From NCBI GenBank assembly GCA_023269235.1, contig JAHFTW010000001.1:293548-357547 (forward strand): a stretch of 64,000 nt of DNA, written 5' to 3'. A program made the translations under genes and the position numbers. This document shows, piece by piece, positions 1 to 64,000 of the stretch. Under the pieces are notes generated by a model. The model made no database searches, was not told the origin of the DNA, and saw only the letters and a program-made list of their open reading frames with translations. This DNA comes from Thermoplasmata archaeon (lineage in GTDB: Archaea; Thermoplasmatota; E2; JACPAO01; JAHFTW01). The first letter of the stretch is position 1, and every line of letters starts with the position of its first letter.

Positions 1-1478
1 GGGCCGAGGTCGGACTGAGGCGTGAACCACTGCGTGCCGTACCAGCCGAAGGCGCCCTCGATGTGGGACACCGCGCGGCCGACCGCCTTCGTCGTCGAGA
101 GGAGCGCGAAGTAGCCGTCGGACGTCACCGCGAGGATGGGGTGGCCGCCCTGCAGGCCCGTGTTCGCGACGAACGTGGTGTTGCCGGTGAGGGGGTCGAT
201 GGACCACAAGTCGAGGTCGCCGACGCGGGCGCGGGTGCGGTGGGCGTAGCCGTTGTCCACTTCGCAGACGACGTACACGAGGCCGTTCCAGGCGACGGGG
301 TTGCTCGCGTCCATGCACGGGCCGATGAGCTTGGTCCGGTTGCGCTGGCTCTCCAGGCGCGCCCAGTCGTTGCGGCCGCTGACCTTCGTCACCGCGGCGT
401 CGATCCAGCCCGCGAAGCCGGTCGTGCTGTTGCGGTAGTCCATGGCCTTCTCGAACCAGACCACGGCGACGCGCTCGAGGGAGCGGTTGACGGGGGCGGC
501 CTCCTGGCCGATCTGGTCCTGCGTCGCGGGCGGCGGCACGGTGCCGTTCGCGGTGAGCGTGTAGTTCAGGAGCGGGGGCTCGGGGACGCGGGGAAGGACG
601 TCCACGAGGTACGCGTTGGCGATGATGTCGGTCGGGCCGCGGCTGCGGATGTAGTGGCCCGTCGTGTACTGCTGGCTCAGCGAGGCGCCGTCGTGCGTCG
701 TGGCCGCCTTGTACAGGCCGATGATGCCCGGGTAGCCGCTCTCGGCGTCGCCCCCAGGTTGGCTCCACAGGAACATCGCGTAGAGGTTGCCGGCGGAGTC
801 CATGGCGCCGCTCGCGGACTCGCCGAGGTAACCGGCCCCAGAGCCGCCGTAGGCGGTAGGCTGGTCGAGCCAGGTCAGGCCCTGGTCGCTCGTCGTGAAC
901 GCCGTGTGCGTCAGGTTGGCGCGGCTGCGGGGCGTGGGACCGTTGCTCGCCGGGTCGCCGTGCAGCGCGAAGAACGCCATCTCGCGCTCGTCGAGGGGGT
1001 TCACGGCGATCTGGGGGTTGCCAAAGTGGTACATCGCGTCATAGACGCGGAACGGGCAGCCGTACACGGTGCGGTCCTGGCTCGTGCCCTGCTGGACCGT
1101 CTGCGTGATGAACTGCGTGTTGGCCGTCGGCGGGCAGCGGAACTGCAGCGGCGCGGGCGCCGCGGCGGCGTCAGAGCCCGACGCGCCGGCCGGGAGGGGT
1201 GCGGGCGCGCCGGTGACGAGCACGCGGCCATGCGTGAAGGTGAATGCGTCCATCGTCGGCGCGGCGACGGCGCGGGAAAGTGTCTCGACCGCGGCCGGCG
1301 CGGCGGGAACCAAAGGAATCTCGGCGACGGTCATGCCGGACGGGGCCGCGACGGAGGGGATGGTGGGCAGGCCGACGGCAGGGACCGCCGCCGGGCCGAC
1401 GTGGGCCGAGGCCGGGGTCGCAAGAAGGGCGACGAGGGCGGTTGCCAAGAAGAAACGGGCCCGGGCCGGGTCCAGCAT
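1..1478 (-). CDS. Exported beta-propeller (BNR/sialidase-like) protein, 3' end cut by window edge
   Basis: Open frame read on the minus strand from an ATG at 1478 to the window edge with no stop, giving 492 residues; the C-terminus is missing. Residues 1-25 form a Sec signal peptide (RAR, then a hydrophobic core, then TPASA), so the mature protein would begin at His26 (HVGP). The body is rich in Asn, Gly, Trp and Tyr and contains an Asp-box-like segment (TTSDQGLTW), which suggests a sialidase-type beta-propeller and resembles the lipoproteins at 55.5-60.9 kb. There is no lipobox. A TATA-like box, GCTTATCC at 1502-1509, is centred 27 nt before the ATG, so the mRNA is probably leaderless. The substrate is unknown. 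Confidence 0.75.
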   Translation of the reverse strand, partial: MLDPARARFFLATALVALLATPASAHVGPAAVPAVGLPTIPSVAAPSGMTVAEIPLVPAAPAAVETLSRAVAAPTMDAFTFTHGRVLVTGAPAPLPAGASGSDAAAAPAPLQFRCPPTANTQFITQTVQQGTSQDRTVYGCPFRVYDAMYHFGNPQIAVNPLDEREMAFFALHGDPASNGPTPRSRANLTHTAFTTSDQGLTWLDQPTAYGGSGAGYLGESASGAMDSAGNLYAMFLWSQPGGDAESGYPGIIGLYKAATTHDGASLSQQYTTGHYIRSRGPTDIIANAYLVDVLPRVPEPPLLNYTLTANGTVPPPATQDQIGQEAAPVNRSLERVAVVWFEKAMDYRNSTTGFAGWIDAAVTKVSGRNDWARLESQRNRTKLIGPCMDASNPVAWNGLVYVVCEVDNGYAHRTRARVGDLDLWSIDPLTGNTTFVANTGLQGGHPILAVTSDGYFALLSTTKAVGRAVSHIEGAFGWYGTQWFTPQSDLG

Positions 1479-1501
1479 TGCGCGTCCACGAAAGGCCTGG
1501 C

Positions 1502-1509
1502 GGATAAGC
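1502..1509 (-). promoter_or_regulatory. TATA-like box of the exported protein gene
   Basis: GCTTATCC on the minus strand, centred about 27 nt before the ATG at 1478. This is the same spacing seen for many genes in this window and implies a leaderless transcript. Confidence 0.5.
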
Positions 1510-1651
1510 GTTCCCGTCGCCGTGACGAAAGAGGAGACCCTGATGGACCTCCCAAGCCTGTCCACGGGCCCACAACGCGCGCGGCGTATGCAGCCCGGTT
1601 GATGGCGTGAATCGCCTTGCCAGCGTCCTGCAGTCCGGTCGATCAACAAGG

Positions 1652-1677
1652 GTGGGGCGCGCTTCGCGCTGCCCCAC
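1652..1677. other. Strong hairpin downstream of the E3 gene
   Basis: GTGGGGC pairs with GCCCCAC around an inner GCGC-TTC-GCGC stem with one bulged T. It lies about 20 nt beyond the E3 stop codon in the otherwise non-coding stretch 1479-1695. No T-tract follows it, so a terminator or processing signal is only a guess. Similar GC-rich hairpins with short loops recur near the tRNA genes of this window. Confidence 0.4.
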
Positions 1678-1695
1678 GCCGGCTTTGCCGTGCGC

Positions 1696-3180
<1,485 letters not shown>

Positions 3181-3185
3181 GCCTC

Positions 3186-4571
3186 CTAGAGCGCCTCGAG
3201 GAGCAGGAGTTGCGGGTTCTCCAGGTACTGCACGAGCGTGTTGGCGAACAGGGCGCCGTTGTAGCCGTCCACGATGCGGTGGTCGAACGAGAACGAGAGG
3301 TTCATGCGCCAGCCGATGGCGACCTTGCCGTCCTTGACGACGGGCACCTGACGCAGCTCGTGGACGCCCATGATGGCGACCTCGGGATAGTTCAGGATGG
3401 GAGTCGCGAGGAGGCCGCCCATCTTGCCGAGGCTGGTGATCGTGAACGTCGAGCCCTGCAGCTCGTCGAGCTTCGCCTTGCCCGCCTTCGTGCGCTCCGA
3501 CAGGTCGGCGATCTCGCGCGCGATGTCGAGCATGGACTTCTTGTCCGCTTCCTTGACGACGGGCACGATGAGGCCGGCGTCGGTGGCGGTCGCGATGCCC
3601 AAGTGGATGTAGCGCTTCTTGACGATCTCGGAGGTCGTCTCGTCGAAGGCGACGTTCACGTCGGGGTGCTTCTTCAGCGCCGCGACGGCGGCCTTCGCGA
3701 TGAAGGGCAGGAACGTCAGCTTGACGCCCTTCTCCTCGGCAAGGGGCTTGGCCTGCTCGCGCAGGGCGACGAGGTTGTCGCAGTCCACTTCGGCGACGTA
3801 CGTGAAGTGCGTCGCGGTGAACTTGCTGCGCTCCATCGCCTTGCTGATGGTGCGGCGGAGGCCACGCAGCGGGACGCGCTCCTCGCGGCTCGGGTCCGTG
3901 CTGTACTTGACGTCCGTGTAGCTGAAACGCGCTCCGCCCTCGACCATCGGGCCGGGGACGGACTGCGCGGGCGAGCCGCCAGAGGGGCCTTTCTGCAGGT
4001 CGTCCAGCGTCACGCGGCCGTTCTGGCCCGTGCCGAGAATCTGGTTGATGTCGATTCCAAGCTCGCGTGCCTTCTTGCGAATCGCGGGCGCGGCGGTGGC
4101 CTTGTAGCCCGACGGAACGGAGGCGCGGGCCGGCGCAGAAGCTGTGGACGTCGGCGCCGAGCCGACGCCCTTGCGCTCGATGACCTTTGTCGCCGCGGCG
4201 ATCTCCTTGGGAAGCTCGAAGAGCGTCTTCTCCTCTTTGGCCTCGGCCTTCGCGGGCGCCTTCTCCGGCTTAGCAGGGGGCGCGGCCGGAGCGGCTGCGG
4301 GCGCAGGCGTGGATGGGGTGTTGCTTGCCTCGCCAGACTCCAGGATCTCAACGATGACTTGGCCGACCTTGGCCATCTGGCCCTCGGCGACGTGCTGCTT
4401 CGCGATGGTGCCCTTGCGCGGGCTCGTCAGCTCGACGGTCGCCTTGTCCGTCATGACCTCGACGAAGGGCTCGTCCTCCTTGACGGACTCGCCCTCCTTC
4501 TTGATCCAGCGGACGATCTCGCCTTCCTGGATGCCTTCGCCGATGTCGGGCAGCTTGAACTTGAACGTCAT
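3186..4571 (-). CDS. pdhC: 2-oxoacid dehydrogenase dihydrolipoyl acyltransferase (E2)
   Basis: Core subunit that carries the swinging lipoyl arm and transfers the acyl group to CoA. Of 461 residues, 1-80 are one lipoyl domain with the modified lysine in TDKA (K43). An Ala/Pro/Lys linker follows (about 81-155), then a peripheral subunit-binding domain (about 157-192, GTGQNGRV), a second linker, and the catalytic domain (about 225-461) ending with the active-site motif DHRIVDG. It lies between E1beta (31 nt upstream) and E3 (5 nt downstream). The set E1alpha, E1beta, E2, E3 is the aerobic-type complex known from Thermoplasma and haloarchaea. Whether pyruvate or a branched-chain oxoacid is the substrate cannot be read from sequence. 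Confidence 0.96.
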   Translation of the reverse strand: MTFKFKLPDIGEGIQEGEIVRWIKKEGESVKEDEPFVEVMTDKATVELTSPRKGTIAKQHVAEGQMAKVGQVIVEILESGEASNTPSTPAPAAAPAAPPAKPEKAPAKAEAKEEKTLFELPKEIAAATKVIERKGVGSAPTSTASAPARASVPSGYKATAAPAIRKKARELGIDINQILGTGQNGRVTLDDLQKGPSGGSPAQSVPGPMVEGGARFSYTDVKYSTDPSREERVPLRGLRRTISKAMERSKFTATHFTYVAEVDCDNLVALREQAKPLAEEKGVKLTFLPFIAKAAVAALKKHPDVNVAFDETTSEIVKKRYIHLGIATATDAGLIVPVVKEADKKSMLDIAREIADLSERTKAGKAKLDELQGSTFTITSLGKMGGLLATPILNYPEVAIMGVHELRQVPVVKDGKVAIGWRMNLSFSFDHRIVDGYNGALFANTLVQYLENPQLLLLEAL

Positions 4572-4602
4572 TTTCTTCGCTCCAAGGACCGAGGCAAGGG
4601 CC

Positions 4603-5577
4603 TCAGAAGTTGATGGTCTCCTCGATGGCGGCCAGCACCTTGTTGGCGTTGGGCATGTAGAGGTTCTCCAGCGTGTACGGGAACGGGGTGTCGTAGCCGG
4701 TGACGCGCTTGACGGGGGCGAGCAGGTGCTCGATGGCGTGCTCGGCGATGGTGGCGCTCACCTCGCTCGCGAAGCCGCCGGTAAGCGGGGCCTCGTTGAC
4801 GATGACGGCGCGGCCGGTCTTGCGCACGGAGGCGAGGACGGTGGCGCGGTCCCACGGGTTGATGGTGCGCAAGTCGATGACCTCGCAACTGATGCGTGCT
4901 TTGTCGGCGGCCTCGGCGGCGGCGGTGCAGAGCGGGAGCATGGCTCCGTAGGAGACGAGCGTGACGTCGTCGCCCTCGCGCACGACGCTGGCCTTGCCGA
5001 TGGGTGTGGTGTAGTACTCCTCGTTGACGTCGGCCTTGACGGCGCGGTAGATCTTCTTCGGCTCCATGAAGATGACCGGGTCGTTCGAGGCGATGCTCGC
5101 GTGGAGGAGGCCCTTGGCGTCCACGGGGTTGGAGGGGATGACGACCTGGAGGCCGGGCGTGTGGGCGAAGTAGGCCTCGCCGGACTGGCTGTGGTAGTGG
5201 CCGCCGCGGATGCCGCCCCCGTAGGGGGTGCGGATGACCATGGGGACCGAGTACTGGCCGCCGCTGCGGTAGCGGATCTTCGCGGCTTCGGACACGATCT
5301 GGTCGAAGGCGGGGAAGATGAAGTCCTGGAACTGGATCTCGGGGACGGGGCGCAGGCCGTAGAGGGCCATGCCGATGGCTCCGCCGACGATGAGGGACTC
5401 GTTGAGCGGCGTGTCGAGGACGCGGGCGTCGCCGTACTTGGCCCAGAGTCCGTCGGTGGCGCGGAAGACGCCGCCGTTCTTGCCGACGTCCTCGCCGAGG
5501 ATGACGACGTTGGAGTCGCGGCCCATGGCTTGGTCGAGCGTGTGCGTGACGGCTTGGATGAGAGTCATGACGGTCAT
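4603..5577 (-). CDS. pdhB: 2-oxoacid dehydrogenase E1 component, beta subunit
   Basis: Partner of E1alpha in the thiamine-diphosphate-dependent decarboxylase of the PDH-type complex. The 324 residues from the ATG at 5577 match the E1beta family throughout: TLIQAV near the N-terminus, GEDVGKNGGVFRAT, and RTPYGGGIRGGHYHSQS. The frame is open further upstream, but the ATG at 5577 lies one nucleotide after the stop of a 27-aa mini-ORF (TAACATG), which favours coupled initiation there. ATG 5568 is an alternative. The E2 gene follows after 31 nt. Confidence 0.95.
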   Translation of the reverse strand: MTVMTLIQAVTHTLDQAMGRDSNVVILGEDVGKNGGVFRATDGLWAKYGDARVLDTPLNESLIVGGAIGMALYGLRPVPEIQFQDFIFPAFDQIVSEAAKIRYRSGGQYSVPMVIRTPYGGGIRGGHYHSQSGEAYFAHTPGLQVVIPSNPVDAKGLLHASIASNDPVIFMEPKKIYRAVKADVNEEYYTTPIGKASVVREGDDVTLVSYGAMLPLCTAAAEAADKARISCEVIDLRTINPWDRATVLASVRKTGRAVIVNEAPLTGGFASEVSATIAEHAIEHLLAPVKRVTGYDTPFPYTLENLYMPNANKVLAAIEETINF

Positions 5578-5578
5578 G

Positions 5579-5662
5579 TTAGAAGCACCCCGTGCACTTG
5601 AGGAAAAGAACGCAGCCGCCCGCAGCAAGAGCGAGTTTGGCCAAAAGAGCGACCGCCAGCAT
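5579..5662 (-). CDS. 27-aa hydrophobic mini-ORF inside the PDH operon
   Basis: Very short open frame linking two operon genes. Its ATG overlaps the TAA stop of the upstream 73-aa gene (TAATG), and its own TAA is one nucleotide from the E1beta ATG (TAACATG). The product would be almost entirely hydrophobic: a possible single membrane helix at residues 2-21, interrupted by Lys9, with Cys17 and a C-terminal CxxC (C23, C26). No family is recognised. The exact fit between stop and start codons argues for translation, as a microprotein or as a relay that delivers ribosomes to E1beta. Chance cannot be excluded at this length. Confidence 0.5.
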   Translation of the reverse strand: MLAVALLAKLALAAGGCVLFLKCTGCF

Positions 5663-5883
5663 TAGGCGCTGGCCCCCTGGGTGCCCATCCGCGTGGCCAT
5701 GTAGTCCCAGATGGCAAGAGGCGCGCCAAGCAGGACGTAAATCTCGTAACCGAGCGTGATGGGCCAGTGTCCGGTGTTAATCCAGTCCACCACGTTGACG
5801 AAGGCAATACCAAAGATGCCGCCTGTGGCCAAGCGGGCGACGTCGCGGCGCCATTGTGCGGCCGTGCGAGGGGCCCGTGCCAT
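5662..5883 (-). CDS. Small membrane protein of the PDH operon (73 aa)
   Basis: Unrecognised 73-residue protein encoded between E1alpha and E1beta. Its ATG shares one base with the E1alpha stop (TGATG). The N-terminus is basic (ARAPRTAAQWRRDVARL). Two hydrophobic segments follow: about 20-34 (ATGGIFGIAFVNVVDW) and about 43-60 (LGYEIYVLLGAPLAIWDY). A two-helix membrane hairpin is plausible. The insertion of membrane-protein genes between the two E1 subunits is unusual. Anchoring the complex to the membrane is a guess. Confidence 0.8.
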   Translation of the reverse strand: MARAPRTAAQWRRDVARLATGGIFGIAFVNVVDWINTGHWPITLGYEIYVLLGAPLAIWDYMATRMGTQGASA

Positions 5884-6971
5884 CAATGCGCCCCCGGGAG
5901 TCCGTGCTCCCTGTAGTCCTTCATCATCGCGGCCTGCTGGTCCTTCAAGATGTCGGGGATGTTTTCGTAGACGTCCTCGAACATCGTCTCCGGCGGCGGC
6001 ATGGGGCCGTTCTTCTCGGCCTCCCGGACGGCGGAGTCCACTTCGATGACCGCGGCCTTGGCGACGGCGTCCATCTCGGCCTGGGTCAGAACCTTGTTGC
6101 GCAGGAGGTACGCCTCGAAGCGCTTGAGCGGGTCCTTGGCGGCCCATTTCGTGAACTCCTCGGGCGGGCAGTAGCGGCTCGGGTCGTCCGAGGTGCTGTG
6201 CGCGCTCATGCGGAAGGTGACGAGCTCGATGAGCGTCGGACCCTCCCCGTTGCGGGCGCGCTCGACGGCGTCCGCGGTGACCTTGTAGACGGCTAGGATG
6301 TCGTTGCCGTCCACCTGGATGCCGGGCATGCCGTAGGCGGCCGCCTTGATGGCGTAGGACTCGCTGGCCGACTGCTTGGCGGTCGGGACCGAGATGGCCC
6401 ACTGGTTGTTCTCCAGCATGAAGATGCAGGGCGACTTGGTGACGGCCGCCATGTTGAGGCCGCTGTGGAAGTCGATCTCCGAGCTGGAGCCGTCGCCGAA
6501 ACTGGTCATGGCGACCTGCTTCGTGCCCCTGAGCTTCATCGCGTACGCGGCGCCGGCGGCCTGGACGATCTGCGTGCCGAGCGGCGAGCTGATGGAGAAG
6601 AAGTTGATGTCCTTGAAGGAGTAGTGGACGGGCATCTGGCGGCCCTTGATCTCGTCGGCGACGTTGCCGAAGCACTGGTTGACCATGCGCAGCATCGAGA
6701 CGCCGCGCAGGAGCGGGGTGCCGGGGTTGCGGTAGTGCGGGAAGAGCCAGTCGTCCTCGTTGAGGGCGTACGCGGCGCCGATGTGGCACGCTTCCTGGCC
6801 GAGGCAGCTGAGGTAGAAGCCGATGCGGCCCTGGCGCTGGAGCAGGATGAGCTTCTCGTCCATCTTGCGGATGCGCACCATCGTGGTGTGCAGGCGCTTG
6901 AGGTCGGTGTCGGAGAGGTCGAGACCGAGGTCCTTCTTCTTGCTCTCGAGCAGGGTCAGGGGCTCCGCCAT
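5883..6971 (-). CDS. pdhA: 2-oxoacid dehydrogenase E1 component, alpha subunit
   Basis: Thiamine-diphosphate-binding subunit that decarboxylates the 2-oxoacid. The 362 residues from ATG 6971 (MAEPLTLLESKKKD) cover the family. The ThDP motif begins GDGSSSEIDFHSGLNMA and ends ENNQWAIS, and the phosphorylation-loop region (MSAHSTSDDPSRY) is present. The frame stays open far upstream, but that part runs antisense to the divergent lipoprotein gene, so it is not coding. A box CCCTTAAACC at 7001-7010 lies about 34 nt upstream of this ATG. First gene of the PDH operon. Confidence 0.95.
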   Translation of the reverse strand: MAEPLTLLESKKKDLGLDLSDTDLKRLHTTMVRIRKMDEKLILLQRQGRIGFYLSCLGQEACHIGAAYALNEDDWLFPHYRNPGTPLLRGVSMLRMVNQCFGNVADEIKGRQMPVHYSFKDINFFSISSPLGTQIVQAAGAAYAMKLRGTKQVAMTSFGDGSSSEIDFHSGLNMAAVTKSPCIFMLENNQWAISVPTAKQSASESYAIKAAAYGMPGIQVDGNDILAVYKVTADAVERARNGEGPTLIELVTFRMSAHSTSDDPSRYCPPEEFTKWAAKDPLKRFEAYLLRNKVLTQAEMDAVAKAAVIEVDSAVREAEKNGPMPPPETMFEDVYENIPDILKDQQAAMMKDYREHGLPGAH

Positions 6972-7000
6972 GCGCTTCGGGCCCTGCGACACGCGCTTCC

Positions 7001-7010
7001 GGTTTAAGGG
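7001..7010 (-). promoter_or_regulatory. Probable PDH operon promoter (TATA-like box)
   Basis: CCCTTAAACC on the minus strand, about 34 nt before the E1alpha ATG. A second AT-rich stretch (TTTTATTTT, about 7026-7035) lies further upstream and could be the true box; the two cannot be separated by eye. Confidence 0.45.
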
Positions 7011-7139
7011 TAGCCCAGGACGCATGAAAATAAAATCACGCGTAGTGTTCCAATGCTGGAAAAGGTTCATGCCGTCCTTCGCACCCGTGCAAGGCCCCAA
7101 CGCGCAACGGCCTTGACCCGGCACCCGCCTGCCGGTCCT

Positions 7140-7553
7140 GTGCGCATCCTGGCACTCCTCGCCCTCGTCACGCTCGCCGGCTGCATGGCCGAGACCCCTG
7201 TCGCCCTCACGCTTGACGCGACGACCTACACAATCACGACCACTGGGGTCCCCACGGCCGCCGTCGCCCCCGGCTCGACGTTCCAGGTCATCGTCAAGGT
7301 TGCCGGGTCGGTCGAGAGCATGACGGACCACGCAGGCGCCCACTTCGGCAAGAACAGCACCGCGACGCCGTCGACGAGCGTCTACACCTCCACCTGCACG
7401 CATTCGGGCGGCAAACTCCCTCAAACCTTCACGGCGACCTGCAAGGCCCCGCAGACGGCTGGCGTCTACCACCTGCGCGGCCACGCCCGCGTCACCAAGG
7501 ACAACGTCACCACCAACTGGTGGGGCGCCGACGAGACTTTCACGGTCGGTTGA
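7140..7553 (+). CDS. Small lipoprotein with Ig-like body
   Basis: From the GTG at 7140 the 137-residue product starts VRILALLALVTLAGC, a lipoprotein signal with the lipidated Cys at residue 15. The rest looks like one small beta-sandwich with two Cys residues in a CTH...TCK pattern, several His residues and a C-terminal NWWGADETFTVG. No family is recognised. The start is supported by a TATA-like box GCCTTGACCC centred about 27 nt upstream; an earlier ATG at 7053 would place the lipobox 44 residues in. It is divergent from the PDH operon and lies 74 nt before another exported protein. Confidence 0.7.
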   Translation: MRILALLALVTLAGCMAETPVALTLDATTYTITTTGVPTAAVAPGSTFQVIVKVAGSVESMTDHAGAHFGKNSTATPSTSVYTSTCTHSGGKLPQTFTATCKAPQTAGVYHLRGHARVTKDNVTTNWWGADETFTVG

Positions 7554-7580
7554 GGCGGGCCCTGGGACGCCATCGACGGT

Positions 7581-7600
7581 GTTCAAAGAACGACAAAGTT
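7581..7600 (+). promoter_or_regulatory. Shared 20-bp operator-like element, copy 1
   Basis: GTTCAAAGAACGACAAAGTT, identical to 26778-26797. It begins 47 nt before the ATG at 7628, exactly the distance seen at the second copy, and abuts a TATA-like box (GTTCAAGG, 7598-7605) at -27. It contains CAAAG twice with a 10-bp period, so both repeats face the same side of the helix. Likely binding site of a common regulator. Confidence 0.7.
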
Positions 7601-7627
7601 CAAGGCTTGACAAAACTGGCGGGCCGC

Positions 7628-8509
7628 ATGCGCAAGTCCCTGCTCGCCGTCGCCACGCTGCTGGCCCTCGCCGCCTCCGCGTCCGCCCATGTCACCGCCA
7701 CCGTCGATCCCCTCGCGGCCCCGCTTGTCGTCGGCGTCCCCACGACCGTCACCGTCCACTTGAGTGAGCCCTGCGCCGAGGTCGTGCCCCAGGAACTCCA
7801 AGGTCAGGACACGGTCGCCGTCGGCCTCATGCCCGACTCCTCGACCACCATCACCGGGTTGGGCGAGACGGTCCCCTTCGCCTCGGCGCAGTGCGACCCG
7901 ACCGCCGTCCCGCTTGCGTTGGTGCGCGCCGACGCCAAGCTCACCCTCACCGCCGGCCCGAACGCGCCCGGACTGACCAACCTCACCCTGCTCGTCACCT
8001 CCTACCTTGGCGGCGGGGCGACGCCGGGGGCGAGCGTCGGCCTGGCGGCCACGGTCGCTTACTTCGCCAACGCCACGCTCGTCGTCGGCCCGACTATGAC
8101 TGTCGGCAACCTCACCACCGTCCCGGTTCGCCTCACCTACGCCGCCAACGCCGCGACCCGGCTGACCCTCGCGGCCACCGCCAGCACCGGCAAGGTCTCC
8201 GGCCTCCCCGCGGGCGAGACCCTGTTCTCCCCGGCTGCGTCGAATAAGACGACGCTCACGCGGAGCTGGAACGCGACGTTCACGCGGGACGGCGCCAAGA
8301 CCGCGGACCTCACGTTCATCGCCACCCTTGCCCCGAAGGCGGGCGGCGCCGCGGCGGCCACGGTGACCAAGATCCTGACCATCCCGGGCCTCGTCGGGGC
8401 TTCCGCGTCGACAAGTCCGGCCGTCTCGTCGAAGACCTCGCCGCTCCCGCTGCCGTTCCTGGCTCTCGTCGGCGCGGCGCTCGTCGCGAGCCGCCGCCGC
8501 TTCGCCTGA
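7628..8509 (+). CDS. Exported protein with C-terminal sorting tail
   Basis: 293 residues. The Sec signal peptide ends ASASA, so the mature protein begins with His (HVTATVDP). Two to three Thr/Val-rich Ig-like beta-sandwich regions follow. The C-terminus has a Ser/Thr spacer, then PLPLPFLALVGAALVA and SRRRFA, a tripartite tail (Pro motif, membrane helix, Arg cluster) like archaeosortase substrates. The N-terminal His after cleavage recalls copper-binding YcnI and CopC proteins, but YcnI homology is not clear. The promoter element at 7581-7600 is shared with the gene at 26825, which carries the same PLPLPFLA tail. Confidence 0.75.
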   Translation: MRKSLLAVATLLALAASASAHVTATVDPLAAPLVVGVPTTVTVHLSEPCAEVVPQELQGQDTVAVGLMPDSSTTITGLGETVPFASAQCDPTAVPLALVRADAKLTLTAGPNAPGLTNLTLLVTSYLGGGATPGASVGLAATVAYFANATLVVGPTMTVGNLTTVPVRLTYAANAATRLTLAATASTGKVSGLPAGETLFSPAASNKTTLTRSWNATFTRDGAKTADLTFIATLAPKAGGAAAATVTKILTIPGLVGASASTSPAVSSKTSPLPLPFLALVGAALVASRRRFA

Positions 8510-8510
8510 A

Positions 8511-9140
8511 TCAGGCGAGCTTGCGGCTCCGCGCGTCCGCGGACACTGGTGCCTGGTGCTTGTCCACTTGCCACTGGATGATGGCTATGGCGTGGTTGCC
8601 GTGGTACCAGTGCGGCCCGAGGCTGACGCGCTGGGCGCCGATGCCGTCGAGCTGCGCGTACTCGGCCTTCGTGAACGGGACATGGTCCGAGAGTAGGAAG
8701 ATGGGGTCCACCGGCGGCGTCCACGACTCGACCGGCTCGCCTTTCGGGTCGAGGAGGACGAGCGTGCCCTTGCCTTTGAGGTCGGCGAGCAGCTCCTCGA
8801 GTCCGAAGGCCGCGACGGAGAGCCCCTTCTGCACGTCCTTCCAGTCGGGAACCGACCACGACGCGACGAGCGCCTGCTGCAGCCGCGCCGCCGTGGAGCG
8901 CTCGTCCGGGTGGAGCATCTGGATGGCGGAGCCCTGGATGCGGACGGTCTTCTGGCGCACGGGTGAGGCCGCGAACACTGCATAGAACTCGACGTCCTCG
9001 CGCAGGCCGTGGCTGAGGAAGAACGCGGACTGGATGTTGCGGCACAGCAGGTCCACGCGGCCGGCGCCGGCGGCGAGGTCGTTGAGCGTCCAGTTGCCGG
9101 AAGAGTCGCCCGTGTGGGAGACGGTGATGAAGCGGCGCAC
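8511..9140 (-). CDS. trmY: tRNA (pseudouridine(54)-N1)-methyltransferase TrmY
   Basis: SPOUT-class enzyme that methylates pseudouridine 54 of archaeal tRNAs. The 209 residues show the family signature: MRRFITVSHTG at the start, LNDLAAGAGRVDLLCR, then FFLSHGLREDVEFY. The C-terminal knot segment has FLLSDHVPFTKAEY and SLGPHWYHGNHAI. The start is GTG, 5 nt after the SRP54 stop, so it is co-transcribed with srp54. The length is normal and the motifs are intact. Confidence 0.93.
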   Translation of the reverse strand: MRRFITVSHTGDSSGNWTLNDLAAGAGRVDLLCRNIQSAFFLSHGLREDVEFYAVFAASPVRQKTVRIQGSAIQMLHPDERSTAARLQQALVASWSVPDWKDVQKGLSVAAFGLEELLADLKGKGTLVLLDPKGEPVESWTPPVDPIFLLSDHVPFTKAEYAQLDGIGAQRVSLGPHWYHGNHAIAIIQWQVDKHQAPVSADARSRKLA

Positions 9141-9145
9141 GGCGT

Positions 9146-10501
9146 TCAGCGTCCGCCGGCCATGCCGCCGCCGCGTTGCCCGGGCATGCCGCGCATCATC
9201 TGCCTCTGCAGCTTGCGGTTGCTGCCGAAGCCCTTCATCATGCCCTTCGTGGTCTCGTAGTACTTCAGCAGCTCGCGCACCTCGTTCGTGGTGCGGCCAG
9301 AGCCGCGCGCGATGCGGCCGATGCGAGGCGCCTTGATCAGGTTCGGCTCCTCGCGCTCTTGCGGCGTCATGGAGTCAAGGATGACGCGGTAGGTCCGCAT
9401 CTTGACTTGCGTGCCCTCCATGTCCCGGCCCTGGAGCATCTGGCCCATCTGGCCGGGGAGCATCGAGGCGACCTTGCCGAGCGGGCCCATCTTGGCGACC
9501 ATGTCCATCTGTTGGCGCATGTCGTCGAGGGTGAAGCGGCCGCTGAGCATCTTGCGCGCCATCTTGTCGGCGTCGGTGCCCTCGGTCGCGGCCTTGGCCT
9601 TCTCGAGGAGGGCCTCCAGGTCGCCCATCCCGAGCAGGCGGCCGATGAAACGCTTCGGGTCAAGGGCCTCCAGCTCGTCCACGTGCTCGCCCGTCCCGAT
9701 GAAGACGACCGGGGCCTGCGTGGCGGCGACCGCGGAGAGGGCGCCGCCGCCCTTCGCGGTGCCGTCGAGCTTGGTGATGATGACGCCGGTGACCTGGACG
9801 GCGTCGTGGAACGCCTTCGCCTGCGATTCGGCTTGCTGGCCGACGGCGGCGTCCATAACGAGGAACTTCTCGTCCGGCTTGGCGGCCGTGAAGATCTGCT
9901 TCATCTCCTCGATGAGCGAGTCCTCCAGCTTGTCGCGGCCGGCGGTGTCCACGATGACGATGTCGGTCTTCTTCTTCAGCTCGGCCAGGCCGCGCGTGAC
10001 GATTCCGGCGGCGTCCGTTTCGCCCTTCTCACCGTAGAAGCCGACCTGGACCTTGTCGGCCAACTGCTTGAGCTGGTCGTGCGCGGCGGGGCGGTGGACG
10101 TCCGCGGCGATGACGGCGACGCGCATGCCCTTCTTCTTGAAGTGGAGCGCGAGCTTGCCCGTGGTCGTCGTCTTGCCCTGGCCGTACAGGCCGACCATCA
10201 TGATGGTCTGCTTCTTGAGCGGAATCTGGCGCGGGGCGCCGAGGATCTTGACGAGCTCGTCGTGGACAATCTGGATGACGTGCTCGCGGTTCGACATACC
10301 CGCGAGTGGCTTCTCTTCCAGGGCGCGCTTTTCGATGACCTTGCTGAGCGCGAGGACCTGCCGCACGTTCATGTCGGCCGAGATGAGCGCGCGCTGGATG
10401 TCGCGGGCGACCTCCTTGATGAGCGCCGCGTCGATGTGGCCGGCGTTGGCGAGCTTCTTCAGGGTGGACCTGAGGGAGTCGCCGAGGCCTTCCATGACCA
10501 T
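9146..10501 (-). CDS. srp54: Signal recognition particle GTPase SRP54
   Basis: Targets nascent secretory and membrane proteins to the translocon together with 7S RNA. In 451 residues: N domain (1-90), G domain with P-loop GLYGQGKTTTTGKLA (about 104), DTAGRD and TKLDG, and a Met-rich M domain at the C-terminus (KGMMKGFGSNRKL, ending in a Gly/Met/Arg tail). A box TATTTAGG (about 10524-10531) sits 25 nt upstream of the ATG at 10501. ATG at residue 3 is an alternative start. trmY follows in the same operon. Confidence 0.97.
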   Translation of the reverse strand: MVMEGLGDSLRSTLKKLANAGHIDAALIKEVARDIQRALISADMNVRQVLALSKVIEKRALEEKPLAGMSNREHVIQIVHDELVKILGAPRQIPLKKQTIMMVGLYGQGKTTTTGKLALHFKKKGMRVAVIAADVHRPAAHDQLKQLADKVQVGFYGEKGETDAAGIVTRGLAELKKKTDIVIVDTAGRDKLEDSLIEEMKQIFTAAKPDEKFLVMDAAVGQQAESQAKAFHDAVQVTGVIITKLDGTAKGGGALSAVAATQAPVVFIGTGEHVDELEALDPKRFIGRLLGMGDLEALLEKAKAATEGTDADKMARKMLSGRFTLDDMRQQMDMVAKMGPLGKVASMLPGQMGQMLQGRDMEGTQVKMRTYRVILDSMTPQEREEPNLIKAPRIGRIARGSGRTTNEVRELLKYYETTKGMMKGFGSNRKLQRQMMRGMPGQRGGGMAGGR

Positions 10502-10574
10502 GGCGCCTTCGACTGCCTCTTGGTATTTAGGCGGTGTTGGCGGGCCTGAAAGCCTCCTGGATCATCCCTTGAGC

Positions 10575-11123
10575 GTGGAAGAAACCGGGGGAGGCGCCCC
10601 GACGGACCGCACAGGGGCCGCGAAGCCGGCCGACCGGACGTGGTCGTCCGTCGCCATTCCGCACCACTTCCAGGAGACCGAATACACGTGCGGAGCCGCC
10701 TCCCTTCGCATGGTCCTCGAGGCGGTCGCCGGCGTGGCCCTCGAGGAAAACGACCTCGCCCAGGCGTTGCGCTCGAACGAACAGATCGGCACCCGGCAGC
10801 GGCGGCTGCGGCAGTTCATGACCGACCTCGGGCTCAATGTGCAGGAGTTTGACACGGACACGCGCCTGGACACGATCCGAAACTGCATGGCCTCCGGTCG
10901 GGTCGTGTTGATCCTTTACCATTTGCAGGTCGAGGCCACCGACCACTACGCGGTCGTCCTTCGCATCGGCCCACGACGCATCCTGCTCCAAGACCCATGG
11001 ACGGGTCCCGCGACGGAGATGGACCTGGACGCCTTCGACGCCGCCTGGCGCACGAAGGATGGCGTGGCCGGCCGACGGAGCCGGTGGATGCTCGCGGTTG
11101 CGGCCCAAGCGCCCTTGCCCTGA
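10575..11123 (+). CDS. Peptidase C39-like cysteine protease family protein
   Basis: 182 residues from a GTG start. After a polar N-terminus of about 25 residues comes a papain-like fold of the C39 type, with the nucleophile in TEYTCGAASLRMVLEA (Cys39), the His in TDHYAVVLR (His124) and the Asp in LLQDPW (Asp140). The triad appears complete. There is no signal peptide and no transporter nearby, so a bacteriocin-processing role has no support; intracellular or regulatory proteolysis is possible. The start is supported by CCTGAAAG at 10545-10552 (-26). TTG at 10569 is an alternative. Confidence 0.8.
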   Translation: MEETGGGAPTDRTGAAKPADRTWSSVAIPHHFQETEYTCGAASLRMVLEAVAGVALEENDLAQALRSNEQIGTRQRRLRQFMTDLGLNVQEFDTDTRLDTIRNCMASGRVVLILYHLQVEATDHYAVVLRIGPRRILLQDPWTGPATEMDLDAFDAAWRTKDGVAGRRSRWMLAVAAQAPLP

Positions 11124-11136
11124 GGAATGCTGAGGG

Positions 11137-11367
11137 TCAGCCGAGGATGAGATCGAGCGCGACGCCCATCCCTTTCGGCTCGTCGCGCAAGCCAGGCAGT
11201 GCCTTGCGGGCGCGCTTGACGAGGGCGCGCGCAGCGCGGCCGCCCATGCCGTCGGCGCGGAGCTGGAAGTAGAGCCGGCGCAAGCGGCGGCGTGGGCCCA
11301 GCAGGTTCAGGCGCCGCATCGCCAGGATTTCGAGCAAGGCGTCCTTGACCTGGGCGCGCGGGGTCAA
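11137..11367 (-). CDS. Small basic protein after leucyl aminopeptidase
   Basis: 76 residues starting with TTG at 11367, two nucleotides after the last base of the pepA stop, with GGAGGAG just upstream as ribosome binding site. It is rich in Arg and Leu (AMRRLNLLGPRRRLRRLYFQL), probably helical, and ends GMGVALDLILG. No family is recognised. The ribosome binding site and coupling to pepA support translation. Confidence 0.6.
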   Translation of the reverse strand: MTPRAQVKDALLEILAMRRLNLLGPRRRLRRLYFQLRADGMGGRAARALVKRARKALPGLRDEPKGMGVALDLILG

Positions 11368-11368
11368 C

Positions 11369-12862
11369 CTACTCCTCCAGGATGCGCTGCAGCACGATGC
11401 GCAGGCCGGCCGCGGTGGGGCCCTTGGCGAAGTAGTCCACGCCCGCCGTCCACGCCTTGCTGGCGATGTCAAGGTGGGCCCACTTCGTGTCCTTGGCGAA
11501 GTGCTTGATGAACGAGCCGCCGATGCTGCTGCCGGCGCGGTTGGTGAGACTGATGTTCTGCAAGTCTGCATAGGCGCCCTTGTTGGCCTCGTCGAACTCC
11601 TCGCCTTGTGGCAAGTGCCAGCCTTTGTCGCCGGCGGCGCGGGAGTCCGCCACGAGCTGCTGCGCGAACTTGTCCTGGTTGCCCATGATGGCGACGTGGG
11701 TGGGGCCGACGGCGACCTCGCAGGCGCCGGTGAGGGTCGCCATGTCAATGATCCAGTCCGGCTCGAACGTGCGCGCGTGCGCCATGGCGTCGGCGAGGAT
11801 AAGGCGCCCCTCGGCGTCGGTGTTGAGGACCTCGATCGTGGTGCCGTCCTTCGCGGTGACGATGTCGCCGGGGCGCTGCGCGGCGCCGCTGGGGAGGTTC
11901 TCGACGAGCGGCGTGATGCCGACGACGCGGTGCTTGACGCCCAGGCGCTTCAGGACGCCCATTAGGGCGATGGTGTTGCAGGCGCCAATCTTGTCGTACT
12001 TCATCTCCCACATCTTGTCGCCCGGCTTCAGGCTGATGCCGCCGGAGTCGAAGCAGACGCCCTTGCCAACGACGACGAGCGTCTTCTTGGCGCCCTTCGG
12101 GTGGTAGTCCATCGTGACGAGCTTCTCCTCGTTGAGGGACCCCTGCGCGACGCCGCAGAGGGCGCCGAAGCCTTCGCGGCGCAGCTCGGCGCGGCCCTTG
12201 ACGGCGACCGCGAAGCCGTGCTTGGTGCCGCGCGCCTTGGCCTGCTCCGCCATCCACGCGGGGGTGGCGACGTTTGCGGGCGTGTTGGAGAGCAGACGCG
12301 AGTCGTTCACGGCCTCGGCGGCAAGGAGGGCGCGCTCGACGGCCTTGCGCGCCGCGGTCCCGGCGGCGCCGGCGGGCAGGAGGACCTGGAGCGTCTGGAG
12401 CTTTCCGGCATCGGGGTCCTTCTTCGCGGCCGTCGGGTCGGCGGCGGTCTCGGGTTTCTTGGATTTCCACTGGTCGAAGTCGAGGGCTCCGATGAGGGCG
12501 CCTTGCGTGACGGCCTGCGTCGCGGCGGCGTCCTTCCAGGTGTCGAGGACCAGGCTCGTAGCGGCGACCTTGCATCCAAGCGCCCCGGCGGCGCGCGCGC
12601 CGAGGTTGGCAAGCGTGCCGATCTTCTCCTGGGTCAGTTTCTTCGGGTCGCCGAGCCCGACGAGGAGAAGCCAGCCTTTGCCGTGTGGGAAGGAGCGGAC
12701 CGCTTTGAAGGCGAGGGGCACGTTGGCGTCGGCGAGGGCGGCCGCAGCGGCGTCGTTTTGGATTCCGAACGCCTTGAGTCCAGGCGCCTTGCGCTTGTCG
12801 TCCACGCCGACGAGGAGGCAGTCGGCCTTGTCGGGCGCGGTCACGGGAAGGACCTGGAGCAT
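11369..12862 (-). CDS. pepA: Leucyl aminopeptidase (M17 family)
   Basis: Two-metal cytosolic exopeptidase that removes N-terminal residues from peptides. 497 residues from ATG 12862. The C-terminal catalytic domain has GKGVCFDSGGISLK (267-280) and the M17 signature NTDAEGRLILADAM (347-360), which supply metal ligands and the catalytic Lys and Arg. The N-terminal domain (1-160) is more divergent. The start is supported by an AT-rich box at 12885-12894, 27 nt upstream, which also serves the divergent gene at 12914. Confidence 0.94.
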   Translation of the reverse strand: MLQVLPVTAPDKADCLLVGVDDKRKAPGLKAFGIQNDAAAAALADANVPLAFKAVRSFPHGKGWLLLVGLGDPKKLTQEKIGTLANLGARAAGALGCKVAATSLVLDTWKDAAATQAVTQGALIGALDFDQWKSKKPETAADPTAAKKDPDAGKLQTLQVLLPAGAAGTAARKAVERALLAAEAVNDSRLLSNTPANVATPAWMAEQAKARGTKHGFAVAVKGRAELRREGFGALCGVAQGSLNEEKLVTMDYHPKGAKKTLVVVGKGVCFDSGGISLKPGDKMWEMKYDKIGACNTIALMGVLKRLGVKHRVVGITPLVENLPSGAAQRPGDIVTAKDGTTIEVLNTDAEGRLILADAMAHARTFEPDWIIDMATLTGACEVAVGPTHVAIMGNQDKFAQQLVADSRAAGDKGWHLPQGEEFDEANKGAYADLQNISLTNRAGSSIGGSFIKHFAKDTKWAHLDIASKAWTAGVDYFAKGPTAAGLRIVLQRILEE

Positions 12863-12884
12863 CAGGGGCGCCACAGGCAAAGCA

Positions 12885-12894
12885 GGAATAAACC
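12885..12894. promoter_or_regulatory. Single box serving two divergent leaderless genes (pepA / 12914)
   Basis: GGAATAAACC lies in the middle of a 51-nt gap, centred about 27 nt from the pepA ATG (minus, 12862) and about 25 nt from the ATG at 12914 (plus). No other AT-rich stretch occurs in the gap. The same geometry recurs at 22048-22057 and 48538-48549. Confidence 0.6.
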
Positions 12895-12913
12895 TGGGCC
12901 CTGGTGCGACCGC

Positions 12914-13177
12914 ATGGACTTGGCGGCGCGGACGCGGGAGCTCCTGGCCTGCGGCGATGCGGACGGCTTCCTCGCCCCTGTGTGCGCCGGACGCCGCGAC
13001 GGCCAGCCGGCGAGCGCGCACGCTCTGGCGCGCCTCCTGCAGGGCGCCGCCGTCGAGGATCTCGCGGTGAAGCGCAACCTAGTGTTCCTGCAGTGGCGCA
13101 CCTCTGCCGCGCACGGGGCCGCCGTGCTGGCGTGGGACCAGGATGGCCGCGTCACGGCCCTCGATGTCTGGGCCTAG
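12914..13177 (+). CDS. Hypothetical protein, 87 aa
   Basis: Begins MDLAARTRELLACGDADGF and ends LAWDQDGRVTALDVWA. A helical N-terminal half is followed by a short beta-rich end (RNLVFLQWRTSAAHGAAVLAW). No family is recognised. The gene is divergent from pepA with a shared central promoter box, and its stop overlaps the 3' end of the HAD gene by 4 bp. Confidence 0.65.
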   Translation: MDLAARTRELLACGDADGFLAPVCAGRRDGQPASAHALARLLQGAAVEDLAVKRNLVFLQWRTSAAHGAAVLAWDQDGRVTALDVWA

Positions 13178-13902
13178 CGGGCCGTGCCAAGGACGAGCGG
13201 GAGGATTTGGTCCAACGGTCCGTCCTCGAGCGTCCACGTCGCATGGTCGCGCGTGTAGTTGTCCTCGGGGTGGAAGGCGATGCTGCGGCCGGCGACCTCG
13301 AACATGCTGACGTCAGGCAGGGAGTTGCCTACGCAAAGGACGCGCTCGAGAGGGACGCCCAGCTCACGCGCGAAGCGGACGACCGGGAGCGCCTTGTCGT
13401 TGAGCGGCGTGCGCACGACTCCTTCGCCCGTGATGTGGCCGCTCGCGTCGTACACGAAGCCGTTGGCGGCCACGCGCGGGATGCCGAGGCGCCTCGCGAC
13501 GGCCTCGGCCATGACGTCCACACCGCCGGAGACGATGGCGACCTCGACGCCCTCCGCCTTGAGGGTCTCGATGGTGCGCTCGACGCCGGCCATGAAGGGC
13601 GGCGTGCGGAAGATGTGCTCCAGGTCCCCGCGCGTGAGCTTGGGCTTCAGCTTGAGCCAGAGCGCCGCGTCGCGCCGGATGAACTCCTTGTCGTCGAACT
13701 CGCCGTTCAGGTAGGCCACCAGGCTCGCCTCGTTCTGGACGCCGAAATGCTTGTGGACCATGACCCAGCTGGAGCCGACGTCGATGAGGACGCCGTCCAT
13801 GTCAAAGCAGACAAGCTCGACGGGGACCTCGGGGCCGGGCGCCGCGGTCGTGGGGCGCAACACGCGGTGCTTGTGGTAGAAGTTGGCTAGCGCTTCCTTC
13901 AT
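13174..13902 (-). CDS. HAD-superfamily phosphatase, phosphoserine phosphatase-like
   Basis: 242 residues with all four HAD motifs: DMDGVL (nucleophile Asp34, acid/base Asp36), SGG near 122, a Lys in NDKAL, and GNSLPDVSMF with the metal-binding Asp. The cap insertion after motif I and the overall spacing resemble SerB, but motif IV is GNSLPD rather than GDGxND, so the substrate is uncertain. The ATG overlaps the stop of the upstream lipoprotein gene (ATGA), indicating translational coupling. Confidence 0.85.
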   Translation of the reverse strand: MKEALANFYHKHRVLRPTTAAPGPEVPVELVCFDMDGVLIDVGSSWVMVHKHFGVQNEASLVAYLNGEFDDKEFIRRDAALWLKLKPKLTRGDLEHIFRTPPFMAGVERTIETLKAEGVEVAIVSGGVDVMAEAVARRLGIPRVAANGFVYDASGHITGEGVVRTPLNDKALPVVRFARELGVPLERVLCVGNSLPDVSMFEVAGRSIAFHPEDNYTRDHATWTLEDGPLDQILPLVLGTAR

Positions 13903-14600
13903 GTTCCGGGTTCCTTGAGGCCGGAGAATGTGACGCGGCTGTCGAACGCGGTGGTGCCGCTGAGGACGACGACGGAGTTGTTCGGCGTCGGGCTGGTGCC
14001 CGTGCGCGCGAGCTGCAGGCGCAGAACATCGCCGGGCGCGACGCCGGTGCCGGAGTTCGGGGCGTCGGCGTGGAAGACCAGCTCGTAGTCGCCGGGCTGG
14101 ATGGTCGGCCCGGCGGGGCCGCTGCAGGCCGCCGTGTATTGGACCTTGGACGATCCTTGGTTATTGCCGGCCCCCGCGGCGCGGACGCTGATGCCGAGGC
14201 TCCAAGCGCAGCCGAACGGGGAGTCGGGCGCGGCGACAAGCTGGTCGGTGACCCTGACCCAGATGTGCGCCTCGTAGCCAGCGAAGGTCTCGTCCGCGGC
14301 GAGCGGATGCTCCCAGCGACCGTTCGTGCCGCCCCCTTGCCCGCCTCCGCCGCCGGGGCCGAAGCCGGAGGCCGCGAGGGCGGTCTGGTTCGGATCGCCG
14401 TTGGACTTGGGTGCCTTGGCCGTCAGGTTGGCGTTGGCGAGGAAGTGCAGCGTGTCCGTGGGCGGGACCACGACGACCGGCTTGATCGAAGCCGACGAGG
14501 AGGCCCCAGAAGCGGACGTGGAGGAGGTGGACGAGGGACTGCTGCTCGAGGCGCAGCCGGCGAGCAGGAGGACGACCACGACCAGGGGAAGGATGCGCAT
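13899..14600 (-). CDS. Lipoprotein with Ser-rich linker
   Basis: 233 residues. Signal MRILPLVVVVLLLAGC with the lipidated Cys at residue 16, a Ser/Thr linker of about 25 residues, then a beta-rich extracellular domain containing a Gly-rich stretch (GFGPGGGGGQGGG), CAW and AACSGPAG. No family is recognised. A box CCTTTGCG centred about 26 nt upstream supports ATG 14600. It is followed by the HAD gene with a 4-nt overlap. Confidence 0.78.
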   Translation of the reverse strand: MRILPLVVVVLLLAGCASSSSPSSTSSTSASGASSSASIKPVVVVPPTDTLHFLANANLTAKAPKSNGDPNQTALAASGFGPGGGGGQGGGTNGRWEHPLAADETFAGYEAHIWVRVTDQLVAAPDSPFGCAWSLGISVRAAGAGNNQGSSKVQYTAACSGPAGPTIQPGDYELVFHADAPNSGTGVAPGDVLRLQLARTGTSPTPNNSVVVLSGTTAFDSRVTFSGLKEPGT

Positions 14601-14685
14601 GGGCCGCCCAATGACGGTCCCGCAAAGGCGTTTGGGTGCGCCGGTTGGCTCAAGAAGGAGGTCGGTCCTGGTAGTCTTGACCCCC

Positions 14686-14980
14686 TCGCCCCAGAGCGGC
14701 CGACGGTACCCGCAAGGGAGCTGAGGAAGGTCCCCACATCTCCGACAAGGAAACAGGGCTCGAGAACGGGTGGACTGGAGACGGTCCGTCGGGGCGCAGA
14801 AACGACACAGCCGGCCGCATGGGATGAGAGGGGTCTGCCCTCGACGTCGCGGCCGGAGTTGCTGAAACGTGCCACCGGCCCTGGGATGCAAGTCCGTCAG
14901 GACGCGTAGTCGGATGCCGCTTGCCGGCCGCCCGCGAGGGCGTCCGGGAAACAGAATGGGGCCTATTCGGGGCTGGGGGG
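14686..14980 (+). ncRNA. rnpB: RNase P RNA (archaeal)
   Basis: RNA subunit of RNase P, which matures tRNA 5' ends. The universally conserved core is visible: CTGAGGAAGGTCC (14721-14733), matching the GAGGAAAGUC region at the 5' side of P4, and ACAGAATGGGGCCTA (14951-14965), matching the 3' CR-V region. Between them is AGAAACGACACAGCC (14798-14812). The ends pair as P1: CCCCAG (14689-14694) with CTGGGG (14973-14978). Exact ends are estimated. Several open frames cross this region on both strands, but none has a recognisable product. It abuts the stop codon of the minus-strand gene at 14981. Confidence 0.92.
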
Positions 14981-15352
14981 TCACCCGTCGGCGTTCTCGC
15001 GCGGCATGGCGCGGGCGCCGGTCGGGGCGGGGAGGGCGACGGCGATGAGGCCGCCTCCGACGAACGTGAAGAGGGCGGCGAACGCCTCGCCAACCTGGCG
15101 GTCGATGGCGGCCAGCCCGAGAAGGCCGATGGCGATGCCGAGCGCGACCCAGACGACGATGCGGACGCGCTCGTTGGCGACCTTCGCGGCGTAGGTCCCG
15201 CCTGCGATGGCGAAGCCGACCAGGCCCCAGAACGCCCAGGTCCCCACGTGGATGCCCTCGGAAGGGCGCACGAACAGGAGGACGTAGAGCCAGACGCTGA
15301 TGAAGATGCCACCGACGATGAACGAGCTGGCGCGCAGCGGGGCGTTTTCCAC
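14981..15352 (-). CDS. Four-helix small membrane protein
   Basis: 123 residues with four hydrophobic segments (about 10-28, 38-57, 64-82 and 88-107) separated by short charged loops. No family is recognised. The start is supported by a box CCTTCATGG centred 25 nt upstream. The stop lies directly beside the 3' end of the RNase P RNA gene. Confidence 0.75.
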   Translation of the reverse strand: MENAPLRASSFIVGGIFISVWLYVLLFVRPSEGIHVGTWAFWGLVGFAIAGGTYAAKVANERVRIVVWVALGIAIGLLGLAAIDRQVGEAFAALFTFVGGGLIAVALPAPTGARAMPRENADG

Positions 15353-15426
15353 GCGGTGCGATGGGTGCGGGGGCCATGAAGGTTTGGCGACCCGAAGCCC
15401 TTAGCCGCCCGCGGCGTCGCGGAGAC

Positions 15427-15801
15427 GTGGCCGGGAAGCCTGTCGGGTTCGCGCTCGCCCTCGTCGCCGTCTTCATGGGCGCCGTCGTGCTGGGGCGTCT
15501 CCTCATCGCGGGCGGGGCGCTGTGGGGCCTCTTGCTGCTGGCCGGTCCGCTCGTGGTCGTGCTTCTGGCCCGCGCGGTCGGGCTCCCGGCGGCCCTCGTG
15601 GTGCTGGTTGGATTCCTTCTCGTGGTGCTCGCGAGCCGGAGCCTGCTCGCGGAGCCCAAGGCCGGCTGGATTGTCTTCGTGCTCGTTCCGGTAGCGGCTG
15701 CCACGACGGGGCTTGCCGCGTCGGTGGTGAAGGCTCTCGCGTCGAAACGAGGAAAACCTGAAGAAAAGAACGAGAAGGAAGGGGAAGAGGGAAGTCGCTG
15801 A
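15427..15801 (+). CDS. Small membrane protein with charged tail
   Basis: 124 residues from GTG 15427, with four hydrophobic segments and a highly charged C-terminal tail (KALASKRGKPEEKNEKEGEE). Two upstream ATGs (15361, 15376) would add an Arg-rich extension, but 15361 is only 8 nt from the divergent start at 15352. The box CCCTTAGCC (15398-15406) fits GTG 15427 at -25, so that start is preferred. No family is recognised. Confidence 0.65.
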   Translation: MAGKPVGFALALVAVFMGAVVLGRLLIAGGALWGLLLLAGPLVVVLLARAVGLPAALVVLVGFLLVVLASRSLLAEPKAGWIVFVLVPVAAATTGLAASVVKALASKRGKPEEKNEKEGEEGSR

Positions 15802-15804
15802 GGC

Positions 15805-16011
15805 TTACTTGTTCGCGAGGAACGGCAGGCCGGTGCGCTGGTTGATGCCGACCTTCTTGCCGGCCGGCATCTCGGACCACTTGCAGCCAGGCTTCAGCTT
15901 GGCGCCGATCTTGCAGAAGAAGTAGATCTGCTGCTTGCGGCCACCCTTCAGCTCGACGCTGCGGGTCGCGAGGTGGTAGACTCCCTTCTTGGTCTTGTGT
16001 TCGTAGGGCAT
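15805..16011 (-). CDS. Conserved small basic protein (68 aa)
   Basis: Compact basic protein beginning MPYEHKTKKGVYHLATRSVE, with a central LKGGRKQQIYFF and ending RTGLPFLANK. The layout (VELKGGRKQxIYFF, then GKKVG and GLPFL) matches a family of uncharacterised small proteins I have seen in archaea and bacteria. The two Cys residues (FCKIGAKLKPGC) do not form an obvious zinc site. A box around 16050-16057 (TTATAGAG on the minus strand) would give a leader of about 15 nt. Confidence 0.8.
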   Translation of the reverse strand: MPYEHKTKKGVYHLATRSVELKGGRKQQIYFFCKIGAKLKPGCKWSEMPAGKKVGINQRTGLPFLANK

Positions 16012-16291
16012 AGTGGCATCCCGCCAGGGGTGCAACGGTGATGCCGTCTCTATAACCCTACCGAATCGCAACAGGAGGGGTCCAGGAGGGGAATCCGACC
16101 CCCCGCGCAGGGGCCTCCAGGAGGCCTCTCCTGGGGCGGCCATCGAGGTGCAAACAACGCGCCCCAACAGGAGGCGGACGGCGTCACCAAGCGGCACGGA
16201 CAAAGGCGGTCCATGGGGGCCCGACCTGGCCTTCGCTTGGGGATTCCAAAGAAGGGGCGGTGGATGCCGCACGGGCCCGGGGGCCTTCCAG

Positions 16292-16365
16292 TCGGGACTG
16301 CCGGATTTGAACCGGCCTACTCCAGATTTACAGTCTGGCGCCTAACCGAGCTAGACTAAGTCCCG
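16292..16365 (-). tRNA. tRNA-Tyr (GTA)
   Basis: 74 nt forming a full cloverleaf: acceptor CGGGACT with AGTCCCG, including the C1-G72 pair typical of archaeal tRNA-Tyr; D stem GTCT/AGGC; anticodon arm CCAGA-CTGTAAA-TCTGG; T arm GCCGG-TTCAAAT-CCGGC; discriminator A. No encoded CCA and no intron. Confidence 0.96.
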
Positions 16366-16407
16366 ATCCGGTCGGATTGGGGCGCCAGTAGGCATCCGCC
16401 TACAGGG

Positions 16408-16417
16408 CGCGCGACTT
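16408..16417 (-). promoter_or_regulatory. Motif shared upstream of the tRNA genes (Tyr copy)
   Basis: AAGTCGCGCG on the minus strand, 42 nt before tRNA-Tyr. The same decamer, or a one-base-shifted version, lies upstream of tRNA-Phe (30778-30787) and tRNA-Pro (49688-49697). Confidence 0.4.
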
Positions 16418-16517
16418 GGAGGGGGTTCTTGGCCCTTTCGTGGCGCGCGCAGACCGTGGCGAGGGCGCGGGCCTGGAGATGAAAGCGCTGAAATGGCGCG
16501 GCCCGGTCGCACGCGCC

Positions 16518-16898
16518 ATGAGCAACACGCCCGCCGACCTGCTGTACTCCAAGAGCCACGAGTGGGTCAAGGTCACGGGCGGCGAGGCCCTCATCGGCAT
16601 CACGGACCACGCGCAGGAGGCGCTCAACGACATCGTGTACGTCGAGCTGCCCAAGAAGGGCGAGACGTTCGAGGTGGACGCGGAGTTCGGCGTCGTCGAG
16701 TCCGTCAAGTCGGTGAGCGACCTCTATATGCCCATCGCCGGCACCGTCCTCGACGTGAATGGCAGCCTGGACGAGTCCCCCGAGACCCTCAACGAGGACC
16801 CCTACGGCAAGGGCTGGCTCATCCGGGTCAAGCTGAAGGACCCGGCCCAGGCGAAGGCGCTGCTGTCCGCCGCGCAGTATACGGCCACCCTCCACTAG
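16518..16898 (+). CDS. gcvH: Glycine cleavage system H protein
   Basis: Lipoyl carrier that shuttles the aminomethyl group between the P, T and L proteins. 126 residues from ATG 16518. The lipoylation site is in VESVKSVSDLY (Lys64), and the N-terminal SHEWVKV and C-terminal GWLIRVKL segments are typical. The start is supported by GCTGAAATGG centred at -27. gcvPA follows after 67 nt under its own box. GcvT is not in the window; E3 is probably shared with the PDH operon. Confidence 0.96.
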   Translation: MSNTPADLLYSKSHEWVKVTGGEALIGITDHAQEALNDIVYVELPKKGETFEVDAEFGVVESVKSVSDLYMPIAGTVLDVNGSLDESPETLNEDPYGKGWLIRVKLKDPAQAKALLSAAQYTATLH

Positions 16899-16936
16899 GC
16901 ACGACGGGTCCCGCCGGCGTCCGGGTCCGCGCTGGC

Positions 16937-16944
16937 CTTAAGGT
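16937..16944 (+). promoter_or_regulatory. TATA-like box of gcvPA
   Basis: CCTTAAGG, a perfect palindrome centred about 25 nt before the GTG start of gcvPA. A clear example of the leaderless promoter layout in this window. Confidence 0.6.
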
Positions 16945-16965
16945 GGCCTCCAGGCTCGGCGCGCC

Positions 16966-18318
16966 GTGCATCTGATCCCCAACGACTCCTTGGAAGCCGA
17001 GATGGCGGCCACGGTGGGCGTGCGCTCCGCTAAGGACCTCTTCTTGGAGATCCCCGCCGCCCTGCGCATCCAGGGGCTCAAGCTACCCCCGGCCGAGCCG
17101 GAGCGGCACATGGCGCGCCGCCTGCGAACGCTGCTCGCGAAGAACAAGTCGTACGAGCAGATGCCAAACTTCCTCGGCGGCGGCCTCAAGCCGCAGCTGG
17201 TCCCCGCCGCGGTGCGCGCCGTGGCGCACCGGCAGGAGTTCATCACCAGCTACACGCCGTACCAGCCCGAGGTCAGCCAGGGCCTCCTGCAGGTCATTTT
17301 CGAGTACCAGTCGTTGATGTGCGACATCACGCGCATGGACGTCAGCAACGCGGGGATGTACGACCAGCCGACGGCGCTCGGCGAGGCCGCCCTCATGGCG
17401 ACGCGCGTCAACGACCGCATGCGCTTCCTCGTGCCCGAGCACCTGAGCTGGGAGAAGCGCAGCATCCTCCACAACTACACGAGGGGGCCCGGCATCGTCG
17501 TCGAGACGTACGGCTACGACGCCAAGACCGGCCGCAGCGACCTCGCCAGCCTCCAGTCCAAGCTCGGCCCCGACGTCTCCGGCGTCTACTTGGAGAACCC
17601 GAACCACTTCGGCGTCTTCGAGGAGGAAGCCAAACGGGTCGGCGAGCTTGCCCACGCGGCGGGCGCCCTCTTCGTCATGGGCGTGGACCTGACGAGCCTC
17701 GGCGTCGTCGCCCCGCCCGGCACGCTCGGCGCGGACATCGTCGTCGCGGAGGGCTCCTGCTTCGGCGGCGCCCCCGCCCTCGGTGGCCCGCTGCTTGGAA
17801 CGCTTTGCGCGACGGAGGCCATCGTGCGCAAGATGCCGGGCCGCATCATCGGTGCCACCAAGGACGAGTCCGGCAAGCGCGGCTTCGTCATGACGCTCCA
17901 GGCGCGCGAGCAGCACATCCGCCGTGCCAAGGCGACCTCGAACATCTGCTCCAATGAGGCGCTGATTGCCAACCAGGCCGCCATCCACCTGACCATGCTC
18001 GGCCGCACCGGCCTGCGCGCCATGGGCCTGCAGAACCTGGAAGCCGGCGTCAAATTGGAGTCTGCGCTCGCGGCCGCCGGCTTCAGCCGCCGTTTCACGG
18101 GCGCCTTCTACAACGAGTTCGTTACCCACACGGCCGACCCGAAGGCGCTCCATGAGCAGGCCCTCAAGGCGGGCGTCCACGCCGGCCACCCGCTCGAGGC
18201 CGACGTCTTCGCGCTCAAGAACTGCCTCCTGTGGGGCAGCACGCCCATCCACAACGACGAGGACTACGCGCGCCTCGCCGAGGCCGTCAAGCCCCAGCTC
18301 AAGGCGGTGAGGGCATGA
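16966..18318 (+). CDS. gcvPA: Glycine dehydrogenase (decarboxylating) subunit 1
   Basis: N-terminal-half subunit of the split P protein that decarboxylates glycine with PLP. 450 residues from a GTG start, with the family segments YTPYQPEVSQGLLQVIFEYQS, which covers the contact region with the partner subunit, SNAGMYDQPTALGEAALMA and NICSNEALIAN. Split GcvP is the usual arrangement in archaea and many bacteria. The stop overlaps the gcvPB ATG (ATGA), so the two subunits are made together. Confidence 0.96.
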   Translation: MHLIPNDSLEAEMAATVGVRSAKDLFLEIPAALRIQGLKLPPAEPERHMARRLRTLLAKNKSYEQMPNFLGGGLKPQLVPAAVRAVAHRQEFITSYTPYQPEVSQGLLQVIFEYQSLMCDITRMDVSNAGMYDQPTALGEAALMATRVNDRMRFLVPEHLSWEKRSILHNYTRGPGIVVETYGYDAKTGRSDLASLQSKLGPDVSGVYLENPNHFGVFEEEAKRVGELAHAAGALFVMGVDLTSLGVVAPPGTLGADIVVAEGSCFGGAPALGGPLLGTLCATEAIVRKMPGRIIGATKDESGKRGFVMTLQAREQHIRRAKATSNICSNEALIANQAAIHLTMLGRTGLRAMGLQNLEAGVKLESALAAAGFSRRFTGAFYNEFVTHTADPKALHEQALKAGVHAGHPLEADVFALKNCLLWGSTPIHNDEDYARLAEAVKPQLKAVRA

Positions 18319-19853
18319 TGACCAAGCCCCACGCCGCGCCCGTCCTCCGCACGCCGACCGCCGGCGTCAGCCTGATGGTCATCCCGCACGAGGTCCCCCT
18401 GGTCGTCGAGGAGGCCCGCCCCGGCCAGACCGGCACCTGGCAAGGCCCCGCCGACGAGCGCCTCGCCGCGAGCCGCATCCCCGCCGCGCTACGCTGGAAC
18501 CCCGGCACCGACGGCGACTTCGGCCTCAGCGAGCCGCAGACGGTCGCCCACTTCACCAAGCTCAGCCAGAAGAACTTCGGCAACGACACCGCGCTCTACC
18601 CGCTCGGCTCCTGCACGATGAAGCACAACCCCAAGGCGTGCGACGAGATGGGCACCCTCTCCAGTGTCAACCTCGTCCACCCGAGCCAGGACCCGCGCAC
18701 CCTCCAGGGCAGCCTCGAGATTTTCTGGGAGCTTGAGCGCTGGCTCGCCGAAATCACCGGCATGGACGCCGTGTCTCTCCAGCCCGCGGCCGGCGCCCAC
18801 GGCGAGTTCCTCGGCCTCCTCGTGATGCGCGCCTACCACGAGGCTCGCGGCGAAGGCCACCGCGACGAGATCGTCCTCCCTGACACCGCCCACGGCACGA
18901 ATCCGGCCACAGCGAGCATGGCGGGCTACAAGGTCGTCGAGATTCCCTCGGGCCCCGACGGCCTCGTGGACCTCAACGCCCTCAAGGCCGCCGTCGGCCC
19001 CAAGACGGCCGGCTTCATGCTGACCAACCCGAACACGGTCGGCATCTTCGAGAAGAACATCCAGACGATCCAGAAGATCATCCATGAGGCGGGCGGCCTG
19101 CTGTACTACGACGGCGCCAACCTCAACGCCATCACGGGCCAGGCGCGCCCCGGCGACATGGGTTTCGACATCGTCCACATCAACTTGCACAAGACGTTCG
19201 CAGTCCCCCACGGCGGCGGCGGCCCCGGCGCGGGCCCCATCGGCGTGAAGAAGCGCCTGGAGCCGTTCCTTCCCGTGCCCCGCATCGTCAAGCGCACCGC
19301 CGGCGACTTCACGACGGAAGGCATGGAGAGGCACCCGCAGTCGGTCGGCAAGATCAAGGCTGGTTACGGGCAGGGCGCCGCCCTCGTGCGCGCCTACAGC
19401 TACATGTGCATGCTCGGCGGCGACGGCATCACCCGCGCGGCCGAGATTGCCTGCCTGAACGCGAGCTACGTCAAGGAGCGTCTCAAGGGCATCCTCGACT
19501 TCCCGCACCCCGGCCGCTCCATGCATGAGTTCGTCGCCTCCGCGTCCGGCCTCAAGAAGCGCACCGGCATCACCGCCGGCGACGTCGGCAAGCGCCTCCT
19601 CGACTACGGCCTGCACGCCCCGACGGTCTACTTCCCGCTCCTCGTGCCCGAGGCCATCATGTTCGAGCCCACGGAGTCCGCGACGAAGGACGAGCTGGAC
19701 CGCTTCATCGCGGCCGTCCAAGCCATCGCCGCCGAGGACCCCGCCCTCGTCCACGCCGCGCCGCACACGACGCCCGTGAAACGCCTCGACGAGGCCACCG
19801 CCGCGAAGAAACTGGTGCTGCGCTGGCACACCTTGGCCCGCCTCGAGGCATGA
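18315..19853 (+). CDS. gcvPB: Glycine dehydrogenase (decarboxylating) subunit 2
   Basis: Catalytic PLP subunit of the split P protein. 512 residues from ATG 18315, which overlaps the gcvPA stop. The PLP lysine is in INLHKTFAVPHGGGGPG (Lys293). YPLGSCTMKHNPK and DTAHGTNPATASM are family signatures. Together with GcvPA and GcvH it links glycine catabolism to one-carbon metabolism. Confidence 0.96.
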   Translation: MMTKPHAAPVLRTPTAGVSLMVIPHEVPLVVEEARPGQTGTWQGPADERLAASRIPAALRWNPGTDGDFGLSEPQTVAHFTKLSQKNFGNDTALYPLGSCTMKHNPKACDEMGTLSSVNLVHPSQDPRTLQGSLEIFWELERWLAEITGMDAVSLQPAAGAHGEFLGLLVMRAYHEARGEGHRDEIVLPDTAHGTNPATASMAGYKVVEIPSGPDGLVDLNALKAAVGPKTAGFMLTNPNTVGIFEKNIQTIQKIIHEAGGLLYYDGANLNAITGQARPGDMGFDIVHINLHKTFAVPHGGGGPGAGPIGVKKRLEPFLPVPRIVKRTAGDFTTEGMERHPQSVGKIKAGYGQGAALVRAYSYMCMLGGDGITRAAEIACLNASYVKERLKGILDFPHPGRSMHEFVASASGLKKRTGITAGDVGKRLLDYGLHAPTVYFPLLVPEAIMFEPTESATKDELDRFIAAVQAIAAEDPALVHAAPHTTPVKRLDEATAAKKLVLRWHTLARLEA

Positions 19854-19911
19854 CGGCCCCGCCTGGAAACGGTCATCTCCCCCGCCGCAATCGTCGGCCG
19901 TCGAGCGTGCG

Positions 19912-21072
19912 ATGACCAAGTTGCGTGTTGGGCTGCTTGTCAACCCGGTTGCCGGCCTTGGGGGCCCCGCCGCCCTCAAGGGTTCGGACGGCCACTGGCG
20001 CGAGGCGCTCGCCGCCGGCTACGCCCCGACCGCCCCCGAGCGGGCGCGCAAGTTCGTCGAGCTCGTGGGCGACGCCGTCGAGTGGGTCACGGTCCCCGGC
20101 GCGATGGGCGGCGACCACATCCGCTCCGCCCGCCTGGTTCTGGGCGACGCCAAGCTCGTGATGGGCGACACGACGCGCGACGACACGGTGCGCGCCGCCA
20201 CCGCCTTGCGCGACGCCAAGGTGGACCTTCTGTGCTTCCTGGGCGGCGACGGCACCGCGACCGACGTCAGCAAGGCGGTCGGTACCGGGACGCCCTGCCT
20301 CGGCGTCCCCGCCGGCGTCAAGATTACCAGCCCCGTGTACACGCACGACGTCGCCGAGGCGGCCTGGCTCGTGGCGCAGCTCCGGCCCGGGTTCGAGACC
20401 ATCCTGCGCGACACCACTGACCTCGACGAGGAGGCGTACCGCGCCGGCGACGTGGACATCACCCTCACCGGGAACCTCAAGGTCCCGCTCAGCCCCGCCA
20501 TCCAGGACGGCAAGGTCGCCACCTCGCACGAGACGCCGATGGGCCCCCTCGTCGAGCAGGTCCTGCGCGAATGGGACACCGACGCGCTCACCTTCGTCGG
20601 CGCCGGCTCCGTCTGCCAGGCCGTGAAGGCGCAGTTCTGGGGCAAGCCCACGCTCCTGGGGGTGGACGGCATCACCGGCTCCCGCATCGTGCAGGCCGAC
20701 CTGGACGCCCACCGCATCGAGGCGCTCGTGGCGGAGCAGCAGACGAAGGGCGGCGCCGTCCGCATCGTGCTCTCCACCATCGGCGGCCAGGGCATGCTCC
20801 TGGGACGCGGCACGCAGATGTTCACGCCCGCCATCCTGCGCAAAGTCGGGTGGGAAAACATCCGCGTCGTCGCCCCGCCGGAGAAGCTCCTGGGGCTCAA
20901 AGGGCTCCACATCGACACCGGCGACGCCGAGCTGGACGCCTCCGCCCCCAAGCACATCCGCGTCACGACGGGATGGAACGAGACGCGCCTGATGCGCTTG
21001 CTCGCGGGTGCCCGCGCTCCGCCCGACGCCAACGGCGAGCATGGCAAGACCGCGGCCGCGCCCACCCCTTAG
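19912..21072 (+). CDS. ATP-NAD kinase / AcoX family protein
   Basis: 386 residues with the diacylglycerol/NAD kinase fold: NPVAGLGGPAALKGSD near the N-terminus, the catalytic and nucleotide motif GGDGTATD (about 118-125), and GVPAGVK. A C-terminal domain includes TIGGQGMLLGRGTQM. It belongs to the AcoX-like branch (COG3199 type) rather than the canonical NAD kinase. NADP supply is the likely role; a different phosphoacceptor is possible. It starts 58 nt after gcvPB. Confidence 0.85.
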   Translation: MTKLRVGLLVNPVAGLGGPAALKGSDGHWREALAAGYAPTAPERARKFVELVGDAVEWVTVPGAMGGDHIRSARLVLGDAKLVMGDTTRDDTVRAATALRDAKVDLLCFLGGDGTATDVSKAVGTGTPCLGVPAGVKITSPVYTHDVAEAAWLVAQLRPGFETILRDTTDLDEEAYRAGDVDITLTGNLKVPLSPAIQDGKVATSHETPMGPLVEQVLREWDTDALTFVGAGSVCQAVKAQFWGKPTLLGVDGITGSRIVQADLDAHRIEALVAEQQTKGGAVRIVLSTIGGQGMLLGRGTQMFTPAILRKVGWENIRVVAPPEKLLGLKGLHIDTGDAELDASAPKHIRVTTGWNETRLMRLLAGARAPPDANGEHGKTAAAPTP

Positions 21073-21107
21073 GAACGCCTTTTCACTCGCCCTGGGCTCA
21101 GCGCCGC

Positions 21108-21509
21108 ATGGACTTGGAGCTCGCCACCGCCACCCCCACCAGCCCCGTCGCCGTGACGGTGAAGGCGCGCCGCCACACGATCGTCCAGGACAAGCCCGAG
21201 GCCTCCGGCGGCAAGGACACCGGCCCGATGGCCTCCGAGCTGCTGCTCGCGGGTCTGCTCGCCTGCCAGAACAGCACGTTCGTCAAGGTCGCGGCCAAGC
21301 GCCGCGTCGAGGCCCGCGTCGTCTCCCTCGAGGGCGAGCTCGGCTTCCTGGACGGCGACATCGCGGCCATCCGCGTCCGATTCCGCCTCGCCGCGCCGGC
21401 GTCGGTCGCGGATGATGCCCTCGCCACGCTGCTCCGGCTCACGGACAAGAGCTGCACCATCAGCAAGGTGCTCAAGGTCCCGGTCGAGGGGACCTACACC
21501 CGCGTCTGA
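21108..21509 (+). CDS. OsmC/Ohr-family protein
   Basis: 133 residues of the thiol-dependent peroxide reductase family. The two conserved cysteines are visible in LLACQNSTF and DKSCTISKVLK; Glu and Arg positions are less clear. A box CCTTTTCA centred near -27 supports ATG 21108. The 3' end overlaps the convergent CYTH gene by 16 bp. Role: probably detoxification of organic hydroperoxides. Confidence 0.85.
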   Translation: MDLELATATPTSPVAVTVKARRHTIVQDKPEASGGKDTGPMASELLLAGLLACQNSTFVKVAAKRRVEARVVSLEGELGFLDGDIAAIRVRFRLAAPASVADDALATLLRLTDKSCTISKVLKVPVEGTYTRV

Positions 21510-22027
21510 GCGGCGAGAAGGATCTCGAGGTAGCTGCGCCGCTCCGGGCGGACGCCGTCCAAGCCGAGCCGCCGGACCGCCTCCGCCATGCGCCGCCGCG
21601 CCTCTTCGGCGTCGGTCCCCATTGCCTCGACCTCGACGTAGGAGCCGACGCCGTCCACCTGGTCGAGGGCCACCTCCACGCCCAGGCCGTCGAGCCGATG
21701 GGACTCGCGCCGCTTGCGGACGCGGTGAACGGCCTGGAACCCGAGCGAGGCGAGCAAGGCCGACGGGTCCTCGACGACGGCCACGGTCTGCTCCAGCCGC
21801 GCCTTGGCGGCGCCGGCCTGCTTGGGGCCCTTGTAAGTGAGCTCCAACGTCCCCGCGGCACTGCGCAGCCGGAGCGCCTCGTCCGTGGCGGCGAAGTCGC
21901 GTTGGGGATGCCGGAAGAACGTGTCCTCCTGGTCCGAGACCCCGAGCGGGGCCGCGCCCAGCGCGCGCAGGGCGTCGCGGACCGGTCCAAAGTCGGCGAG
22001 CGGGAGCTTCACCTCGACCTCGAGCAT
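21494..22027 (-). CDS. CYTH-domain protein (class IV adenylate cyclase / triphosphatase-like)
   Basis: 177 residues starting MLEVEVKLPL, the ExExK signature of the CYTH triphosphate tunnel. The middle has DTFFRHPQRDF and EALRLRS, and the C-terminal half has ELTYKGPKQAG, DQVDGVGSYVEVE and RRSYLEILL. In archaea CyaB-like proteins may make cAMP or hydrolyse triphosphates; the activity cannot be decided. The start shares one central promoter box with the divergent lipoprotein gene at 22078. Confidence 0.87.
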   Translation of the reverse strand: MLEVEVKLPLADFGPVRDALRALGAAPLGVSDQEDTFFRHPQRDFAATDEALRLRSAAGTLELTYKGPKQAGAAKARLEQTVAVVEDPSALLASLGFQAVHRVRKRRESHRLDGLGVEVALDQVDGVGSYVEVEAMGTDAEEARRRMAEAVRRLGLDGVRPERRSYLEILLAAQTRV

Positions 22028-22047
22028 GACCCTGCGAGCATCCAAGC

Positions 22048-22057
22048 GCCTATCAGG
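22048..22057. promoter_or_regulatory. Single box serving two divergent leaderless genes (CYTH / lipoprotein)
   Basis: GCCTATCAGG in the middle of a 50-nt gap, centred about 26 nt from the CYTH ATG (minus, 22027) and about 25 nt from the GTG at 22078 (plus). No other AT-rich candidate is present. Confidence 0.55.
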
Positions 22058-22077
22058 TTGACGCGCGTCGCTCCAGC

Positions 22078-22749
22078 GTGAAGATGGCGACCGTGGGGCT
22101 CCTGGTGGCGGCGTTGCTGCTGCCCGGTTGCCTGGACCCCTACCGCGTCCACGTGGACGAGGGGGCGGTCGCGCGCGGCGGCGTCGCCTGGGTCCGCAGC
22201 GACCTGGGCGGCCAATCGGGCGGCTTCCTTGGCTCCAACACGGTGGAGACGGACTACACGTTCTCGCCCTCCAGCCAGCCGCCCTACCCGGGCGTGCTGC
22301 AGCTCTTCGGCCTGCGGGAGAGCTCGCGCCGTTCCACGACGGAGCTTCTGGCCCTCGCGCGCACCGCCGTGGACAACGCAACGGCGGCGCAGCACATCGA
22401 GGTGGAGGGCAAAGGGACGAGCGGCACCCGCACGCTGCGCAACGGCCTCTCGACCCAGTGGTTCGCCCTCGAAGGCACCGTCGCCGGCAACGGCGGGCTC
22501 TTCTCGGCGAGCACGCGGGTGCGCATCCTCGGCGAGGCGGGCTACGACGGCCAGAGCAGCACGCACCTCATCGCGGTCGGCATTGCCCAGGTGGAGTCCA
22601 CTACCTGCCCGCCCGTCAACATCGCAGGCGCCTGCCAGATTCGCAGCGACATGCGCACCTGGACCTCGCTCGCCGGCGACACCAAGGGCAGCGTGGACGG
22701 CGCCGTGAGCCAAAACGGCCTTCTCGACAACGTGGTGACCCATGACTGA
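22078..22749 (+). CDS. Lipoprotein, unknown function
   Basis: 223 residues. Signal with lipobox LLLPGC (Cys19), then a beta-rich extracellular domain. A C-terminal CPPVNIAGAC suggests one disulfide. No family is recognised. GTG 22078 is favoured by box spacing; ATG 22084 is an alternative. The stop overlaps the start of the methyltransferase gene by 8 nt. Confidence 0.72.
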   Translation: MKMATVGLLVAALLLPGCLDPYRVHVDEGAVARGGVAWVRSDLGGQSGGFLGSNTVETDYTFSPSSQPPYPGVLQLFGLRESSRRSTTELLALARTAVDNATAAQHIEVEGKGTSGTRTLRNGLSTQWFALEGTVAGNGGLFSASTRVRILGEAGYDGQSSTHLIAVGIAQVESTTCPPVNIAGACQIRSDMRTWTSLAGDTKGSVDGAVSQNGLLDNVVTHD

Positions 22750-23755
22750 ACCGGACTTCCCCGTCGCGCGCTTCGCCGCCGGCCCCAAGATTCGCGAGTG
22801 GAGCCGCAAGCACGGATTTAGCGACTGGATGGTCGCCCGCATCCTCCAGCTCACCGACCGGCCCGCCGACGTCCTGGAAGGGCTCCTCCACCGGCCGCCG
22901 CGCTACTTGCGCGCCAACCCGTTGCGCGCCAGCGTCGAGGAGGTCCTGTCGCGCCTTGAGGCGAAGAACTTCAGCCTCGCCCGCAACGAGCTGGACCCGA
23001 ACATCCTCAAGCTCCGCCAGGCCCCCATCAGCCCGGGCGCCACCATCGAGCACATGCAGGGCCTCACGACGCCGCAGGACCTCGCCTCCGCGAGCGCCCC
23101 GCTCGCGCTCGGGGCCCAGCCCGGCGACATCGTGGCCGACCTCGCCGCGGCCCCCGGCGTCAAGACGCTCCACGTCGCCGGCGACCTCGCGGGCGGCGGC
23201 CTGCGCGAGCGCGGCGCCATCATCGCCGTCGAGCCCGACGCCGACCGCATGCGCGCCCTCCGCTTCAACCTCGAGCGCTGCGGCGCCACAAGCGTCGTGA
23301 TGCGCAACCACACGGCGCAGGAGCTGCCCGGCAAGGCCTGGGCCGACCGCGTCCTCCTCGACGCCCCCTGCACCGGCGAGGGCACCATCCCGAAGGACAA
23401 GAACCGCCGGCACGGCAAGCCCGAGGAGGTCACCGCGATGGCGGCCTTGCAGCGCGAGCTGGTGGACGCGGCCGACCGCATCCTCAAGCCGGGCGGCACG
23501 CTTGTGTACGCGACCTGCACGTTCGCGCCCGAGGAAAACGAGGCCCAGGTCAGCCGCCTCGTCGGCAAGGGCTACCGCGTCGAGCCGCTCGGCTTCGACC
23601 GCGTCGCCTCGGTGCCTCTCGTCCCCGGCGTCACGCAGTGGCCCGGCCTGGAGCTGGACCCCTCCGTGGCCCGCGCCCGCCACTTCCTGCCGGGTGTCCA
23701 CCCGACCCTCGGCTTCTTCGTCGCCAAGCTCACCAAGCGGGAGCGCGCGATATGA
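22742..23755 (+). CDS. RNA m5C methyltransferase (NOL1/NOP2/Sun family)
   Basis: SAM-dependent enzyme that methylates cytosine C5 in tRNA or rRNA. 337 residues: an N-terminal PUA-associated/RRM-like part, the SAM-binding motif ADLAAAPGVKTLHV, and the two catalytic-cysteine motifs DAPCTGEGT and YATCTFAPEENE, with the C-terminal LGFFVAKL. Related archaeal enzymes modify tRNA C48/C49, which is the likely substrate. A 24-aa mini-ORF bridges to the Nip7-like gene. Confidence 0.92.
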   Translation: MTEPDFPVARFAAGPKIREWSRKHGFSDWMVARILQLTDRPADVLEGLLHRPPRYLRANPLRASVEEVLSRLEAKNFSLARNELDPNILKLRQAPISPGATIEHMQGLTTPQDLASASAPLALGAQPGDIVADLAAAPGVKTLHVAGDLAGGGLRERGAIIAVEPDADRMRALRFNLERCGATSVVMRNHTAQELPGKAWADRVLLDAPCTGEGTIPKDKNRRHGKPEEVTAMAALQRELVDAADRILKPGGTLVYATCTFAPEENEAQVSRLVGKGYRVEPLGFDRVASVPLVPGVTQWPGLELDPSVARARHFLPGVHPTLGFFVAKLTKRERAI

Positions 23756-23826
23756 CGCAGCAGCGGCATGGCGCAGCCGAAGGCGGACCCTCCGGTTCGC
23801 GCAGCGGGACGGAGGGGGCCCTATGA
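23752..23826 (+). CDS. 24-aa bridging mini-ORF
   Basis: Short Gly/Ser/Arg-rich frame (starts MTQQRHGAAEGG) that overlaps the methyltransferase stop through ATGA at its 5' end and the Nip7-like ATG through ATGA at its 3' end. It fills the whole 67-nt gap. It contains CCCTCCG (23788-23794), which can pair with CGGAGGG (23810-23816), the Shine-Dalgarno region of the next gene. It could act as a coupling leader rather than make a functional peptide. No family. Confidence 0.35.
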   Translation: MTQQRHGAAEGGPSGSRSGTEGAL

Positions 23827-24338
23827 GGCAGGCCAACCTGGAGGAGGAGACCGCCGTCCTCGGTTTCCTCGAGGCCATGGAGAAAGGCCTCTCCATGAAG
23901 GTCCTCTCGGGGGGCGCCCTCGGCGTCGTGGAGCGCGACGGCATCCAGTTCGCTGTCCTCACCAGCCAGGCGCTCCTTAGCCTGCCGCAAGACCTTCTCG
24001 CGGGCGCCGAGGCGGCGGGCCTTCCCCTGGGCGTCCTCGAAGGCGACGGGTTCCATCTTGACCTGCAGGGCGCCGCCCTTGTCGCCGTCCACACCAAGGC
24101 GCAGACCTGCCGCGTCACCGAGCAGGCCGCCAAGCTGTTCCTCTACGGCCGCAACGTCCTGGGCGACTCCGTGGTCTGGCACGAGCCCGGCCTCAAGCGC
24201 GGCGACGCCTGCATCGTCTGCAACGGCCGCGGCGAATCCCTCGGCCTCGGCGTCGTCGTCGGCCCCTTCAAGGGGATGCGCGAGGCCGTAAAGCCGGTGC
24301 AGGATCTCGGGACGTACTTGCGCGACCAGGACGAATGA
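23823..24338 (+). CDS. Nip7-like PUA-domain ribosome biogenesis protein
   Basis: 171 residues: an N-terminal pre-PUA domain (1-90) and a C-terminal PUA-type RNA-binding domain (KLFLYGRNVLGDSVV, then DACIVCNGRGESLGLGVV). The order resembles archaeal Nip7 homologues, which act in large-subunit assembly. A strong Shine-Dalgarno sequence GGAGGGGG lies 5 nt before ATG 23823. The neighbouring m5C methyltransferase fits an rRNA or tRNA maturation role. Confidence 0.8.
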   Translation: MRQANLEEETAVLGFLEAMEKGLSMKVLSGGALGVVERDGIQFAVLTSQALLSLPQDLLAGAEAAGLPLGVLEGDGFHLDLQGAALVAVHTKAQTCRVTEQAAKLFLYGRNVLGDSVVWHEPGLKRGDACIVCNGRGESLGLGVVVGPFKGMREAVKPVQDLGTYLRDQDE

Positions 24339-24341
24339 CTC

Positions 24342-24761
24342 ATGATGATTGAACCCCCCGCGCCGCATGCCAAGGAGTACACGGTCATCGTCGCCGTCCG
24401 CTCCAGCGCCGCGGGAAACGAGTTCCTCATGGTGCGCCACATCAAGCGTGGCTGGGAGTTGCCGGGCGGCAAGCTTGAGGCCAACGAGGGCCCCGTCCAT
24501 TGCGCCTTGCGCGAGTTCCGCGAGGAGACCGGCCACCTGCTCTCGTCGCCGCATTACGTCGTCAAGCTGCGCAAGCCCAACGGCATCTGCCACGTCTTCA
24601 CGGGCGGACTTGGCGCGGCCGTCGAGGGCACCAAACCCGACCCCAAGGAGGCCGTCGTGGAGTACCGGTGGTTCAGCCGCCTGCCGCGCGCGGAGGGCCT
24701 CGCCTTCCCAGATGATCCCTACGACGAGATCGGCGCCAAGCTGGGCATCACGTTCGGCTGA
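24342..24761 (+). CDS. Nudix hydrolase
   Basis: 139 residues. The Nudix box is complete: GGKLEANEG, seven residues, then REFREETGH, binding Mg2+ and a nucleoside-diphosphate-linked substrate. WELPGGKLE and VEYRWFSR frame the fold. It starts 4 nt after the Nip7-like stop, so it is probably the last gene of this operon. The substrate is unknown. Confidence 0.9.
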   Translation: MMIEPPAPHAKEYTVIVAVRSSAAGNEFLMVRHIKRGWELPGGKLEANEGPVHCALREFREETGHLLSSPHYVVKLRKPNGICHVFTGGLGAAVEGTKPDPKEAVVEYRWFSRLPRAEGLAFPDDPYDEIGAKLGITFG

Positions 24762-24773
24762 GACGCCGGCCCG

Positions 24774-25295
24774 TCAGCCGTACAGGCTGGCCCACAGGTC
24801 CGCGAACTCGGTGCGCATGTCCGGCGTCGGCTGGTACGCAAGCAGGAGGGCCAGGAGGCGCGCGCGGTCCGCCGGTTCGAAGCGGCCGTCCGCGCTCTTG
24901 CGCACGACGCCGGCCGCCTCCAGCTTGCGCAGGTGGAAGCTGAGTTTGCTCTTGCCGAGGCCCAGGTCGTCGCAGATGCGCTTGTGCTGCACGGCCTCCT
25001 CCTGGTCAAGGAGATAGAGTGTGATCTGGAGCGGCAGCTTGGCGCGCAGGGCCCCCAGCGCGTCGCGTTCGCGGGCGGAGGGGGCCGCCGCGTCGCCCTT
25101 CGCAAAGAGGCGGGCGTAGCGCTCGTCCCGTTCGACGCGCACGAGGCCATTCTGGCCGAGGATGGCGAGGTGGTACTCGACGAGGGCGACGGAGGTCTCG
25201 AGCTGGCGTGCAAGCTCCCTCACATGGAGGCCGGGGTAGGCCTGGATGGTCGCGTAGATGCGGCGGCGGATGTCGAGGTCGAGGGGGCCGCCCAT
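24774..25295 (-). CDS. Transcription regulator with two winged helix-turn-helix domains
   Basis: 173 residues. The first ArsR-like wHTH spans 1-70 (HVRELARQLETSVALVEYHL), followed by a linker and a second wHTH at about 90-155 (KRICDDLGLGKSKLSFHLRKL). No metal-binding Cys cluster is seen. Two tandem wHTH domains are common in euryarchaeal regulators. It is the last gene of a three-gene unit with a small membrane protein and an exported His-start protein, so it may regulate the neighbouring exported-protein genes. Confidence 0.88.
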   Translation of the reverse strand: MGGPLDLDIRRRIYATIQAYPGLHVRELARQLETSVALVEYHLAILGQNGLVRVERDERYARLFAKGDAAAPSARERDALGALRAKLPLQITLYLLDQEEAVQHKRICDDLGLGKSKLSFHLRKLEAAGVVRKSADGRFEPADRARLLALLLAYQPTPDMRTEFADLWASLYG

Positions 25296-25304
25296 GCGGA
25301 CGTC

Positions 25305-25619
25305 TCAGCTCCGGCGCAGGAAGGGCGCGACGAGCAGGAGGACGATGCCGAGGTCGAACGCGCTGTTGAGGAACTCCAGATGGCCGTGGCCGAGCGGGAA
25401 GTCGGCCGGGACCTCCGCGCTCTGGGAGGGGTCCTGCAGGAGGGCGTATCCAGTGACGAGGCTCTTGACGCAGAACAGGGCAAAGGCCCACTTCACGTAG
25501 CCGAGCTTCGCGTTGCCGGACTTCTCCTGCGCGCGTGCGGCGAGGATGGCGAGCGCGAGGCTGACGATCGCGACGCCGCCGACGAGGACGACAGCGATTC
25601 CTTCATGGAACAGGACCAT
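25305..25619 (-). CDS. Small three-helix membrane protein beside regulator
   Basis: 104 residues with three hydrophobic stretches (about 5-27, 42-60 and 84-99) and a polar loop rich in Ser, Glu and His (about 61-83, FPLGHGHLEF). It ends 9 nt before the wHTH regulator start, and 46 nt separate it from the upstream exported protein. Pairs of a wHTH regulator and a small membrane protein are frequent in haloarchaea and suggest a membrane signal that modulates the regulator. That is inference. Confidence 0.72.
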   Translation of the reverse strand: MVLFHEGIAVVLVGGVAIVSLALAILAARAQEKSGNAKLGYVKWAFALFCVKSLVTGYALLQDPSQSAEVPADFPLGHGHLEFLNSAFDLGIVLLLVAPFLRRS

Positions 25620-25665
25620 GCGTTCCTGCGAGGCCGGCGCAGGGGCAAAGGCTTGGCGGTCCGGC

Positions 25666-26703
25666 TCAGGCGGCGCGGCGGCGCGCGAGGGCGGCGAGGC
25701 CGACGAGGAGCAGGCCGGTGGGCGGCCCGATGGCCGAGGAGGATGCGGTGCCTTCCGGGGCCGGCGGGGGGGTCGTCTGGTCGCCGACATGCAGCGTGCC
25801 GTCGGGGTCGAGCGCGACTGGCGTGCGGCCGCCGACGTCGGTGAAGATGTCCAGATCCAATGGCGCGGAGCCAACGTGGTCCACGACCAGGCCGAAGGTC
25901 AGGTTGCCCGACGGGCCCAGCGGAGCGGTCGTGGTGCCGGCGAGACGGTAGCCCCAACCGGTGTCGCTGCGCGGCAGGACGTAGACGTGCTGGCCGCCCT
26001 TCGCAAGGACGCTCTGGACGTGGAAGGTGATGTTGCCTGCGCCGGGCTGCTCCGTCGTCACGGCGACGTAGCCGGTGGGGGCCGCCGCCACGACCTCCTT
26101 TACCAGGAGGCCCTTGCCAGGGATGGCGGTGGGGTCGTCGTAGAACAGGAGGCCGTTCGTGCCCGGAACGGGGATGCCTCCAGGGGCGACGTCGCGCAGG
26201 TCCCCTGCGACGCGGGACTCCACCAAGGTGACGCCGACGACATCGCCCGGGGCGACGCCTGCGTGCTGGAAGGAGACGAACGCGCGCTGGACGTGGAGGG
26301 CCCGCTCGGCCGCGTCGGTCGCGGTCAAGAGGGTGTCGAAGTCGCTCGTGAAGGTCTGGCCGTCCGTGGTGCTGAGGGTGCGCACGAGCGGGCCCTTCGG
26401 GGTCTGGAAGGTGAAGGAGACGGTCCACAGCTGGCCCGGGACGGGGACGCTGTTGGCGCGGTCGCCGTACAGCTCCGCGCGAAGGTAGAGGCCGTCGCCC
26501 GCCGCGCCAGGGCCGACTGTGTTGTCATGGGCGAAGCCGAGGAAGACCTCGTTGATGTCGTAACCGCCGTAGGGCTCGATGGCGTCGGAGCCCTCGTCGT
26601 TGAGGAGGTGGACCTCGAGCTCGCTGGCCTCGAAGACGCCGTGGGCGGCCCCCGTTGGCACCAGCGCGACGAGCAGGAACGGAATCAGGGCCCAGGGACG
26701 CAT
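25666..26703 (-). CDS. Exported His-start protein with C-terminal sorting tail (paralogue A)
   Basis: 345 residues. The signal peptide ends PTGAA, giving a predicted mature start HGVFEASE. The body shares a pattern with the proteins at 26825 and 27971: an N-terminal acidic segment, a domain ending APGDVVGVTLVES...APGG, and an Ig-like second domain. The tail is GPPTGLLLVGLAALA then RRRAA. The reading start is supported by CCTTCAAGCC (26724-26733), and CGACAAA lies 39 nt upstream. It heads an operon with the small membrane protein and the wHTH regulator. Function unknown; a copper link is inferred from CopC-CopD nearby. Confidence 0.8.
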   Translation of the reverse strand: MRPWALIPFLLVALVPTGAAHGVFEASELEVHLLNDEGSDAIEPYGGYDINEVFLGFAHDNTVGPGAAGDGLYLRAELYGDRANSVPVPGQLWTVSFTFQTPKGPLVRTLSTTDGQTFTSDFDTLLTATDAAERALHVQRAFVSFQHAGVAPGDVVGVTLVESRVAGDLRDVAPGGIPVPGTNGLLFYDDPTAIPGKGLLVKEVVAAAPTGYVAVTTEQPGAGNITFHVQSVLAKGGQHVYVLPRSDTGWGYRLAGTTTAPLGPSGNLTFGLVVDHVGSAPLDLDIFTDVGGRTPVALDPDGTLHVGDQTTPPPAPEGTASSSAIGPPTGLLLVGLAALARRRAA

Positions 26704-26723
26704 CGCGCTGCCGAGGCAACGCG

Positions 26724-26733
26724 GGCTTGAAGG
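26724..26733 (-). promoter_or_regulatory. TATA-like box of paralogue A
   Basis: CCTTCAAGCC on the minus strand, centred about 26 nt before the ATG at 26703. The heptamer CGACAAA (26736-26742, minus) precedes it, echoing the core of the shared 20-bp element that faces the other way at 26778. Confidence 0.5.
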
Positions 26734-26777
26734 GGTTTGTCGTGGCGACGCGAACAGAGCCCTGAGTCGGGCGTCTA

Positions 26778-26797
26778 GTTCAAAGAACGACAAAGTT
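26778..26797 (+). promoter_or_regulatory. Shared 20-bp operator-like element, copy 2
   Basis: GTTCAAAGAACGACAAAGTT, identical to 7581-7600, beginning exactly 47 nt before the GTG at 26825 and abutting the box GTTTATGG (26795-26802) at -27. Copy 1 has the same geometry. Both target genes encode His-start exported proteins with the same PLPLPFLA tail. Confidence 0.75.
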
Positions 26798-26824
26798 TAT
26801 GGCTCGGCCATTTTTAGTCAATTT

Positions 26825-27916
26825 GTGAACAAACGGTTGCTGTTTTCCTGGGCGGCGCTTGCGCTCTGCTCGCTCCCCATCGTCGCCGCCCACGGCGCGG
26901 CCCCGACGCGCGAGATTGACACCCGCGTGCTCCAAGATGACGACGGCACGGCAGGCTACACGCCTGACACCTGCGCCCCTGTGCCAGGCTGCCCCTTCGC
27001 CTCCGGAGCGCCTGACCTCCTGGCCCTGGACCTCCGCGAGGCCAGCACCGCGGACGGCCAGCCTGTGCTGTGGTTCCGCGCCGCGTACCAGACCGAGGTC
27101 CCGGCAGGCCCGAAGGCCATCCACATCACCCTGACGGCCGCCGGCAAAGCGCACGAGCTGGACTTCACCAGCGCCGACGGCGTCGCGTTCACCAGCGGGA
27201 CGTTCGCCAAGGTCGTCGGCCCCACCCCCATCGGCGACGGCCACCCGAAGGCCCTCGATGGCATGCTGTTCCCGAGCGCCCTCGGCCTTGGCCCCGGCGA
27301 CACCCTCACGGGCATCTCCGTCGAAAGCCACGGCGCCGGCAATGCCGGCGACCTGATGCCGGGCGGCTGGAGCCCGTCGGAGGGAGTCGAGGTGGCCCCC
27401 ATCCCGAACCCCGCGGAGTCGGAACGGTCCTTCCCCGGCGCCTACACGCTGTCCGGTCCAGCCCCACTGCTGCGCATGATGGCGATGGGGGCGCTCGACT
27501 TGACCGCCGCGAAGGGCCTCGTGATGGTCCACGTCGAGAACGCGCTCTCCGCGACGCAGCAGTTCGCCAACCTCTCCGTGACCGCGCCGGCCGGCGTCGT
27601 CGCCACCTTCGACCCGGCCTCCGTCGCCCTCGATGGCGGCGCCGCCAAGATGGCGACCCTCCGGCTTGTCAAGGCGACCGGCGATGGAGTCCTCAACGTC
27701 ACCGTGCGCAGCGACCTCGGCGCCTACGCCGTCCTCTCCATCCCCTACCAGGGGGCGCCGGCCCACCACGACTCCAACACGACGGCCCTCCCGGGTTCCG
27801 GCACGGGCGACGCGACGAGCCGCCTCCCAGGACCGTCGTCCAGCCACGCCACGCCGTTGCCGCTGCCGTTCCTGGCCATGGCCGTCTCCCTCCTGGTGGC
27901 CCGGCGACGCCGCTAG
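26825..27916 (+). CDS. Exported His-start protein with PLPLPFLA sorting tail (paralogue B)
   Basis: 363 residues from GTG 26825. The signal peptide ends LPIVAA, so the mature protein starts HGAAPTRE. It is homologous over its length to the next gene (27971): an acidic N-terminus with paired Cys (TCAPVPGC), LLALDLREAS, LGPGDTLTG, then VESHGAGNAGDLMPGG, then an Ig-like domain. The C-terminus is TPLPLPFLAMAVSLLVA followed by RRRR, nearly the same tail as the protein at 7628. The start is fixed by box spacing and by the shared 20-bp element. Role unknown; probably surface-anchored. Confidence 0.83.
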   Translation: MNKRLLFSWAALALCSLPIVAAHGAAPTREIDTRVLQDDDGTAGYTPDTCAPVPGCPFASGAPDLLALDLREASTADGQPVLWFRAAYQTEVPAGPKAIHITLTAAGKAHELDFTSADGVAFTSGTFAKVVGPTPIGDGHPKALDGMLFPSALGLGPGDTLTGISVESHGAGNAGDLMPGGWSPSEGVEVAPIPNPAESERSFPGAYTLSGPAPLLRMMAMGALDLTAAKGLVMVHVENALSATQQFANLSVTAPAGVVATFDPASVALDGGAAKMATLRLVKATGDGVLNVTVRSDLGAYAVLSIPYQGAPAHHDSNTTALPGSGTGDATSRLPGPSSSHATPLPLPFLAMAVSLLVARRRR

Positions 27917-27929
27917 GACGCGACAACAA

Positions 27930-27940
27930 CCCTTTTTCCT
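27930..27940 (+). terminator. T-tract after paralogue B
   Basis: CCCTTTTTCCT 14 nt after the stop codon at 27916 and before the next start. It may act as an archaeal T-tract terminator or belong to the promoter of the next gene. Confidence 0.35.
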
Positions 27941-27970
27941 TCGTCCCAGTCTCGACAAAACAGGTTGTCC

Positions 27971-29059
27971 ATGCGTCTGACCGCTCTCCTCGTCGCTTTC
28001 CTGGCCGCCGTGGCCGTCCTGGCCCCCGCGGCAAGCGCCCACGGCGCCCCGGTGCCGGCGGACTACCAGGCGAGGACGCTGGCCGACGACAACGACGACT
28101 GCGCCGGCGACGGGGCCGTGACCCCGACCGGCAACTGCCGCGGCTCGCACGACCTCATCGCCCTCGACTTGCAGGAGAAGGATGACGGAGGTGGCATCGT
28201 CCTCGTGTTTCGGCTGTCGTTGAACAAGGCCGCCACCTACCCCGTCACGGACACCATCACGTTCCAGGCCGGCTCGGGCAAGACCTTGGCCATCCGCACG
28301 ACAGACGACAAGAGCTTCTCGGTCGCCTCCGGATTCGACTCGGTCGGGGCCCCGCAGAGCCTCAACGACGGGACCCGGTTCACCGTGGACGCCTTCGTCA
28401 TGGCGTCGTCCCTTGGCCTCAACCCGGGCGACCAGCTCACCAGCTTCCACGTCGAGTCCAAGGCCGGGAACAACCTCGGCGACTACATGCCTGGCGGCTG
28501 CAAGACCAACCTCGGGACCGAGTGCTCCGGCACGGACACCTCCACGCGCCGCGACGTCCCCTACACGATGCGCGGCACCGGGTACTACGCCAAGGTCGAG
28601 GCCCCCTCGGACACCATCCAGGTCCCCGCTGGCGGCGACTCCGCCATCACCCAGCTCACCCTCACCAACAGCCTCTCCCACAGCGCGCAGACGCTGAGCC
28701 TCTCCCTCGACGGCCTGAACGGGGTCTCGGGCGGCTTCCATGCCGGCGAGGCGGTCGAGGGCGCCGAGTACACGCCCACCAAGGAGATCGCGTTGCAAGG
28801 CAAGCAGGAGACCGTGCTCCATCTGCGCCTCCACGGCAACCAGGAAGGCGCCTCCGGGACCGTCACCATCACCATGACCACCAACCTGGGCGGTCGCGTC
28901 CAGGCCCAAATCCCGTACCAGGTCGTCCCCTCCGGCAGCGTCTCCTCCACGCCGGACGGGGCCACCCCGTCCACGTCCGCCTCCAAGGGGTCCCCCTTGC
29001 CGGCGGCCCCGCTCGTCGGCGCCCTCCTGCTGGGCCTTGCCCTGCGCCGGCGGTCCTGA
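27971..29059 (+). CDS. Exported His-start protein with sorting tail (paralogue C)
   Basis: 362 residues. The signal peptide ends APAASA, with mature start HGAPVPAD. Paralogue of the preceding gene, with an acidic N-terminus and paired Cys (CAGDG...NCRG), DLIALDLQEK, LNPGDQLTS and VESKAGNNLGDYMPGG, then an Ig-like domain. The C-terminal tail is SPLPAAPLVGALLLGLA then LRRRS. The stop codon directly abuts the ATG of the CopC-CopD-type gene (29060), so the two are co-translated. CGACAAA occurs at 27953-27959. Confidence 0.83.
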   Translation: MRLTALLVAFLAAVAVLAPAASAHGAPVPADYQARTLADDNDDCAGDGAVTPTGNCRGSHDLIALDLQEKDDGGGIVLVFRLSLNKAATYPVTDTITFQAGSGKTLAIRTTDDKSFSVASGFDSVGAPQSLNDGTRFTVDAFVMASSLGLNPGDQLTSFHVESKAGNNLGDYMPGGCKTNLGTECSGTDTSTRRDVPYTMRGTGYYAKVEAPSDTIQVPAGGDSAITQLTLTNSLSHSAQTLSLSLDGLNGVSGGFHAGEAVEGAEYTPTKEIALQGKQETVLHLRLHGNQEGASGTVTITMTTNLGGRVQAQIPYQVVPSGSVSSTPDGATPSTSASKGSPLPAAPLVGALLLGLALRRRS

Positions 29060-30742
29060 ATGCGGCGGTGGGCGGTCCTCGCCCTCCTGCTGGCCCTGGC
29101 GGCCCCCGTCGCGGGCCACGCTGGCCTCGTCTCCAGCGACCCCGCCTCGGGGGCCCGCCTTGACACGGTCCCGTTCGCGGTCCACGTTTCCTTGAGCGAG
29201 GCCATCGAGCCTGGCGGCACCACGATGAAGGTCACCGATGCGGCCGGGCTCCAAGTGGACGATGGCCGCCTCGACATCCAGAACGCCGACAGCCGCCCGG
29301 TCCTCACGCTTGGGCTCAAGACCGGCCTGCCGGATGGCATCTACACCATCAGCTGGCGCGTCCTGTCGAAGGACACGCACACCGTCGCGCAAAGCGTGTC
29401 GTTCGCGGTCGGCGGCTTCACGGCCCCGACGGGCAGCAATGTGAGCGGTGGCGGAATCAACCCCGAGGCCGGCGTCGCCCGCTTCCTGGCCTATCTTGGC
29501 CTCACCTTGGCCCTTGGCGCTGCCGCGTTCTCCACCTGGGTCCTCCCTGGCCGTGCCGACCTGCCGAAACGCCTCCTGGCCCAAGTCGTCGCCGCCGGGA
29601 CCGCCGCCCACCTGGCGGGGACGCTCATGCTCCTGCAGGTCACCTCGGCCGCGAGCCAGCTCGGCTACGCGGACTTGTACCACACCAGCGTCGGCGAGAC
29701 CCTGTTCCTGCGCACTGCGCTCGCCGCGGCCGCTGTCATCCTCGCCCTGGGCGGCGTGGGGGGCAAGGCGCGCGGTGGCTCGACGATGGCGGTCCTCTTG
29801 CTGTGCGGCAACCTCGTCCTCACCGCGATGGCGAGCCACTCCTTCAAGGACGGCCCGGTCACGGTCGCGCTCGATGCTCTGCACCTCGTCGCGGCGACCC
29901 TCTGGGCGGGCGGGCTCCTCCTGTTCTTGCTCCTCGTCGTCCGCGGCGGGGCCGGCCAGGACGTCGCCGCGCTGCGCCGCGTCGGCTCCCGTTTCGGCAC
30001 GCTCGCGTTCGTCTCCGTCGTGGCGCTCGCCGCCACTGGGACCATCACCGGCCTCGCCATCATCGGCCGCGACGCCGTCCTCACTGCCGGCTTCGCCTTG
30101 AGCCCGTACGGCCTCTTCTTGCTCGCGAAGATCAGCGTGTGGGGAGTCATGGTCCTGCTCGCCGCCGTGAACCGCTACATCCTGCTCGCCGAACCTGGGG
30201 AACGCGGCCTCGCGCGCGGCCTGCAGCGGTTGGCGGCACCGCTGAGCGGCGGCCGCCTCAAACCCCTCACGGTCGGCACGCGCCCCTTCGCCCGCGTGCT
30301 CGCGGTCGAGGCCATCCTTGGCGTCATCGTCCTCGTGCTCGCCGGGTTCCTCACCTCTCTCTCGCCTCCGGCGGCTGCCTCCTCCGAGACGCCCACCACG
30401 CTCACCCTGCGCGCCGACGGCGACGTCCACGTGGCGCAGCTGCGGCTCGACCCCGCGCCCCGCGCCGGCCAGGCCTCGACGCTCCACTTCGCCATCCTCG
30501 AGACCGAGTCGGGGCGGGCCGTCACCAACAACACCTGCGGCCGCGACTCGTGCGTCACAATCCAAATCACGGCGCCGGGCAACGCCACGCCGGAGAAGCG
30601 CATCGCGCAGCCGGACGGCCACGGCGACTGGGTCGTCCCCAACGCGCTCTGGACCCGCTCCGGCAACTGGACCGTGCAACTCACGGTCTCGACGGCCGCC
30701 GTCTTCGCCGACACCATCGCCTTCGCCGTGCCGGTCGCCTAA
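29060..30742 (+). CDS. copCD: CopC-CopD fusion copper-resistance-type membrane protein
   Basis: 560 residues. The signal peptide ends APVAG, and the mature CopC domain begins HAGLVSSDPASGARL. Its N-terminal His and the Asp/His in LSKDTHTVAQ are the copper-binding positions of CopC, and ISWRVLS is typical. A CopD-like region of about eight membrane helices follows (about 130-435), then an extracellular beta-domain (about 445-560) of the YtkA type, with two Cys residues (NTCGRDSC). Known role of the family: periplasmic copper binding and copper passage across the membrane. It directly abuts paralogue C. Confidence 0.92.
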   Translation: MRRWAVLALLLALAAPVAGHAGLVSSDPASGARLDTVPFAVHVSLSEAIEPGGTTMKVTDAAGLQVDDGRLDIQNADSRPVLTLGLKTGLPDGIYTISWRVLSKDTHTVAQSVSFAVGGFTAPTGSNVSGGGINPEAGVARFLAYLGLTLALGAAAFSTWVLPGRADLPKRLLAQVVAAGTAAHLAGTLMLLQVTSAASQLGYADLYHTSVGETLFLRTALAAAAVILALGGVGGKARGGSTMAVLLLCGNLVLTAMASHSFKDGPVTVALDALHLVAATLWAGGLLLFLLLVVRGGAGQDVAALRRVGSRFGTLAFVSVVALAATGTITGLAIIGRDAVLTAGFALSPYGLFLLAKISVWGVMVLLAAVNRYILLAEPGERGLARGLQRLAAPLSGGRLKPLTVGTRPFARVLAVEAILGVIVLVLAGFLTSLSPPAAASSETPTTLTLRADGDVHVAQLRLDPAPRAGQASTLHFAILETESGRAVTNNTCGRDSCVTIQITAPGNATPEKRIAQPDGHGDWVVPNALWTRSGNWTVQLTVSTAAVFADTIAFAVPVA

Positions 30743-30777
30743 GCCCGCAAACCCCGCGGTTCAAATACGGGCGCTGA

Positions 30778-30787
30778 GTCGCGCGAG
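30778..30787 (+). promoter_or_regulatory. Stable-RNA promoter motif upstream of tRNA-Phe
   Basis: AGTCGCGCGA, 8 nt before tRNA-Phe. A TATA-like TTCAAATAC (30760-30768) lies 14 nt upstream of the motif. The identical decamer, with a similar box (TGAAATAG) at the same spacing, precedes tRNA-Pro. Confidence 0.5.
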
Positions 30788-30795
30788 TACTCCCT

Positions 30796-30868
30796 GGGGT
30801 GGTAACTCAGCTGGGAGAGTGCCAGCCTGAAGAGCTGGATGTCGCCGGTTCGATCCCGGTCCACCCCA
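30796..30868 (+). tRNA. tRNA-Phe (GAA)
   Basis: 73 nt cloverleaf: acceptor GGGGTGG/CCACCCC, D stem ACTC/GAGT, anticodon arm CCAGC-CTGAAGA-GCTGG with anticodon GAA, T arm GCCGG-TTCGATC-CCGGT, discriminator A, no encoded CCA. It is followed by two degenerate copies of its own 3' end and a T6 tract. Confidence 0.96.
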
Positions 30869-30942
30869 CTAGACGGGCCATAGCGCGCCCGACGGGCCGC
30901 GCGGCCGCGTCGAGGGCGGACGGGTCGGACCGGCTTGAGCGA

Positions 30943-30961
30943 GTCGCCGCGAAGCGGCGAC
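30943..30961 (+). other. Hairpin GTCGCCGC-GAA-GCGGCGAC
   Basis: Perfect 8-bp stem with a GAA loop, between tRNA-Phe and the first degenerate copy of its 3' end. A matching design (GCCCGGCC-GAA-GGCCGGGC) occurs at 31002-31020. Confidence 0.6.
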
Positions 30962-30970
30962 TGGCGAGCA

Positions 30971-30989
30971 CGGTTCGATCCCGGTCCAC
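30971..30989 (+). repeat. Duplicate of the tRNA-Phe T arm and acceptor, copy 1
   Basis: CGGTTCGATCCCGGTCCAC, 19 nt identical to tRNA-Phe 30846-30864 and shifted by 125 nt. No matching 5' half of a tRNA is present, so this is a fragment. It may be a scar of integration at the tRNA 3' end or of tandem duplication. Confidence 0.75.
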
Positions 30990-31001
30990 GCCATCAGGCA
31001 A

Positions 31002-31020
31002 GCCCGGCCGAAGGCCGGGC
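31002..31020 (+). other. Hairpin GCCCGGCC-GAA-GGCCGGGC
   Basis: Perfect 8-bp stem with a GAA loop, between the two degenerate tRNA 3'-end copies. Confidence 0.6.
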
Positions 31021-31038
31021 GCGACGAGATGCGGGCAG

Positions 31039-31112
31039 GGATGGCCGAGCGCCGCAGGCGCGAGGAATCCCTCAGGCCTGAGAAAGTCCGAGGGTCGATC
31101 CCGGTCCATCCT
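31039..31112 (+). pseudogene. tRNA-like sequence ending in a tRNA-Phe 3' fragment
   Basis: GGATGG (31039-31044) can pair with CCATCC (31106-31111) like an acceptor stem, and GCCGAGCGCC resembles a D arm. The middle is dominated by the palindrome CTCAGGCCTGAG, and the T arm is altered (GGTCGATCCCGG lacks one T compared with tRNA-Phe). No convincing anticodon arm is seen. Probably a decayed or chimeric tRNA. A structured RNA of another kind is possible. Confidence 0.4.
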
Positions 31113-31113
31113 A

Positions 31114-31119
31114 TTTTTT
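31114..31119 (+). terminator. T6 tract ending the tRNA-Phe locus
   Basis: TTTTTT just after the tRNA-like sequence and before the convergent ABCE1 stop at 31121. It is a plausible archaeal terminator for a transcript that starts at tRNA-Phe and covers the degenerate copies. Confidence 0.5.
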
Positions 31120-31120
31120 C

Positions 31121-32914
31121 CTATTCGCTTCCGGCGTCGCCGGGGGCGTAGTAGTATTCGCCGGCCAGGCGTTGTTCGCGGTCGAGGCGGCTGTCCTGCT
31201 TGTTGATGCGAGGGCGCTTCGTCTCGTTGTCGCGGCGGAACGTGACGCCGACGTCCTTGAGGAAGCGGTTCATGCCCTCGCGCAGCGTGTGCGGGCCGGT
31301 GGCGTGGCCGGAGACGGCGGGCGTGCCGCCGAAGACCATCATGGAGTCGCTGACGAGGTCGAGGAAGTAGACGTCGTGGTCCACGATGAGGGCGCTCTTC
31401 GCCTTCTTCTCCATGACGCGGCGGATGGTCTTGGCCGCGTTGATGCGCTGGTTGACGTCGAGGTACGCGGACGGCTCGTCGAGGAGGTAGATGTCGGCAT
31501 CACGATGGAGCGCGAGAGAGACCGCCACGCGCTGGAGCTCGCCTCCGGAGAGGGCGCTGACTTGCTTCTCGAAGAGCGCCTTCAAGGTCATGGGGCGCGC
31601 GACCTCGGACTGGTAGAAGCCGGGCTGGAGGAGTTCGGGCGCCTGCGCGGCCAGGAGCTCCTTGACGGTGCCGTCGAACTCGCCGGCGGTGACGTACTGC
31701 GGCTTGTAGCTCACCTTGATGTCGCCGAGCTTGACGTCGCCGTCGGGCGGGATGACCTTGGCGAGCATCTTGACGAACGTCGTCTTGCCGGTGCCGTTGG
31801 GGCCGACGACGCCGACGACCTCGCCGTGGTGGATGGTGCCGGACTCCGCCTTGAGCTTGAAGTTCCCCAGATCCTTGGAGAGGGCGGGGAAGTCCAGCAG
31901 CTCGATCAGCTCGGCCTTGGCGCGCGGCGGGCGGGCCTCGAAGCGGATGGCGTCGTCGCGGACACGGATGTTCTCTTCGTGCAGGAAGCCGCCGAGGTAG
32001 GTGTTGATGCCGTGGCGTACGGTGCGGGGGGCCGTGATGACGCCGTAGGTGCCCTCCTCGCCGTAGACGAGGTGGACCTGCTCGGTGAGGAAGTCGAGGA
32101 CGGCGAGGTCGTGCTCGATGACGAGGACGCGGCGCTTCTGCGCGAGGTCCTGGATGACCTGGGCGACGCGCAGGCGCTCGTGGATGTCGAGGTAGCTGCT
32201 CGGCTCGTCGAAGAAGTAGACGTCGGCGTCCTTGAGCAGCGTCGCGGCGATGGCGGTGCGCTGCAGTTCGCCGCCGGAGACCTGCGCCATGTCGCGGTCG
32301 AGGACGTGGTCGATGTTGAGGCGCGGCACGACGAGGTCCCAGCGGCCGTCGGTGTCGGTCTTGCGCAGGAGCTCGCGGACCTTGCCCTTGAACGCCTTCG
32401 GGAGCTGGTCCACGTACTGCGGCTTGCGCGCGGTGCGGACACCTTTGTCGACGACCTGCTTGAGGTAGTCGCCCATCTCGGTTCCCTTGTACTTGGCGAG
32501 GATGGGCTCCCACGACGGGGTGCCCTCCCAGTTCCCCATGTTGGGGATCTCCTCGCCGGCGAGGATCTTGATGGCCGTGGTCTTGCCCATGCCGTTGGGG
32601 CCGAGGATGCCGGTGGCGGCGCCGAGCTTCGGAACGGGGAGCTTGAACAGGCGGAAGCCGTTCTTGCCGTATTGGTGCACGAGGTCCCGCTCCAGCTCCT
32701 GGGGCAATCCGATGATGCGGATGGCGTCGAAGGGGCACTTGTTGACGCAGATGCCGCAGCCGATGCAGAGCTCCTCGGAGATGATGGGCTTGCGGTCGGG
32801 CCCTTCCTTGATGGTGTCGATGACGCCGCTGCGCACAGGCGGGCAGTACTTGATGCACTCGTGCTGGCACTTCTTCGGTTGACACCGGTCGGCCAGGAGC
32901 ACCGCGATTCGCAT
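31121..32914 (-). CDS. rli1: Ribosome recycling ATPase ABCE1 (Rli1)
   Basis: Splits post-termination and rescued ribosomes together with Pelota or release factor. 597 residues from ATG 32914: two N-terminal 4Fe-4S clusters (C11, C16, C20, C24 and C50, C53, C56, C60), then two ABC domains. Walker A GPNGMGKTT and GPNGTGKTT, signature motifs VSGGELQR and LSGGELQR, and Walker B FFDEPSSYLD and LLDEPSAYLD are all intact. The frame is open upstream, but the Fe-S domain fixes the start. AT-rich TTCATAAC about 30 nt upstream is a possible box. Confidence 0.97.
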   Translation of the reverse strand: MRIAVLLADRCQPKKCQHECIKYCPPVRSGVIDTIKEGPDRKPIISEELCIGCGICVNKCPFDAIRIIGLPQELERDLVHQYGKNGFRLFKLPVPKLGAATGILGPNGMGKTTAIKILAGEEIPNMGNWEGTPSWEPILAKYKGTEMGDYLKQVVDKGVRTARKPQYVDQLPKAFKGKVRELLRKTDTDGRWDLVVPRLNIDHVLDRDMAQVSGGELQRTAIAATLLKDADVYFFDEPSSYLDIHERLRVAQVIQDLAQKRRVLVIEHDLAVLDFLTEQVHLVYGEEGTYGVITAPRTVRHGINTYLGGFLHEENIRVRDDAIRFEARPPRAKAELIELLDFPALSKDLGNFKLKAESGTIHHGEVVGVVGPNGTGKTTFVKMLAKVIPPDGDVKLGDIKVSYKPQYVTAGEFDGTVKELLAAQAPELLQPGFYQSEVARPMTLKALFEKQVSALSGGELQRVAVSLALHRDADIYLLDEPSAYLDVNQRINAAKTIRRVMEKKAKSALIVDHDVYFLDLVSDSMMVFGGTPAVSGHATGPHTLREGMNRFLKDVGVTFRRDNETKRPRINKQDSRLDREQRLAGEYYYAPGDAGSE

Positions 32915-33134
32915 GGGGAGGGGGTTGCCCACCGGTTCTTTGTTATGAAGGGTTTGGACGAGCCCTGGTTGCCTCTTCCTGTCGCGGGGGCGCCTCAGAA
33001 ACGCAGGCAAGCCTCCAACCGAGAGGTCAGTTCCTTTCCGAAAGGTGCGTCCAAGGGCCTCCGACGGCGGCGTGGTCTTGCTAGAGGATTCGGCGTCGGG
33101 CTGAACCGCCGATTGCGCCGAACGACTCCGACCG

Positions 33135-33315
33135 GGCACAGATTTAGCAGACTCTTTCTTGGGCTTTTGTTGGGCAAGCACGGGGTGTTCGGCCGATAGC
33201 CAAAATGATGCAGATTCCGGCCGGTGGCGAATCTACTTCATTGTCGCCAACCCCGCGACAGCCCAAGTTGGTTTCGGTGCCCCGTTGTGTTTGACCGGTC
33301 TGTGAAATCTGTGTC
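33135..33315 (+). mobile_element. MITE-like 180-bp inverted-repeat element, copy 1
   Basis: Terminal inverted repeats CACAGATTTAGCAGAC (33137-33152) and GTCTGTGAAATCTGTG (33298-33313), 14 of 16 pairable. The interior is homologous to the reverse complement of the element at 37717-37895: GCAAGCACGG, GCAGATTC and ATCTACTTCATTGTCG occur in the same order at nearly the same offsets (37, 73, 94 versus 34, 67, 94 from the end). No coding frame. It lies in a 641-nt gene-free stretch (32915-33555). No clear target-site duplication. Confidence 0.65.
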
Positions 33316-33555
33316 TGCAGGAGGAAGCGAAATTTGGCCCCGCGCCGCCCAATGAGAATGGTTCTGGCATCCAGCCGCCGAACAGAACGCCGCCGTCGGA
33401 GTCGTCATGGATGCGTCGGAAGGGTTGGCGAACCGACGCATCGCGGGGACCCTCCTGGCGATGGCCGTGGATGCACGATGCGGCCTGTCCGTTCGACACC
33501 CTCACCGCATTCTCTATAGCCTCCTGGGCAAGCAACCAAGGTCTGCGCACAGCCA
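33316..33555. other. Gene-free stretch before the MBL gene
   Basis: Together with 32915-33134 this is a long intergenic region. Open frames here have no recognisable product and ordinary composition for the genome. TCTATAGCC (33512-33520) may be the promoter box of the metallo-hydrolase gene at 33556. Nothing else is recognised. Confidence 0.5.
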
Positions 33556-34656
33556 ATGGGGTTACCAATGGAACCGAACGTCTTCGCAGCACCCCAGAAC
33601 GGGTTCGTCCCGGGAGCGCCGGCCAAGGGCTGGGCCCACCGGGTCACCTACCCTGCCCCCAGTCTCTTGACCTCCCTCAAGGAGGCCGCCTGGTTTTGGG
33701 GCCACCATGGGCCTTGGGCGCCCCTCCTGCGCCGCCCGAAGGAGCACGCCCCGCTCCGCCCGCAGACGACGCTGCGCAAGGCCCGCCCCGGCGAGGTGCG
33801 CGTCACCTGGGTCGGCCACGCCAGCTTCATCCTCCAAGTCGGCGGCCGCACCCTCCTCACCGACCCCGTGTGGTCGAAGAGCCTAGCCGGCGGCATCAAG
33901 CGCCTCGTCGACCCCGGCGTCCCCTTCGAAGCCCTGCCCGCCATCGACGGGGTGCTCATCAGCCACAACCACTACGACCACATGGACAAGCGCACCCTCC
34001 TGCGCCTGCCCCGCGACACCCCGATGTTCGTGCCCGTCGGCAACGGCGGCTGGTTCCGCCGCCACGGCTTCCTCGACGTCACCGAGCTCGACTGGTGGCT
34101 GGACGCCGCCCTCGGCAACCTCCGCATCGAGCTGGTCCCCGCCCACCACTGGAGCCGCCGCGGCCTCCTGGACGCCAACCATGGCCTGTGGGGCGGCTGG
34201 GTCGTCACCGACGGCAACGGCCGCAAGGTGTACTTCGCCGGCGACACCGCCTACGGCACCGCGTTCCAAGAGATCGGCAAGCGCCACCGCACCATCGACG
34301 TGGCCCTCCTCCCGGTCGGCGCGTACGCGCCCCGCGAGCACAACGGTGGCGTCCACTGCGACCCCGAGGAGGCCGTGCAGGCCTTCAAGGACCTCGGCGC
34401 CAAGGCCATGGTCCCGATGCACTGGGGCACCTTCCGCCTCAGCCCCGAGCCCGTCCTGGAGCCCATCGAGTGGACCCGCAGGGCCTGGGCCGAGGCCAAG
34501 CTGCCCGAGTCTGCCCTGTGGGAGCTCCCCATTGGCGGCTCGCGCGCCGTCCCCCCGCCCGCCCGCGCGCGCCGCGAAGGGCCCGTTCCCGAGCCAGTTC
34601 GCCAGCCCGTCGCCGACAAGCCACTTGCCCAGGTCCCGAAGGTGCGCGTCTTCTGA
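33556..34656 (+). CDS. MBL-fold metal-dependent hydrolase (NAPE-PLD/UlaG-like), paralogue 1
   Basis: 366 residues. The metal-binding motif is SHNHYDHMD, with further ligands in VPAHHWSRRG, FAGDTAYG and MHWGTF. The layout (VTWVGHASFILQVGG, LLTDPVWS, GGWVVTDGNG) matches the NAPE-PLD-type branch of the metallo-beta-lactamase superfamily, whose members hydrolyse phosphodiesters or act on lactones. A Pro/Arg-rich C-terminal tail of about 60 residues is extra. ATG 33568 is an alternative start. The next gene is a paralogue. Confidence 0.87.
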   Translation: MGLPMEPNVFAAPQNGFVPGAPAKGWAHRVTYPAPSLLTSLKEAAWFWGHHGPWAPLLRRPKEHAPLRPQTTLRKARPGEVRVTWVGHASFILQVGGRTLLTDPVWSKSLAGGIKRLVDPGVPFEALPAIDGVLISHNHYDHMDKRTLLRLPRDTPMFVPVGNGGWFRRHGFLDVTELDWWLDAALGNLRIELVPAHHWSRRGLLDANHGLWGGWVVTDGNGRKVYFAGDTAYGTAFQEIGKRHRTIDVALLPVGAYAPREHNGGVHCDPEEAVQAFKDLGAKAMVPMHWGTFRLSPEPVLEPIEWTRRAWAEAKLPESALWELPIGGSRAVPPPARARREGPVPEPVRQPVADKPLAQVPKVRVF

Positions 34657-34711
34657 GGCACCGCCGGCCCGCGCCGCAAACGCTTGAATCCACGAGCCGC
34701 TCGGACGACCC

Positions 34712-35638
34712 GTGGGACGCTTCGACGACCGCTTGACCTCGCCCCAGCCGGGACTCAAGGAGATCTGGAAGATTCTCCGCGAAGGCGGGTTCCGCGGCAA
34801 GGGCATCGACCGCGACGCCGAGGCCGCCAAGGTGCCCGTCAAGCGGGGCCCTCTCCCTGCGGTCCCGGCCGGCAAGGCGAGCTTGACATGGGTCGGCCAC
34901 GCCACTTATCTCATCCGCGTCAACGGGCAGGCCATCCTCACCGACCCGGTCATGGGCCCTGGCATCCCCGGTCGCATCAAACGCCGCGTCCCGCTCGGCC
35001 TGCGCTGGGATGAATTGCCACCCATTGACGCCGTCGTGCTGAGCCACGACCACTACGACCACCTCGACGCCAAGACGGTGAAGCGGCTCGGCCCGACGGT
35101 GCGCTACTTCGTCCCGCTCGGCACCGCCGCGTGGTTCCGCAAGCGCGGCCTGAAGGACGTCACCGAGCTGGACTGGTGGCAGTCCGCGGACCTGGGCTCG
35201 ACCAAGCTCACGTTCGTCCCCGCCCATCACTGGTGCCGTCGGACGCCGTGGGACACCAACCAGCGTCTCTGGGGCGGCTGGGTCATCGCCCCGAAAGGCG
35301 GCCCGAAGCTCTACTTCGCCGGCGACACCGGGTACGGCCACTGGTTCAGTGCCATCGGCAAGACCCACCCGGACATTGACACCGCCATCTTGCCCATCGG
35401 GGCCTACGCGCCACGCTGGTTCATGGGCCCCGTCCACCTCGACCCTGACGAGGCGGTCCGCGCCGCGGCCGACGTGGGGGCGAAGCGGCTCGCGAGCATG
35501 CACTGGGGCACGTTCGTCCTCACGCAGGAGCCGATGCTGGAACCGTTGGAGCTCATCCGCGCCGCCTGGACGAAGGCAGAGCGCCCGCGCGCCGACCTCC
35601 TGGACCTGGCCATCGGCGAGTCGAGACTCGTCGGTTGA
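34712..35638 (+). CDS. MBL-fold metal-dependent hydrolase (NAPE-PLD/UlaG-like), paralogue 2
   Basis: 308 residues from GTG 34712, supported by CTTGAATCC centred near -26. The motifs parallel the preceding gene: LTWVGHATYLIRVNG, ILTDPVMG, SHDHYDHLD, VPAHHWCRR, FAGDTGYGHW, MHWGTFVL. It lacks the C-terminal tail of its neighbour. Tandem duplication is likely, although the pair has diverged (shared motifs, different linkers), suggesting different substrates. Confidence 0.87.
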   Translation: MGRFDDRLTSPQPGLKEIWKILREGGFRGKGIDRDAEAAKVPVKRGPLPAVPAGKASLTWVGHATYLIRVNGQAILTDPVMGPGIPGRIKRRVPLGLRWDELPPIDAVVLSHDHYDHLDAKTVKRLGPTVRYFVPLGTAAWFRKRGLKDVTELDWWQSADLGSTKLTFVPAHHWCRRTPWDTNQRLWGGWVIAPKGGPKLYFAGDTGYGHWFSAIGKTHPDIDTAILPIGAYAPRWFMGPVHLDPDEAVRAAADVGAKRLASMHWGTFVLTQEPMLEPLELIRAAWTKAERPRADLLDLAIGESRLVG

Positions 35639-35682
35639 CTGGCGGGCCAACCCTTTTCCGGGCCTGGGAAGTCGAAGCCTCC

Positions 35683-36636
35683 GTGACGGGTCTCCCGCTC
35701 CTGCCAGTCGCCGGCGCGGCAACAGGAAGCGGGCGCCCGCGGTTGCCCGAGTGGTTCAAGGTTCGGCCCCCGAGCGGCGAGCAGTACGGCGCCATCAAGC
35801 AGGCTCTTCGCGAGCGTGGCCTGAGCACCGTCTGCGAGGAGGCGCGCTGCCCCAACTTGAGCGAGTGCTGGAGCGGCGGCAAATCGGGGCGCGGCACGGC
35901 GACGCTCATGGTGATGGGCGGCGTCTGCACGCGCGGCTGCCGGTTCTGCTCCGTCCCGACCGGCAAGCCCGGCCCCCTCGACCCCGAGGAGCCCCGCAAG
36001 GCCAGTGAGACAATTGGCATCATGGGCGTCGGCTACGTCGTCATCACGAGCGTGGATCGCGACGACCTTCCGGACCGTGGCGCGGCGCACTTCGCAGCCG
36101 TCATCGCCCAATGCAAGCAGGACCACCCCGACCTCCTGGTCGAGGTCCTCACCCCGGACTTCGCCGGCAACCCCGGCGCGACCGCGACCATCCTGGCCGC
36201 CAAGCCCGACGTCGTCGCGCACAACATCGAGTCGGTCCGCCGCCTCACGCCGCTCGTGCGCGACCGCCGCGCCGCGTACGACCAGAGCCTCGACGTCTTG
36301 CGCAACTACAAACGCGACGGCGCAAAGCACACCAAGACGAGCATCATGGTCGGCTTCGGCGAGCGCGAGGAGGAGGTCGAGGAGACCCTGCGCGACCTGC
36401 GCGAGGCGGGCGTGGACATCGTCACCATCGGCCAGTACCTCCGCCCCACGCAGGAGGCCCGCCACCTTCCCGTCACCGAGTTCGTCCACCCGACGCAGTT
36501 CGCGAAGTACCAGGCGATGGCGCAGCGCATGGGCTTCCTCTACGTCGCGAGCGGCCCGCTCGTGCGCTCCAGCTACAAGGCCGGCGAACTGTTCCTGGAA
36601 GGACTCATCCGAGGCGCCAACCCGGTGGCCCCGTAG
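35683..36636 (+). CDS. lipA: Lipoyl synthase
   Basis: Radical-SAM enzyme that inserts two sulfur atoms into octanoyl groups on E2 and GcvH. 317 residues from GTG 35683. Auxiliary cluster cysteines lie in CEEARCPNLSEC (51, 56, 62), the SAM cluster in CTRGCRFC (82, 86, 89), and the conserved terminal Ser segment in VRSSYKAGE. A box CCCTTTTCC centred at -27 supports this start; an earlier TTG at 35635 would overlap the previous gene. No lipoate ligase or LipB is seen in the window. Confidence 0.95.
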   Translation: MTGLPLLPVAGAATGSGRPRLPEWFKVRPPSGEQYGAIKQALRERGLSTVCEEARCPNLSECWSGGKSGRGTATLMVMGGVCTRGCRFCSVPTGKPGPLDPEEPRKASETIGIMGVGYVVITSVDRDDLPDRGAAHFAAVIAQCKQDHPDLLVEVLTPDFAGNPGATATILAAKPDVVAHNIESVRRLTPLVRDRRAAYDQSLDVLRNYKRDGAKHTKTSIMVGFGEREEEVEETLRDLREAGVDIVTIGQYLRPTQEARHLPVTEFVHPTQFAKYQAMAQRMGFLYVASGPLVRSSYKAGELFLEGLIRGANPVAP

Positions 36637-36681
36637 GCCGTCGCCGCAACCTGTAAATCAAAGTCCAGCCGATGGCTTGGC

Positions 36682-37071
36682 ATGGCTGGCAAAGACCCTT
36701 CCGACGGCGCGTCCGCGTTCCTGGCGGCGTTTCTCGCGCGCGACTTCGACGCCGTCCGCGCCACCCTGGCCCCGGACGTCGAGTTCCGCTTCGTCACCCC
36801 GAACAAGGTGAAGGACCTGGTCGGGCCCGACGAGGTGCTGAATCACCTCAAGCTCTGGTTCGGCTCCGGCGAGCGCCGCGCCGTCCAGAGCGGCGTCGAG
36901 GCGACGCCCCCCGGCCGCAGCCGCGTCTGGTACAACCTTGAGGTCCGCCCGCAGCCGGTGACGAAGGACCCGCGCTGGCACCGCATCGAGCAGCAGGTGT
37001 ACGTCTCCGCCGGCCCGGGGCCCATCAAGTCGTTGGGCCTGCTGTGCACCGGGTTCATGCCCGTGGCGTAG
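36682..37071 (+). CDS. SnoaL/NTF2-like protein
   Basis: 129 residues with the N-terminal helix pattern AFLAAFLARDFDAVRATLAPDVEFRFVTP typical of SnoaL/NTF2-like alpha+beta barrels, then DEVLNHLKLWFGSGE and a beta-rich end. No catalytic residues can be assigned. A box TGTAAATC centred at -27 supports ATG 36682. Probably a small ligand-binding or enzyme-like protein. Confidence 0.72.
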   Translation: MAGKDPSDGASAFLAAFLARDFDAVRATLAPDVEFRFVTPNKVKDLVGPDEVLNHLKLWFGSGERRAVQSGVEATPPGRSRVWYNLEVRPQPVTKDPRWHRIEQQVYVSAGPGPIKSLGLLCTGFMPVA

Positions 37072-37155
37072 AAACGCCATCCATGCAAACTCAAGCTAGA
37101 AAGCGGGCAACGTGGTGGCCGGGGCGATGACGGGCGCGACGCGGGCGGTCTCCTG

Positions 37156-37704
37156 ATGCCCGTCCAGGACTATCTTCCCTACTTCCAGCTCGCGGCGCAA
37201 ATCGGCATCGTCGTCGGCACGCTGTTCGCAGGTTACCAGATCATCATGGCGGAGCGCGGGCGCCGCGAGCAGGCCGCCATCCAGACGGTGACAGCCTTCA
37301 ACACGCAGGAGTTCCGCGACGCGTTCGCGAAAATCTACACGCTCCCGCTTGGGGCTTCGGCGCAGCACGTCCGCGACGCGGGCGCCGACATGGAGGACGC
37401 GGCGACGACCATTATGATGACGTTCGAGATGATGGGCGTCCTCGTGCACAGCCGCATGGTCCCCATCGAGACCGTGGACCAGGCCATTGGCGGCTTCTTG
37501 CGCGAGTCCTGGCGCCGCCTCGAGAAGTACGTCGCCTGGAAGCGCGCCGAGGTCCAGTCGGTGCGCTGGGGCGAGTGGTACCAGTGGCTCTTCGAGCACC
37601 TCGCCGTCAACCCGCGTCGGGCCATTGGGGCCTACGAGGCGTTCCGCTCCTGGCAGCCCGAGCCGTACGGCCAGTGGCTGAGCCACCGCTTGTTCAAGCG
37701 CTGA
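37156..37704 (+). CDS. DUF4760-like membrane-anchored protein
   Basis: 182 residues with one N-terminal hydrophobic segment (about 11-31, LAAQIGIVVGTLFAGYQIIM), followed by a soluble, mostly helical domain (FNTQEFRDAFAKIY, MMTFEMMGVLVHSRMVP, WEWYQWLFEHL-like end). This arrangement resembles the DUF4760 family. Function unknown. No clear promoter box at the usual distance. Confidence 0.7.
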   Translation: MPVQDYLPYFQLAAQIGIVVGTLFAGYQIIMAERGRREQAAIQTVTAFNTQEFRDAFAKIYTLPLGASAQHVRDAGADMEDAATTIMMTFEMMGVLVHSRMVPIETVDQAIGGFLRESWRRLEKYVAWKRAEVQSVRWGEWYQWLFEHLAVNPRRAIGAYEAFRSWQPEPYGQWLSHRLFKR

Positions 37705-37716
37705 CGCCGCCCGCTG

Positions 37717-37895
37717 GACACAGATTCAGCAGATGCCTTCTGCATGGCCTCGGCAAGACCTGGAAAAGGTCGGCGAAAGTCGACGAGAATGCAGCAGATG
37801 CCGGCGGGGACGTCGGACGAATCTGCGCCATTCTGACGGTTTGATGACGCCGTGCTTGCGGGCCCTTAGCGCCAAAAATCTGCGAAATCTGTGTC
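37717..37895 (-). mobile_element. MITE-like 180-bp inverted-repeat element, copy 2
   Basis: Terminal inverted repeats GACACAGATTCAGCAGAT (37717-37734) and ATCTGCGAAATCTGTGTC (37878-37895), 16 of 18 pairable. Its reverse complement aligns with the element at 33135-33315 (same length, shared GCAAGCACGG and GCAGATTC, and 13 of 16 matches in a third block at offset 94 in both). Non-coding. It lies 50 nt before the next gene, so its right end may carry promoter sequence. Confidence 0.65.
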
Positions 37896-37944
37896 TCGGC
37901 GAGGCCGGTAGCGCCATCAAGCAGGACCTCCTGGGCGGCTTGCC

Positions 37945-38544
37945 ATGGGAACGAACAGCCACGGGACCGTCACGGTCGGCGGCAAGAAGGTCAACTGCGA
38001 GGCGGACTTCGCGAGCGATCATGTCGTCTTCTCCGGCGGCCGCCGCGGCGAGGTCAAGTACAGCAAGATCAAGGTCCTCGGCACCGCCGGGGGCAAACTG
38101 CGCATCGAGGTGGACGGCGCCGTCATGGAGTTCCCGCTCGGCGACAAGGTGGACCGCATCGCCAACAAGATCCGCAAGCCGCCGACGCTGCTGGACAAGC
38201 TGGGCATCAAGGAGGGCGCCGTCGGCAACTTCGCCGGCACGCCTGCGTGGTTCGCCAAGCCCGCCGAGGCCGCCGGCCTCAAGGAAGGCTTCCCCCGCAC
38301 CCCGGTCCCGCTCCTCATCGTCTCCGTCGGCAGCCCCGACGAGCTGGCCTTCGAGGAGTGGACGCGCCGCATCACGCCCGACGGCGCGGTCTGGGTCGTG
38401 TACCGCAAAGGGGGCCACGGCATGCGCGAGCTCGACGTCATCCAGATCGGCCGCGAGTCCGGCCTCAAGGACATCAAGGTGGCGCGCTTCGACGACTCGC
38501 ACAGCGCCCTGAAGTTCGTCCTCCCGCTCGCGGACCGCCCATGA
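37945..38544 (+). CDS. Protein with DUF3052-like C-terminal domain
   Basis: 199 residues. The first 75 form a small beta-domain (GTVTVGGKKVNCEADF, VEVDG-like strands). Residues 80-199 have LGIKEGAVG, LLIVSVGSPDEL, VWVVYRKGG and GLKDIKVARFDDSHSALKF, the pattern of DUF3052-type proteins. Function unknown. The stop overlaps the ATG of the CHY zinc-finger gene (ATGA). The MITE-like element ends 49 nt upstream. Confidence 0.75.
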   Translation: MGTNSHGTVTVGGKKVNCEADFASDHVVFSGGRRGEVKYSKIKVLGTAGGKLRIEVDGAVMEFPLGDKVDRIANKIRKPPTLLDKLGIKEGAVGNFAGTPAWFAKPAEAAGLKEGFPRTPVPLLIVSVGSPDELAFEEWTRRITPDGAVWVVYRKGGHGMRELDVIQIGRESGLKDIKVARFDDSHSALKFVLPLADRP

Positions 38545-38879
38545 CGACGCGGCCGACCTTCCTCGGCATGCCCGTGGATCCGCAGTCGCGCTGCGTCCAC
38601 TGGAGCGGCCCCACCGACATCGTGGCGTTCCGTTTCTCCTGCTGCGACGGCTGGTGGCCGTGCGCCCAGTGCCACGTGGCGACCGCCGACCATGATGCCA
38701 TCCCTTGGCCGATGTCCCGCTTTTCCGAGCCGTCCGTGCTGTGCGGCGCCTGCGGCCATTCGATGGCGGTCCCCGACTACACGGGCTCTCGCTCGCGTTG
38801 CCCGTCCTGCGCAGCGGTGTTCAACCCGCGCTGCAAGGCGCACTGGCCGCTCTACTTCGAGCAGCCCGGCTGCTGCTGA
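38541..38879 (+). CDS. CHY-type zinc finger protein
   Basis: 112 residues, almost entirely a CHY zinc-finger domain: CVHWSGPTDIVAFRF, CCDGWWPCAQCH, ADHDAIPWP, LCGACGHSM, CPSCAAVFNPRC and a final HWPLYFE. Several Cys/His zinc ligands are intact. In bacteria and archaea these stand-alone proteins have no established role. Translationally coupled to the preceding gene. Confidence 0.92.
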   Translation: MTTRPTFLGMPVDPQSRCVHWSGPTDIVAFRFSCCDGWWPCAQCHVATADHDAIPWPMSRFSEPSVLCGACGHSMAVPDYTGSRSRCPSCAAVFNPRCKAHWPLYFEQPGCC

Positions 38880-38883
38880 GCGC

Positions 38884-40140
38884 TCACCAAGCGCCGGCCG
38901 GCCCGTTGATCCGACGGCGGACGCCCGGCTGGAGGAGGAGGGCGACCACAAGACCGTTCGCCAGGATGGTGAGGAGGATGACGAGCGCCGCGAGCGGGGG
39001 CAGGAGGTCCGTCCCGGACAGCCCGAAGCGCGAGGCTGGGATGAGGGCCGCGGCGGCGGTGGGCAGGCCGCACGGAAACATCGCCGCGACGGCGGCGCGG
39101 TCGTAGCGCGACGGAAGGCGGCGCCGGCCCAGGAGGCCGATGGCCCAGACGCGCGCCACGATGACGGCCAGCGCCAGGAGGGCCGCGGCGCCCAGGAACG
39201 CGGGCCGCGCGAGAAGCCCCACGTCGAGCGTGACGCCGAGGCCGAGGAACACGAAAGAGCGGATGGCGAGCATGGCGTGCCGGTGGAACGTCGAGGGGTC
39301 GCCGGCGGCGCGGGGCGCGGCCGTGGGGAGCCCTTCCGGGTGCTCGGCGGCGACCAGGGCCGTGGCGCGCGAGCTGTTGCCGAGGACGAGCGCGAACGTG
39401 AGGACCGCGAGCGGGCCGGAGCCGTGCAGGACCTCGGTGGCCGCGTAGACGAGGAAGACGGCGCCCACGGTGACGATGGAGGCGTGGCCGCCCGTCCAGC
39501 GCTGGCCGAGGACGTGCGACCATCCCCATCCGGCCGCGAGCCCCGCCGCCACGGCCACCGCGAAGCTCAGCACGAGACCGAGCGCGAAGGAGGCCGGGCC
39601 GCTTCCGGGCACGGCGAGCGAGGAGGCGAAACTGAAGACGCCGACGACGACGAGGACGTCGCCGGCCGCGGCCTGGAGGCTGACGAGCGCGACGGCCTCG
39701 CGACTGACGCGCATGATGCGGATGAGCGGGATGACGATGGCGACGCCGGCGCCGCCGAAGCACATGCCGAGGAGAATGGCCGTGGAGGCGGGAAGGTCAA
39801 GGACGGCGATGCCGACGCCCGCGCCCAGCACGGCGGTTGCCCCCCATGCGGCGGCGGCGAGCAGCAGGGCGGGGCCGGCCCCGCTGCGCAGGTCACGAAG
39901 CTGGATGTCCAGGCCCCCATCGAACAGGATGAGCAGGATCGCGGCGATGCCCGCCAGCGGCGCGATGGCGGAGAAGAGACCTGCATCGAGCAGGTGAAGG
40001 AGCGGGCCGACCACGACCCCCAGGAGGATGAGCTGCAGGACGTCGGGGATGTGCGTGCGTTGGAAGAGGTGCGACGCCGCCACCGACGCGACGGCGACGA
40101 AGCCGGCCGTGGCGAGCAGGTGCAGGACGTCGAGGGCCAT
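38884..40140 (-). CDS. Cation:proton antiporter (CPA family)
   Basis: 418 residues with about 12 membrane helices. LILLGVVVGPLLHLLDAG, ILFDGGLDIQLRDL and the QAAAGDVLVVVGVFSF segment resemble monovalent cation/proton antiporters; the Asp in AAAGD is a candidate ion-binding residue. It begins 9 nt after the thiolase stop, so it is probably co-transcribed. The ion (Na+ or K+) is not determined. Confidence 0.87.
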   Translation of the reverse strand: MALDVLHLLATAGFVAVASVAASHLFQRTHIPDVLQLILLGVVVGPLLHLLDAGLFSAIAPLAGIAAILLILFDGGLDIQLRDLRSGAGPALLLAAAAWGATAVLGAGVGIAVLDLPASTAILLGMCFGGAGVAIVIPLIRIMRVSREAVALVSLQAAAGDVLVVVGVFSFASSLAVPGSGPASFALGLVLSFAVAVAAGLAAGWGWSHVLGQRWTGGHASIVTVGAVFLVYAATEVLHGSGPLAVLTFALVLGNSSRATALVAAEHPEGLPTAAPRAAGDPSTFHRHAMLAIRSFVFLGLGVTLDVGLLARPAFLGAAALLALAVIVARVWAIGLLGRRRLPSRYDRAAVAAMFPCGLPTAAAALIPASRFGLSGTDLLPPLAALVILLTILANGLVVALLLQPGVRRRINGPAGAW

Positions 40141-40149
40141 GCCGGGATC

Positions 40150-41310
40150 TCAGTACACTTCGAACAGGACGGCGTAGCCTTGGCCGCCGCCGACGCACAT
40201 CGTTTCAATGGCGAGCCCGCCGCCCTTTCGGCCAAGCGAGTTGAGGATGTGGGCCGCGATGCGCGTCCCCGTGGCGCCGAGCGGGTGGCCGAGAGCGATG
40301 GCCCCGCCTTCCGGGTTGACGATGTCCTCGGGGACGCCGAGCGCCCGGACGCTGGCGAGGACCTGGGAGCCGAACGCCTCGTTGATCTCGAAATGGTCGA
40401 GGTCCGACACCTTGGTGTTGGTCTGCTTGAGGAGCTTCGTGACCGCGGGGATGGGGCCGACGCCCATGATCTCGGCTTCGACGCCGGCGACGGCGGCGCC
40501 CAGGATGCGCGCCTTGGGCTTGAGGCCGTGCTGCTCGGCGAACTTGGCGCTCGTGAGGAGGCTCATCGCGGCGCCGTCGGACATCTGGCTGGCGTTGCCG
40601 GCCGTGACGACGCCGTCGGCCTTGAACGCGGGCTTGAGCGAGGCGGTGGCCTCGTAGGTGGAGCCGTAGCGAATGCCTTCGTCCCTGGTGACCGTGAGGG
40701 GCTGGCCGTCGGGGCCGGGGACGGTGATGGGGACGATCTCGGCGTCGAAGAGGCCGGCCTTCTGCGCGGCCTCGGCCCTGTTGTGCGAGCGGACGCCCCA
40801 GCGGTCCATCTCCTCGCGGTTGACCTTGTAGCGTAGGGCGACCTCCTCGGCGGTGATGCCCATGGCGTTGTAGTAGGTCTGGCGCGCCTTCCACATCCGG
40901 GGGTTGACGTAGAGCTCCGGGGTCATGCCGACCATCGGGATCATGCTCATCGTCTCGGCGCCGCCCGCGATGATGCAGTCGTTCCAGCCGGACTCGATGG
41001 TGGCGTGCGCCATCGCCATCGCGTAGAGCGAGCTGGAGCAGAAGCGGTTGATGGTCGCTGCGCCCGAGGAATCCGGGAGGCCGGCCAGCAGTCCGACTTG
41101 GCGCGCCATGTTGTAGCCCTGCGGGCCCTCGGTCATCGCACAGCCGACGAGGAGGTCTTCCACGAGTTTGGCGTCGAGCTTGGTGCGGGCAAGGAGGCCC
41201 TGGATGCACCAGGCGCCAAGGTCGTCGCTGCGGGTCTTGGCGAACGCTCCCTTGAACGCGCGGCCAATGGGGGTGCGGCAGGCGTCGACGAGGACGGCCT
41301 CAGGCTTCAT
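40150..41310 (-). CDS. Acetyl-CoA C-acyltransferase (thiolase)
   Basis: 386 residues. Catalytic residues are in NRFCSSSL (Cys91 nucleophile), GHPLGATG (His) and CVGGGQG (Cys), plus NEAFGSQV. Typical of thiolases that cleave or condense 3-ketoacyl-CoA. A box CGTATAACCG at 41331-41340, 26 nt upstream, supports ATG 41310. With the dienoyl-CoA-reductase-like SDR at 58.4 kb it suggests fatty or acyl-CoA turnover. The direction (biosynthetic or degradative) is unknown. Confidence 0.94.
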   Translation of the reverse strand: MKPEAVLVDACRTPIGRAFKGAFAKTRSDDLGAWCIQGLLARTKLDAKLVEDLLVGCAMTEGPQGYNMARQVGLLAGLPDSSGAATINRFCSSSLYAMAMAHATIESGWNDCIIAGGAETMSMIPMVGMTPELYVNPRMWKARQTYYNAMGITAEEVALRYKVNREEMDRWGVRSHNRAEAAQKAGLFDAEIVPITVPGPDGQPLTVTRDEGIRYGSTYEATASLKPAFKADGVVTAGNASQMSDGAAMSLLTSAKFAEQHGLKPKARILGAAVAGVEAEIMGVGPIPAVTKLLKQTNTKVSDLDHFEINEAFGSQVLASVRALGVPEDIVNPEGGAIALGHPLGATGTRIAAHILNSLGRKGGGLAIETMCVGGGQGYAVLFEVY

Positions 41311-41362
41311 CGCGTGCGGGACGACCTGGACGGTTATACGCTTGCGTCTTGGCCTGACCCCA

Positions 41363-41422
41363 CCACGGATTCAACGGATTTCGCGGACCCTGAAGGTTCC
41401 GTGCGTTCCGTGCAATCCGTGG
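41363..41422. repeat. CACGGATT-type palindromic repeat
   Basis: CCACGGATT (41363-41371) and AATCCGTGG (41414-41422) flank further ACGGAT/TTCCGTG units, forming an imperfect 60-nt hairpin in the thiolase / DMT-transporter gap. Short CACGGATT/CACAGATT palindromes occur in many GC-rich prokaryote genomes. It resembles, but is not the same as, the terminal repeats of the two 180-bp elements. Confidence 0.6.
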
Positions 41423-41472
41423 TTCGTCGACGAAACGGCCGCCCTCAAATGCCCGGATGGGGTCCAATCCGC

Positions 41473-42387
41473 GTGGCCGATTCCAAGCCCGCGTTCCCGC
41501 CCGGTCTGGGCGTCGCGGTGGCGGTGGCGTCGGTCTCGTTCGCGGCCCCGCTCTTCCGGCTCGCCGATGCCCCCGCGCTGACGGCGTCGTTCTGGCGCCT
41601 CGCGTTCGCGGTCCTCATCCTCCTGCCGTTCTGCGGCAAGGCGACGGTGGCGTGGGTCCAGTACAAGCGCGCCGACTGGGCCATCACGGCCGCCTCCGGC
41701 GTCGCGCTCGCGTTCCACTTCGGCCTGTGGGTCACCAGCCTCTTCCTCACCAGCGTCGCGGCCGCGACCTGCCTTGTCACCCTGCAGGCCGTCTTCGTCG
41801 CGCTCGGCGGGCACTTCCTTCTCGGCGACCGCCTGACGCGCCGCTCCTGGGCCGGCGTCGTGGTCGCCATCGCGGGCGGCCTCGCCATCGCGTTCGCCGA
41901 CGGCCAGCTCGCGCCAGACTCCGCCAAGGCCCTTCTCGGTGACATCCTCGCGCTCGTCGCGGGACTCGGCTCTGCCGCCTACATGCTCATCGGCCGGCGC
42001 CTGCGGCAAGGCCGCGGCCTGCTCGAGTATGCGGTCCCCGTGTACGCCATCGCGGCCCTCGCCCTGCTCGTCGCCCTGCCTTTCGTCCACCAACCGCTCA
42101 CGGCAGGCCTCGGCTCCTCCAACTTCCTCGCCTTCGTCCTCCTCGCCGCGGTCCCGATGATTGGGGGCCACACCGTCTCCAACTGGGTGCTCAAGCACCT
42201 GCCCGCGCACACCATCGCGACATGGATTCTTCTCGAGCCGGTCGGAGCCGCCCTCCTTGCCTGGCCGCTTGTCGGCGAGGTCCCTCAAGTCGCCGTCCTC
42301 GGCGGCGGGGCTCTCGTCTTGTTGGGGGCATTCATGACGATTCCGCGCAAGGCGAGCGCCGTTGTCGCGGCGGAGCCGCCCGGATAG
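41473..42387 (+). CDS. EamA-type (DMT superfamily) transporter
   Basis: 304 residues with ten membrane helices in two repeated halves. SFWRLAFAVLILLP and the second-half LLEPVGAALLAWPLVGE are EamA signatures. It probably exports a metabolite. GTG 41473 fits the box CCTCAAATG (-26). ATG 41450 would add eight residues and is less likely. Confidence 0.88.
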   Translation: MADSKPAFPPGLGVAVAVASVSFAAPLFRLADAPALTASFWRLAFAVLILLPFCGKATVAWVQYKRADWAITAASGVALAFHFGLWVTSLFLTSVAAATCLVTLQAVFVALGGHFLLGDRLTRRSWAGVVVAIAGGLAIAFADGQLAPDSAKALLGDILALVAGLGSAAYMLIGRRLRQGRGLLEYAVPVYAIAALALLVALPFVHQPLTAGLGSSNFLAFVLLAAVPMIGGHTVSNWVLKHLPAHTIATWILLEPVGAALLAWPLVGEVPQVAVLGGGALVLLGAFMTIPRKASAVVAAEPPG

Positions 42388-42449
42388 CGGTTCACCCGGC
42401 TTGCCGGCAGCCTCAAATGGGTCGCGTTCCAAGTCTTCGCCCCGGTGAC

Positions 42450-42980
42450 ATGATGCCCCGCTCCATCCCGCGTTCCACCTCTGCCAAGCCCCGCGCCAAG
42501 GCGGCCTCCAAGCCTGCCCCCAAACCGGCCTCGAAGGCCCGCGTCGCGCCGAAGGCCCCGCAGGCCAAGATTGCCTTGCCCGCCGCGCCGCGTCTGCGCG
42601 CGGAGCCCACGGTCCAGCTTGCTGACGCCCTCGACAGCATGGCCGTGGCGCTCCACAAGGGCAAGAAAGTCCTCAAGGCCGACATCGAGGCCGCCGGCCT
42701 AGCCGCTCACCATCTCCGCCCCCGCCATGCTCCCGAGGAGTCCGCCAACGCGGTCCGGTTCGAGTCCGCCCGCGCCGTCCTCCTCATCAACGCCTCCGGC
42801 GCCGCCGCGGGCAAGAGCCCCGCGACGTGGGACGCCGAGGACGCCGCCCGTCGCCTGGCGGTGGACCTGCGCGGCTACGCCACGCACACGGTCCCCGAGC
42901 CGGTCGAGGCCGGAAGCCGCGCCCGCCCCGGCGAGGTCGCGGCCCGCCTCAAGCGCCGCTACGCTCGTCTTGGCAAGTAG
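42450..42980 (+). CDS. Protein with histone-H1-like basic N-terminal tail
   Basis: 176 residues. Residues 1-50 are almost only Lys, Ala, Pro, Arg and Ser (AKAASKPAPKPASKARVAPK), like bacterial H1-type tails. Residues 55-176 are an unrecognised alpha/beta part with AVRFESARAVLLINASG and a basic end (RLKRRYARLGK). Nucleic-acid binding is likely from charge alone. The box CTCAAATG lies about 35 nt upstream. Confidence 0.68.
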   Translation: MMPRSIPRSTSAKPRAKAASKPAPKPASKARVAPKAPQAKIALPAAPRLRAEPTVQLADALDSMAVALHKGKKVLKADIEAAGLAAHHLRPRHAPEESANAVRFESARAVLLINASGAAAGKSPATWDAEDAARRLAVDLRGYATHTVPEPVEAGSRARPGEVAARLKRRYARLGK

Positions 42981-43001
42981 GCGGGTCGCCTCCGCCGACG
43001 C

Positions 43002-43418
43002 TCAGGCGTGGCAGGGGATTTCGCCCAGGACCTCGGTCACGGTCTCGAGCGCGCCCATGTAACGCAGTGCGAGCAGGCGCGATCCCTTGACGTGCAGGCT
43101 TCCCGACAGGATGGCCTTGCGCTCGGAAAGCTCGCCTTTCTGCACGGCGGCGAAGACGGCGTAGGGACCTTCGATGGTGAGGGTCGGCTCCGGCAGCGTC
43201 GCAAGAACGCCGTCCGTGTCGTGGCCCATGCGCCCGTCCGCGAGCCCTTTGCCGTCGAAGTGGGCGTAGAGGTAGTGGTAGCGGTCCGCCGGCGGGTCCT
43301 TGATGTGGATGAGAAGGCGGATGTTGATGCCCTTGACTGCTTCGGCGATGCGCGGGTCGCCCCGCATCACCTCGAGCGCCTTCGTCCCCCAGCCATGGCC
43401 CAAGTAGGGGACCGTCAA
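43002..43418 (-). CDS. SCP2-like sterol-carrier-domain protein
   Basis: 138 residues from TTG 43418. The core resembles an SCP2 lipid-binding domain: RIAEAVKGINIRLLIHI, YHYLYAHFDGKGL, GPYAVFAAVQKGEL and a terminal helix. An ATG at 43475 would extend the frame into the thioredoxin promoter; the TTG fits a weak box (GCTTCATCA) near -27. Role: possibly binding of lipids or acyl-CoA. Confidence 0.72.
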   Translation of the reverse strand: MTVPYLGHGWGTKALEVMRGDPRIAEAVKGINIRLLIHIKDPPADRYHYLYAHFDGKGLADGRMGHDTDGVLATLPEPTLTIEGPYAVFAAVQKGELSERKAILSGSLHVKGSRLLALRYMGALETVTEVLGEIPCHA

Positions 43419-43508
43419 CAGACCTAGCCAGCGGGGCCAGGATGATGAAGCGCGCGTTTCGCTCCCCCACCGCACCCGCTAAATGGGCGCGGCGAGTCCG
43501 ACGACCCC

Positions 43509-43829
43509 ATGAGCGGTTCCGTCGCCACCGTCACCGATGCCAGCTTCCAGCAGTTCACCACGCAGGGCGGCGTCGTCCTCGTGGATTTCTGGGCGCCCTG
43601 GTGCGGCCCCTGCCGCCGCGTCGGGCCCGTCATCGAGCAGCTCTCCGGAGAGATGCCCAACGTCCACTTCGGCAAGCTCAACACCGACGAGAACCAGATG
43701 ACCTCGGTCCAGAACGGCGTCATGAGCATCCCCACCATCATGGTGTACAAGGACGGCCAGAAGGTGGACCAGATCGTCGGCGCCTACCCGAAGGAACACT
43801 TCGTGGCCGCGCTCAAGAAGCACCTCTGA
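43509..43829 (+). CDS. trx: Thioredoxin
   Basis: 106 residues with the redox motif WAPWCGPC (Cys32, Cys35), the cis-Pro segment SIPTIMVYKDG and normal length. Cytosolic disulfide reductase. The box GCTAAATGG (43479-43487) centred at -27 supports ATG 43509. Confidence 0.96.
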   Translation: MSGSVATVTDASFQQFTTQGGVVLVDFWAPWCGPCRRVGPVIEQLSGEMPNVHFGKLNTDENQMTSVQNGVMSIPTIMVYKDGQKVDQIVGAYPKEHFVAALKKHL

Positions 43830-43918
43830 GCGCCCTCCCTGGCCACGCTGCCCCGCCCTGCGGTGGTTCGCGAACGCGTCGGCAAAGACGATAAACCCGG
43901 AGAGGGTCAATCCGCTCT

Positions 43919-44758
43919 GTGGCACAGGAGAAAACGCCGGGACCGAAGGCAAGCCCTGACGCGCCCCGCCCCGTGACCGTGCTGCGCGTAGGCCCGCCCC
44001 CCAAGGGCCGCGTGGTGAACCCGGTCATGGGCGCCGTCGGCCTTCTCCTCCTGATCGGCACAGTCGCCCTCGGCGCGGTCCTGCCCGTCGTCGAGCACCT
44101 CCCCAACCAGTTCCGCGTCAGCTACCTTCCCGTGGAAGCACCACAAGGCTCGCAGAAGGCGTACCTCACCCCCGCGGCGCGCGAAGTCTCCTTCGCGTAC
44201 GAGGTGAAGACGGACGACGTGTACCAGATTCGCGTGGACCTGAACGCCGCCGACGACCTCCCGTCCACGGACCCGGACAGCTTCGTGATTTCGCTCCAGT
44301 CCCCGGACGGCAACATCGTGGACCAGAAGGTGCTTGCCAAGACGCCGCCGCCCCAGGCGCAGGACAGCGGCTCCGCCGTCGTCACCGCCTACAAGCGGGA
44401 CCTCTACTACTATGACCCGCACGTCTTCAACGTCAACGCCCGCCCGGCCGACGAGGTGGTGGAGAGCGCGGACCTCGCCGTGACGGAGGAGCAGCTCTCG
44501 CACCAGCTCCAGGAGAAGCACCACCAGGCGACGAAGGGCGTCTGGCACGTCATCGTCTCCCTCGACAACGCCGGCGGCTGTCCGAAGCCTCCCTCTGGGG
44601 TCCCCAGCCAGGAGCTGCTCAACCGCATCGCGGTCTGTGAGCAGGAGACCAGCGCCGGCGACCCCAGCAAGGCGGGCACGGACCCCGGGAACGAGTTCAT
44701 CGTGGGGTCTTTTACCTCCATCTCGTTCGAAGCCGTGGCCAAGAAGCTTGGCGGATGA
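43919..44758 (+). CDS. Single-pass membrane protein with extracellular domain
   Basis: 279 residues from GTG 43919. A cytoplasmic N-terminus of about 34 residues rich in Pro and Lys, one membrane helix (about 36-57, VMGAVGLLLLIGTVALGAVL), then an extracellular beta-rich domain with two Cys residues (GGCPKPP, AVCEQE). No family is recognised. The box GATAAACCC centred at -25 supports the start. An operon with the next gene is likely (16-nt gap with SD GGAAGGGA). Confidence 0.75.
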   Translation: MAQEKTPGPKASPDAPRPVTVLRVGPPPKGRVVNPVMGAVGLLLLIGTVALGAVLPVVEHLPNQFRVSYLPVEAPQGSQKAYLTPAAREVSFAYEVKTDDVYQIRVDLNAADDLPSTDPDSFVISLQSPDGNIVDQKVLAKTPPPQAQDSGSAVVTAYKRDLYYYDPHVFNVNARPADEVVESADLAVTEEQLSHQLQEKHHQATKGVWHVIVSLDNAGGCPKPPSGVPSQELLNRIAVCEQETSAGDPSKAGTDPGNEFIVGSFTSISFEAVAKKLGG

Positions 44759-44774
44759 TTTTGGAAGGGACCGC

Positions 44775-45350
44775 ATGGCTGGAACTGACACCGTCGTAGG
44801 CATCGTGGGCGCCGCCCTCCTTCTCGCCGTCATGGTGGGCGTCTTCGTATACGAGTACAACAACGCGCCCGCCTCGGCGTCCCCCGACGCGCAGAAGCTC
44901 GCTGACTTCGGCTCCAAGCACCCCGCGATGGACCCGATGGGCGACGTGGACCAGGATGGCATCCTCAACTACAATGAGACCGACTTGAGCGCGCACGTCA
45001 AGCTCGACGGTAGCCTCAGCCAGACCACGAACGGCCCGCTCACCAAGGACATCGCCCTCCACGTCGAGCGCGGCATCACGTCCGTGACCGCCACCATCCA
45101 CTTCACCAGCAACACCCCGAACCCGCTTCCGCCCAACCCCAACTTCCAGGTGGCGCTCCTGGACAGCTCGGGAACCACGGTCGTGGCTGGCACGACGACG
45201 TTCGGGGGCGCTGGCAGCTCCGCGGGCACGGCGACGTTCACCGTGGACGGCGCCGAGCTCGAGCCCGGAACCTACCAGGTGCGCATCACTGAGAGCAGCC
45301 CCAGCGCCGGCGGCTCCTGGACCGGCATGGCCGACCTGGCCTACGCCTGA
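44775..45350 (+). CDS. Membrane-anchored protein with EF-hand-like loop
   Basis: 191 residues. One N-terminal membrane helix (about 7-26), a calcium-binding loop DVDQDGILNYNE (Asp57, Asp59, Asp61, Glu68) that fits an EF-hand or dockerin-type motif, then an Ig-like extracellular domain. No second EF-hand is seen. It is in an operon with the preceding membrane protein; both look like surface proteins. It is followed directly by a poly-C tract. Confidence 0.75.
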   Translation: MAGTDTVVGIVGAALLLAVMVGVFVYEYNNAPASASPDAQKLADFGSKHPAMDPMGDVDQDGILNYNETDLSAHVKLDGSLSQTTNGPLTKDIALHVERGITSVTATIHFTSNTPNPLPPNPNFQVALLDSSGTTVVAGTTTFGGAGSSAGTATFTVDGAELEPGTYQVRITESSPSAGGSWTGMADLAYA

Positions 45351-45351
45351 G

Positions 45352-45375
45352 CCCCCCCCCCCCCCCCCCCCCCCC
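45352..45375. repeat. Poly-C tract (24 nt)
   Basis: An uninterrupted run of 24 C between the ends of two convergent genes (45350 and 45393). Its length is extreme even at this GC content. It may be hypervariable, or an assembly or homopolymer artefact. Confidence 0.85.
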
Positions 45376-45392
45376 TTCGTTCCGGCGGGCGA

Positions 45393-46439
45393 TTAGAGCG
45401 CGAAGCGCAGCAGCGCCGCCGCTCCGCCCAAGCCGGCGAGCCGCGTCCCCGCCTCGTGCCCGGTGCTGACGATGACGAGGCGCGCGCGCCCCTGCTCCGC
45501 CGCCTTCAGGTCGGGGTCCCACGCGCCCGAGCGCGCGACCTGGTCGGTGACAAGCAGCGTCTCGATGGCGCCCGCGGCGATGGCGGAACGCACGGCGTCG
45601 GGGCCATAGGCGACCGGCTTCCCCCCGGCGATGCGCTCGTACGCCTCGTCCACGAGACGGGTCTCGACGGCGACGCGATGGTCGGCGGCGACGCGCTCCG
45701 CCACGCCGCGCCGGATGGCCTCCTGGAGGCCGACGCGGCCGCCCTGCGAGGTCCCCTCGGAGATCGCGCCCGCCGCGAGGGCAGGCTCGCGGGCGCGGGC
45801 GTGCTCCAGGAACTCGTCGCGCCACCAGCCGGGGCCGACGACGATGAGCGGCAGGGCGGGCGGGGCGCGGAACAGCTTGAGGCTGCGCAGGGTCTCGTCG
45901 TAGAAGCGGACCTTCGCCTCGGCGCCGCCCGCGTGGCGCTTGCCAGGGATGTTGGCGGGCAGGGCCCCAAGGATGCGCAGGCCGCGCGGCGAGAGGACGG
46001 CGAACTGCGCCTCCGCGTCGTCGAGGGCGAGGAGCAGGACCTGCGGCGCGGTGGAGCCGGCGACGGCCTCCTCGACGAGGCGGAGGTGCCAGCCCTGGAG
46101 CGGGCCGCGCTTCTGGAGCTGGACCTCCATGCCGTCGGGGCGCAGGACGAGCGTGTGGTGGCGGCCCATGTCGGTGCCGGCCTCGATGGGGCCGAGCACG
46201 CGCAGGTGGTCGTCGAAGTCGTGCCACTCCACCGACTCGGCCCGGACGCCGAGCCGCATCGGCTTCTTCTCGGCCTTCCCCTCCCGCACCTTGTCGGTCG
46301 CGGCCTCGACGGTGCGGATGGTGTCGGCGGTGACGCGGTCGTTGGGCGCGATGAGCGTGCGCAGCGTCCAGAGGTCCTCGAGCGCGTCGAGCTTGAGGGT
46401 CAGCACGCCGGCGCCGATGTCCTGGCTGACGAGCTTCAC
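45393..46439 (-). CDS. pelA: mRNA surveillance protein Pelota (Dom34)
   Basis: eRF1-related factor that enters the empty A site of stalled ribosomes and, with ABCE1, splits them. 348 residues from GTG 46439: N-terminal SH3-like domain (about 1-130, LVSQDIGAGVLTLK), central domain (about 131-260, LVVGPGWW-like region IVVGPGWWRDEF), and C-terminal L7Ae-like domain (AIETLLVTDQVAR, VIVSTGHEAG). As expected for Pelota, no GGQ motif. The GTG overlaps the stop of the NEMF gene (GTGA), coupling the two. Confidence 0.92.
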   Translation of the reverse strand: MKLVSQDIGAGVLTLKLDALEDLWTLRTLIAPNDRVTADTIRTVEAATDKVREGKAEKKPMRLGVRAESVEWHDFDDHLRVLGPIEAGTDMGRHHTLVLRPDGMEVQLQKRGPLQGWHLRLVEEAVAGSTAPQVLLLALDDAEAQFAVLSPRGLRILGALPANIPGKRHAGGAEAKVRFYDETLRSLKLFRAPPALPLIVVGPGWWRDEFLEHARAREPALAAGAISEGTSQGGRVGLQEAIRRGVAERVAADHRVAVETRLVDEAYERIAGGKPVAYGPDAVRSAIAAGAIETLLVTDQVARSGAWDPDLKAAEQGRARLVIVSTGHEAGTRLAGLGGAAALLRFAL

Positions 46440-48517
46440 GCACCGGCCTCCGTGATCTGGACGGGGCCTGCGGGGATGACGGCAAGGGCTTCTTCGATGA
46501 GGACCCCGAAGCGCTCGGCGAACTGGGCGGCGACGTCGTTCGGGTCCACCGTGCCCGGGGTGAGCTCCAGGATGGTCGTCGTCCAAGGGCGCAACGCCTC
46601 CCGCGTGGCGCCAACCAGCTTCGCGACGGTGCGCGGCGCGTTGGCCTCCTTCGCGGCCTCTTCGAGGATGGGCTTGCCGTCCATCGTGAAGTGGACGAGG
46701 CCGACCCACCAGCGCATCGGAAGGTCCGTCTCGACGTTGCGCTTGCCGTGCACCATCCATGCGCCGCGCGGCACGAACTCGCCGCTGCGCGGGGTCTTGC
46801 TGACCTGGCTCGCATTGACCCAATAGGCGGCGGCAGGACCGAACTGACGCCATGCCCGGCTCGAGACGGCGGCGAAATGGCAGGCTGCGCGCAGGTCCTC
46901 AGGGGGGATCTCTACGGGGGCGCCGTCCACGGGGCGGACCACGATGCTGGGGGCGCCGTGGATCTCGGCGTGCACGTAGCGGTCGCCGTCGCGCAGGTAC
47001 TTCTTGACGACCGCGTCGTTCTGCCCTGCGTTGCGGCCGCCCACGGCGAGGAACCCGTGCGGCGTGAGGCTCCAACGGTACGCCTCGAACCAGAAGTGGC
47101 GGCTGACGCGCTCGACGCGCACCGGAGCGGCCCCGAACCCGTCGAGGCCTTTCGCCTCCAGCGCGGCGAGCTTCGCCTGCGCGTCGCGCAGCGCGCCGGT
47201 CGCGCCGTCGCGGCGGCTGCGGGCCTTCTTGACCGCGTCGTAGTAGGCCGTGGCGTTGTCCTGCACGGAGAGGCGGAGGTCCACCTCGACGCGGCGGCGC
47301 TTGCCGTCGTCGTCCAACTGGAGGAGAGCGGTGCCGTTGTGGGGCCGCAACTCCGGGACCTGGAGCGCCTGCGGGTTGCCGGCGGCGCGCGCGGCGTCGA
47401 GCTTGGCGGCCACCTGGGCCCACGACTGGGTGTCGCGCGCCTTGGCGAGGTCGGCGAGGAGGGCGGCGACCTGCGGGAAGCTGGCGTAGAGCGCGTCGCC
47501 GTCGGCCTGCGCCTCGTCCTCCTCGGCGCGGAACTTGGCGATGGCCTCCTCGACCTGGCGCACTTGGTAGAGGATCTTGCCCTTCGCCTCCTCGAAGCGC
47601 GGGCGGCGCGGGTCGTCCGGCTCCTCGGTGTCCTCGCCGTCGGGGCCGACGCCGCCGATGAAGAAGGAGTCCAGCGCCTCGCGGAAACTGGGCGCCTGCT
47701 CGTGGCTGAAGGCTGGCTCCGGGTAGCGCCGCAGGACGAACGGCACGGCGTCGACGAGCTCGGCCTTGCCCTCGCCGGGTTTCTTCTCGTACACGAGCGC
47801 GGGGGCGAGGTCGTTGCGGCGCACGTCGTCCCGCAGCGAAGCAACGGCCGTGAAGAGGGCGGCGCGGTCCGCGTCCGTGAGCGTGGCCGTCGTGGTGTTC
47901 TTGGCGACGCCGGCGCGCAGGCACATCTCCTCCGCCCAGAGCGGGCCGAAGCCGAGCTCGCCAGCGAGGACGCGCACGAGGTCGCGCTTGCCGGCCGCGA
48001 GGGCCGCGTCGAAGGAGGCGCGGTCGAGGGAGAACGGGTCGGGGCCGGCGGGCGGCGGCTTGTACGGCTCGCCCTTCTTGAGGCGCCGGACGCCGTGCTC
48101 CTCGCCGCGCATCGGGAGCAGGATGACGTCGTCGCCGTCGAGGAGCAGCATGTTGCCGTCGCCGAAGAGCTCGAAGACCAGGCTGCGCTTGCCGTCGCCG
48201 CGCTCGAAGTCGAGGCGGAGGAGGCGGTCGAAGGCGAGCTGCCGGACGCCGGTGACGCGGCTGTTCTCGAGCTGGACGCGCAGGGTCTGCGCGAGCATGC
48301 TGGGCTTGTCCGGGTTCTCCGGCGGGCGCCGCGTGATGGTGATGAACCGCCCCGGCTCGGCGAGCAGGTCGAGCTTGCCGGTGCCCTTGCGGCGCAGGCG
48401 CAGGAGGATGGCCTCCTTCGTCGGCTGGTACACGCGATCGACGCGCGAGCCCACCAGCAGGGGGGATAGCTCGGCGGCCAACGCCGCCACGTCCACATTG
48501 GAGACGCCCTGCTTCAA
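46436..48517 (-). CDS. rqcH: NEMF/Rqc2 (RqcH-type) ribosome quality-control protein
   Basis: Binds stalled 60S/50S-peptidyl-tRNA complexes and, in bacteria and eukaryotes, adds C-terminal tails. 693 residues: NFACT-N domain (1-220, VDVAALAAELSPLLVGSRVD), middle HhH region, coiled coil (about 300-430, rich in Glu/Ala/Lys), NFACT-R domain (about 460-590, FWFEAYRWSLTPHGFLAVGG), and a C-terminal NFACT-C part. The domain set is complete. It is coupled to Pelota downstream and divergent from 48568 with one shared promoter box. Confidence 0.93.
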   Translation of the reverse strand: MKQGVSNVDVAALAAELSPLLVGSRVDRVYQPTKEAILLRLRRKGTGKLDLLAEPGRFITITRRPPENPDKPSMLAQTLRVQLENSRVTGVRQLAFDRLLRLDFERGDGKRSLVFELFGDGNMLLLDGDDVILLPMRGEEHGVRRLKKGEPYKPPPAGPDPFSLDRASFDAALAAGKRDLVRVLAGELGFGPLWAEEMCLRAGVAKNTTTATLTDADRAALFTAVASLRDDVRRNDLAPALVYEKKPGEGKAELVDAVPFVLRRYPEPAFSHEQAPSFREALDSFFIGGVGPDGEDTEEPDDPRRPRFEEAKGKILYQVRQVEEAIAKFRAEEDEAQADGDALYASFPQVAALLADLAKARDTQSWAQVAAKLDAARAAGNPQALQVPELRPHNGTALLQLDDDGKRRRVEVDLRLSVQDNATAYYDAVKKARSRRDGATGALRDAQAKLAALEAKGLDGFGAAPVRVERVSRHFWFEAYRWSLTPHGFLAVGGRNAGQNDAVVKKYLRDGDRYVHAEIHGAPSIVVRPVDGAPVEIPPEDLRAACHFAAVSSRAWRQFGPAAAYWVNASQVSKTPRSGEFVPRGAWMVHGKRNVETDLPMRWWVGLVHFTMDGKPILEEAAKEANAPRTVAKLVGATREALRPWTTTILELTPGTVDPNDVAAQFAERFGVLIEEALAVIPAGPVQITEAGA

Positions 48518-48537
48518 CGCCGCCTCCCAGAACCCGG

Positions 48538-48549
48538 TTCTTTAAAGGG
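48538..48549. promoter_or_regulatory. Single TTTAAA box serving two divergent leaderless genes
   Basis: GTTCTTTAAAGG in the middle of a 50-nt gap. The palindrome TTTAAA (48541-48546) is centred 26.5 nt from the NEMF ATG (48517, minus) and 24.5 nt from the GTG at 48568 (plus). It is the only AT-rich stretch in the gap, so one box probably directs both genes. Confidence 0.65.
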
Positions 48550-48567
48550 GCCCCTCCTCGGCGCAAC

Positions 48568-49674
48568 GTGGCCGACGAGAAGAAGGACGAGTACGAGTTC
48601 TCCGCCCCGGATTTCGACGAGCACGCCTTCATCCACCGCGAGATGGTCTCCTTCCGCACCACCGTCATCCTGTTCGTGTGGGGCATCGTCGCCGCCCTCG
48701 TCAGCTGGGGCCTCTTCCTGGCCCAGCCCAAGCTCGGCTGGGTCCTCGGCCTTGGCGTCTGCGCCGTCTTCGGCTTCAGCCTCAAGTTCCTCTATCCCCG
48801 CCTGGGCGCAGACATCGCCCACTTCAAGCGTCGCGAGTGGATGGGCACCGGCTTCCTGTTCTTCTTCACCTGGCTGAGCTTCTTCATGCTCGCCATCAAC
48901 CCGCCCATCACCGACATCGCCCCGCCCGAGCTGTTCCTCGACGCCATGCCGGTCCAGCAGGTCGGCAGCAACATCACGTTCGACGCCCTCGCCACCGACA
49001 ACGCCCACCTAGCCGCCCACACGCTCAAGGTCGAGCGCGTCGGCACGGGGGTCGTCGCGGCTACCGTCGTGGACCTCGGCGGCGGTCACCTGCGCGCCAC
49101 CGTCCCCGCCGCCCCCGCCGGGACCTACCGCGCCACCGCCACCGCCTCCGACGGCCGCAACGGCGACGCCACCCTCTCCAACACGACCCAGGTCACGAAC
49201 GCCGTCCACCTGCGCCTTCCCCCGAGCGGCGTCCTCGACGAGACCACGTTCGTCTCCGTCACCGTGGACGGCCAGCACGCCTGCACCGCCGACGACGTCA
49301 AGGTCGCCGCCGTCTGCGTCCGCTCCGTCGCCCTCAAGCCCACCGACGGCTCCGCGGCCATCCAGCTCGAGGCCAAGGACGTCGGCGTCTGGAAGGCCGA
49401 ATCCACCTACAAGGGCTGGAAGGCGGGCAACAACACCTTCACCGTCGCCATCGAGTTCCAGGAACGCTTCCTCGGCCAACAGCGCGTCCCGGGCGGATCG
49501 CTCATCCTTGGCGCGGTCTCCTCCGTGCGGGTCCCCGACCCGGCCGGCACCCACGAGGTCGTCCTCACCGCCCAGCCGCCGCACCGCGCCATCCAGATCC
49601 CCGGGCCCGAGCTTGGCCTCCTCGCCGTCGCCGTCCTGGGCGCCGCCCTGCTCGCCCGCCGCTCGAAGTCCTGA
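48568..49674 (+). CDS. Membrane protein with Ig-like ectodomain and C-terminal helix
   Basis: 368 residues from GTG 48568. A cytoplasmic acidic N-terminus, three membrane helices (about 32-50, 56-74 and 91-111), an extracellular region of Ig-like folds (about 125-340) with two Cys residues (HACTADD, VCVRS), and a terminal helix IPGPELGLLAVAVLGAALLA with RRSKS, similar to the sorting tails elsewhere. No known family. It may be a surface-anchored protein; its neighbours (NEMF, tRNA) give no hint. Confidence 0.78.
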   Translation: MADEKKDEYEFSAPDFDEHAFIHREMVSFRTTVILFVWGIVAALVSWGLFLAQPKLGWVLGLGVCAVFGFSLKFLYPRLGADIAHFKRREWMGTGFLFFFTWLSFFMLAINPPITDIAPPELFLDAMPVQQVGSNITFDALATDNAHLAAHTLKVERVGTGVVAATVVDLGGGHLRATVPAAPAGTYRATATASDGRNGDATLSNTTQVTNAVHLRLPPSGVLDETTFVSVTVDGQHACTADDVKVAAVCVRSVALKPTDGSAAIQLEAKDVGVWKAESTYKGWKAGNNTFTVAIEFQERFLGQQRVPGGSLILGAVSSVRVPDPAGTHEVVLTAQPPHRAIQIPGPELGLLAVAVLGAALLARRSKS

Positions 49675-49687
49675 AATAGCGGCCCCA

Positions 49688-49697
49688 AGTCGCGCGA
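49688..49697 (+). promoter_or_regulatory. Stable-RNA promoter motif upstream of tRNA-Pro
   Basis: AGTCGCGCGA, identical to 30778-30787. A box TGAAATAG lies about 14 nt further upstream, aligning with the tRNA-Phe promoter. tRNA-Pro starts 25 nt downstream. Confidence 0.5.
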
Positions 49698-49722
49698 ACG
49701 CTAGCCCGATCGGAATCGGAAC

Positions 49723-49795
49723 GGGGCTGTGGGCTAGCTTGGTATACTTGTAGGTTCGGGACCTATAGACCGCGGTTCAAATCCGCGCAGCCCCA
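49723..49795 (+). tRNA. tRNA-Pro (CGG)
   Basis: 73 nt: acceptor GGGGCTG/CAGCCCC, anticodon arm GTAGG-TTCGGGA-CCTAT with anticodon CGG, T arm CGCGG-TTCAAAT-CCGCG, discriminator A. The D stem is weak (several G-T pairs and a mismatch), but the D loop contains the expected GG. No encoded CCA. Confidence 0.9.
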
Positions 49796-49801
49796 CTGAT
49801 G

Positions 49802-49830
49802 GCCGCATGGCGCCTCAGGCGCCATGCGGC
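49802..49830 (+). other. Perfect 13-bp hairpin after tRNA-Pro
   Basis: GCCGCATGGCGCC, loop TCA, GGCGCCATGCGGC. It lies 7 nt after the tRNA and may help 3' processing or termination. GCCGCATGG recurs inside the next structure. Confidence 0.7.
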
Positions 49831-49844
49831 AGCCATGGTGGGAC

Positions 49845-49924
49845 GGCTGCGCGGATTTGCCGCATGGGCCTTCGGCCTCGCTGGACAGAGCGCTGCTGCG
49901 CTCTGTCCACAAATCCGCGCAGCC
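49845..49924 (+). repeat. 80-nt inverted-repeat unit built from the tRNA-Pro 3' end
   Basis: GGCTGCGCGGATTTG (49845-49859) is the exact reverse complement of CAAATCCGCGCAGCC (49910-49924), and the latter is identical to 15 nt of the tRNA-Pro T arm and acceptor (49778-49792). Inside is a nested hairpin, GGACAGAGCGC-TGCT-GCGCTCTGTCC (49883-49908). The whole unit can fold into one long stem. Non-coding; origin and function unknown. Confidence 0.75.
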
Positions 49925-49936
49925 AGTGCGCTGCCT

Positions 49937-50998
49937 TTAGTGCAGCTTGCGCGCGACGGACCAGGTGCCCTTCGTGTGGGTGTGGCCGTGGCGGGCGGCG
50001 TCGAACTCGTCGTGGATCTCGCCGACCAATTCCTCGACCAGGTCGTCGGCGGTGAGGATGCCGATGTTGTGGCCGTGCGCGTCGGTGACGACGGCGACGC
50101 TGCGGTGCTCGCGTTGCATCTGGGTCAGGAGGGAGCTCGCCATGAGGTCGTGCGGGGCGCTCATCGTCGTGCGGAGGCTGAGCGTCACGGGAAGGCGCTC
50201 CAGCTCCTGGTCGGTGTAGTGCAGGAGGTCCTTGATGTGGACGAACCCAAGGACGTGGTCGAAGTCGCCATCGGCGACGAGGATCCGGGTGCGTTTCTCC
50301 TTCGCGGCGACGCGGGTGGCCTCCGCCAGGGTGGCGTCGCGGGGGAGGAAGTGGACCTTGGCGGCCGGCGTCATGATGGAGGAGACGGGCGTCTCGGTGA
50401 AGTCGAAGACCTCCTGGATGACCTTCTGCTCGAAGCGGTCCACCTCGCCCTGCTCGACCCCGACGCGCACCAGCATCTCGATCTCCTCGGCGGTGATGTA
50501 GGACGCCTTGCGCGCTGGCTTGAGGCCGAAGAGGCGGACGATGCCGCGCGTCACGGCGCCCGCGGTCGCGATGACGGGCTTCATGATGGACTCGACGACG
50601 TGGAGCGGACGCGCCAGCCGGATGGCGAAGCGGAGTGGGTTCTGCACGGCGAGGGTCTTGGGGACAAGCTCGCACGCGATGAGCACGACGATGGTGACCA
50701 GGATTGTCGCGGTGAGGGTGGCCCACGACACGAGAAGCTGCTCGGCGATGTGGGTCGCGAGGCCGGCGCTCGCGATGTTGACGATGGTGTTGCCGACGAG
50801 GACGGTGCTGAGGATGCGCTCGGGGTCGTCGAGCATCTTGTCCACGCGTTGCGCGCGCTTGTCGCCGGCCTCGGCTTTCCGGCGCACGTCGAGGCGGCGC
50901 ACGCCGATGAAGGCGGTCTCGCTCATGCTGAAGAAGGCCGCCGCCGCGAAGAGGCAGAGGAGGACGGCGAGCTCCACGAGGACGACGAGGGGAAGCAC
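49937..50998 (-). CDS. CorC/HlyC-type transporter with CBS domains
   Basis: 353 residues: an N-terminal CNNM-type membrane domain (about 1-180, FFSMSETAFIG, VGNTIVNIASAG, ACELVPKTLAVQNP), then a paired CBS domain (about 200-340, VSSIMTPAAKVHFLP, GFVHIKDLL, GILTADDLVEELVGEI). The family exports or senses Mg2+ or Co2+. The box GGCTTAAGGG (-29) supports the start. The end is His-rich (RHGHTHTK). Confidence 0.92.
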   Translation of the reverse strand: MLPLVVLVELAVLLCLFAAAAFFSMSETAFIGVRRLDVRRKAEAGDKRAQRVDKMLDDPERILSTVLVGNTIVNIASAGLATHIAEQLLVSWATLTATILVTIVVLIACELVPKTLAVQNPLRFAIRLARPLHVVESIMKPVIATAGAVTRGIVRLFGLKPARKASYITAEEIEMLVRVGVEQGEVDRFEQKVIQEVFDFTETPVSSIMTPAAKVHFLPRDATLAEATRVAAKEKRTRILVADGDFDHVLGFVHIKDLLHYTDQELERLPVTLSLRTTMSAPHDLMASSLLTQMQREHRSVAVVTDAHGHNIGILTADDLVEELVGEIHDEFDAARHGHTHTKGTWSVARKLH

Positions 50999-51056
50999 GG
51001 GGAGAGCGCCCAGGACGTCGTCGGCTTAAGGGTGCGCCAAGCGGCCGCCGGCGGGG

Positions 51057-51539
51057 TCAGGAGGGCGGCATGCCGACGACGGCGCGCTCGAGGACGGTCT
51101 TGAGGACGACCATGGTGTTCGTGCGCTGGATGTGCGCCAGCGACAGGGTGGTCTTGACGAGGTCGTCGAGGTCGTCGCGGTCGCGCAGGCGCACGAGGAC
51201 GAGTCCGTCCCACTCGCCGGTGACGTCGTAGACGCCGAAGATGCGCGGGTCCTTCGCGATGGCCTCGTGGACCGCCCGCACGAACCCCTTCTCGATGCGC
51301 AGGCCGATGACGGCGGTGAGGGTCCACCCGAGGCGGCCCGGGTCGGCGAGGACGGCGTAGCCGCGAATGGTGCCGTCGGACTCCATGGCGCGCATGCGGC
51401 GGTTCACGGTGGCGAGGCTGAGACCGGTCCTTGTGGCGAGCTCGCGGTGGCTCAGGCGACCGTCGCGGGCGAGCTCGCGCAGGAGAAGCCGCGCCGCCTT
51501 GTCGAGGGGAGCTTGTGGAACGGGCGTCTCTTTGGCCAC
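51057..51539 (-). CDS. lrp: Lrp/AsnC-family transcription regulator
   Basis: 160 residues. N-terminal wHTH (about 12-65, LSHRELATRTGLSLATVNRRMRAM) and C-terminal ligand-binding RAM domain (about 75-150, TAVIGLRIEKGFV, VYDVTGEWDGLV). It is divergent from glnII, separated by a region with three TTTGGA repeats that overlap its own box, suggesting autoregulation and control of glutamine synthesis. Confidence 0.93.
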   Translation of the reverse strand: MAKETPVPQAPLDKAARLLLRELARDGRLSHRELATRTGLSLATVNRRMRAMESDGTIRGYAVLADPGRLGWTLTAVIGLRIEKGFVRAVHEAIAKDPRIFGVYDVTGEWDGLVLVRLRDRDDLDDLVKTTLSLAHIQRTNTMVVLKTVLERAVVGMPPS

Positions 51540-51554
51540 GAAGGACCTGATATT

Positions 51555-51578
51555 TTTGGAACATTTGGATTCTTTGGA
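51555..51578. promoter_or_regulatory. Three 9-bp-spaced TTTGGA repeats, probable Lrp operator
   Basis: TTTGGA at 51555-51560, 51564-51569 and 51573-51578, followed by the inverted half CATCCA (51589-51594). They lie in the lrp / glnII divergent gap, and ATCCAAATGT at -26 of lrp overlaps them. Binding of Lrp here would block its own promoter. Confidence 0.5.
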
Positions 51579-51683
51579 TGGAGAAACGCATCCATTTGAA
51601 GCGACTTGACCATGATTTCAGATGCGAGTGAATCCTTATCTTCGCCGCCGGATGGACGGAGCCAGCCCGGGAGGGCATCACCC

Positions 51684-52787
51684 ATGGTCGTGTTCGCTGA
51701 GTACATCTGGATGGACGGGACGCAGCCGACGCAGAAGCTGCGCAGCAAGACGAAGGTCCTCGAAGTGGACGACGTCAAGAAGGTCGAGGACCTGCCGAAG
51801 TGGGGCTTCGACGGCTCCAGCACGAACCAGGCCACCGGCGACAAGTCGGACTGCGCCCTGCACCCGGTCTCGTACTACACGGACCCCATCCGCGGCTGGC
51901 CCCACGTTCTCGTCATGTGCGAGGTCTTCCTCGCCGACGGCAAGACGCCCCACCCGACCAACACACGCGCCGCCTTGCGCGCCGCCGCCAAGAAGTCCGA
52001 GGCCCAGGACCCCTGGTTCGGCATCGAGCAGGAGTACACCCTCTTCAAGGGCAGCCGCCCGCTCGGCTTCCCCGACAACGGCGGCTTCCCCGCCCCGCAG
52101 GGCCCATACTACTGCGGCGTCGGCGCCGACGAAGTGCACGGCCGCGAGCTCGTGGAGGCCCACATGGAGGCCTGCGCCGCCGCCGGCATGCGCATCTCGG
52201 GCATCAACGCCGAGGTCATGCCTGGCCAGTGGGAGTTCCAGATCGGCCCCCTGGGGCCCCTCCAGGCCGCCGACCAGATCTGGCTCGCGCGCTGGCTCCT
52301 CTACCGCCTCGGCGAGGAGTTCGGCATCAACGCCACGCTCTACCCCAAGCCGATGCGCGGCGACTGGAACGGCGCCGGCGCGCACACCAACTTCAGCACG
52401 AAGGCGATGCGCAACAAGGGCGGCATGAAGGTCATCGAGGCGGCCTGCAAGGCGCTCGGGACCCGCCACTACGACCACATCCAGGAGTACGGCGCGAACA
52501 ACACGGAGCGCCTCACCGGCCGCCACGAGACCTGCAGCATTGACCAGTTCCGCTACGGCGTCTCCGACCGCGGCGCGAGCATCCGCATCCCGCTCCAGAC
52601 CGCGCAGGATGACAAGGGCTACCTCGAGGACCGCCGCCCGGCCGCCAACATGGACCCCTACCGCGTCTGCCGCGTCATCCTGGAGACCGTCTGCCTCAAC
52701 GCCAAGCCGGTCCTCGGCGGCGTCGCCAACGGCACGACCGGCAAGGCCGCGCAGGTCCTGGCCGCTGTGACGCACGGCTCGCACTGA
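51684..52787 (+). CDS. glnII: Glutamine synthetase, eukaryote-type (GSII)
   Basis: ATP-dependent synthesis of glutamine from glutamate and ammonium. 367 residues from ATG 51684 (MVVFAEYIWMDGTQPTQKLR), the length of type II enzymes; type I would be about 450. Family landmarks: WGFDGSSTNQATGDKSDC, FGIEQEYTLF, GINAEVMPGQWEFQIG, GAGAHTNFSTKAMR and RGASIRIPLQ. An SD-like GGAGGG precedes it. The divergent Lrp regulator is the likely controller. Most archaea use type I; horizontal transfer is plausible. Confidence 0.95.
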   Translation: MVVFAEYIWMDGTQPTQKLRSKTKVLEVDDVKKVEDLPKWGFDGSSTNQATGDKSDCALHPVSYYTDPIRGWPHVLVMCEVFLADGKTPHPTNTRAALRAAAKKSEAQDPWFGIEQEYTLFKGSRPLGFPDNGGFPAPQGPYYCGVGADEVHGRELVEAHMEACAAAGMRISGINAEVMPGQWEFQIGPLGPLQAADQIWLARWLLYRLGEEFGINATLYPKPMRGDWNGAGAHTNFSTKAMRNKGGMKVIEAACKALGTRHYDHIQEYGANNTERLTGRHETCSIDQFRYGVSDRGASIRIPLQTAQDDKGYLEDRRPAANMDPYRVCRVILETVCLNAKPVLGGVANGTTGKAAQVLAAVTHGSH

Positions 52788-52825
52788 GTCGGCGCCTCGC
52801 GCTCCGCCGCCCTTCTTCCCTCTGT

Positions 52826-52850
52826 CCTTTTTTCCTTGTTTCCGTTTTCC
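52826..52850 (+). terminator. Pyrimidine-rich terminator after glnII
   Basis: The sequence after the stop (52787) becomes T-rich, with CCTTTTTTCC and several TTT/TTTT runs up to 52850. Such T-tracts stop archaeal RNA polymerase. Confidence 0.5.
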
Positions 52851-52977
52851 ATCGCTTGACAGCATCCCGCCCTGGCTCGCGCCGGCCCTAAGCGACCCTG
52901 CCGACGCCCTCCTGCTGTCCCCCTGTCGGGACGCGAACTCTTATGTGGTGAACCGTGGGTCGGCTCCTGTGGTTGGC

Positions 52978-53925
52978 ATGCGCCTGATCCTCATCTCCCT
53001 GACCCTTGTCGCGTCCTTGGCCTTCGCGGGCTGCGCGACGAGCTCCAGCAGCTCCTCGAACGACGGCGCCCAGCTGGCGCAGCCCGACGAGGTCCAGGCC
53101 ACGGAAACAACTGGCGGCATCCACGGCATCGTCGTGGACCAGGCCATCCGCCCCATCGCCAAGGCCGTCATCTCGGTCGGCGGGCCGACGAAGAAGAACA
53201 CGACGACCGACGACCAAGGCACCTTCGTCATCAACGGCCTCCTCCCCGGCACGTACCTTCTCAAGGCGAGCAAGCCGCTGTATGACAACACACAGCAGAC
53301 CGTCGAGGTCGTCGCCGGCGTCAGGGACCCGAAGGATGTCAAGGTCCAGCTCAACCAGGTCGTCTTCTCCAAACCGTACCTGGAGACGGTCAAGTTCATC
53401 GGATTCATCGCCTGCAGCCAGGACTTCAACGGACAGCTTTTCTCCGAGGAGTGCGGCGAGGGCGTCGGCGTCCCCGGCGTCGGCCGCGTGGGGGGCCAGG
53501 CCGACAACAAGGTCCTGTACAACTTCTTCCCGTCGGTCAACGCCCCGCAATCCATGATTGTGGAGGACGTCTGGACCCCCACCATCGGCGCCGCGACCAC
53601 GGGCGCCCTGTGGACCATCGTGGCGAAGGATTTCGTCTGCGACCCCTTCTGCGGGGGCACCGAGGTCATGAACTACCAAGGCGCCAGCTTCGGCAACTGC
53701 GCCACCTCGCCGTCCTACATCCGCAACGACGCGAACGTCCAGAAGCTCAACCTCACCTCTGCCACCCAGATCTCCACGTTCACGTGGGCCTGCGGGAAGG
53801 GCGGCGTCCTCCCGTACGACCTGGAGTTCCAGCAGAAGTTCGAGGAGTTCGTCACGATGTCGTACGTCCTGCCCCTGCCGGCCGACTGGAGCTTCGTGCG
53901 CGCCAGCCCCAACCCCTTCAAGTGA
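52978..53925 (+). CDS. Lipoprotein with carboxypeptidase-regulatory-like domain
   Basis: 315 residues. Signal with lipobox FAGC (Cys19), a Ser-rich linker, then a CarboxypepD_reg-like beta-sandwich (about 46-115, GGIHGIVVDQAIRPIAKAV, GTFVINGLLPGTYLLKAS), then a larger unrecognised domain with several Cys pairs (IACSQDFNGQLFSEEC, VCDPFC, FGNCAT, WACGKGG). No enzyme signature. Extracellular. Confidence 0.82.
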   Translation: MRLILISLTLVASLAFAGCATSSSSSSNDGAQLAQPDEVQATETTGGIHGIVVDQAIRPIAKAVISVGGPTKKNTTTDDQGTFVINGLLPGTYLLKASKPLYDNTQQTVEVVAGVRDPKDVKVQLNQVVFSKPYLETVKFIGFIACSQDFNGQLFSEECGEGVGVPGVGRVGGQADNKVLYNFFPSVNAPQSMIVEDVWTPTIGAATTGALWTIVAKDFVCDPFCGGTEVMNYQGASFGNCATSPSYIRNDANVQKLNLTSATQISTFTWACGKGGVLPYDLEFQQKFEEFVTMSYVLPLPADWSFVRASPNPFK

Positions 53926-53978
53926 CGGGCGACGCAAGCCGTTGAAAAGAAACTGGACCTCAAGCACGAGCGACGACG

Positions 53979-55421
53979 CTAGGCGTCGTCCTCATCCTCG
54001 TCTTCGTCGCCCGCGAGCGTCGCGGGGACGACACCTTTCATCGCGCGGCGTGCCGCGCGCTCCAGATGCTCCTCCTCGGTCTTGTGCGCGCCGAGGAAGT
54101 AGGCGGGGCCGAGCTTCCGGTACCACTTGTACGCCGCGCCTTCCTTGCGGGTGCGGCTGCCGAAGTAGAGGTGGCGGCGCGTGACCTCGCCCAGCCAGTC
54201 GTCGGGGACGACGAGATAACGGTTCGGGTCCTTGTTGAGGTCCACGATGACGCGCTTCACCGCCACCATCGCCTCGGGCTCCGTGAGCCCCACGGGAGCC
54301 GTGCCGGCCGCGCCCGCCTTCTCAGAGACCGCCTCCTCGATGACCTCGAGCAGGCTGTAGAAGAGCTGGCCGCGTTTCTGGGTCTTGACGGGGCGGAAGT
54401 GCCGCAGCAGCAGCTTGTCGTCGGCGACGAGGCGCTGCATGACGCCGGCGTGCGCGAAGAAGAGCGTCTTGGTGAGCTCGGGCGGGTCCGGGTTGCCGCC
54501 GCGGCGGTGGGCCGTGAGGAAACGCTCGGCCAGGACCATGGGGTCAGGGGAGTTCTGCAGCGCCTCAGCGACCTCGGGGGCGAGGCGGGCGCCCGAGAGG
54601 CCCGCACGTAGGGCGCGCTGGGCGGTCTCGAAGGGGAACCCTTCTTGGCGCTGGCCGGGCGCGGGCGGAGCGGCCTCCGCGGCCGAGCCCTCCACCGGGG
54701 CCATGCCGGCGACTTGCGGGGCGGCAAGGGCCTCCGCGGGGTCCAGCGCGGCGGCGCCGGCCTCCATGACCAGCTCGCCGGGAATCTCGACGGTGGCGAG
54801 GCGCTCGAGCCAGCCGTTGCGGGCGGCGGCCTCCATGGCCTCGCCGGGGCCGCGCCGCGCGAGCTGGACGGAGCCGGGCGGCAGGCGCAGGAGACGCTCG
54901 TCCAGGTCGTCCTTCCGGCGGCTGCGAATCAACTGAGCCACCTCCAGGTAGGCCTTCGGGGTGAGGTTGCGGTTCGCGACGGCGACGAGGCGGGTCTTGT
55001 CGAGCGAGCCTTCGCTCCACAGGTCGTGGTACACGGGCGGCAGGAAGACGAGGTTGCGCGCCGCCGCGGCTGCCGCGCCGCCCTCCCAGGACTTTTGCGC
55101 CTGGGTGTGGCTCATGCCGGTGCGCTGGCAGTAGAGGTTGAAGCTGATGGCCGCGACGAACGGGTCCTCGACGTAGGGGACGAGGCGGATGGGAAGCTGC
55201 GCGATGGGGAAGCGCACCGCAGTGCTCGCCTCCTGGTCCACGCGCGCCGCCTCCGCCTGGAGCGCCTTCACCATGCGGTCCACGGCGTCGGAGGCGGCCC
55301 CGCGCAGGAGGCGGTCGCCCTCCCGGAGCGTCTCGATGGCGCGCTCGACGTGGCGCATCCAGAGACGGTGTTGCGCGGGGTTGAGGCGGGGCAACGGCCA
55401 CCCGTATGCCTTCGGATACAA
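53979..55421 (-). CDS. Unrecognised 480-aa protein with acidic tail
   Basis: A long soluble protein with a basic, helical N-terminal half (IETLREGDRLLRGAAS, AISFNLYCQRTGMSHTQAQ, VANRNLTPKAYLEVAQLIRSR), an Ala/Pro-rich middle (about 235-285), a C-terminal helical part (LFFAHAGVMQRLVADDKLLL, HLYFGSRTRKEGAAYKWY) and a highly acidic end (GDEDEDEDDA). No signal peptide or membrane helix. The codon pattern is like that of its neighbours. No family recognised. Confidence 0.7.
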   Translation of the reverse strand: MYPKAYGWPLPRLNPAQHRLWMRHVERAIETLREGDRLLRGAASDAVDRMVKALQAEAARVDQEASTAVRFPIAQLPIRLVPYVEDPFVAAISFNLYCQRTGMSHTQAQKSWEGGAAAAAARNLVFLPPVYHDLWSEGSLDKTRLVAVANRNLTPKAYLEVAQLIRSRRKDDLDERLLRLPPGSVQLARRGPGEAMEAAARNGWLERLATVEIPGELVMEAGAAALDPAEALAAPQVAGMAPVEGSAAEAAPPAPGQRQEGFPFETAQRALRAGLSGARLAPEVAEALQNSPDPMVLAERFLTAHRRGGNPDPPELTKTLFFAHAGVMQRLVADDKLLLRHFRPVKTQKRGQLFYSLLEVIEEAVSEKAGAAGTAPVGLTEPEAMVAVKRVIVDLNKDPNRYLVVPDDWLGEVTRRHLYFGSRTRKEGAAYKWYRKLGPAYFLGAHKTEEEHLERAARRAMKGVVPATLAGDEDEDEDDA

Positions 55422-55486
55422 AAACGGGTGGGTGGGACGGGACGCTAGGGGGCAGATTCATGACGCTGTCAAGGGTCGGCGGCCCC

Positions 55487-56956
55487 ATGCGTGCCCTTCC
55501 CTTCGCCGTCCTGGCCAGCCTCCTGGTCGCCGGCTGCTTCGGCTCCAGCCACTCCTCGTCCTCCTCCTCCACCGCGGCCCCGACCTCGTCCAGCCTGGAC
55601 GAGGCGCTTGGCGGCTCCTCGGGTTCCCATCCGGCGCGCGAACTTCCGACCACCCTGGAAGCGCCCACCGTGCGCCCCGAGCTGAAGCTCGGTCCCGGTT
55701 CGGGCGAGCCGAGCATCGCAGTGGCCCCGGACGGCACCATCTACGTGAGCGCCATCGAGCAGCTCTACCGCAGCCGCGACGGCGGCGCCAGCTTCGTCAG
55801 CGTCGGCGCGCCCGGCTGCACGTTCCCCTTCGGCATCCAAGGCACGCCCTGCCCGCCCGGCCAGGAGACGGTCACGGCCACGACGGACGGGCACGGCGAC
55901 GGCGACGTCGTCGTGGACGGCGCGGGGCGCCTGCACTGGCTCGGCCTCGGCACCGGCATCCCCTACCAGGTCTCCGACGACGGCGGCGCGACCTGGAGCA
56001 AGGCCGCCGACGTCTCGAACGGCACGGGCTCCGACCGCGAATGGATGGACCTGACGCCGGCCGGTCACCTTGCCACCGCGTGGCGCGACGCCAACGGCTA
56101 CGCTTTCAACGGAAGCTTCGACGCGGGCGCGACCTGGAACGGGAAGGTCAAGGTCTCCGACGACTTCCTCGGCGGCCCGATCATCCACGACCCGGTCCAC
56201 CCGGCGACGCTCTACATCCCTGGCGTGACGTTCCCGCCCGGCCCCAGTGTCCCGCCCTCCAACGAGCCCGGCTCCGGCGCGGGCCTGTACCTCTTCAAGT
56301 CCGAGAACGATGGGCGCAACTGGACCTCCATCCGCATCCTCGACTTGCGCGTGAGCGCGGCGGACCTCTTCTTCGTCACGCAGATCTTCCCCGTCGTGGC
56401 CGCCGACCAGGCTGGCAACCTCTACATGGTCCTCAGCACCAAGCTTGACCTGGTCCCCAACCAGGCGCCCAAGCCGGCGAGCATCTTCGGCGTGTACCTC
56501 TTCACCTCCACCGACGGCGGCTCGACCTGGGGAACCCCCCGGCTGCTCTCCACGCCGCTCAAGGCCGCCGTCCTGCCCTTCGTCGTCGCGGGCGCGCAGG
56601 GCCGCATCGCCGTGGTGTGGTACGAGGGCACGGTCGGCCTCCCCAACGACGTGCTCCCCGACCTGTGGAACGTCAAGCTGTACGAGGGCCTCGGGCAAGA
56701 CCAGGGCGCCGGCACCTCCGTGGTGGTGCAGCTGAACCGTCTCCCCAACCACATCGGCTCGCTCTGCACGAACGGAACGCTCTGCCTGGCGGGCGGCGAC
56801 CGGTGCCTGCTCGACTTCTTCGAGGTCGCCCTCGATAACGGTGGCCTTCCGGTCGTGACGTGGGCCAACTGCTCCGGCGGCACCGGCGTCGGCGTCGCCG
56901 CCGTCCCCACCACGATCTACTTCGGCGGCGTCGCCAAGGGCACCCCTCTTTGGTAG
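55487..56956 (+). CDS. BNR/sialidase-like lipoprotein, paralogue 1
   Basis: 489 residues from ATG 55487. Lipobox LLVAGC (Cys17), a Ser-rich linker of about 30 residues, then a beta-propeller with repeated Asp-box motifs (SRDGGASF, SDDGGATWSK, STDGGSTWGTP). The C-terminus has a conserved signature, SLCTNGTLC, then RCLLDFFEVAL and VVTWANC, shared with the two related proteins downstream. Probably binds or degrades glycans or other polymers at the cell surface; catalytic residues cannot be assigned. Confidence 0.82.
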   Translation: MRALPFAVLASLLVAGCFGSSHSSSSSSTAAPTSSSLDEALGGSSGSHPARELPTTLEAPTVRPELKLGPGSGEPSIAVAPDGTIYVSAIEQLYRSRDGGASFVSVGAPGCTFPFGIQGTPCPPGQETVTATTDGHGDGDVVVDGAGRLHWLGLGTGIPYQVSDDGGATWSKAADVSNGTGSDREWMDLTPAGHLATAWRDANGYAFNGSFDAGATWNGKVKVSDDFLGGPIIHDPVHPATLYIPGVTFPPGPSVPPSNEPGSGAGLYLFKSENDGRNWTSIRILDLRVSAADLFFVTQIFPVVAADQAGNLYMVLSTKLDLVPNQAPKPASIFGVYLFTSTDGGSTWGTPRLLSTPLKAAVLPFVVAGAQGRIAVVWYEGTVGLPNDVLPDLWNVKLYEGLGQDQGAGTSVVVQLNRLPNHIGSLCTNGTLCLAGGDRCLLDFFEVALDNGGLPVVTWANCSGGTGVGVAAVPTTIYFGGVAKGTPLW

Positions 56957-57003
56957 GCGCGCCGCGGCAAGCCTGAAAAGCGGCGCCCCGCGTGGGCGGC
57001 GCC

Positions 57004-58407
57004 ATGCGTGTCCTCGGATGCCTTGCGATCCTGGCCTTCCTGCTCGTCGCCGGCTGCGCGAAGCCGTCCGCGACTTCCGGCGCCAGCTCGTCCACCGAGG
57101 CCGCGGCCTCCGGCGTGCCTGAACCCGGGACGCCGGCTGCGCAATCGCTGGCCCAGAACCAGGCGAACGAACCTCGCCCCGCTCTCGTCGCCCCCAAGAT
57201 TCTGACGCCGGTCCTGGTCGGCTCGCCCGGCGCCGCCGAGCCCAACATCGCCATCGCCCCCGACGGCACCCTGTACGCCTCCAACCCGTGCGCCATCTGG
57301 CGCAGCGAGGACCATGGCGTCTCCTGGAGGGAGACCAAGCACACAGGCCAGACCGGCTGCGGAGACGGCGACATCGCCGTGGACGGGGCAGGGAACCTCT
57401 ACTGGCTTGGCCTCGGCACAGGCATCCCGTTCCAGGTCTCCACCGACCGCGGCGAGAGCTTCAGCAAGGCCGTGGACCTCTCGGACGGCACCGGCAACGA
57501 CCGTGAATGGATTGACAGCACGCCCGCAGGCAAGATCTACACGGCGTGGCGCGGCGCCGGCGGCATCGAGTTCAACGCCAGCCCCGACGGCGGCGCCACC
57601 TGGAGCGGCAAGGTCGTGGCGGGCCCCGACGGCGACGGCGGCCCCGTCGTCCACGACCCCGTGTCCGGCATGCTGTACCTCCCCGTCGTGGACCTCGGCC
57701 CCGCCCTCGGAACCACGACGGCGACCGTGCACGTCCACACCTCGACGGACCAGGGCGCGACCTGGAGTCACCACGACACGGCCACGCTGCCCACCTTCCC
57801 CGTCGAGCCGAACGCGTACAACTCCGACTTCCCTGTCATCGCGGTGGACTCCGCGGGCACCGCCTTCCTGGTCTATTCGGCCCCGCTCGCGTGGCCCAGG
57901 GTGCCCGTCGCCGCGACGCCCCCCGAGGAGGCGAACCTCTTCGGCATCTACCTGCAGACCTCGACGGACCACGGCGCCACCTGGAGCGCGCCTCGCCTGG
58001 TCTCGGCACCCGACAAGGACGCCCGCATGCCGTGGATCGCGGCGGGCAAGGCCGGCCGCGTCGCCGTCGTCTGGTACGAGAACGTCAACGGCGTCCCCGG
58101 CGAGGTCCTCCCCGACCAGTGGAACGTCATGCTGTGGGAGTCCGTCACCGCCGACCAGGAAACCCCCGTGGGCCAGACCGTGAAGCTCACGCCGACGCCC
58201 AACCACGTCGGCTCGCTTTGCACGTCCGGCACCGGCTGCGCGGCGGCCGACCGTAGCCTCCTCGACTACTTTGAGGTCGCCATCACGGCCGAAGGGCAAC
58301 CGGTCGCGGTCTGGTCCTCCAGCATCCTCGGCACGGGCGTCGGCGTCGCAGTGCAGGGCACGGACGTCTACTTCGGCGGCCTCGCCGATGGAACCCCCCT
58401 GCGCTGA
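57004..58407 (+). CDS. BNR/sialidase-like lipoprotein, paralogue 2
   Basis: 467 residues from ATG 57004, chosen over GTG 56992 because CTGAAAAG is centred 27 nt upstream of it. Lipobox LLVAGC (Cys16), then a propeller with SEDHGVSW, STDRGESFSK, SPDGGATWSG and STDHGATWSA. C-terminal signature SLCTSGTGC, DRSLLDYFEVAI. Clearly a duplicate of the previous gene (GLGTGIPFQVS and EWIDSTPAGKIYTAW correspond to GLGTGIPYQVS and EWMDLTPAGHLATAW). Confidence 0.82.
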   Translation: MRVLGCLAILAFLLVAGCAKPSATSGASSSTEAAASGVPEPGTPAAQSLAQNQANEPRPALVAPKILTPVLVGSPGAAEPNIAIAPDGTLYASNPCAIWRSEDHGVSWRETKHTGQTGCGDGDIAVDGAGNLYWLGLGTGIPFQVSTDRGESFSKAVDLSDGTGNDREWIDSTPAGKIYTAWRGAGGIEFNASPDGGATWSGKVVAGPDGDGGPVVHDPVSGMLYLPVVDLGPALGTTTATVHVHTSTDQGATWSHHDTATLPTFPVEPNAYNSDFPVIAVDSAGTAFLVYSAPLAWPRVPVAATPPEEANLFGIYLQTSTDHGATWSAPRLVSAPDKDARMPWIAAGKAGRVAVVWYENVNGVPGEVLPDQWNVMLWESVTADQETPVGQTVKLTPTPNHVGSLCTSGTGCAAADRSLLDYFEVAITAEGQPVAVWSSSILGTGVGVAVQGTDVYFGGLADGTPLR

Positions 58408-58448
58408 CGCGACGGCAACCTGAAGCACCGCGTCGCCTCTGCCCCGGC

Positions 58449-59231
58449 ATGCAGGACGTCCTCCGCCCCGGTCTCTTCGCTGGCAAGTCCGTCGTGGTCA
58501 CCGGCGGCTCCACGGGCATCGGCCTCGCCATCGCGCACGCCTTCAAGCGCTTCGAGGCCGACGTCCACATCCTGAGCCGCAAGCCAGAGCACCTCGCGGC
58601 CGCCGCCAAGCATCTCGCGGGCGCCGGCCTCGGCCGCGTGACGACGCACTCCGTGGACGTGCGCCAGGCCGACGCCGTCGCCGCGGCCACGAAAGCCATC
58701 GGCCCCGTGGACGTGCTGGTGAACGCCGCGGCCGGCAACTTCCCCGGCCCCTTCGACGCGCTCAGCGCCAATGCGTGGGGTACCGTCGTGGACATCGTGC
58801 TCAACGGCACTGCCAACGTCTGCCGCGCCGTCCGACCTAACCTGCGGTCTGGCGCTTCCATCCTCAACATCGTCGCGGGCTACGCCTGGACGGGGGCGCC
58901 GGGCGTCGCGCACTCGGGCGCCGCGAAGGCGGGTGTGCTGAACCTCACGAAGTCGCTCGCCGTGGAGTGGGCGCCCATCCGCGTCAATGCGGTCAGCCCG
59001 GGCCCAATTGAGGGCACCGAGGGGATGAAGCGGCTCGCCGACGATTTGGGCCTGCGCCCCGCCATCGAGAAGGCGGTGCCGCAACGCCGGCTCGGCGACC
59101 CCGACGAAATCGCTCAGGCCTGTCTCTGGCTCGCGTCCCCGGGGGCCTCCTACGTGACGGGGACCTGCCTCGTCGTGGACGGCGGCATGGATGCGAAGGG
59201 CCCGTTCGGCGACTTGCTGACGGGCGGCTGA
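58449..59231 (+). CDS. Short-chain dehydrogenase, 2,4-dienoyl-CoA reductase-like
   Basis: 260 residues. Cofactor motif TGGSTGIG, NAAAGNF in place of the classical NNAG, and a catalytic region with HSGAAKAGV where the usual YxxxK Tyr is Ser; the Lys is kept. This pattern (AAGNF, lost Tyr, AVEW...INAVSPGPI-like VNAVSPGPIEGTEG) is typical of dienoyl-CoA reductases. It would act with the thiolase in unsaturated acyl-CoA turnover. A box CTGAAG at -27 supports ATG 58449. Confidence 0.85.
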   Translation: MQDVLRPGLFAGKSVVVTGGSTGIGLAIAHAFKRFEADVHILSRKPEHLAAAAKHLAGAGLGRVTTHSVDVRQADAVAAATKAIGPVDVLVNAAAGNFPGPFDALSANAWGTVVDIVLNGTANVCRAVRPNLRSGASILNIVAGYAWTGAPGVAHSGAAKAGVLNLTKSLAVEWAPIRVNAVSPGPIEGTEGMKRLADDLGLRPAIEKAVPQRRLGDPDEIAQACLWLASPGASYVTGTCLVVDGGMDAKGPFGDLLTGG

Positions 59232-59339
59232 CGGATTCAGGCACACCCGCACAGCGCCAGCAAACCACGGAGCTCGCGGAACGCACGGGCAATCTTCTGG
59301 GGCCTCCTCGCAATCGCGGTTCGGACGGGGAGGATTCGC

Positions 59340-60851
59340 TCAGCCCTGCGTCGGCGTGAACTTGCCCAGCATGTCATCCGCGATGAGGCGGACGCCGCCG
59401 GTCTGGCGCACGAACTGGGGGTGGCTGATGACGTCGGCGGGGCGCTCGTCGGTGTTCGCCCAGGTGCCGCGCAGGTAGCCGTCGGTGCCGATGGTCGTCT
59501 CGAAGAAGTCGCCCAGGCGGCGGTCGCCGGACGGGTCGGACTGGACGCTCGAGACCTGGCAGGTGGTGCCGGACTGGCAGATGGGGCCGACGTGCATGGG
59601 CTTGGGGGTGAGCTGGCTCAGCACCACCGTCGGGGTGCCGGTGTTGGCGCCGAGGACGAAGGCCGTGAAGACGTACCAGGGGCCGGAGTACTGGGTGCTC
59701 GGCTTGTCGCCGAAGCTGCCGATCCAGCTCACGGCGACGCGGCCGTCGGAGCCGGCGGAGACCCAAGGCCAGACGTAGGTGCCGTTCGTGGCAACGGCGT
59801 TGGAGACCGTCGTGGAGTTGGTGAGCGCCACGAGGTTGCCGGAGAAGAAGCGGAAGTGCGGCGTGAGGTCGAGCATCCAGGGCCAGGTCTTGCCCTCGTC
59901 GGGGCTGCCGGCCAGGTGGAGGGTCCGCTCGCCGTCGGCATACGAGATCCAGACGTTGCCGGCGGAGTCGAGGGCGGGCTCGTTGAGGCTCAGGCCCGAG
60001 TCGGCTGCGGAGTCGGCGGCGCGGACATCGCTCCAGGTGCGGCCGCCATCGTCGCTGACCGTGATGCCGGTGCCGCAGGACTGGAAGAGGTGGCCGTCGC
60101 TGGGGCGGGCCACGACGTCGCCGTTGCACGGCGTGGAGCCGCGCGAGGTCCAGGTGAGGCCGAAGTCGGTGCTGGCGCGGAAGTCGGCCCCGGTGCCCGA
60201 GCCGTCGTCGCCGGCGAGGTAGTTGCCGGTGAAGTAGAACTCGTTCTTGTAGGACGCGAGCCACTGGCGGTCGATGGGCGCGCCGGAGGCGATGGGGTTG
60301 CCGGGGAGCCAGGTGACGCCGTCGTCGCGGGAGCACTCGGTGCTGGCGAGGACGAGGGATTCGAGGTCGGTGTGGCAGATGGAGCCGTCCGCCATGACGG
60401 TGAAGTCAGGGTCGGAGACGCCGAGGCCGGTGCTGCGAGGGCCAAGGCCCATCGGGGCGTTGGGGGCGCCGATGTGCGTCCAGGTGGCGCCGTCGTCGGT
60501 GCTGCGCCACATGTAGGTCTGCCCGGCGAAGTCCTGCGCGATCTCGGTGGGGAGATGCGTCGGGTCGGCGCTCGGGTGGTAGTGGGTGAAACCGGGGTGC
60601 GAGGAGACGAGCAGGGTGCCTTTGGGGGTGATGGCCATCACGGGCTCGCCGCCGGCGCGGACGTTGTCGAGCAGGATGGGGGCCGTGAAGGTGGGACGGT
60701 CGGCGCGCGCCAGGCCGCCGAAGCCCTCGAGGGTGGGAAGGACGGCGACCGCGGCGCCCGAGCCGGTGTGGGTCGTGGTGGAGGGGGACTGCGAGCAGCC
60801 GGCGAGGGCGAGGGCGCAGAGGGCGAAGGCCGCGAGGAGGGGGCGGAGCAT
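59340..60851 (-). CDS. BNR/sialidase-like lipoprotein, paralogue 3
   Basis: 503 residues. Lipobox LALAGC (Cys19), then a Thr/Ser linker and a propeller with STDDGATWTH, SRDDGVTWLPG, STDFGLTWTS, SDDGGRTWSD and SPDEGKTWPW, the clearest set of Asp boxes in the window. The C-terminus has ICQSGTTC and RRLGDFFETTI, related to the two lipoproteins upstream. The box GCATTATCGCC about 28 nt upstream supports the start. Confidence 0.84.
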   Translation of the reverse strand: MLRPLLAAFALCALALAGCSQSPSTTTHTGSGAAVAVLPTLEGFGGLARADRPTFTAPILLDNVRAGGEPVMAITPKGTLLVSSHPGFTHYHPSADPTHLPTEIAQDFAGQTYMWRSTDDGATWTHIGAPNAPMGLGPRSTGLGVSDPDFTVMADGSICHTDLESLVLASTECSRDDGVTWLPGNPIASGAPIDRQWLASYKNEFYFTGNYLAGDDGSGTGADFRASTDFGLTWTSRGSTPCNGDVVARPSDGHLFQSCGTGITVSDDGGRTWSDVRAADSAADSGLSLNEPALDSAGNVWISYADGERTLHLAGSPDEGKTWPWMLDLTPHFRFFSGNLVALTNSTTVSNAVATNGTYVWPWVSAGSDGRVAVSWIGSFGDKPSTQYSGPWYVFTAFVLGANTGTPTVVLSQLTPKPMHVGPICQSGTTCQVSSVQSDPSGDRRLGDFFETTIGTDGYLRGTWANTDERPADVISHPQFVRQTGGVRLIADDMLGKFTPTQG

Positions 60852-60896
60852 GGTTCCCCCGGTGGCGGACGGGGCGATAATGCTTCCGAGCGCCGG

Positions 60897-60905
60897 GGTT
60901 TATTC
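60897..60905 (+). promoter_or_regulatory. TATA-like box of the PAP2 gene
   Basis: GTTTATTCC centred 27 nt before ATG 60928. A separate box for the divergent lipoprotein gene lies at about 60875-60885. Confidence 0.55.
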
Positions 60906-60927
60906 CGCGCCGGGCATCGCGAGGACC

Positions 60928-61782
60928 ATGGGGGACACCATCGTCGGCGCCATCCGAACGGTGGCGCTGCTGGTGCTCGTGGCGCTCCCCCTCACGGCCG
61001 GGGCCGCGAATTTGCTGTTCCTGCCGCGCGGCGGTCCTTGGTGGACCCTCGCCCACGCGAAGGCGGTCCTGCGCCGGCACGGCCTCGCCCTCGTCGCCCT
61101 CGTCGCGATGCTCATCCCCGAGAACCTGGAGAGCGCCATCGACCCCTGGGTGACGGAGCGCTTGCCGTGGCGCGACGCGCCGACGGCGTTCATTCGCGGC
61201 TACGAAGACGGCCTGCACCAGGCCATCCAGGCCCTGCCCGGCCGTGAGCTGCTGCAGCCGTTCCTGTCCATCGTGTACCTCGTCGGGTTCCCCGTCATCA
61301 TCATCGCCACCACGAGCCTCTCCGTCTGGCGCGACGACGGGATGCGGGCCCGCCGCGCCGCTGGCGCCTACGCGCTCTGTTTCGCCTTCGCGCTGCCCTT
61401 CTACCTGCTCCTGCCCGTCAACGAGGTGTGGTTCGCGCACGACCCCGCCAACCATGGCGCCGTCCAGCAGCTCGCGCTCCACTACCCGATTGTGCGGGAC
61501 AACCTGTACGCCTTCAACGAAGTCAACAACTGCCTGCCGAGCCTCCACACCGCCATCTCGGTCGCCATGGCCCTCGTCGCGCGCGGCGTCCCCCGCTACG
61601 GCCGCTTCGCCGCCGTCCTCGCGTCCCTCATCGTCGCGAGCACGCTCTACCTGGGCATCCACTGGGCGACCGACGTCGTCGCGGGCCTCCTGCTCGCCGT
61701 CGTCGTGGACCGTCTCGTGCGGCGCGCCTGGCCCGACTTGCCGGCCCAAGCGACTCCCGCGACCGTCGCCGTGGAGGCGTGA
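60928..61782 (+). CDS. PAP2-superfamily membrane phosphatase/transferase
   Basis: 284 residues with about six membrane helices. PAP2 motifs: NCLPSLHTAIS (PSxH) and STLYLGIHWATDV (catalytic His and Asp). Related archaeal and eukaryotic enzymes work on polyprenyl or inositol phospholipid head groups, including phosphatases and IPC-synthase-like transferases. The stop overlaps the glycosyltransferase start (GTGA), which suggests a role in glycolipid or lipid-carrier metabolism. Confidence 0.87.
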   Translation: MGDTIVGAIRTVALLVLVALPLTAGAANLLFLPRGGPWWTLAHAKAVLRRHGLALVALVAMLIPENLESAIDPWVTERLPWRDAPTAFIRGYEDGLHQAIQALPGRELLQPFLSIVYLVGFPVIIIATTSLSVWRDDGMRARRAAGAYALCFAFALPFYLLLPVNEVWFAHDPANHGAVQQLALHYPIVRDNLYAFNEVNNCLPSLHTAISVAMALVARGVPRYGRFAAVLASLIVASTLYLGIHWATDVVAGLLLAVVVDRLVRRAWPDLPAQATPATVAVEA

Positions 61783-62912
61783 CGGTGCGCATCGTCCAGC
61801 TCAACCCGTTCTACTTCCCCTACGCGGGCGGCATCGAGCGGCGCATCCGCGCCATCTCCGAGCGGCTCGCCGCGCGCGGCCACGAGGTCCACATCGTCAC
61901 CGCCCAGCAGCCCGGCAGCGTCGCCGGCGTCGTCGAGGAGAACGGCGTGCACGTCCACCGCCTCCCGTCCCGCTTCCCGCTGCGCCGCTTCTACAACCCG
62001 CCGCCGGTCCTCACCCGAGGCGTCCGCGACTATGTGGACGCCCTGCGGCCCGACGTCGTGGACTACCATTTCCGCTGGTCGCCGTCGTGGAACCGCGCCT
62101 TCCGCGCCATGGCCTGCCCCGGCAAGGTCGCCACCATCCACAACACGTACGGCGAGGGCACCGGCCTCCTGGCCGCGGCGAGCCGGCTCAACGACAAGCT
62201 CTACCTGCGCACGTTGCGCCACGCCGTCCGGGTCCTCTGCGTCAGCGACTTCGTGCGCCAGCAGTTCGCCTCGCACGGAGCCCCGCTCGACAAGATGCGC
62301 GTCAGCTACAATGCCGTGGACCTCCCGTCCGCTCCGCCTCAGCCGGTCGCGTCGGCCGTCCCCTACGCGGTCACGGTCTCCCGGCTGGTCCCGCTCAAGG
62401 GCCTTGATGTCCTCGTCGAGGCGTGGCGTCGGGTTCCGGCACCCCTCGACCTGGTGCTCGTGGGCGATGGGCCGGACCGCGCGCGGCTCGCCAAGCTCGC
62501 CAAGCGGCGCGGCGTCGCAAACCGCATCCGGTTCACGGGTTGGGTCTCCGAGACCGAGAAGCACGGTCTCCTCGCGGGCGCGGTCGCCTACTTGCACCCG
62601 TCCCGCTTCGAGGCGTTCGGGCTCAGCATCGTCGAGGCGATGGCAGAGGGCGCGCCCGTCGTCTGCTCCCGCGCCGGGGGCATCCCAGAGGCGGTCGGCG
62701 ACGCCGGCCCGCTTCTCCCGCATGAACCCAAGGCGTGGGCGGAAGCCGTCACGCGCCTGGCCCGTGACCCTGCGGAGGCCCGCGCGGCCCGCGCGCGCAG
62801 CCTGGCGCAGGCGCGTCGCTTCTCCTGGGACGCCATCGCGGACGGGCTCGAAGCGGCCTATGCCGAGGCCTGCCAGGCCGGCGCCATCTCGCCGCCCATG
62901 GCCTCTTCGTAG
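61779..62912 (+). CDS. Glycosyltransferase family 4 protein
   Basis: 377 residues from GTG 61779 (VTVRIVQLNPFYFPYAGGIE); GTG 61785 is an alternative. GT-B fold: N-terminal PYAGGIERRIRAISERLA, C-terminal nucleotide-sugar site with GDGPDRARLAKLAKRRG and the acidic motif FEAFGLSIVEAMAEG (E-x7-E). Transfers a sugar from an NDP donor; the acceptor may be a lipid, given the PAP2 neighbour. It converges on and overlaps the next gene by 55 bp. Confidence 0.9.
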   Translation: MTVRIVQLNPFYFPYAGGIERRIRAISERLAARGHEVHIVTAQQPGSVAGVVEENGVHVHRLPSRFPLRRFYNPPPVLTRGVRDYVDALRPDVVDYHFRWSPSWNRAFRAMACPGKVATIHNTYGEGTGLLAAASRLNDKLYLRTLRHAVRVLCVSDFVRQQFASHGAPLDKMRVSYNAVDLPSAPPQPVASAVPYAVTVSRLVPLKGLDVLVEAWRRVPAPLDLVLVGDGPDRARLAKLAKRRGVANRIRFTGWVSETEKHGLLAGAVAYLHPSRFEAFGLSIVEAMAEGAPVVCSRAGGIPEAVGDAGPLLPHEPKAWAEAVTRLARDPAEARAARARSLAQARRFSWDAIADGLEAAYAEACQAGAISPPMASS

Positions 62913-64000
62913 ATGCGCTCGAGCTGGTCGGCGGAGCGCTCCAGGCTGAGCGTCTCGGCGTGCGAGCGGCACCGCGCGCGCAGGGCGGGCCCGGCGCGGA
63001 CGGCGCGCACCAGGGCGGTTGCCGCGCCGGCGCGGTCCCACGGCTCGAAAAGGTAGCCGGTCTGGCGGTGGTGCACGAAATCGGCGAGGCCGCGCGCGCG
63101 CACGGCGGCGACGGGAGTGCCGCACGCCATCGCCTCGACCGCGGTCATGCCCTGCGTCTCGAACTGGCTCGCGGAGGCGAAGGCGTCCGCGCTCGCGTAG
63201 GTGGCGGCGAGCTCCTCGTCGGGGACGAAGCCGAGGAACTGGACGGCGCCCTCGAGGCCGTGCTTGGCGACGGTGCGCTGGATGCGCTCCATCTCGGGGC
63301 CGCGGCCGCCGATGGCGAGGGTGAGGTCGGGGACCTGGCGGCGCGCCCACGCGAGGGCATCGACGAGGAACGGGAGGTCCTTCTCGCGGGCGAGGCGGCC
63401 GAGGCTCAGCACGACGGGGCCGCCGTTCGGGCTCAGCCGCTCGCGGGCCTCCTTCGTGCGGGCGCCGGGGTGGAAACGCACCGTGTCCACGCCGTTCGGA
63501 TGGACTTGGAGGTTGGGGATCTTGTGGCCGGGGACATGGCGGGCCAGCTCCGACGCGCAGCTTGGGCTCGGGGCGAGCACGATGTCGCAGCGGCGGAAGA
63601 ACGAGCCCGTCTGCCGCCACACGACGGCGCGCGAGATGGCACGCCCGCCCCAGGGGACGACGTAGGGCACCAGGTCGGGGATGAACGTGTGGTAGCTCGT
63701 GACGACGGGGAGACCGACCTTGTTGGCGGCGCGCAGGCCCCACATGCCGACCAGGAACGGGCTCTGGATGTGCACCAGCTCGAAGCCCTCCTCCTTGAGG
63801 ATCTTGGCCGTGTCATGCTCCTTCTCCCGGAGGCTCATGTGGAAGTCGGGGTAGCCCCAGAACGGGCGGCCCTTGTAGCGCGTGACGTCGGCGCTGCGCT
63901 CAGAGACGGGGCCGGGGCAGAACACGTGGAAGGTGTGGCCGCGCTGCTCCAGGGAACCGATGATGTTCCGGACGCTCGTCGTCAAGCCGTCGATGCGGGG
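62858..64000 (-). CDS. Glycosyltransferase family 4 protein, N-terminus cut by window edge
   Basis: 380 residues present; the frame is open to the window edge without a start that fits the family, which normally begins about 15-20 residues earlier with a motif like FxPxIDGVxTS (PRIDGLTTSVRN is seen). GT-B fold with VTSYHTFIPDLV, SLGRLAREKDLPFLVDAL and the donor motif ETQGMTAVEAMACG. It resembles lipid glycosyltransferases (diacylglycerol/MgdA-like). The 3' end overlaps the convergent GT gene by 55 bp. Confidence 0.88.
   Translation of the reverse strand, partial: PRIDGLTTSVRNIIGSLEQRGHTFHVFCPGPVSERSADVTRYKGRPFWGYPDFHMSLREKEHDTAKILKEEGFELVHIQSPFLVGMWGLRAANKVGLPVVTSYHTFIPDLVPYVVPWGGRAISRAVVWRQTGSFFRRCDIVLAPSPSCASELARHVPGHKIPNLQVHPNGVDTVRFHPGARTKEARERLSPNGGPVVLSLGRLAREKDLPFLVDALAWARRQVPDLTLAIGGRGPEMERIQRTVAKHGLEGAVQFLGFVPDEELAATYASADAFASASQFETQGMTAVEAMACGTPVAAVRARGLADFVHHRQTGYLFEPWDRAGAATALVRAVRAGPALRARCRSHAETLSLERSADQLERIYEEAMGGEMAPAWQASA

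What the first reader, a model, noticed from the sequence alone, without database searches (positions are those of the whole stretch)
1..30742. All six exported non-lipoprotein proteins would begin with histidine after signal cleavage
Predicted mature N-termini: HVGP (gene ending at 1478), HVTATVDP (7628), HGVFEASE (25666-26703), HGAAPTRE (26825), HGAPVPAD (27971) and HAGLVSSD (CopC-CopD, 29060). In CopC, YcnI, LPMO and PmoB proteins an N-terminal His and its free amino group form a copper site (histidine brace). One of the six is a CopC-CopD fusion, three paralogues sit beside it, and a fifth shares a promoter element and C-terminal tail. I infer a secreted copper-binding set. Cleavage sites are read by eye, and most of these proteins show no known copper domain.
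Basis: partly seen in the sequence, partly recalled or inferred. Interest (0 to 1): 0.85.

Follow-up and report, generated by a model that had tools for sequence, protein, structure and literature searches.

The report
Archaeal surface proteins starting with histidine
A family of archaeal cell-surface proteins begins, in all twelve copies found, with a histidine once its export signal is cut off, and its genes often sit next to a copper importer gene, so these proteins may hold copper outside the cell for import, as YcnI does in Bacillus.

Summary
Each of the six genes has a signal peptide with a usable cleavage site directly before a His; my crude rule ranks that site first in 4 of 6. Among 63 other signal-peptide candidates from 609 kb of the same genome (outside the window and a second copper locus), none has His at its best site.

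The interpretation divides. Three proteins (25666, 26825, 27971) form one family ("HG") without a Pfam hit over cut-off. Across 12 members (18-54% identity) the +1 His is 12 of 12. So are two Asp; no other His column exceeds 6 of 11. In 4 of 8 HG loci the gene adjoins a CopC-CopD fusion, whose CopC keeps its His1/Asp/His site.

HVTATVDP shares an exact 20-bp promoter element, present only twice in 1.96 Mb, with the HG-CopCD operon, but its paralogue starts with Gln. HVGP's relatives show no clear +1 His; probably coincidence.

AlphaFold2 gives a possibly DOMON/CBM9-like domain plus an Ig-like domain. With no second conserved His, a two-His brace is unlikely. Best reading: a YcnI-like mono-histidine plus carboxylate Cu(II) site feeding CopCD. 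Metal binding and metal identity are untested.

The parts
29060..30742 (+). CopC-CopD fusion; predicted mature N-terminus HAGLVSSD
   Evidence: Pfam CopC 7.9e-19 and CopD 2.7e-11; His20, Asp105, His107 invariant in 4 of 4 related fusions; no gap to the upstream gene
27971..29059 (+). HG-family protein 1 (mature HGAPVPAD); possibly DOMON/CBM9-like domain, Ig-like domain, C-terminal hydrophobic tail
   Evidence: no Pfam hit over cut-off; 12-member alignment; AlphaFold2 pLDDT 85.7, pTM 0.84; fold searches
26825..27916 (+). HG-family protein 2 (mature HGAAPTRE), first gene of the operon
   Evidence: alignment; copy of this operon on contig C10
25666..26703 (-). HG-family protein 3, divergent subfamily (mature HGVFEASE)
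   Evidence: E 2.4e-5 to protein 1 in the genome search, 1.2e-7 by profile; alignment
26778..26797 (+). shared promoter element GTTC-AAA-GAAC-GACAAAGTT (dyad next to an A/T-rich promoter-like stretch), 27 nt before the start codon of 26825
   Evidence: exact 20-mer only twice in 1.96 Mb, none other with up to 3 mismatches; its 16-base core is expected 0.06 times in the window by chance; spacing
7581..7600 (+). second exact copy of the element, 27 nt before the start codon of 7628
7628..8509 (+). exported protein HVTATVDP, linked by the promoter element to the HG-CopCD operon; no known domain
   Evidence: no Pfam or NCBIfam hit; element; its only relative in the 59 genomes searched (own included) is a paralogue in its own genome that starts with Gln
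24774..25295 (-). double winged-helix (ArsR/HTH) regulator, neighbour of the HG genes here and in G001
   Evidence: Pfam HTH_5 3.9e-14; 52% identical to the regulator near the HG gene of G001
25305..25619 (-). small membrane protein (about 3 TM), conserved neighbour
   Evidence: 38% to the L051 and 31% to the L053 protein beside HG genes; relatives match DUF7471/DUF5985 below cut-off
1..1478 (-). HVGP protein, runs off the window; probably not part of the set
   Evidence: of 3 relatives read, G003's starts with Gln and G001's and G002's have no clear His+1; a neighbouring AAA/Lon-like ATPase gene (by eye) is conserved beside it

Best explanation
The window holds an archaeal copper-handling locus. 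Three exported paralogues (HG family) and a CopC-CopD fusion are made with signal peptides whose removal exposes His1.

In CopC, His1 with the conserved Asp and His forms the known Cu(II) histidine brace. In the HG proteins, the free amino group and imidazole of His1, helped by invariant carboxylates (Asp16 and Asp148, perhaps also Asp/Glu38 and Glu46), form a mono-histidine brace on a DOMON/CBM9-like domain held at the cell surface by the C-terminal hydrophobic tail. They capture or buffer Cu(II) outside the membrane and exchange it with CopC, which passes it to CopD for import. This is the role that YcnI plays for YcnJ in Bacillus, but on a different predicted fold.

HVTATVDP is probably switched on together with them. 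HVGP is not part of it.

Shown: His+1 conservation by alignment, gene order, shared element, CopC ligands. Predicted: cleavage sites, fold. Inferred: metal binding, identity of the metal, ligand geometry, transfer to CopC, import direction, regulator.
For: His+1 is 12 of 12 in HG members at median 25% identity; Asp16 and Asp148 are 12 of 12; Asp38 is 11 of 12, with Glu in the twelfth; no other His column exceeds 6 of 11.

An HG gene directly adjoins CopC-CopD in 4 of 8 loci: the window, own C10, G002 and G003-C131. In a fifth (G086) an HMA-type P-type ATPase lies about 3.5 kb away. A multicopper oxidase gene lies between the two HG genes of G002, and a sulfocyanin-like protein beside the C10 operon (Pfam SoxE 22.2 bits, cut-off 21).

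Operon order HG-HG-CopCD is duplicated in the genome. Shared element found nowhere else. A regulator (window and G001) and a small membrane protein (window, G001, G003) are conserved near HG genes. Background His+1 is 0 of 63.

DUF1775 (YcnI) is found in 0 of 4 genomes of the order; the control rings in B. subtilis. YcnI precedent: amino group and imidazole of His27 plus Glu50 (PMC8424229, passages); YcnI exchanges Cu(II) with the CopC domain of YcnJ (PMC12362106, abstract).
Against: Two HG loci (G003-C83, 17 kb read; G099, 9 kb read) show no copper gene by eye, and G001 has an HG gene but no CopC match (79% complete, HG at a contig end).

NikR-type regulators lie near 2 of 8 HG loci, pointing as much to nickel. 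The conserved Asp set recalls the putative alkali or alkaline-earth metal site of the DOMON domain of dopamine beta-hydroxylase (PMC4846438, passages), which needs no His.

Cleavage sites are predicted by a crude rule that misses His in 2 of the 6 window cases and in 2 of the 3 HG/CopC proteins on C10. In one search antibody and CTLA-4 rows are mixed with the DOMON/CBM9 rows, and no Z reaches 8.
Confidence: 0.55

Rival explanations
1. The HG proteins are His1-based metal binders, but for nickel, zinc or cobalt rather than copper, like DUF4198.
For: NikR_C-type regulators lie beside the HG genes of own C10 and of G086; ZIP-like proteins (by eye) and, on C10, a cation-efflux protein (Pfam) lie in the same clusters; DUF4198 with N-terminal His binds Ni(II) (PMC12537917).
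Against: The closest and most frequent partner is CopC-CopD (4 of 8 loci, 0 to 77 bases apart), and CopC keeps its Cu(II) ligands.
Confidence: 0.2
2. The conserved Asp residues form a structural Ca/alkali site of the DOMON-like fold; His1 is kept for another reason (processing, contact with CopC), and no transition metal is bound.
For: The DOMON domain of dopamine beta-hydroxylase has an Asp-rich putative group 1/2 metal site (PMC4846438, passages) and is among the fold matches (4zel, Z 6.5, rmsd 3.9, 123 aligned).
Against: It leaves His+1 in 12 of 12 at about 25% identity unexplained, as well as the link to CopC.
Confidence: 0.14
3. The HG proteins are copper monooxygenases (LPMO-like) acting on surface polymers, using His1.
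For: N-terminal His; carbohydrate-binding CBM9 modules among the best fold matches (1i82, Z 7.9, rmsd 4.2, 135 aligned).
Against: No second conserved His as in the LPMO brace; CopC-CopD neighbour points to trafficking; Z below 8 may mean only a common arrangement (note).
Confidence: 0.05
4. Chance: six proteins happen to start with His.
For: HVGP relatives show no clear His+1 and the HVTATVDP paralogue starts with Gln; three of the six are paralogues.
Against: 0 of 63 elsewhere; 12 of 12 in the HG family; CopC His is a known ligand.
Confidence: 0.04

Closest known systems
YcnI (DUF1775, PF07987) with YcnJ (CopC-CopD-YtkA) of Bacillus subtilis
   Same: Exported, C-terminal membrane tail, conserved N-terminal His, gene beside a CopC-CopD fusion and a regulator; second ligand of YcnI a carboxylate, not His (PMC8424229 passages; PMC12362106 abstract)
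   Different: DUF1775 has no match in the four genomes of the order; predicted fold here is DOMON/CBM9-like plus Ig-like, against the cupredoxin fold of YcnI; no Trp column conserved in 10 or more of 12; several paralogues
CopC-CopD fusions of archaea, e.g. Nitrososphaera viennensis
   Same: The window's fusion is an ordinary member, with the H/D/H Cu(II) ligands; copC/D is upregulated on Cu limitation in N. viennensis (PMC7785015 passages)
   Different: Here it is joined to HG genes
Signal-strapping families DUF4198, DUF6702, Ang-1, Ang-2
   Same: Secreted proteins recognised by a conserved N-terminal His, several beside metal genes (PMC12537917, abstract, introduction, Results parts 1-2)
   Different: No Pfam match of the window's HG proteins over any cut-off; in that paper DUF4198 and DUF6702 use further His, and Ang-1/Ang-2 are fused to HupE-type permeases
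DOMON / CBM9 / ethylbenzene dehydrogenase gamma fold group
   Same: Among the best matches of the HG N-domain: 1i82 Z 7.9 (rmsd 4.2, 135 aligned), 2ivf_C Z 7.6 (4.1, 135), 7nwn 7.3 (4.6, 136), 4zel 6.5 (3.9, 123), 7b04_C 6.2 (5.0, 143)
   Different: Unrelated Ig-like rows are mixed in from Z 7.3 (9ard) down; no Pfam match of any of the 6 N-domains scanned; a conserved N-terminal His is not known to me in that group (recalled)

Membership tests
CopC-CopD fusion | CopC and CopD domains over curated cut-offs | tested here: met
   68.9 bits (cut-off 23.3) and 44.2 bits (cut-off 32.1); the stricter NCBIfam equivalog cut-offs are not reached
CopC-CopD fusion | Cu(II) ligands His1, Asp, His | tested here: met
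   H20, D105, H107 invariant in 4 of 4
YcnI (DUF1775) | DUF1775 domain | tested here: not met
   no DUF1775 match in the six proteins; 0 of 4 genomes of the order
YcnI (DUF1775) | N-terminal His of the mature protein | tested here: met
   HG family 12 of 12 by alignment; cleavage itself predicted, not measured
Canonical histidine brace (LPMO, PmoB type) | second conserved His ligand | tested here: not met
   HG family: no other His column above 6 of 11
Mono-histidine brace | conserved carboxylate near His1 | tested here: inconclusive
   Asp16 and Asp148 invariant, but no coordinates to measure distance
DUF4198 / DUF6702 / Ang | Pfam or NCBIfam family match | tested here: not met
   the three window HG proteins give nothing up to E 1 except two unrelated weak Pfam matches of 27971 below cut-off
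DOMON / CBM9-like fold | fold of the N-domain | tested here: inconclusive
   several rows of the group at Z 6.2-7.9, mixed with Ig-like rows; Z under 8 may be only a common arrangement; no sequence match
Copper-binding protein | binds Cu | not testable with these tools
   needs purified protein

The most novel reading that the evidence does not exclude
A new class of archaeal cell-surface metalloproteins: a mono-histidine plus carboxylate Cu(II) site built on a DOMON/CBM9-like domain, evolved independently of YcnI's cupredoxin fold but working with the same kind of CopC-CopD importer, and with further unrelated His+1 exported proteins recruited into the same regulon.
Probability: 0.4. Interest if true: 0.75.

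Novelty: new variant of a known kind. Interest (0 to 1): 0.6.

Why it matters
How copper is picked up outside archaeal cells is poorly known. An uncharacterised family whose first mature residue stays His over 18-54% identity, and whose gene often adjoins a copper importer, gives a direct candidate. If right, the same N-terminal His chelate has been placed on another fold for the same job as YcnI. It would also support the idea of the signal-strapping paper that a conserved +1 His predicts metal binding. The 20-bp element gives a ready way to look for the rest of the regulon.

Tried and rejected
Signal-peptide scans: searches (first rule, poor sites; His at 4 of 89 with score >= 3.5, all four in the window or L009; failed, nothing accepted; self-trained matrix drifted to lipoprotein sites; His at 8 of 74, all in the window or L009; fixed rule) are the ones used. 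SignalP was not available.

Sequence search of solved structures with the HG profile gave nothing real (best E 0.44). Foldseek on the whole model was dominated by Ig-like domains, and on the N-domain gave no E <= 0.001, with nanobodies ahead and ethylbenzene dehydrogenase gamma third at 0.012; the DOMON/CBM9 grouping rests mainly. LPMO, CopC or cupredoxin structures were not in the rows shown, which excludes nothing.

A plasmid search with the G086 HG protein found nothing. The scan of GTDB genomes gave two confirmed loci (of 119 stretches), on the contigs already known from G002 and G003. In 389 genomes drawn from the phylum, 7 have a profile match; the matches in G105 and G001:C320 cover only the C-terminal part and were not counted as members (G001:C320 was read and does not start with His; G105 was not read). 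Of five other-genome matches to HVGP I read three; the weak ones at G003:C140 and G026 were not read.

Rejected: the shared C-terminal tail as a mark of the set (13 of 667 genes); HVGP as a member. The lone G002 hit of the relaxed element (L091) is not before an HG gene, and G001, G086 and G099 have none. A first motif search used a wrong pattern and found nothing.

Caveats on the 12: the G001 and G099 copies reach contig ends, and the G003-C83 copy is split into two frames. Relaxed element patterns were drawn from the C10 and G003 copies too, so those two hits are by construction; only the absence of others is informative.

Papers: the rows listed by searches (4 of 4; 5 of 5; 15 of 58; 0) show no paper on such an archaeal family; only open-licence PMC text is covered. 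Seen: PMC12537917 abstract, introduction, Results parts 1-2 of 4 and passages; PMC8424229, PMC7785015 and PMC4846438 passages; PMC12362106 and PMC13344008 abstract and outline; all others listing only.

Full report
Setting. The window is part of a 1.96 Mb, 26-contig genome (93% complete); GC of the window is about 69%. Named relatives of the HG loci are MAGs called "Euryarchaeota archaeon"; I take it for a Thermoplasmatota-type archaeon (inference).

Observation. All six proteins have an n-region with Arg or Lys, a hydrophobic core and a cleavable site directly before His. My fixed rule ranks that site first in 4 of 6; 25666 is called one residue early and CopC-CopD two residues late. In the same scan over 693 kb, 63 candidates outside the window and outside the C10 copper locus have no His at the best site; among the 29 with score >= 1.5, Gln leads with 9, and 2 have His at some allowed site. 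The earlier rules also gave His only in the window or L009. So His at +1 is not the habit of this genome; Gln is.

Family by family. (a) CopC-CopD, 29060: ordinary fusion, with the three Cu(II) ligands invariant in four fusions. (b) HG family, 25666, 26825, 27971: no Pfam or NCBIfam match except two unrelated weak ones. Two further members lie on contig C10 in the same order HG-HG-CopCD; others lie in the three families of the same order and in a family that shares only the phylum. In the 12-row alignment His+1, Asp16 and Asp148 (mature numbering of 27971) are 12 of 12; Asp38 (Glu in one), Glu46 and Asp110 are 11 of 12; no other His column exceeds 6 of 11; pairwise identity 18-54%, median 25%. 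Signal peptides differ between the rows, so +1 seems to be conserved as part of the mature protein. (c) HVTATVDP, 7628: no match in 58 other genomes; one paralogue in its own genome, 26% identical, starts with Gln. (d) HVGP, 1478: of three relatives read, one starts with Gln; the other two have His near, but not clearly at, the mature start.

Gene neighbourhood. HG adjoins CopC-CopD in 4 of 8 loci, with gaps of 0, 0, 7 and 77 bases. In G002 a multicopper oxidase lies between two HG genes. In G086 an HMA P-type ATPase (Pfam), a multicopper-oxidase-like protein (by eye), a NikR-type regulator (Pfam) and a ZIP-like protein (by eye) lie within about 8 kb. On C10 there are a sulfocyanin-like protein, a cation-efflux fusion that itself starts HVEEF, a ZIP-like protein (by eye) and a NikR-type regulator. 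G003-C83 and G099 show no copper gene in the 17 and 9 kb read. G001 ends close to the HG gene and has no CopC match. In the window and G001 a double winged-helix regulator (52% identical) and a small membrane protein (38%) lie near the HG gene.

Regulation. GTTCAAAGAACGACAAAGTT occurs exactly twice in the genome, 27 bases before the start codons of 7628 and 26825, and nowhere else with up to three mismatches. Its first 11 bases are a dyad (GTTC-AAA-GAAC, direct reading). A variant lies before the C10 operon and before the HG gene of G003-C131; G001, G086 and G099 show none and G002 one elsewhere. This ties HVTATVDP to the operon better than its sequence does.

Structure. AlphaFold2 with only six sequences gave pLDDT 85.7 and pTM 0.84. 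The C-terminal part matches Ig-like domains such as the one in a bacterial sialidase (1w8o, Z 10.5, rmsd 2.3, 96 aligned). The N-domain alone (pLDDT 78.7, pTM 0.82) has CBM9, ethylbenzene dehydrogenase gamma and the DOMON domain of dopamine beta-hydroxylase among its best matches, Z 6.2-7.9, with Ig-like rows mixed in from Z 7.3 down. This is suggestive, not proof. No coordinates were handed out, so I could not measure whether His1 lies near the acids.

Mechanism. The closest working model is YcnI-YcnJ: YcnI binds Cu(II) with the amino group and imidazole of its N-terminal His and one Glu, is tethered by a C-terminal helix (PMC8424229, passages), and exchanges Cu(II) with the CopC domain of YcnJ (PMC12362106, abstract). 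HG proteins share layout, neighbour and possible ligand type, but not the family: DUF1775 has no match in the four genomes of the order. So I say they may work like YcnI, not that they are YcnI. The paper on signal strapping (PMC12537917; abstract, introduction, Results parts 1-2 of 4 and passages seen) supports a conserved +1 His as a mark of metal binders, and shows that the metal may be nickel.

Verdict. A real, partly misread observation: four of the six belong to two families in which the N-terminal His is kept, one is tied in by its promoter, one is probably coincidence. New variant of a known kind; metal binding untested.

Noticed in passing
L009 (G000:C10:50000-69999) 9087-17308: Second copper/metal cluster of the genome: HG-HG-CopCD operon copy, sulfocyanin-like protein, cation-efflux protein fused to an exported domain starting HVEEFAADR, ZIP-like protein, NikR-type regulator.
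   Followed up: partly
L052 4848-5099 and 11265-11927; L073 12697-13047 and 17953-18495: Further unrelated exported proteins near HG genes in other genomes that would, by eye, also start with His (HDFAVPVG, HATAPTDD, HNPAETVF, HAGAAIEV); no Pfam family over cut-off.
   Followed up: partly
G000 sample, 29 proteins: Gln is the commonest +1 residue of exported proteins outside the copper loci here (9 of 29), which could give pyroglutamate N-termini.
   Followed up: no
window 7140-7553: Putative lipoprotein with several His and Cys in its mature part just upstream of the element before 7628; no Pfam family over cut-off.
   Followed up: no
L074 5781-6659, L075 10321-11199: Proteins that look like GTP cyclohydrolase MptA (by eye) lie near the divergent HG genes of G099 and G003.
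   Followed up: no
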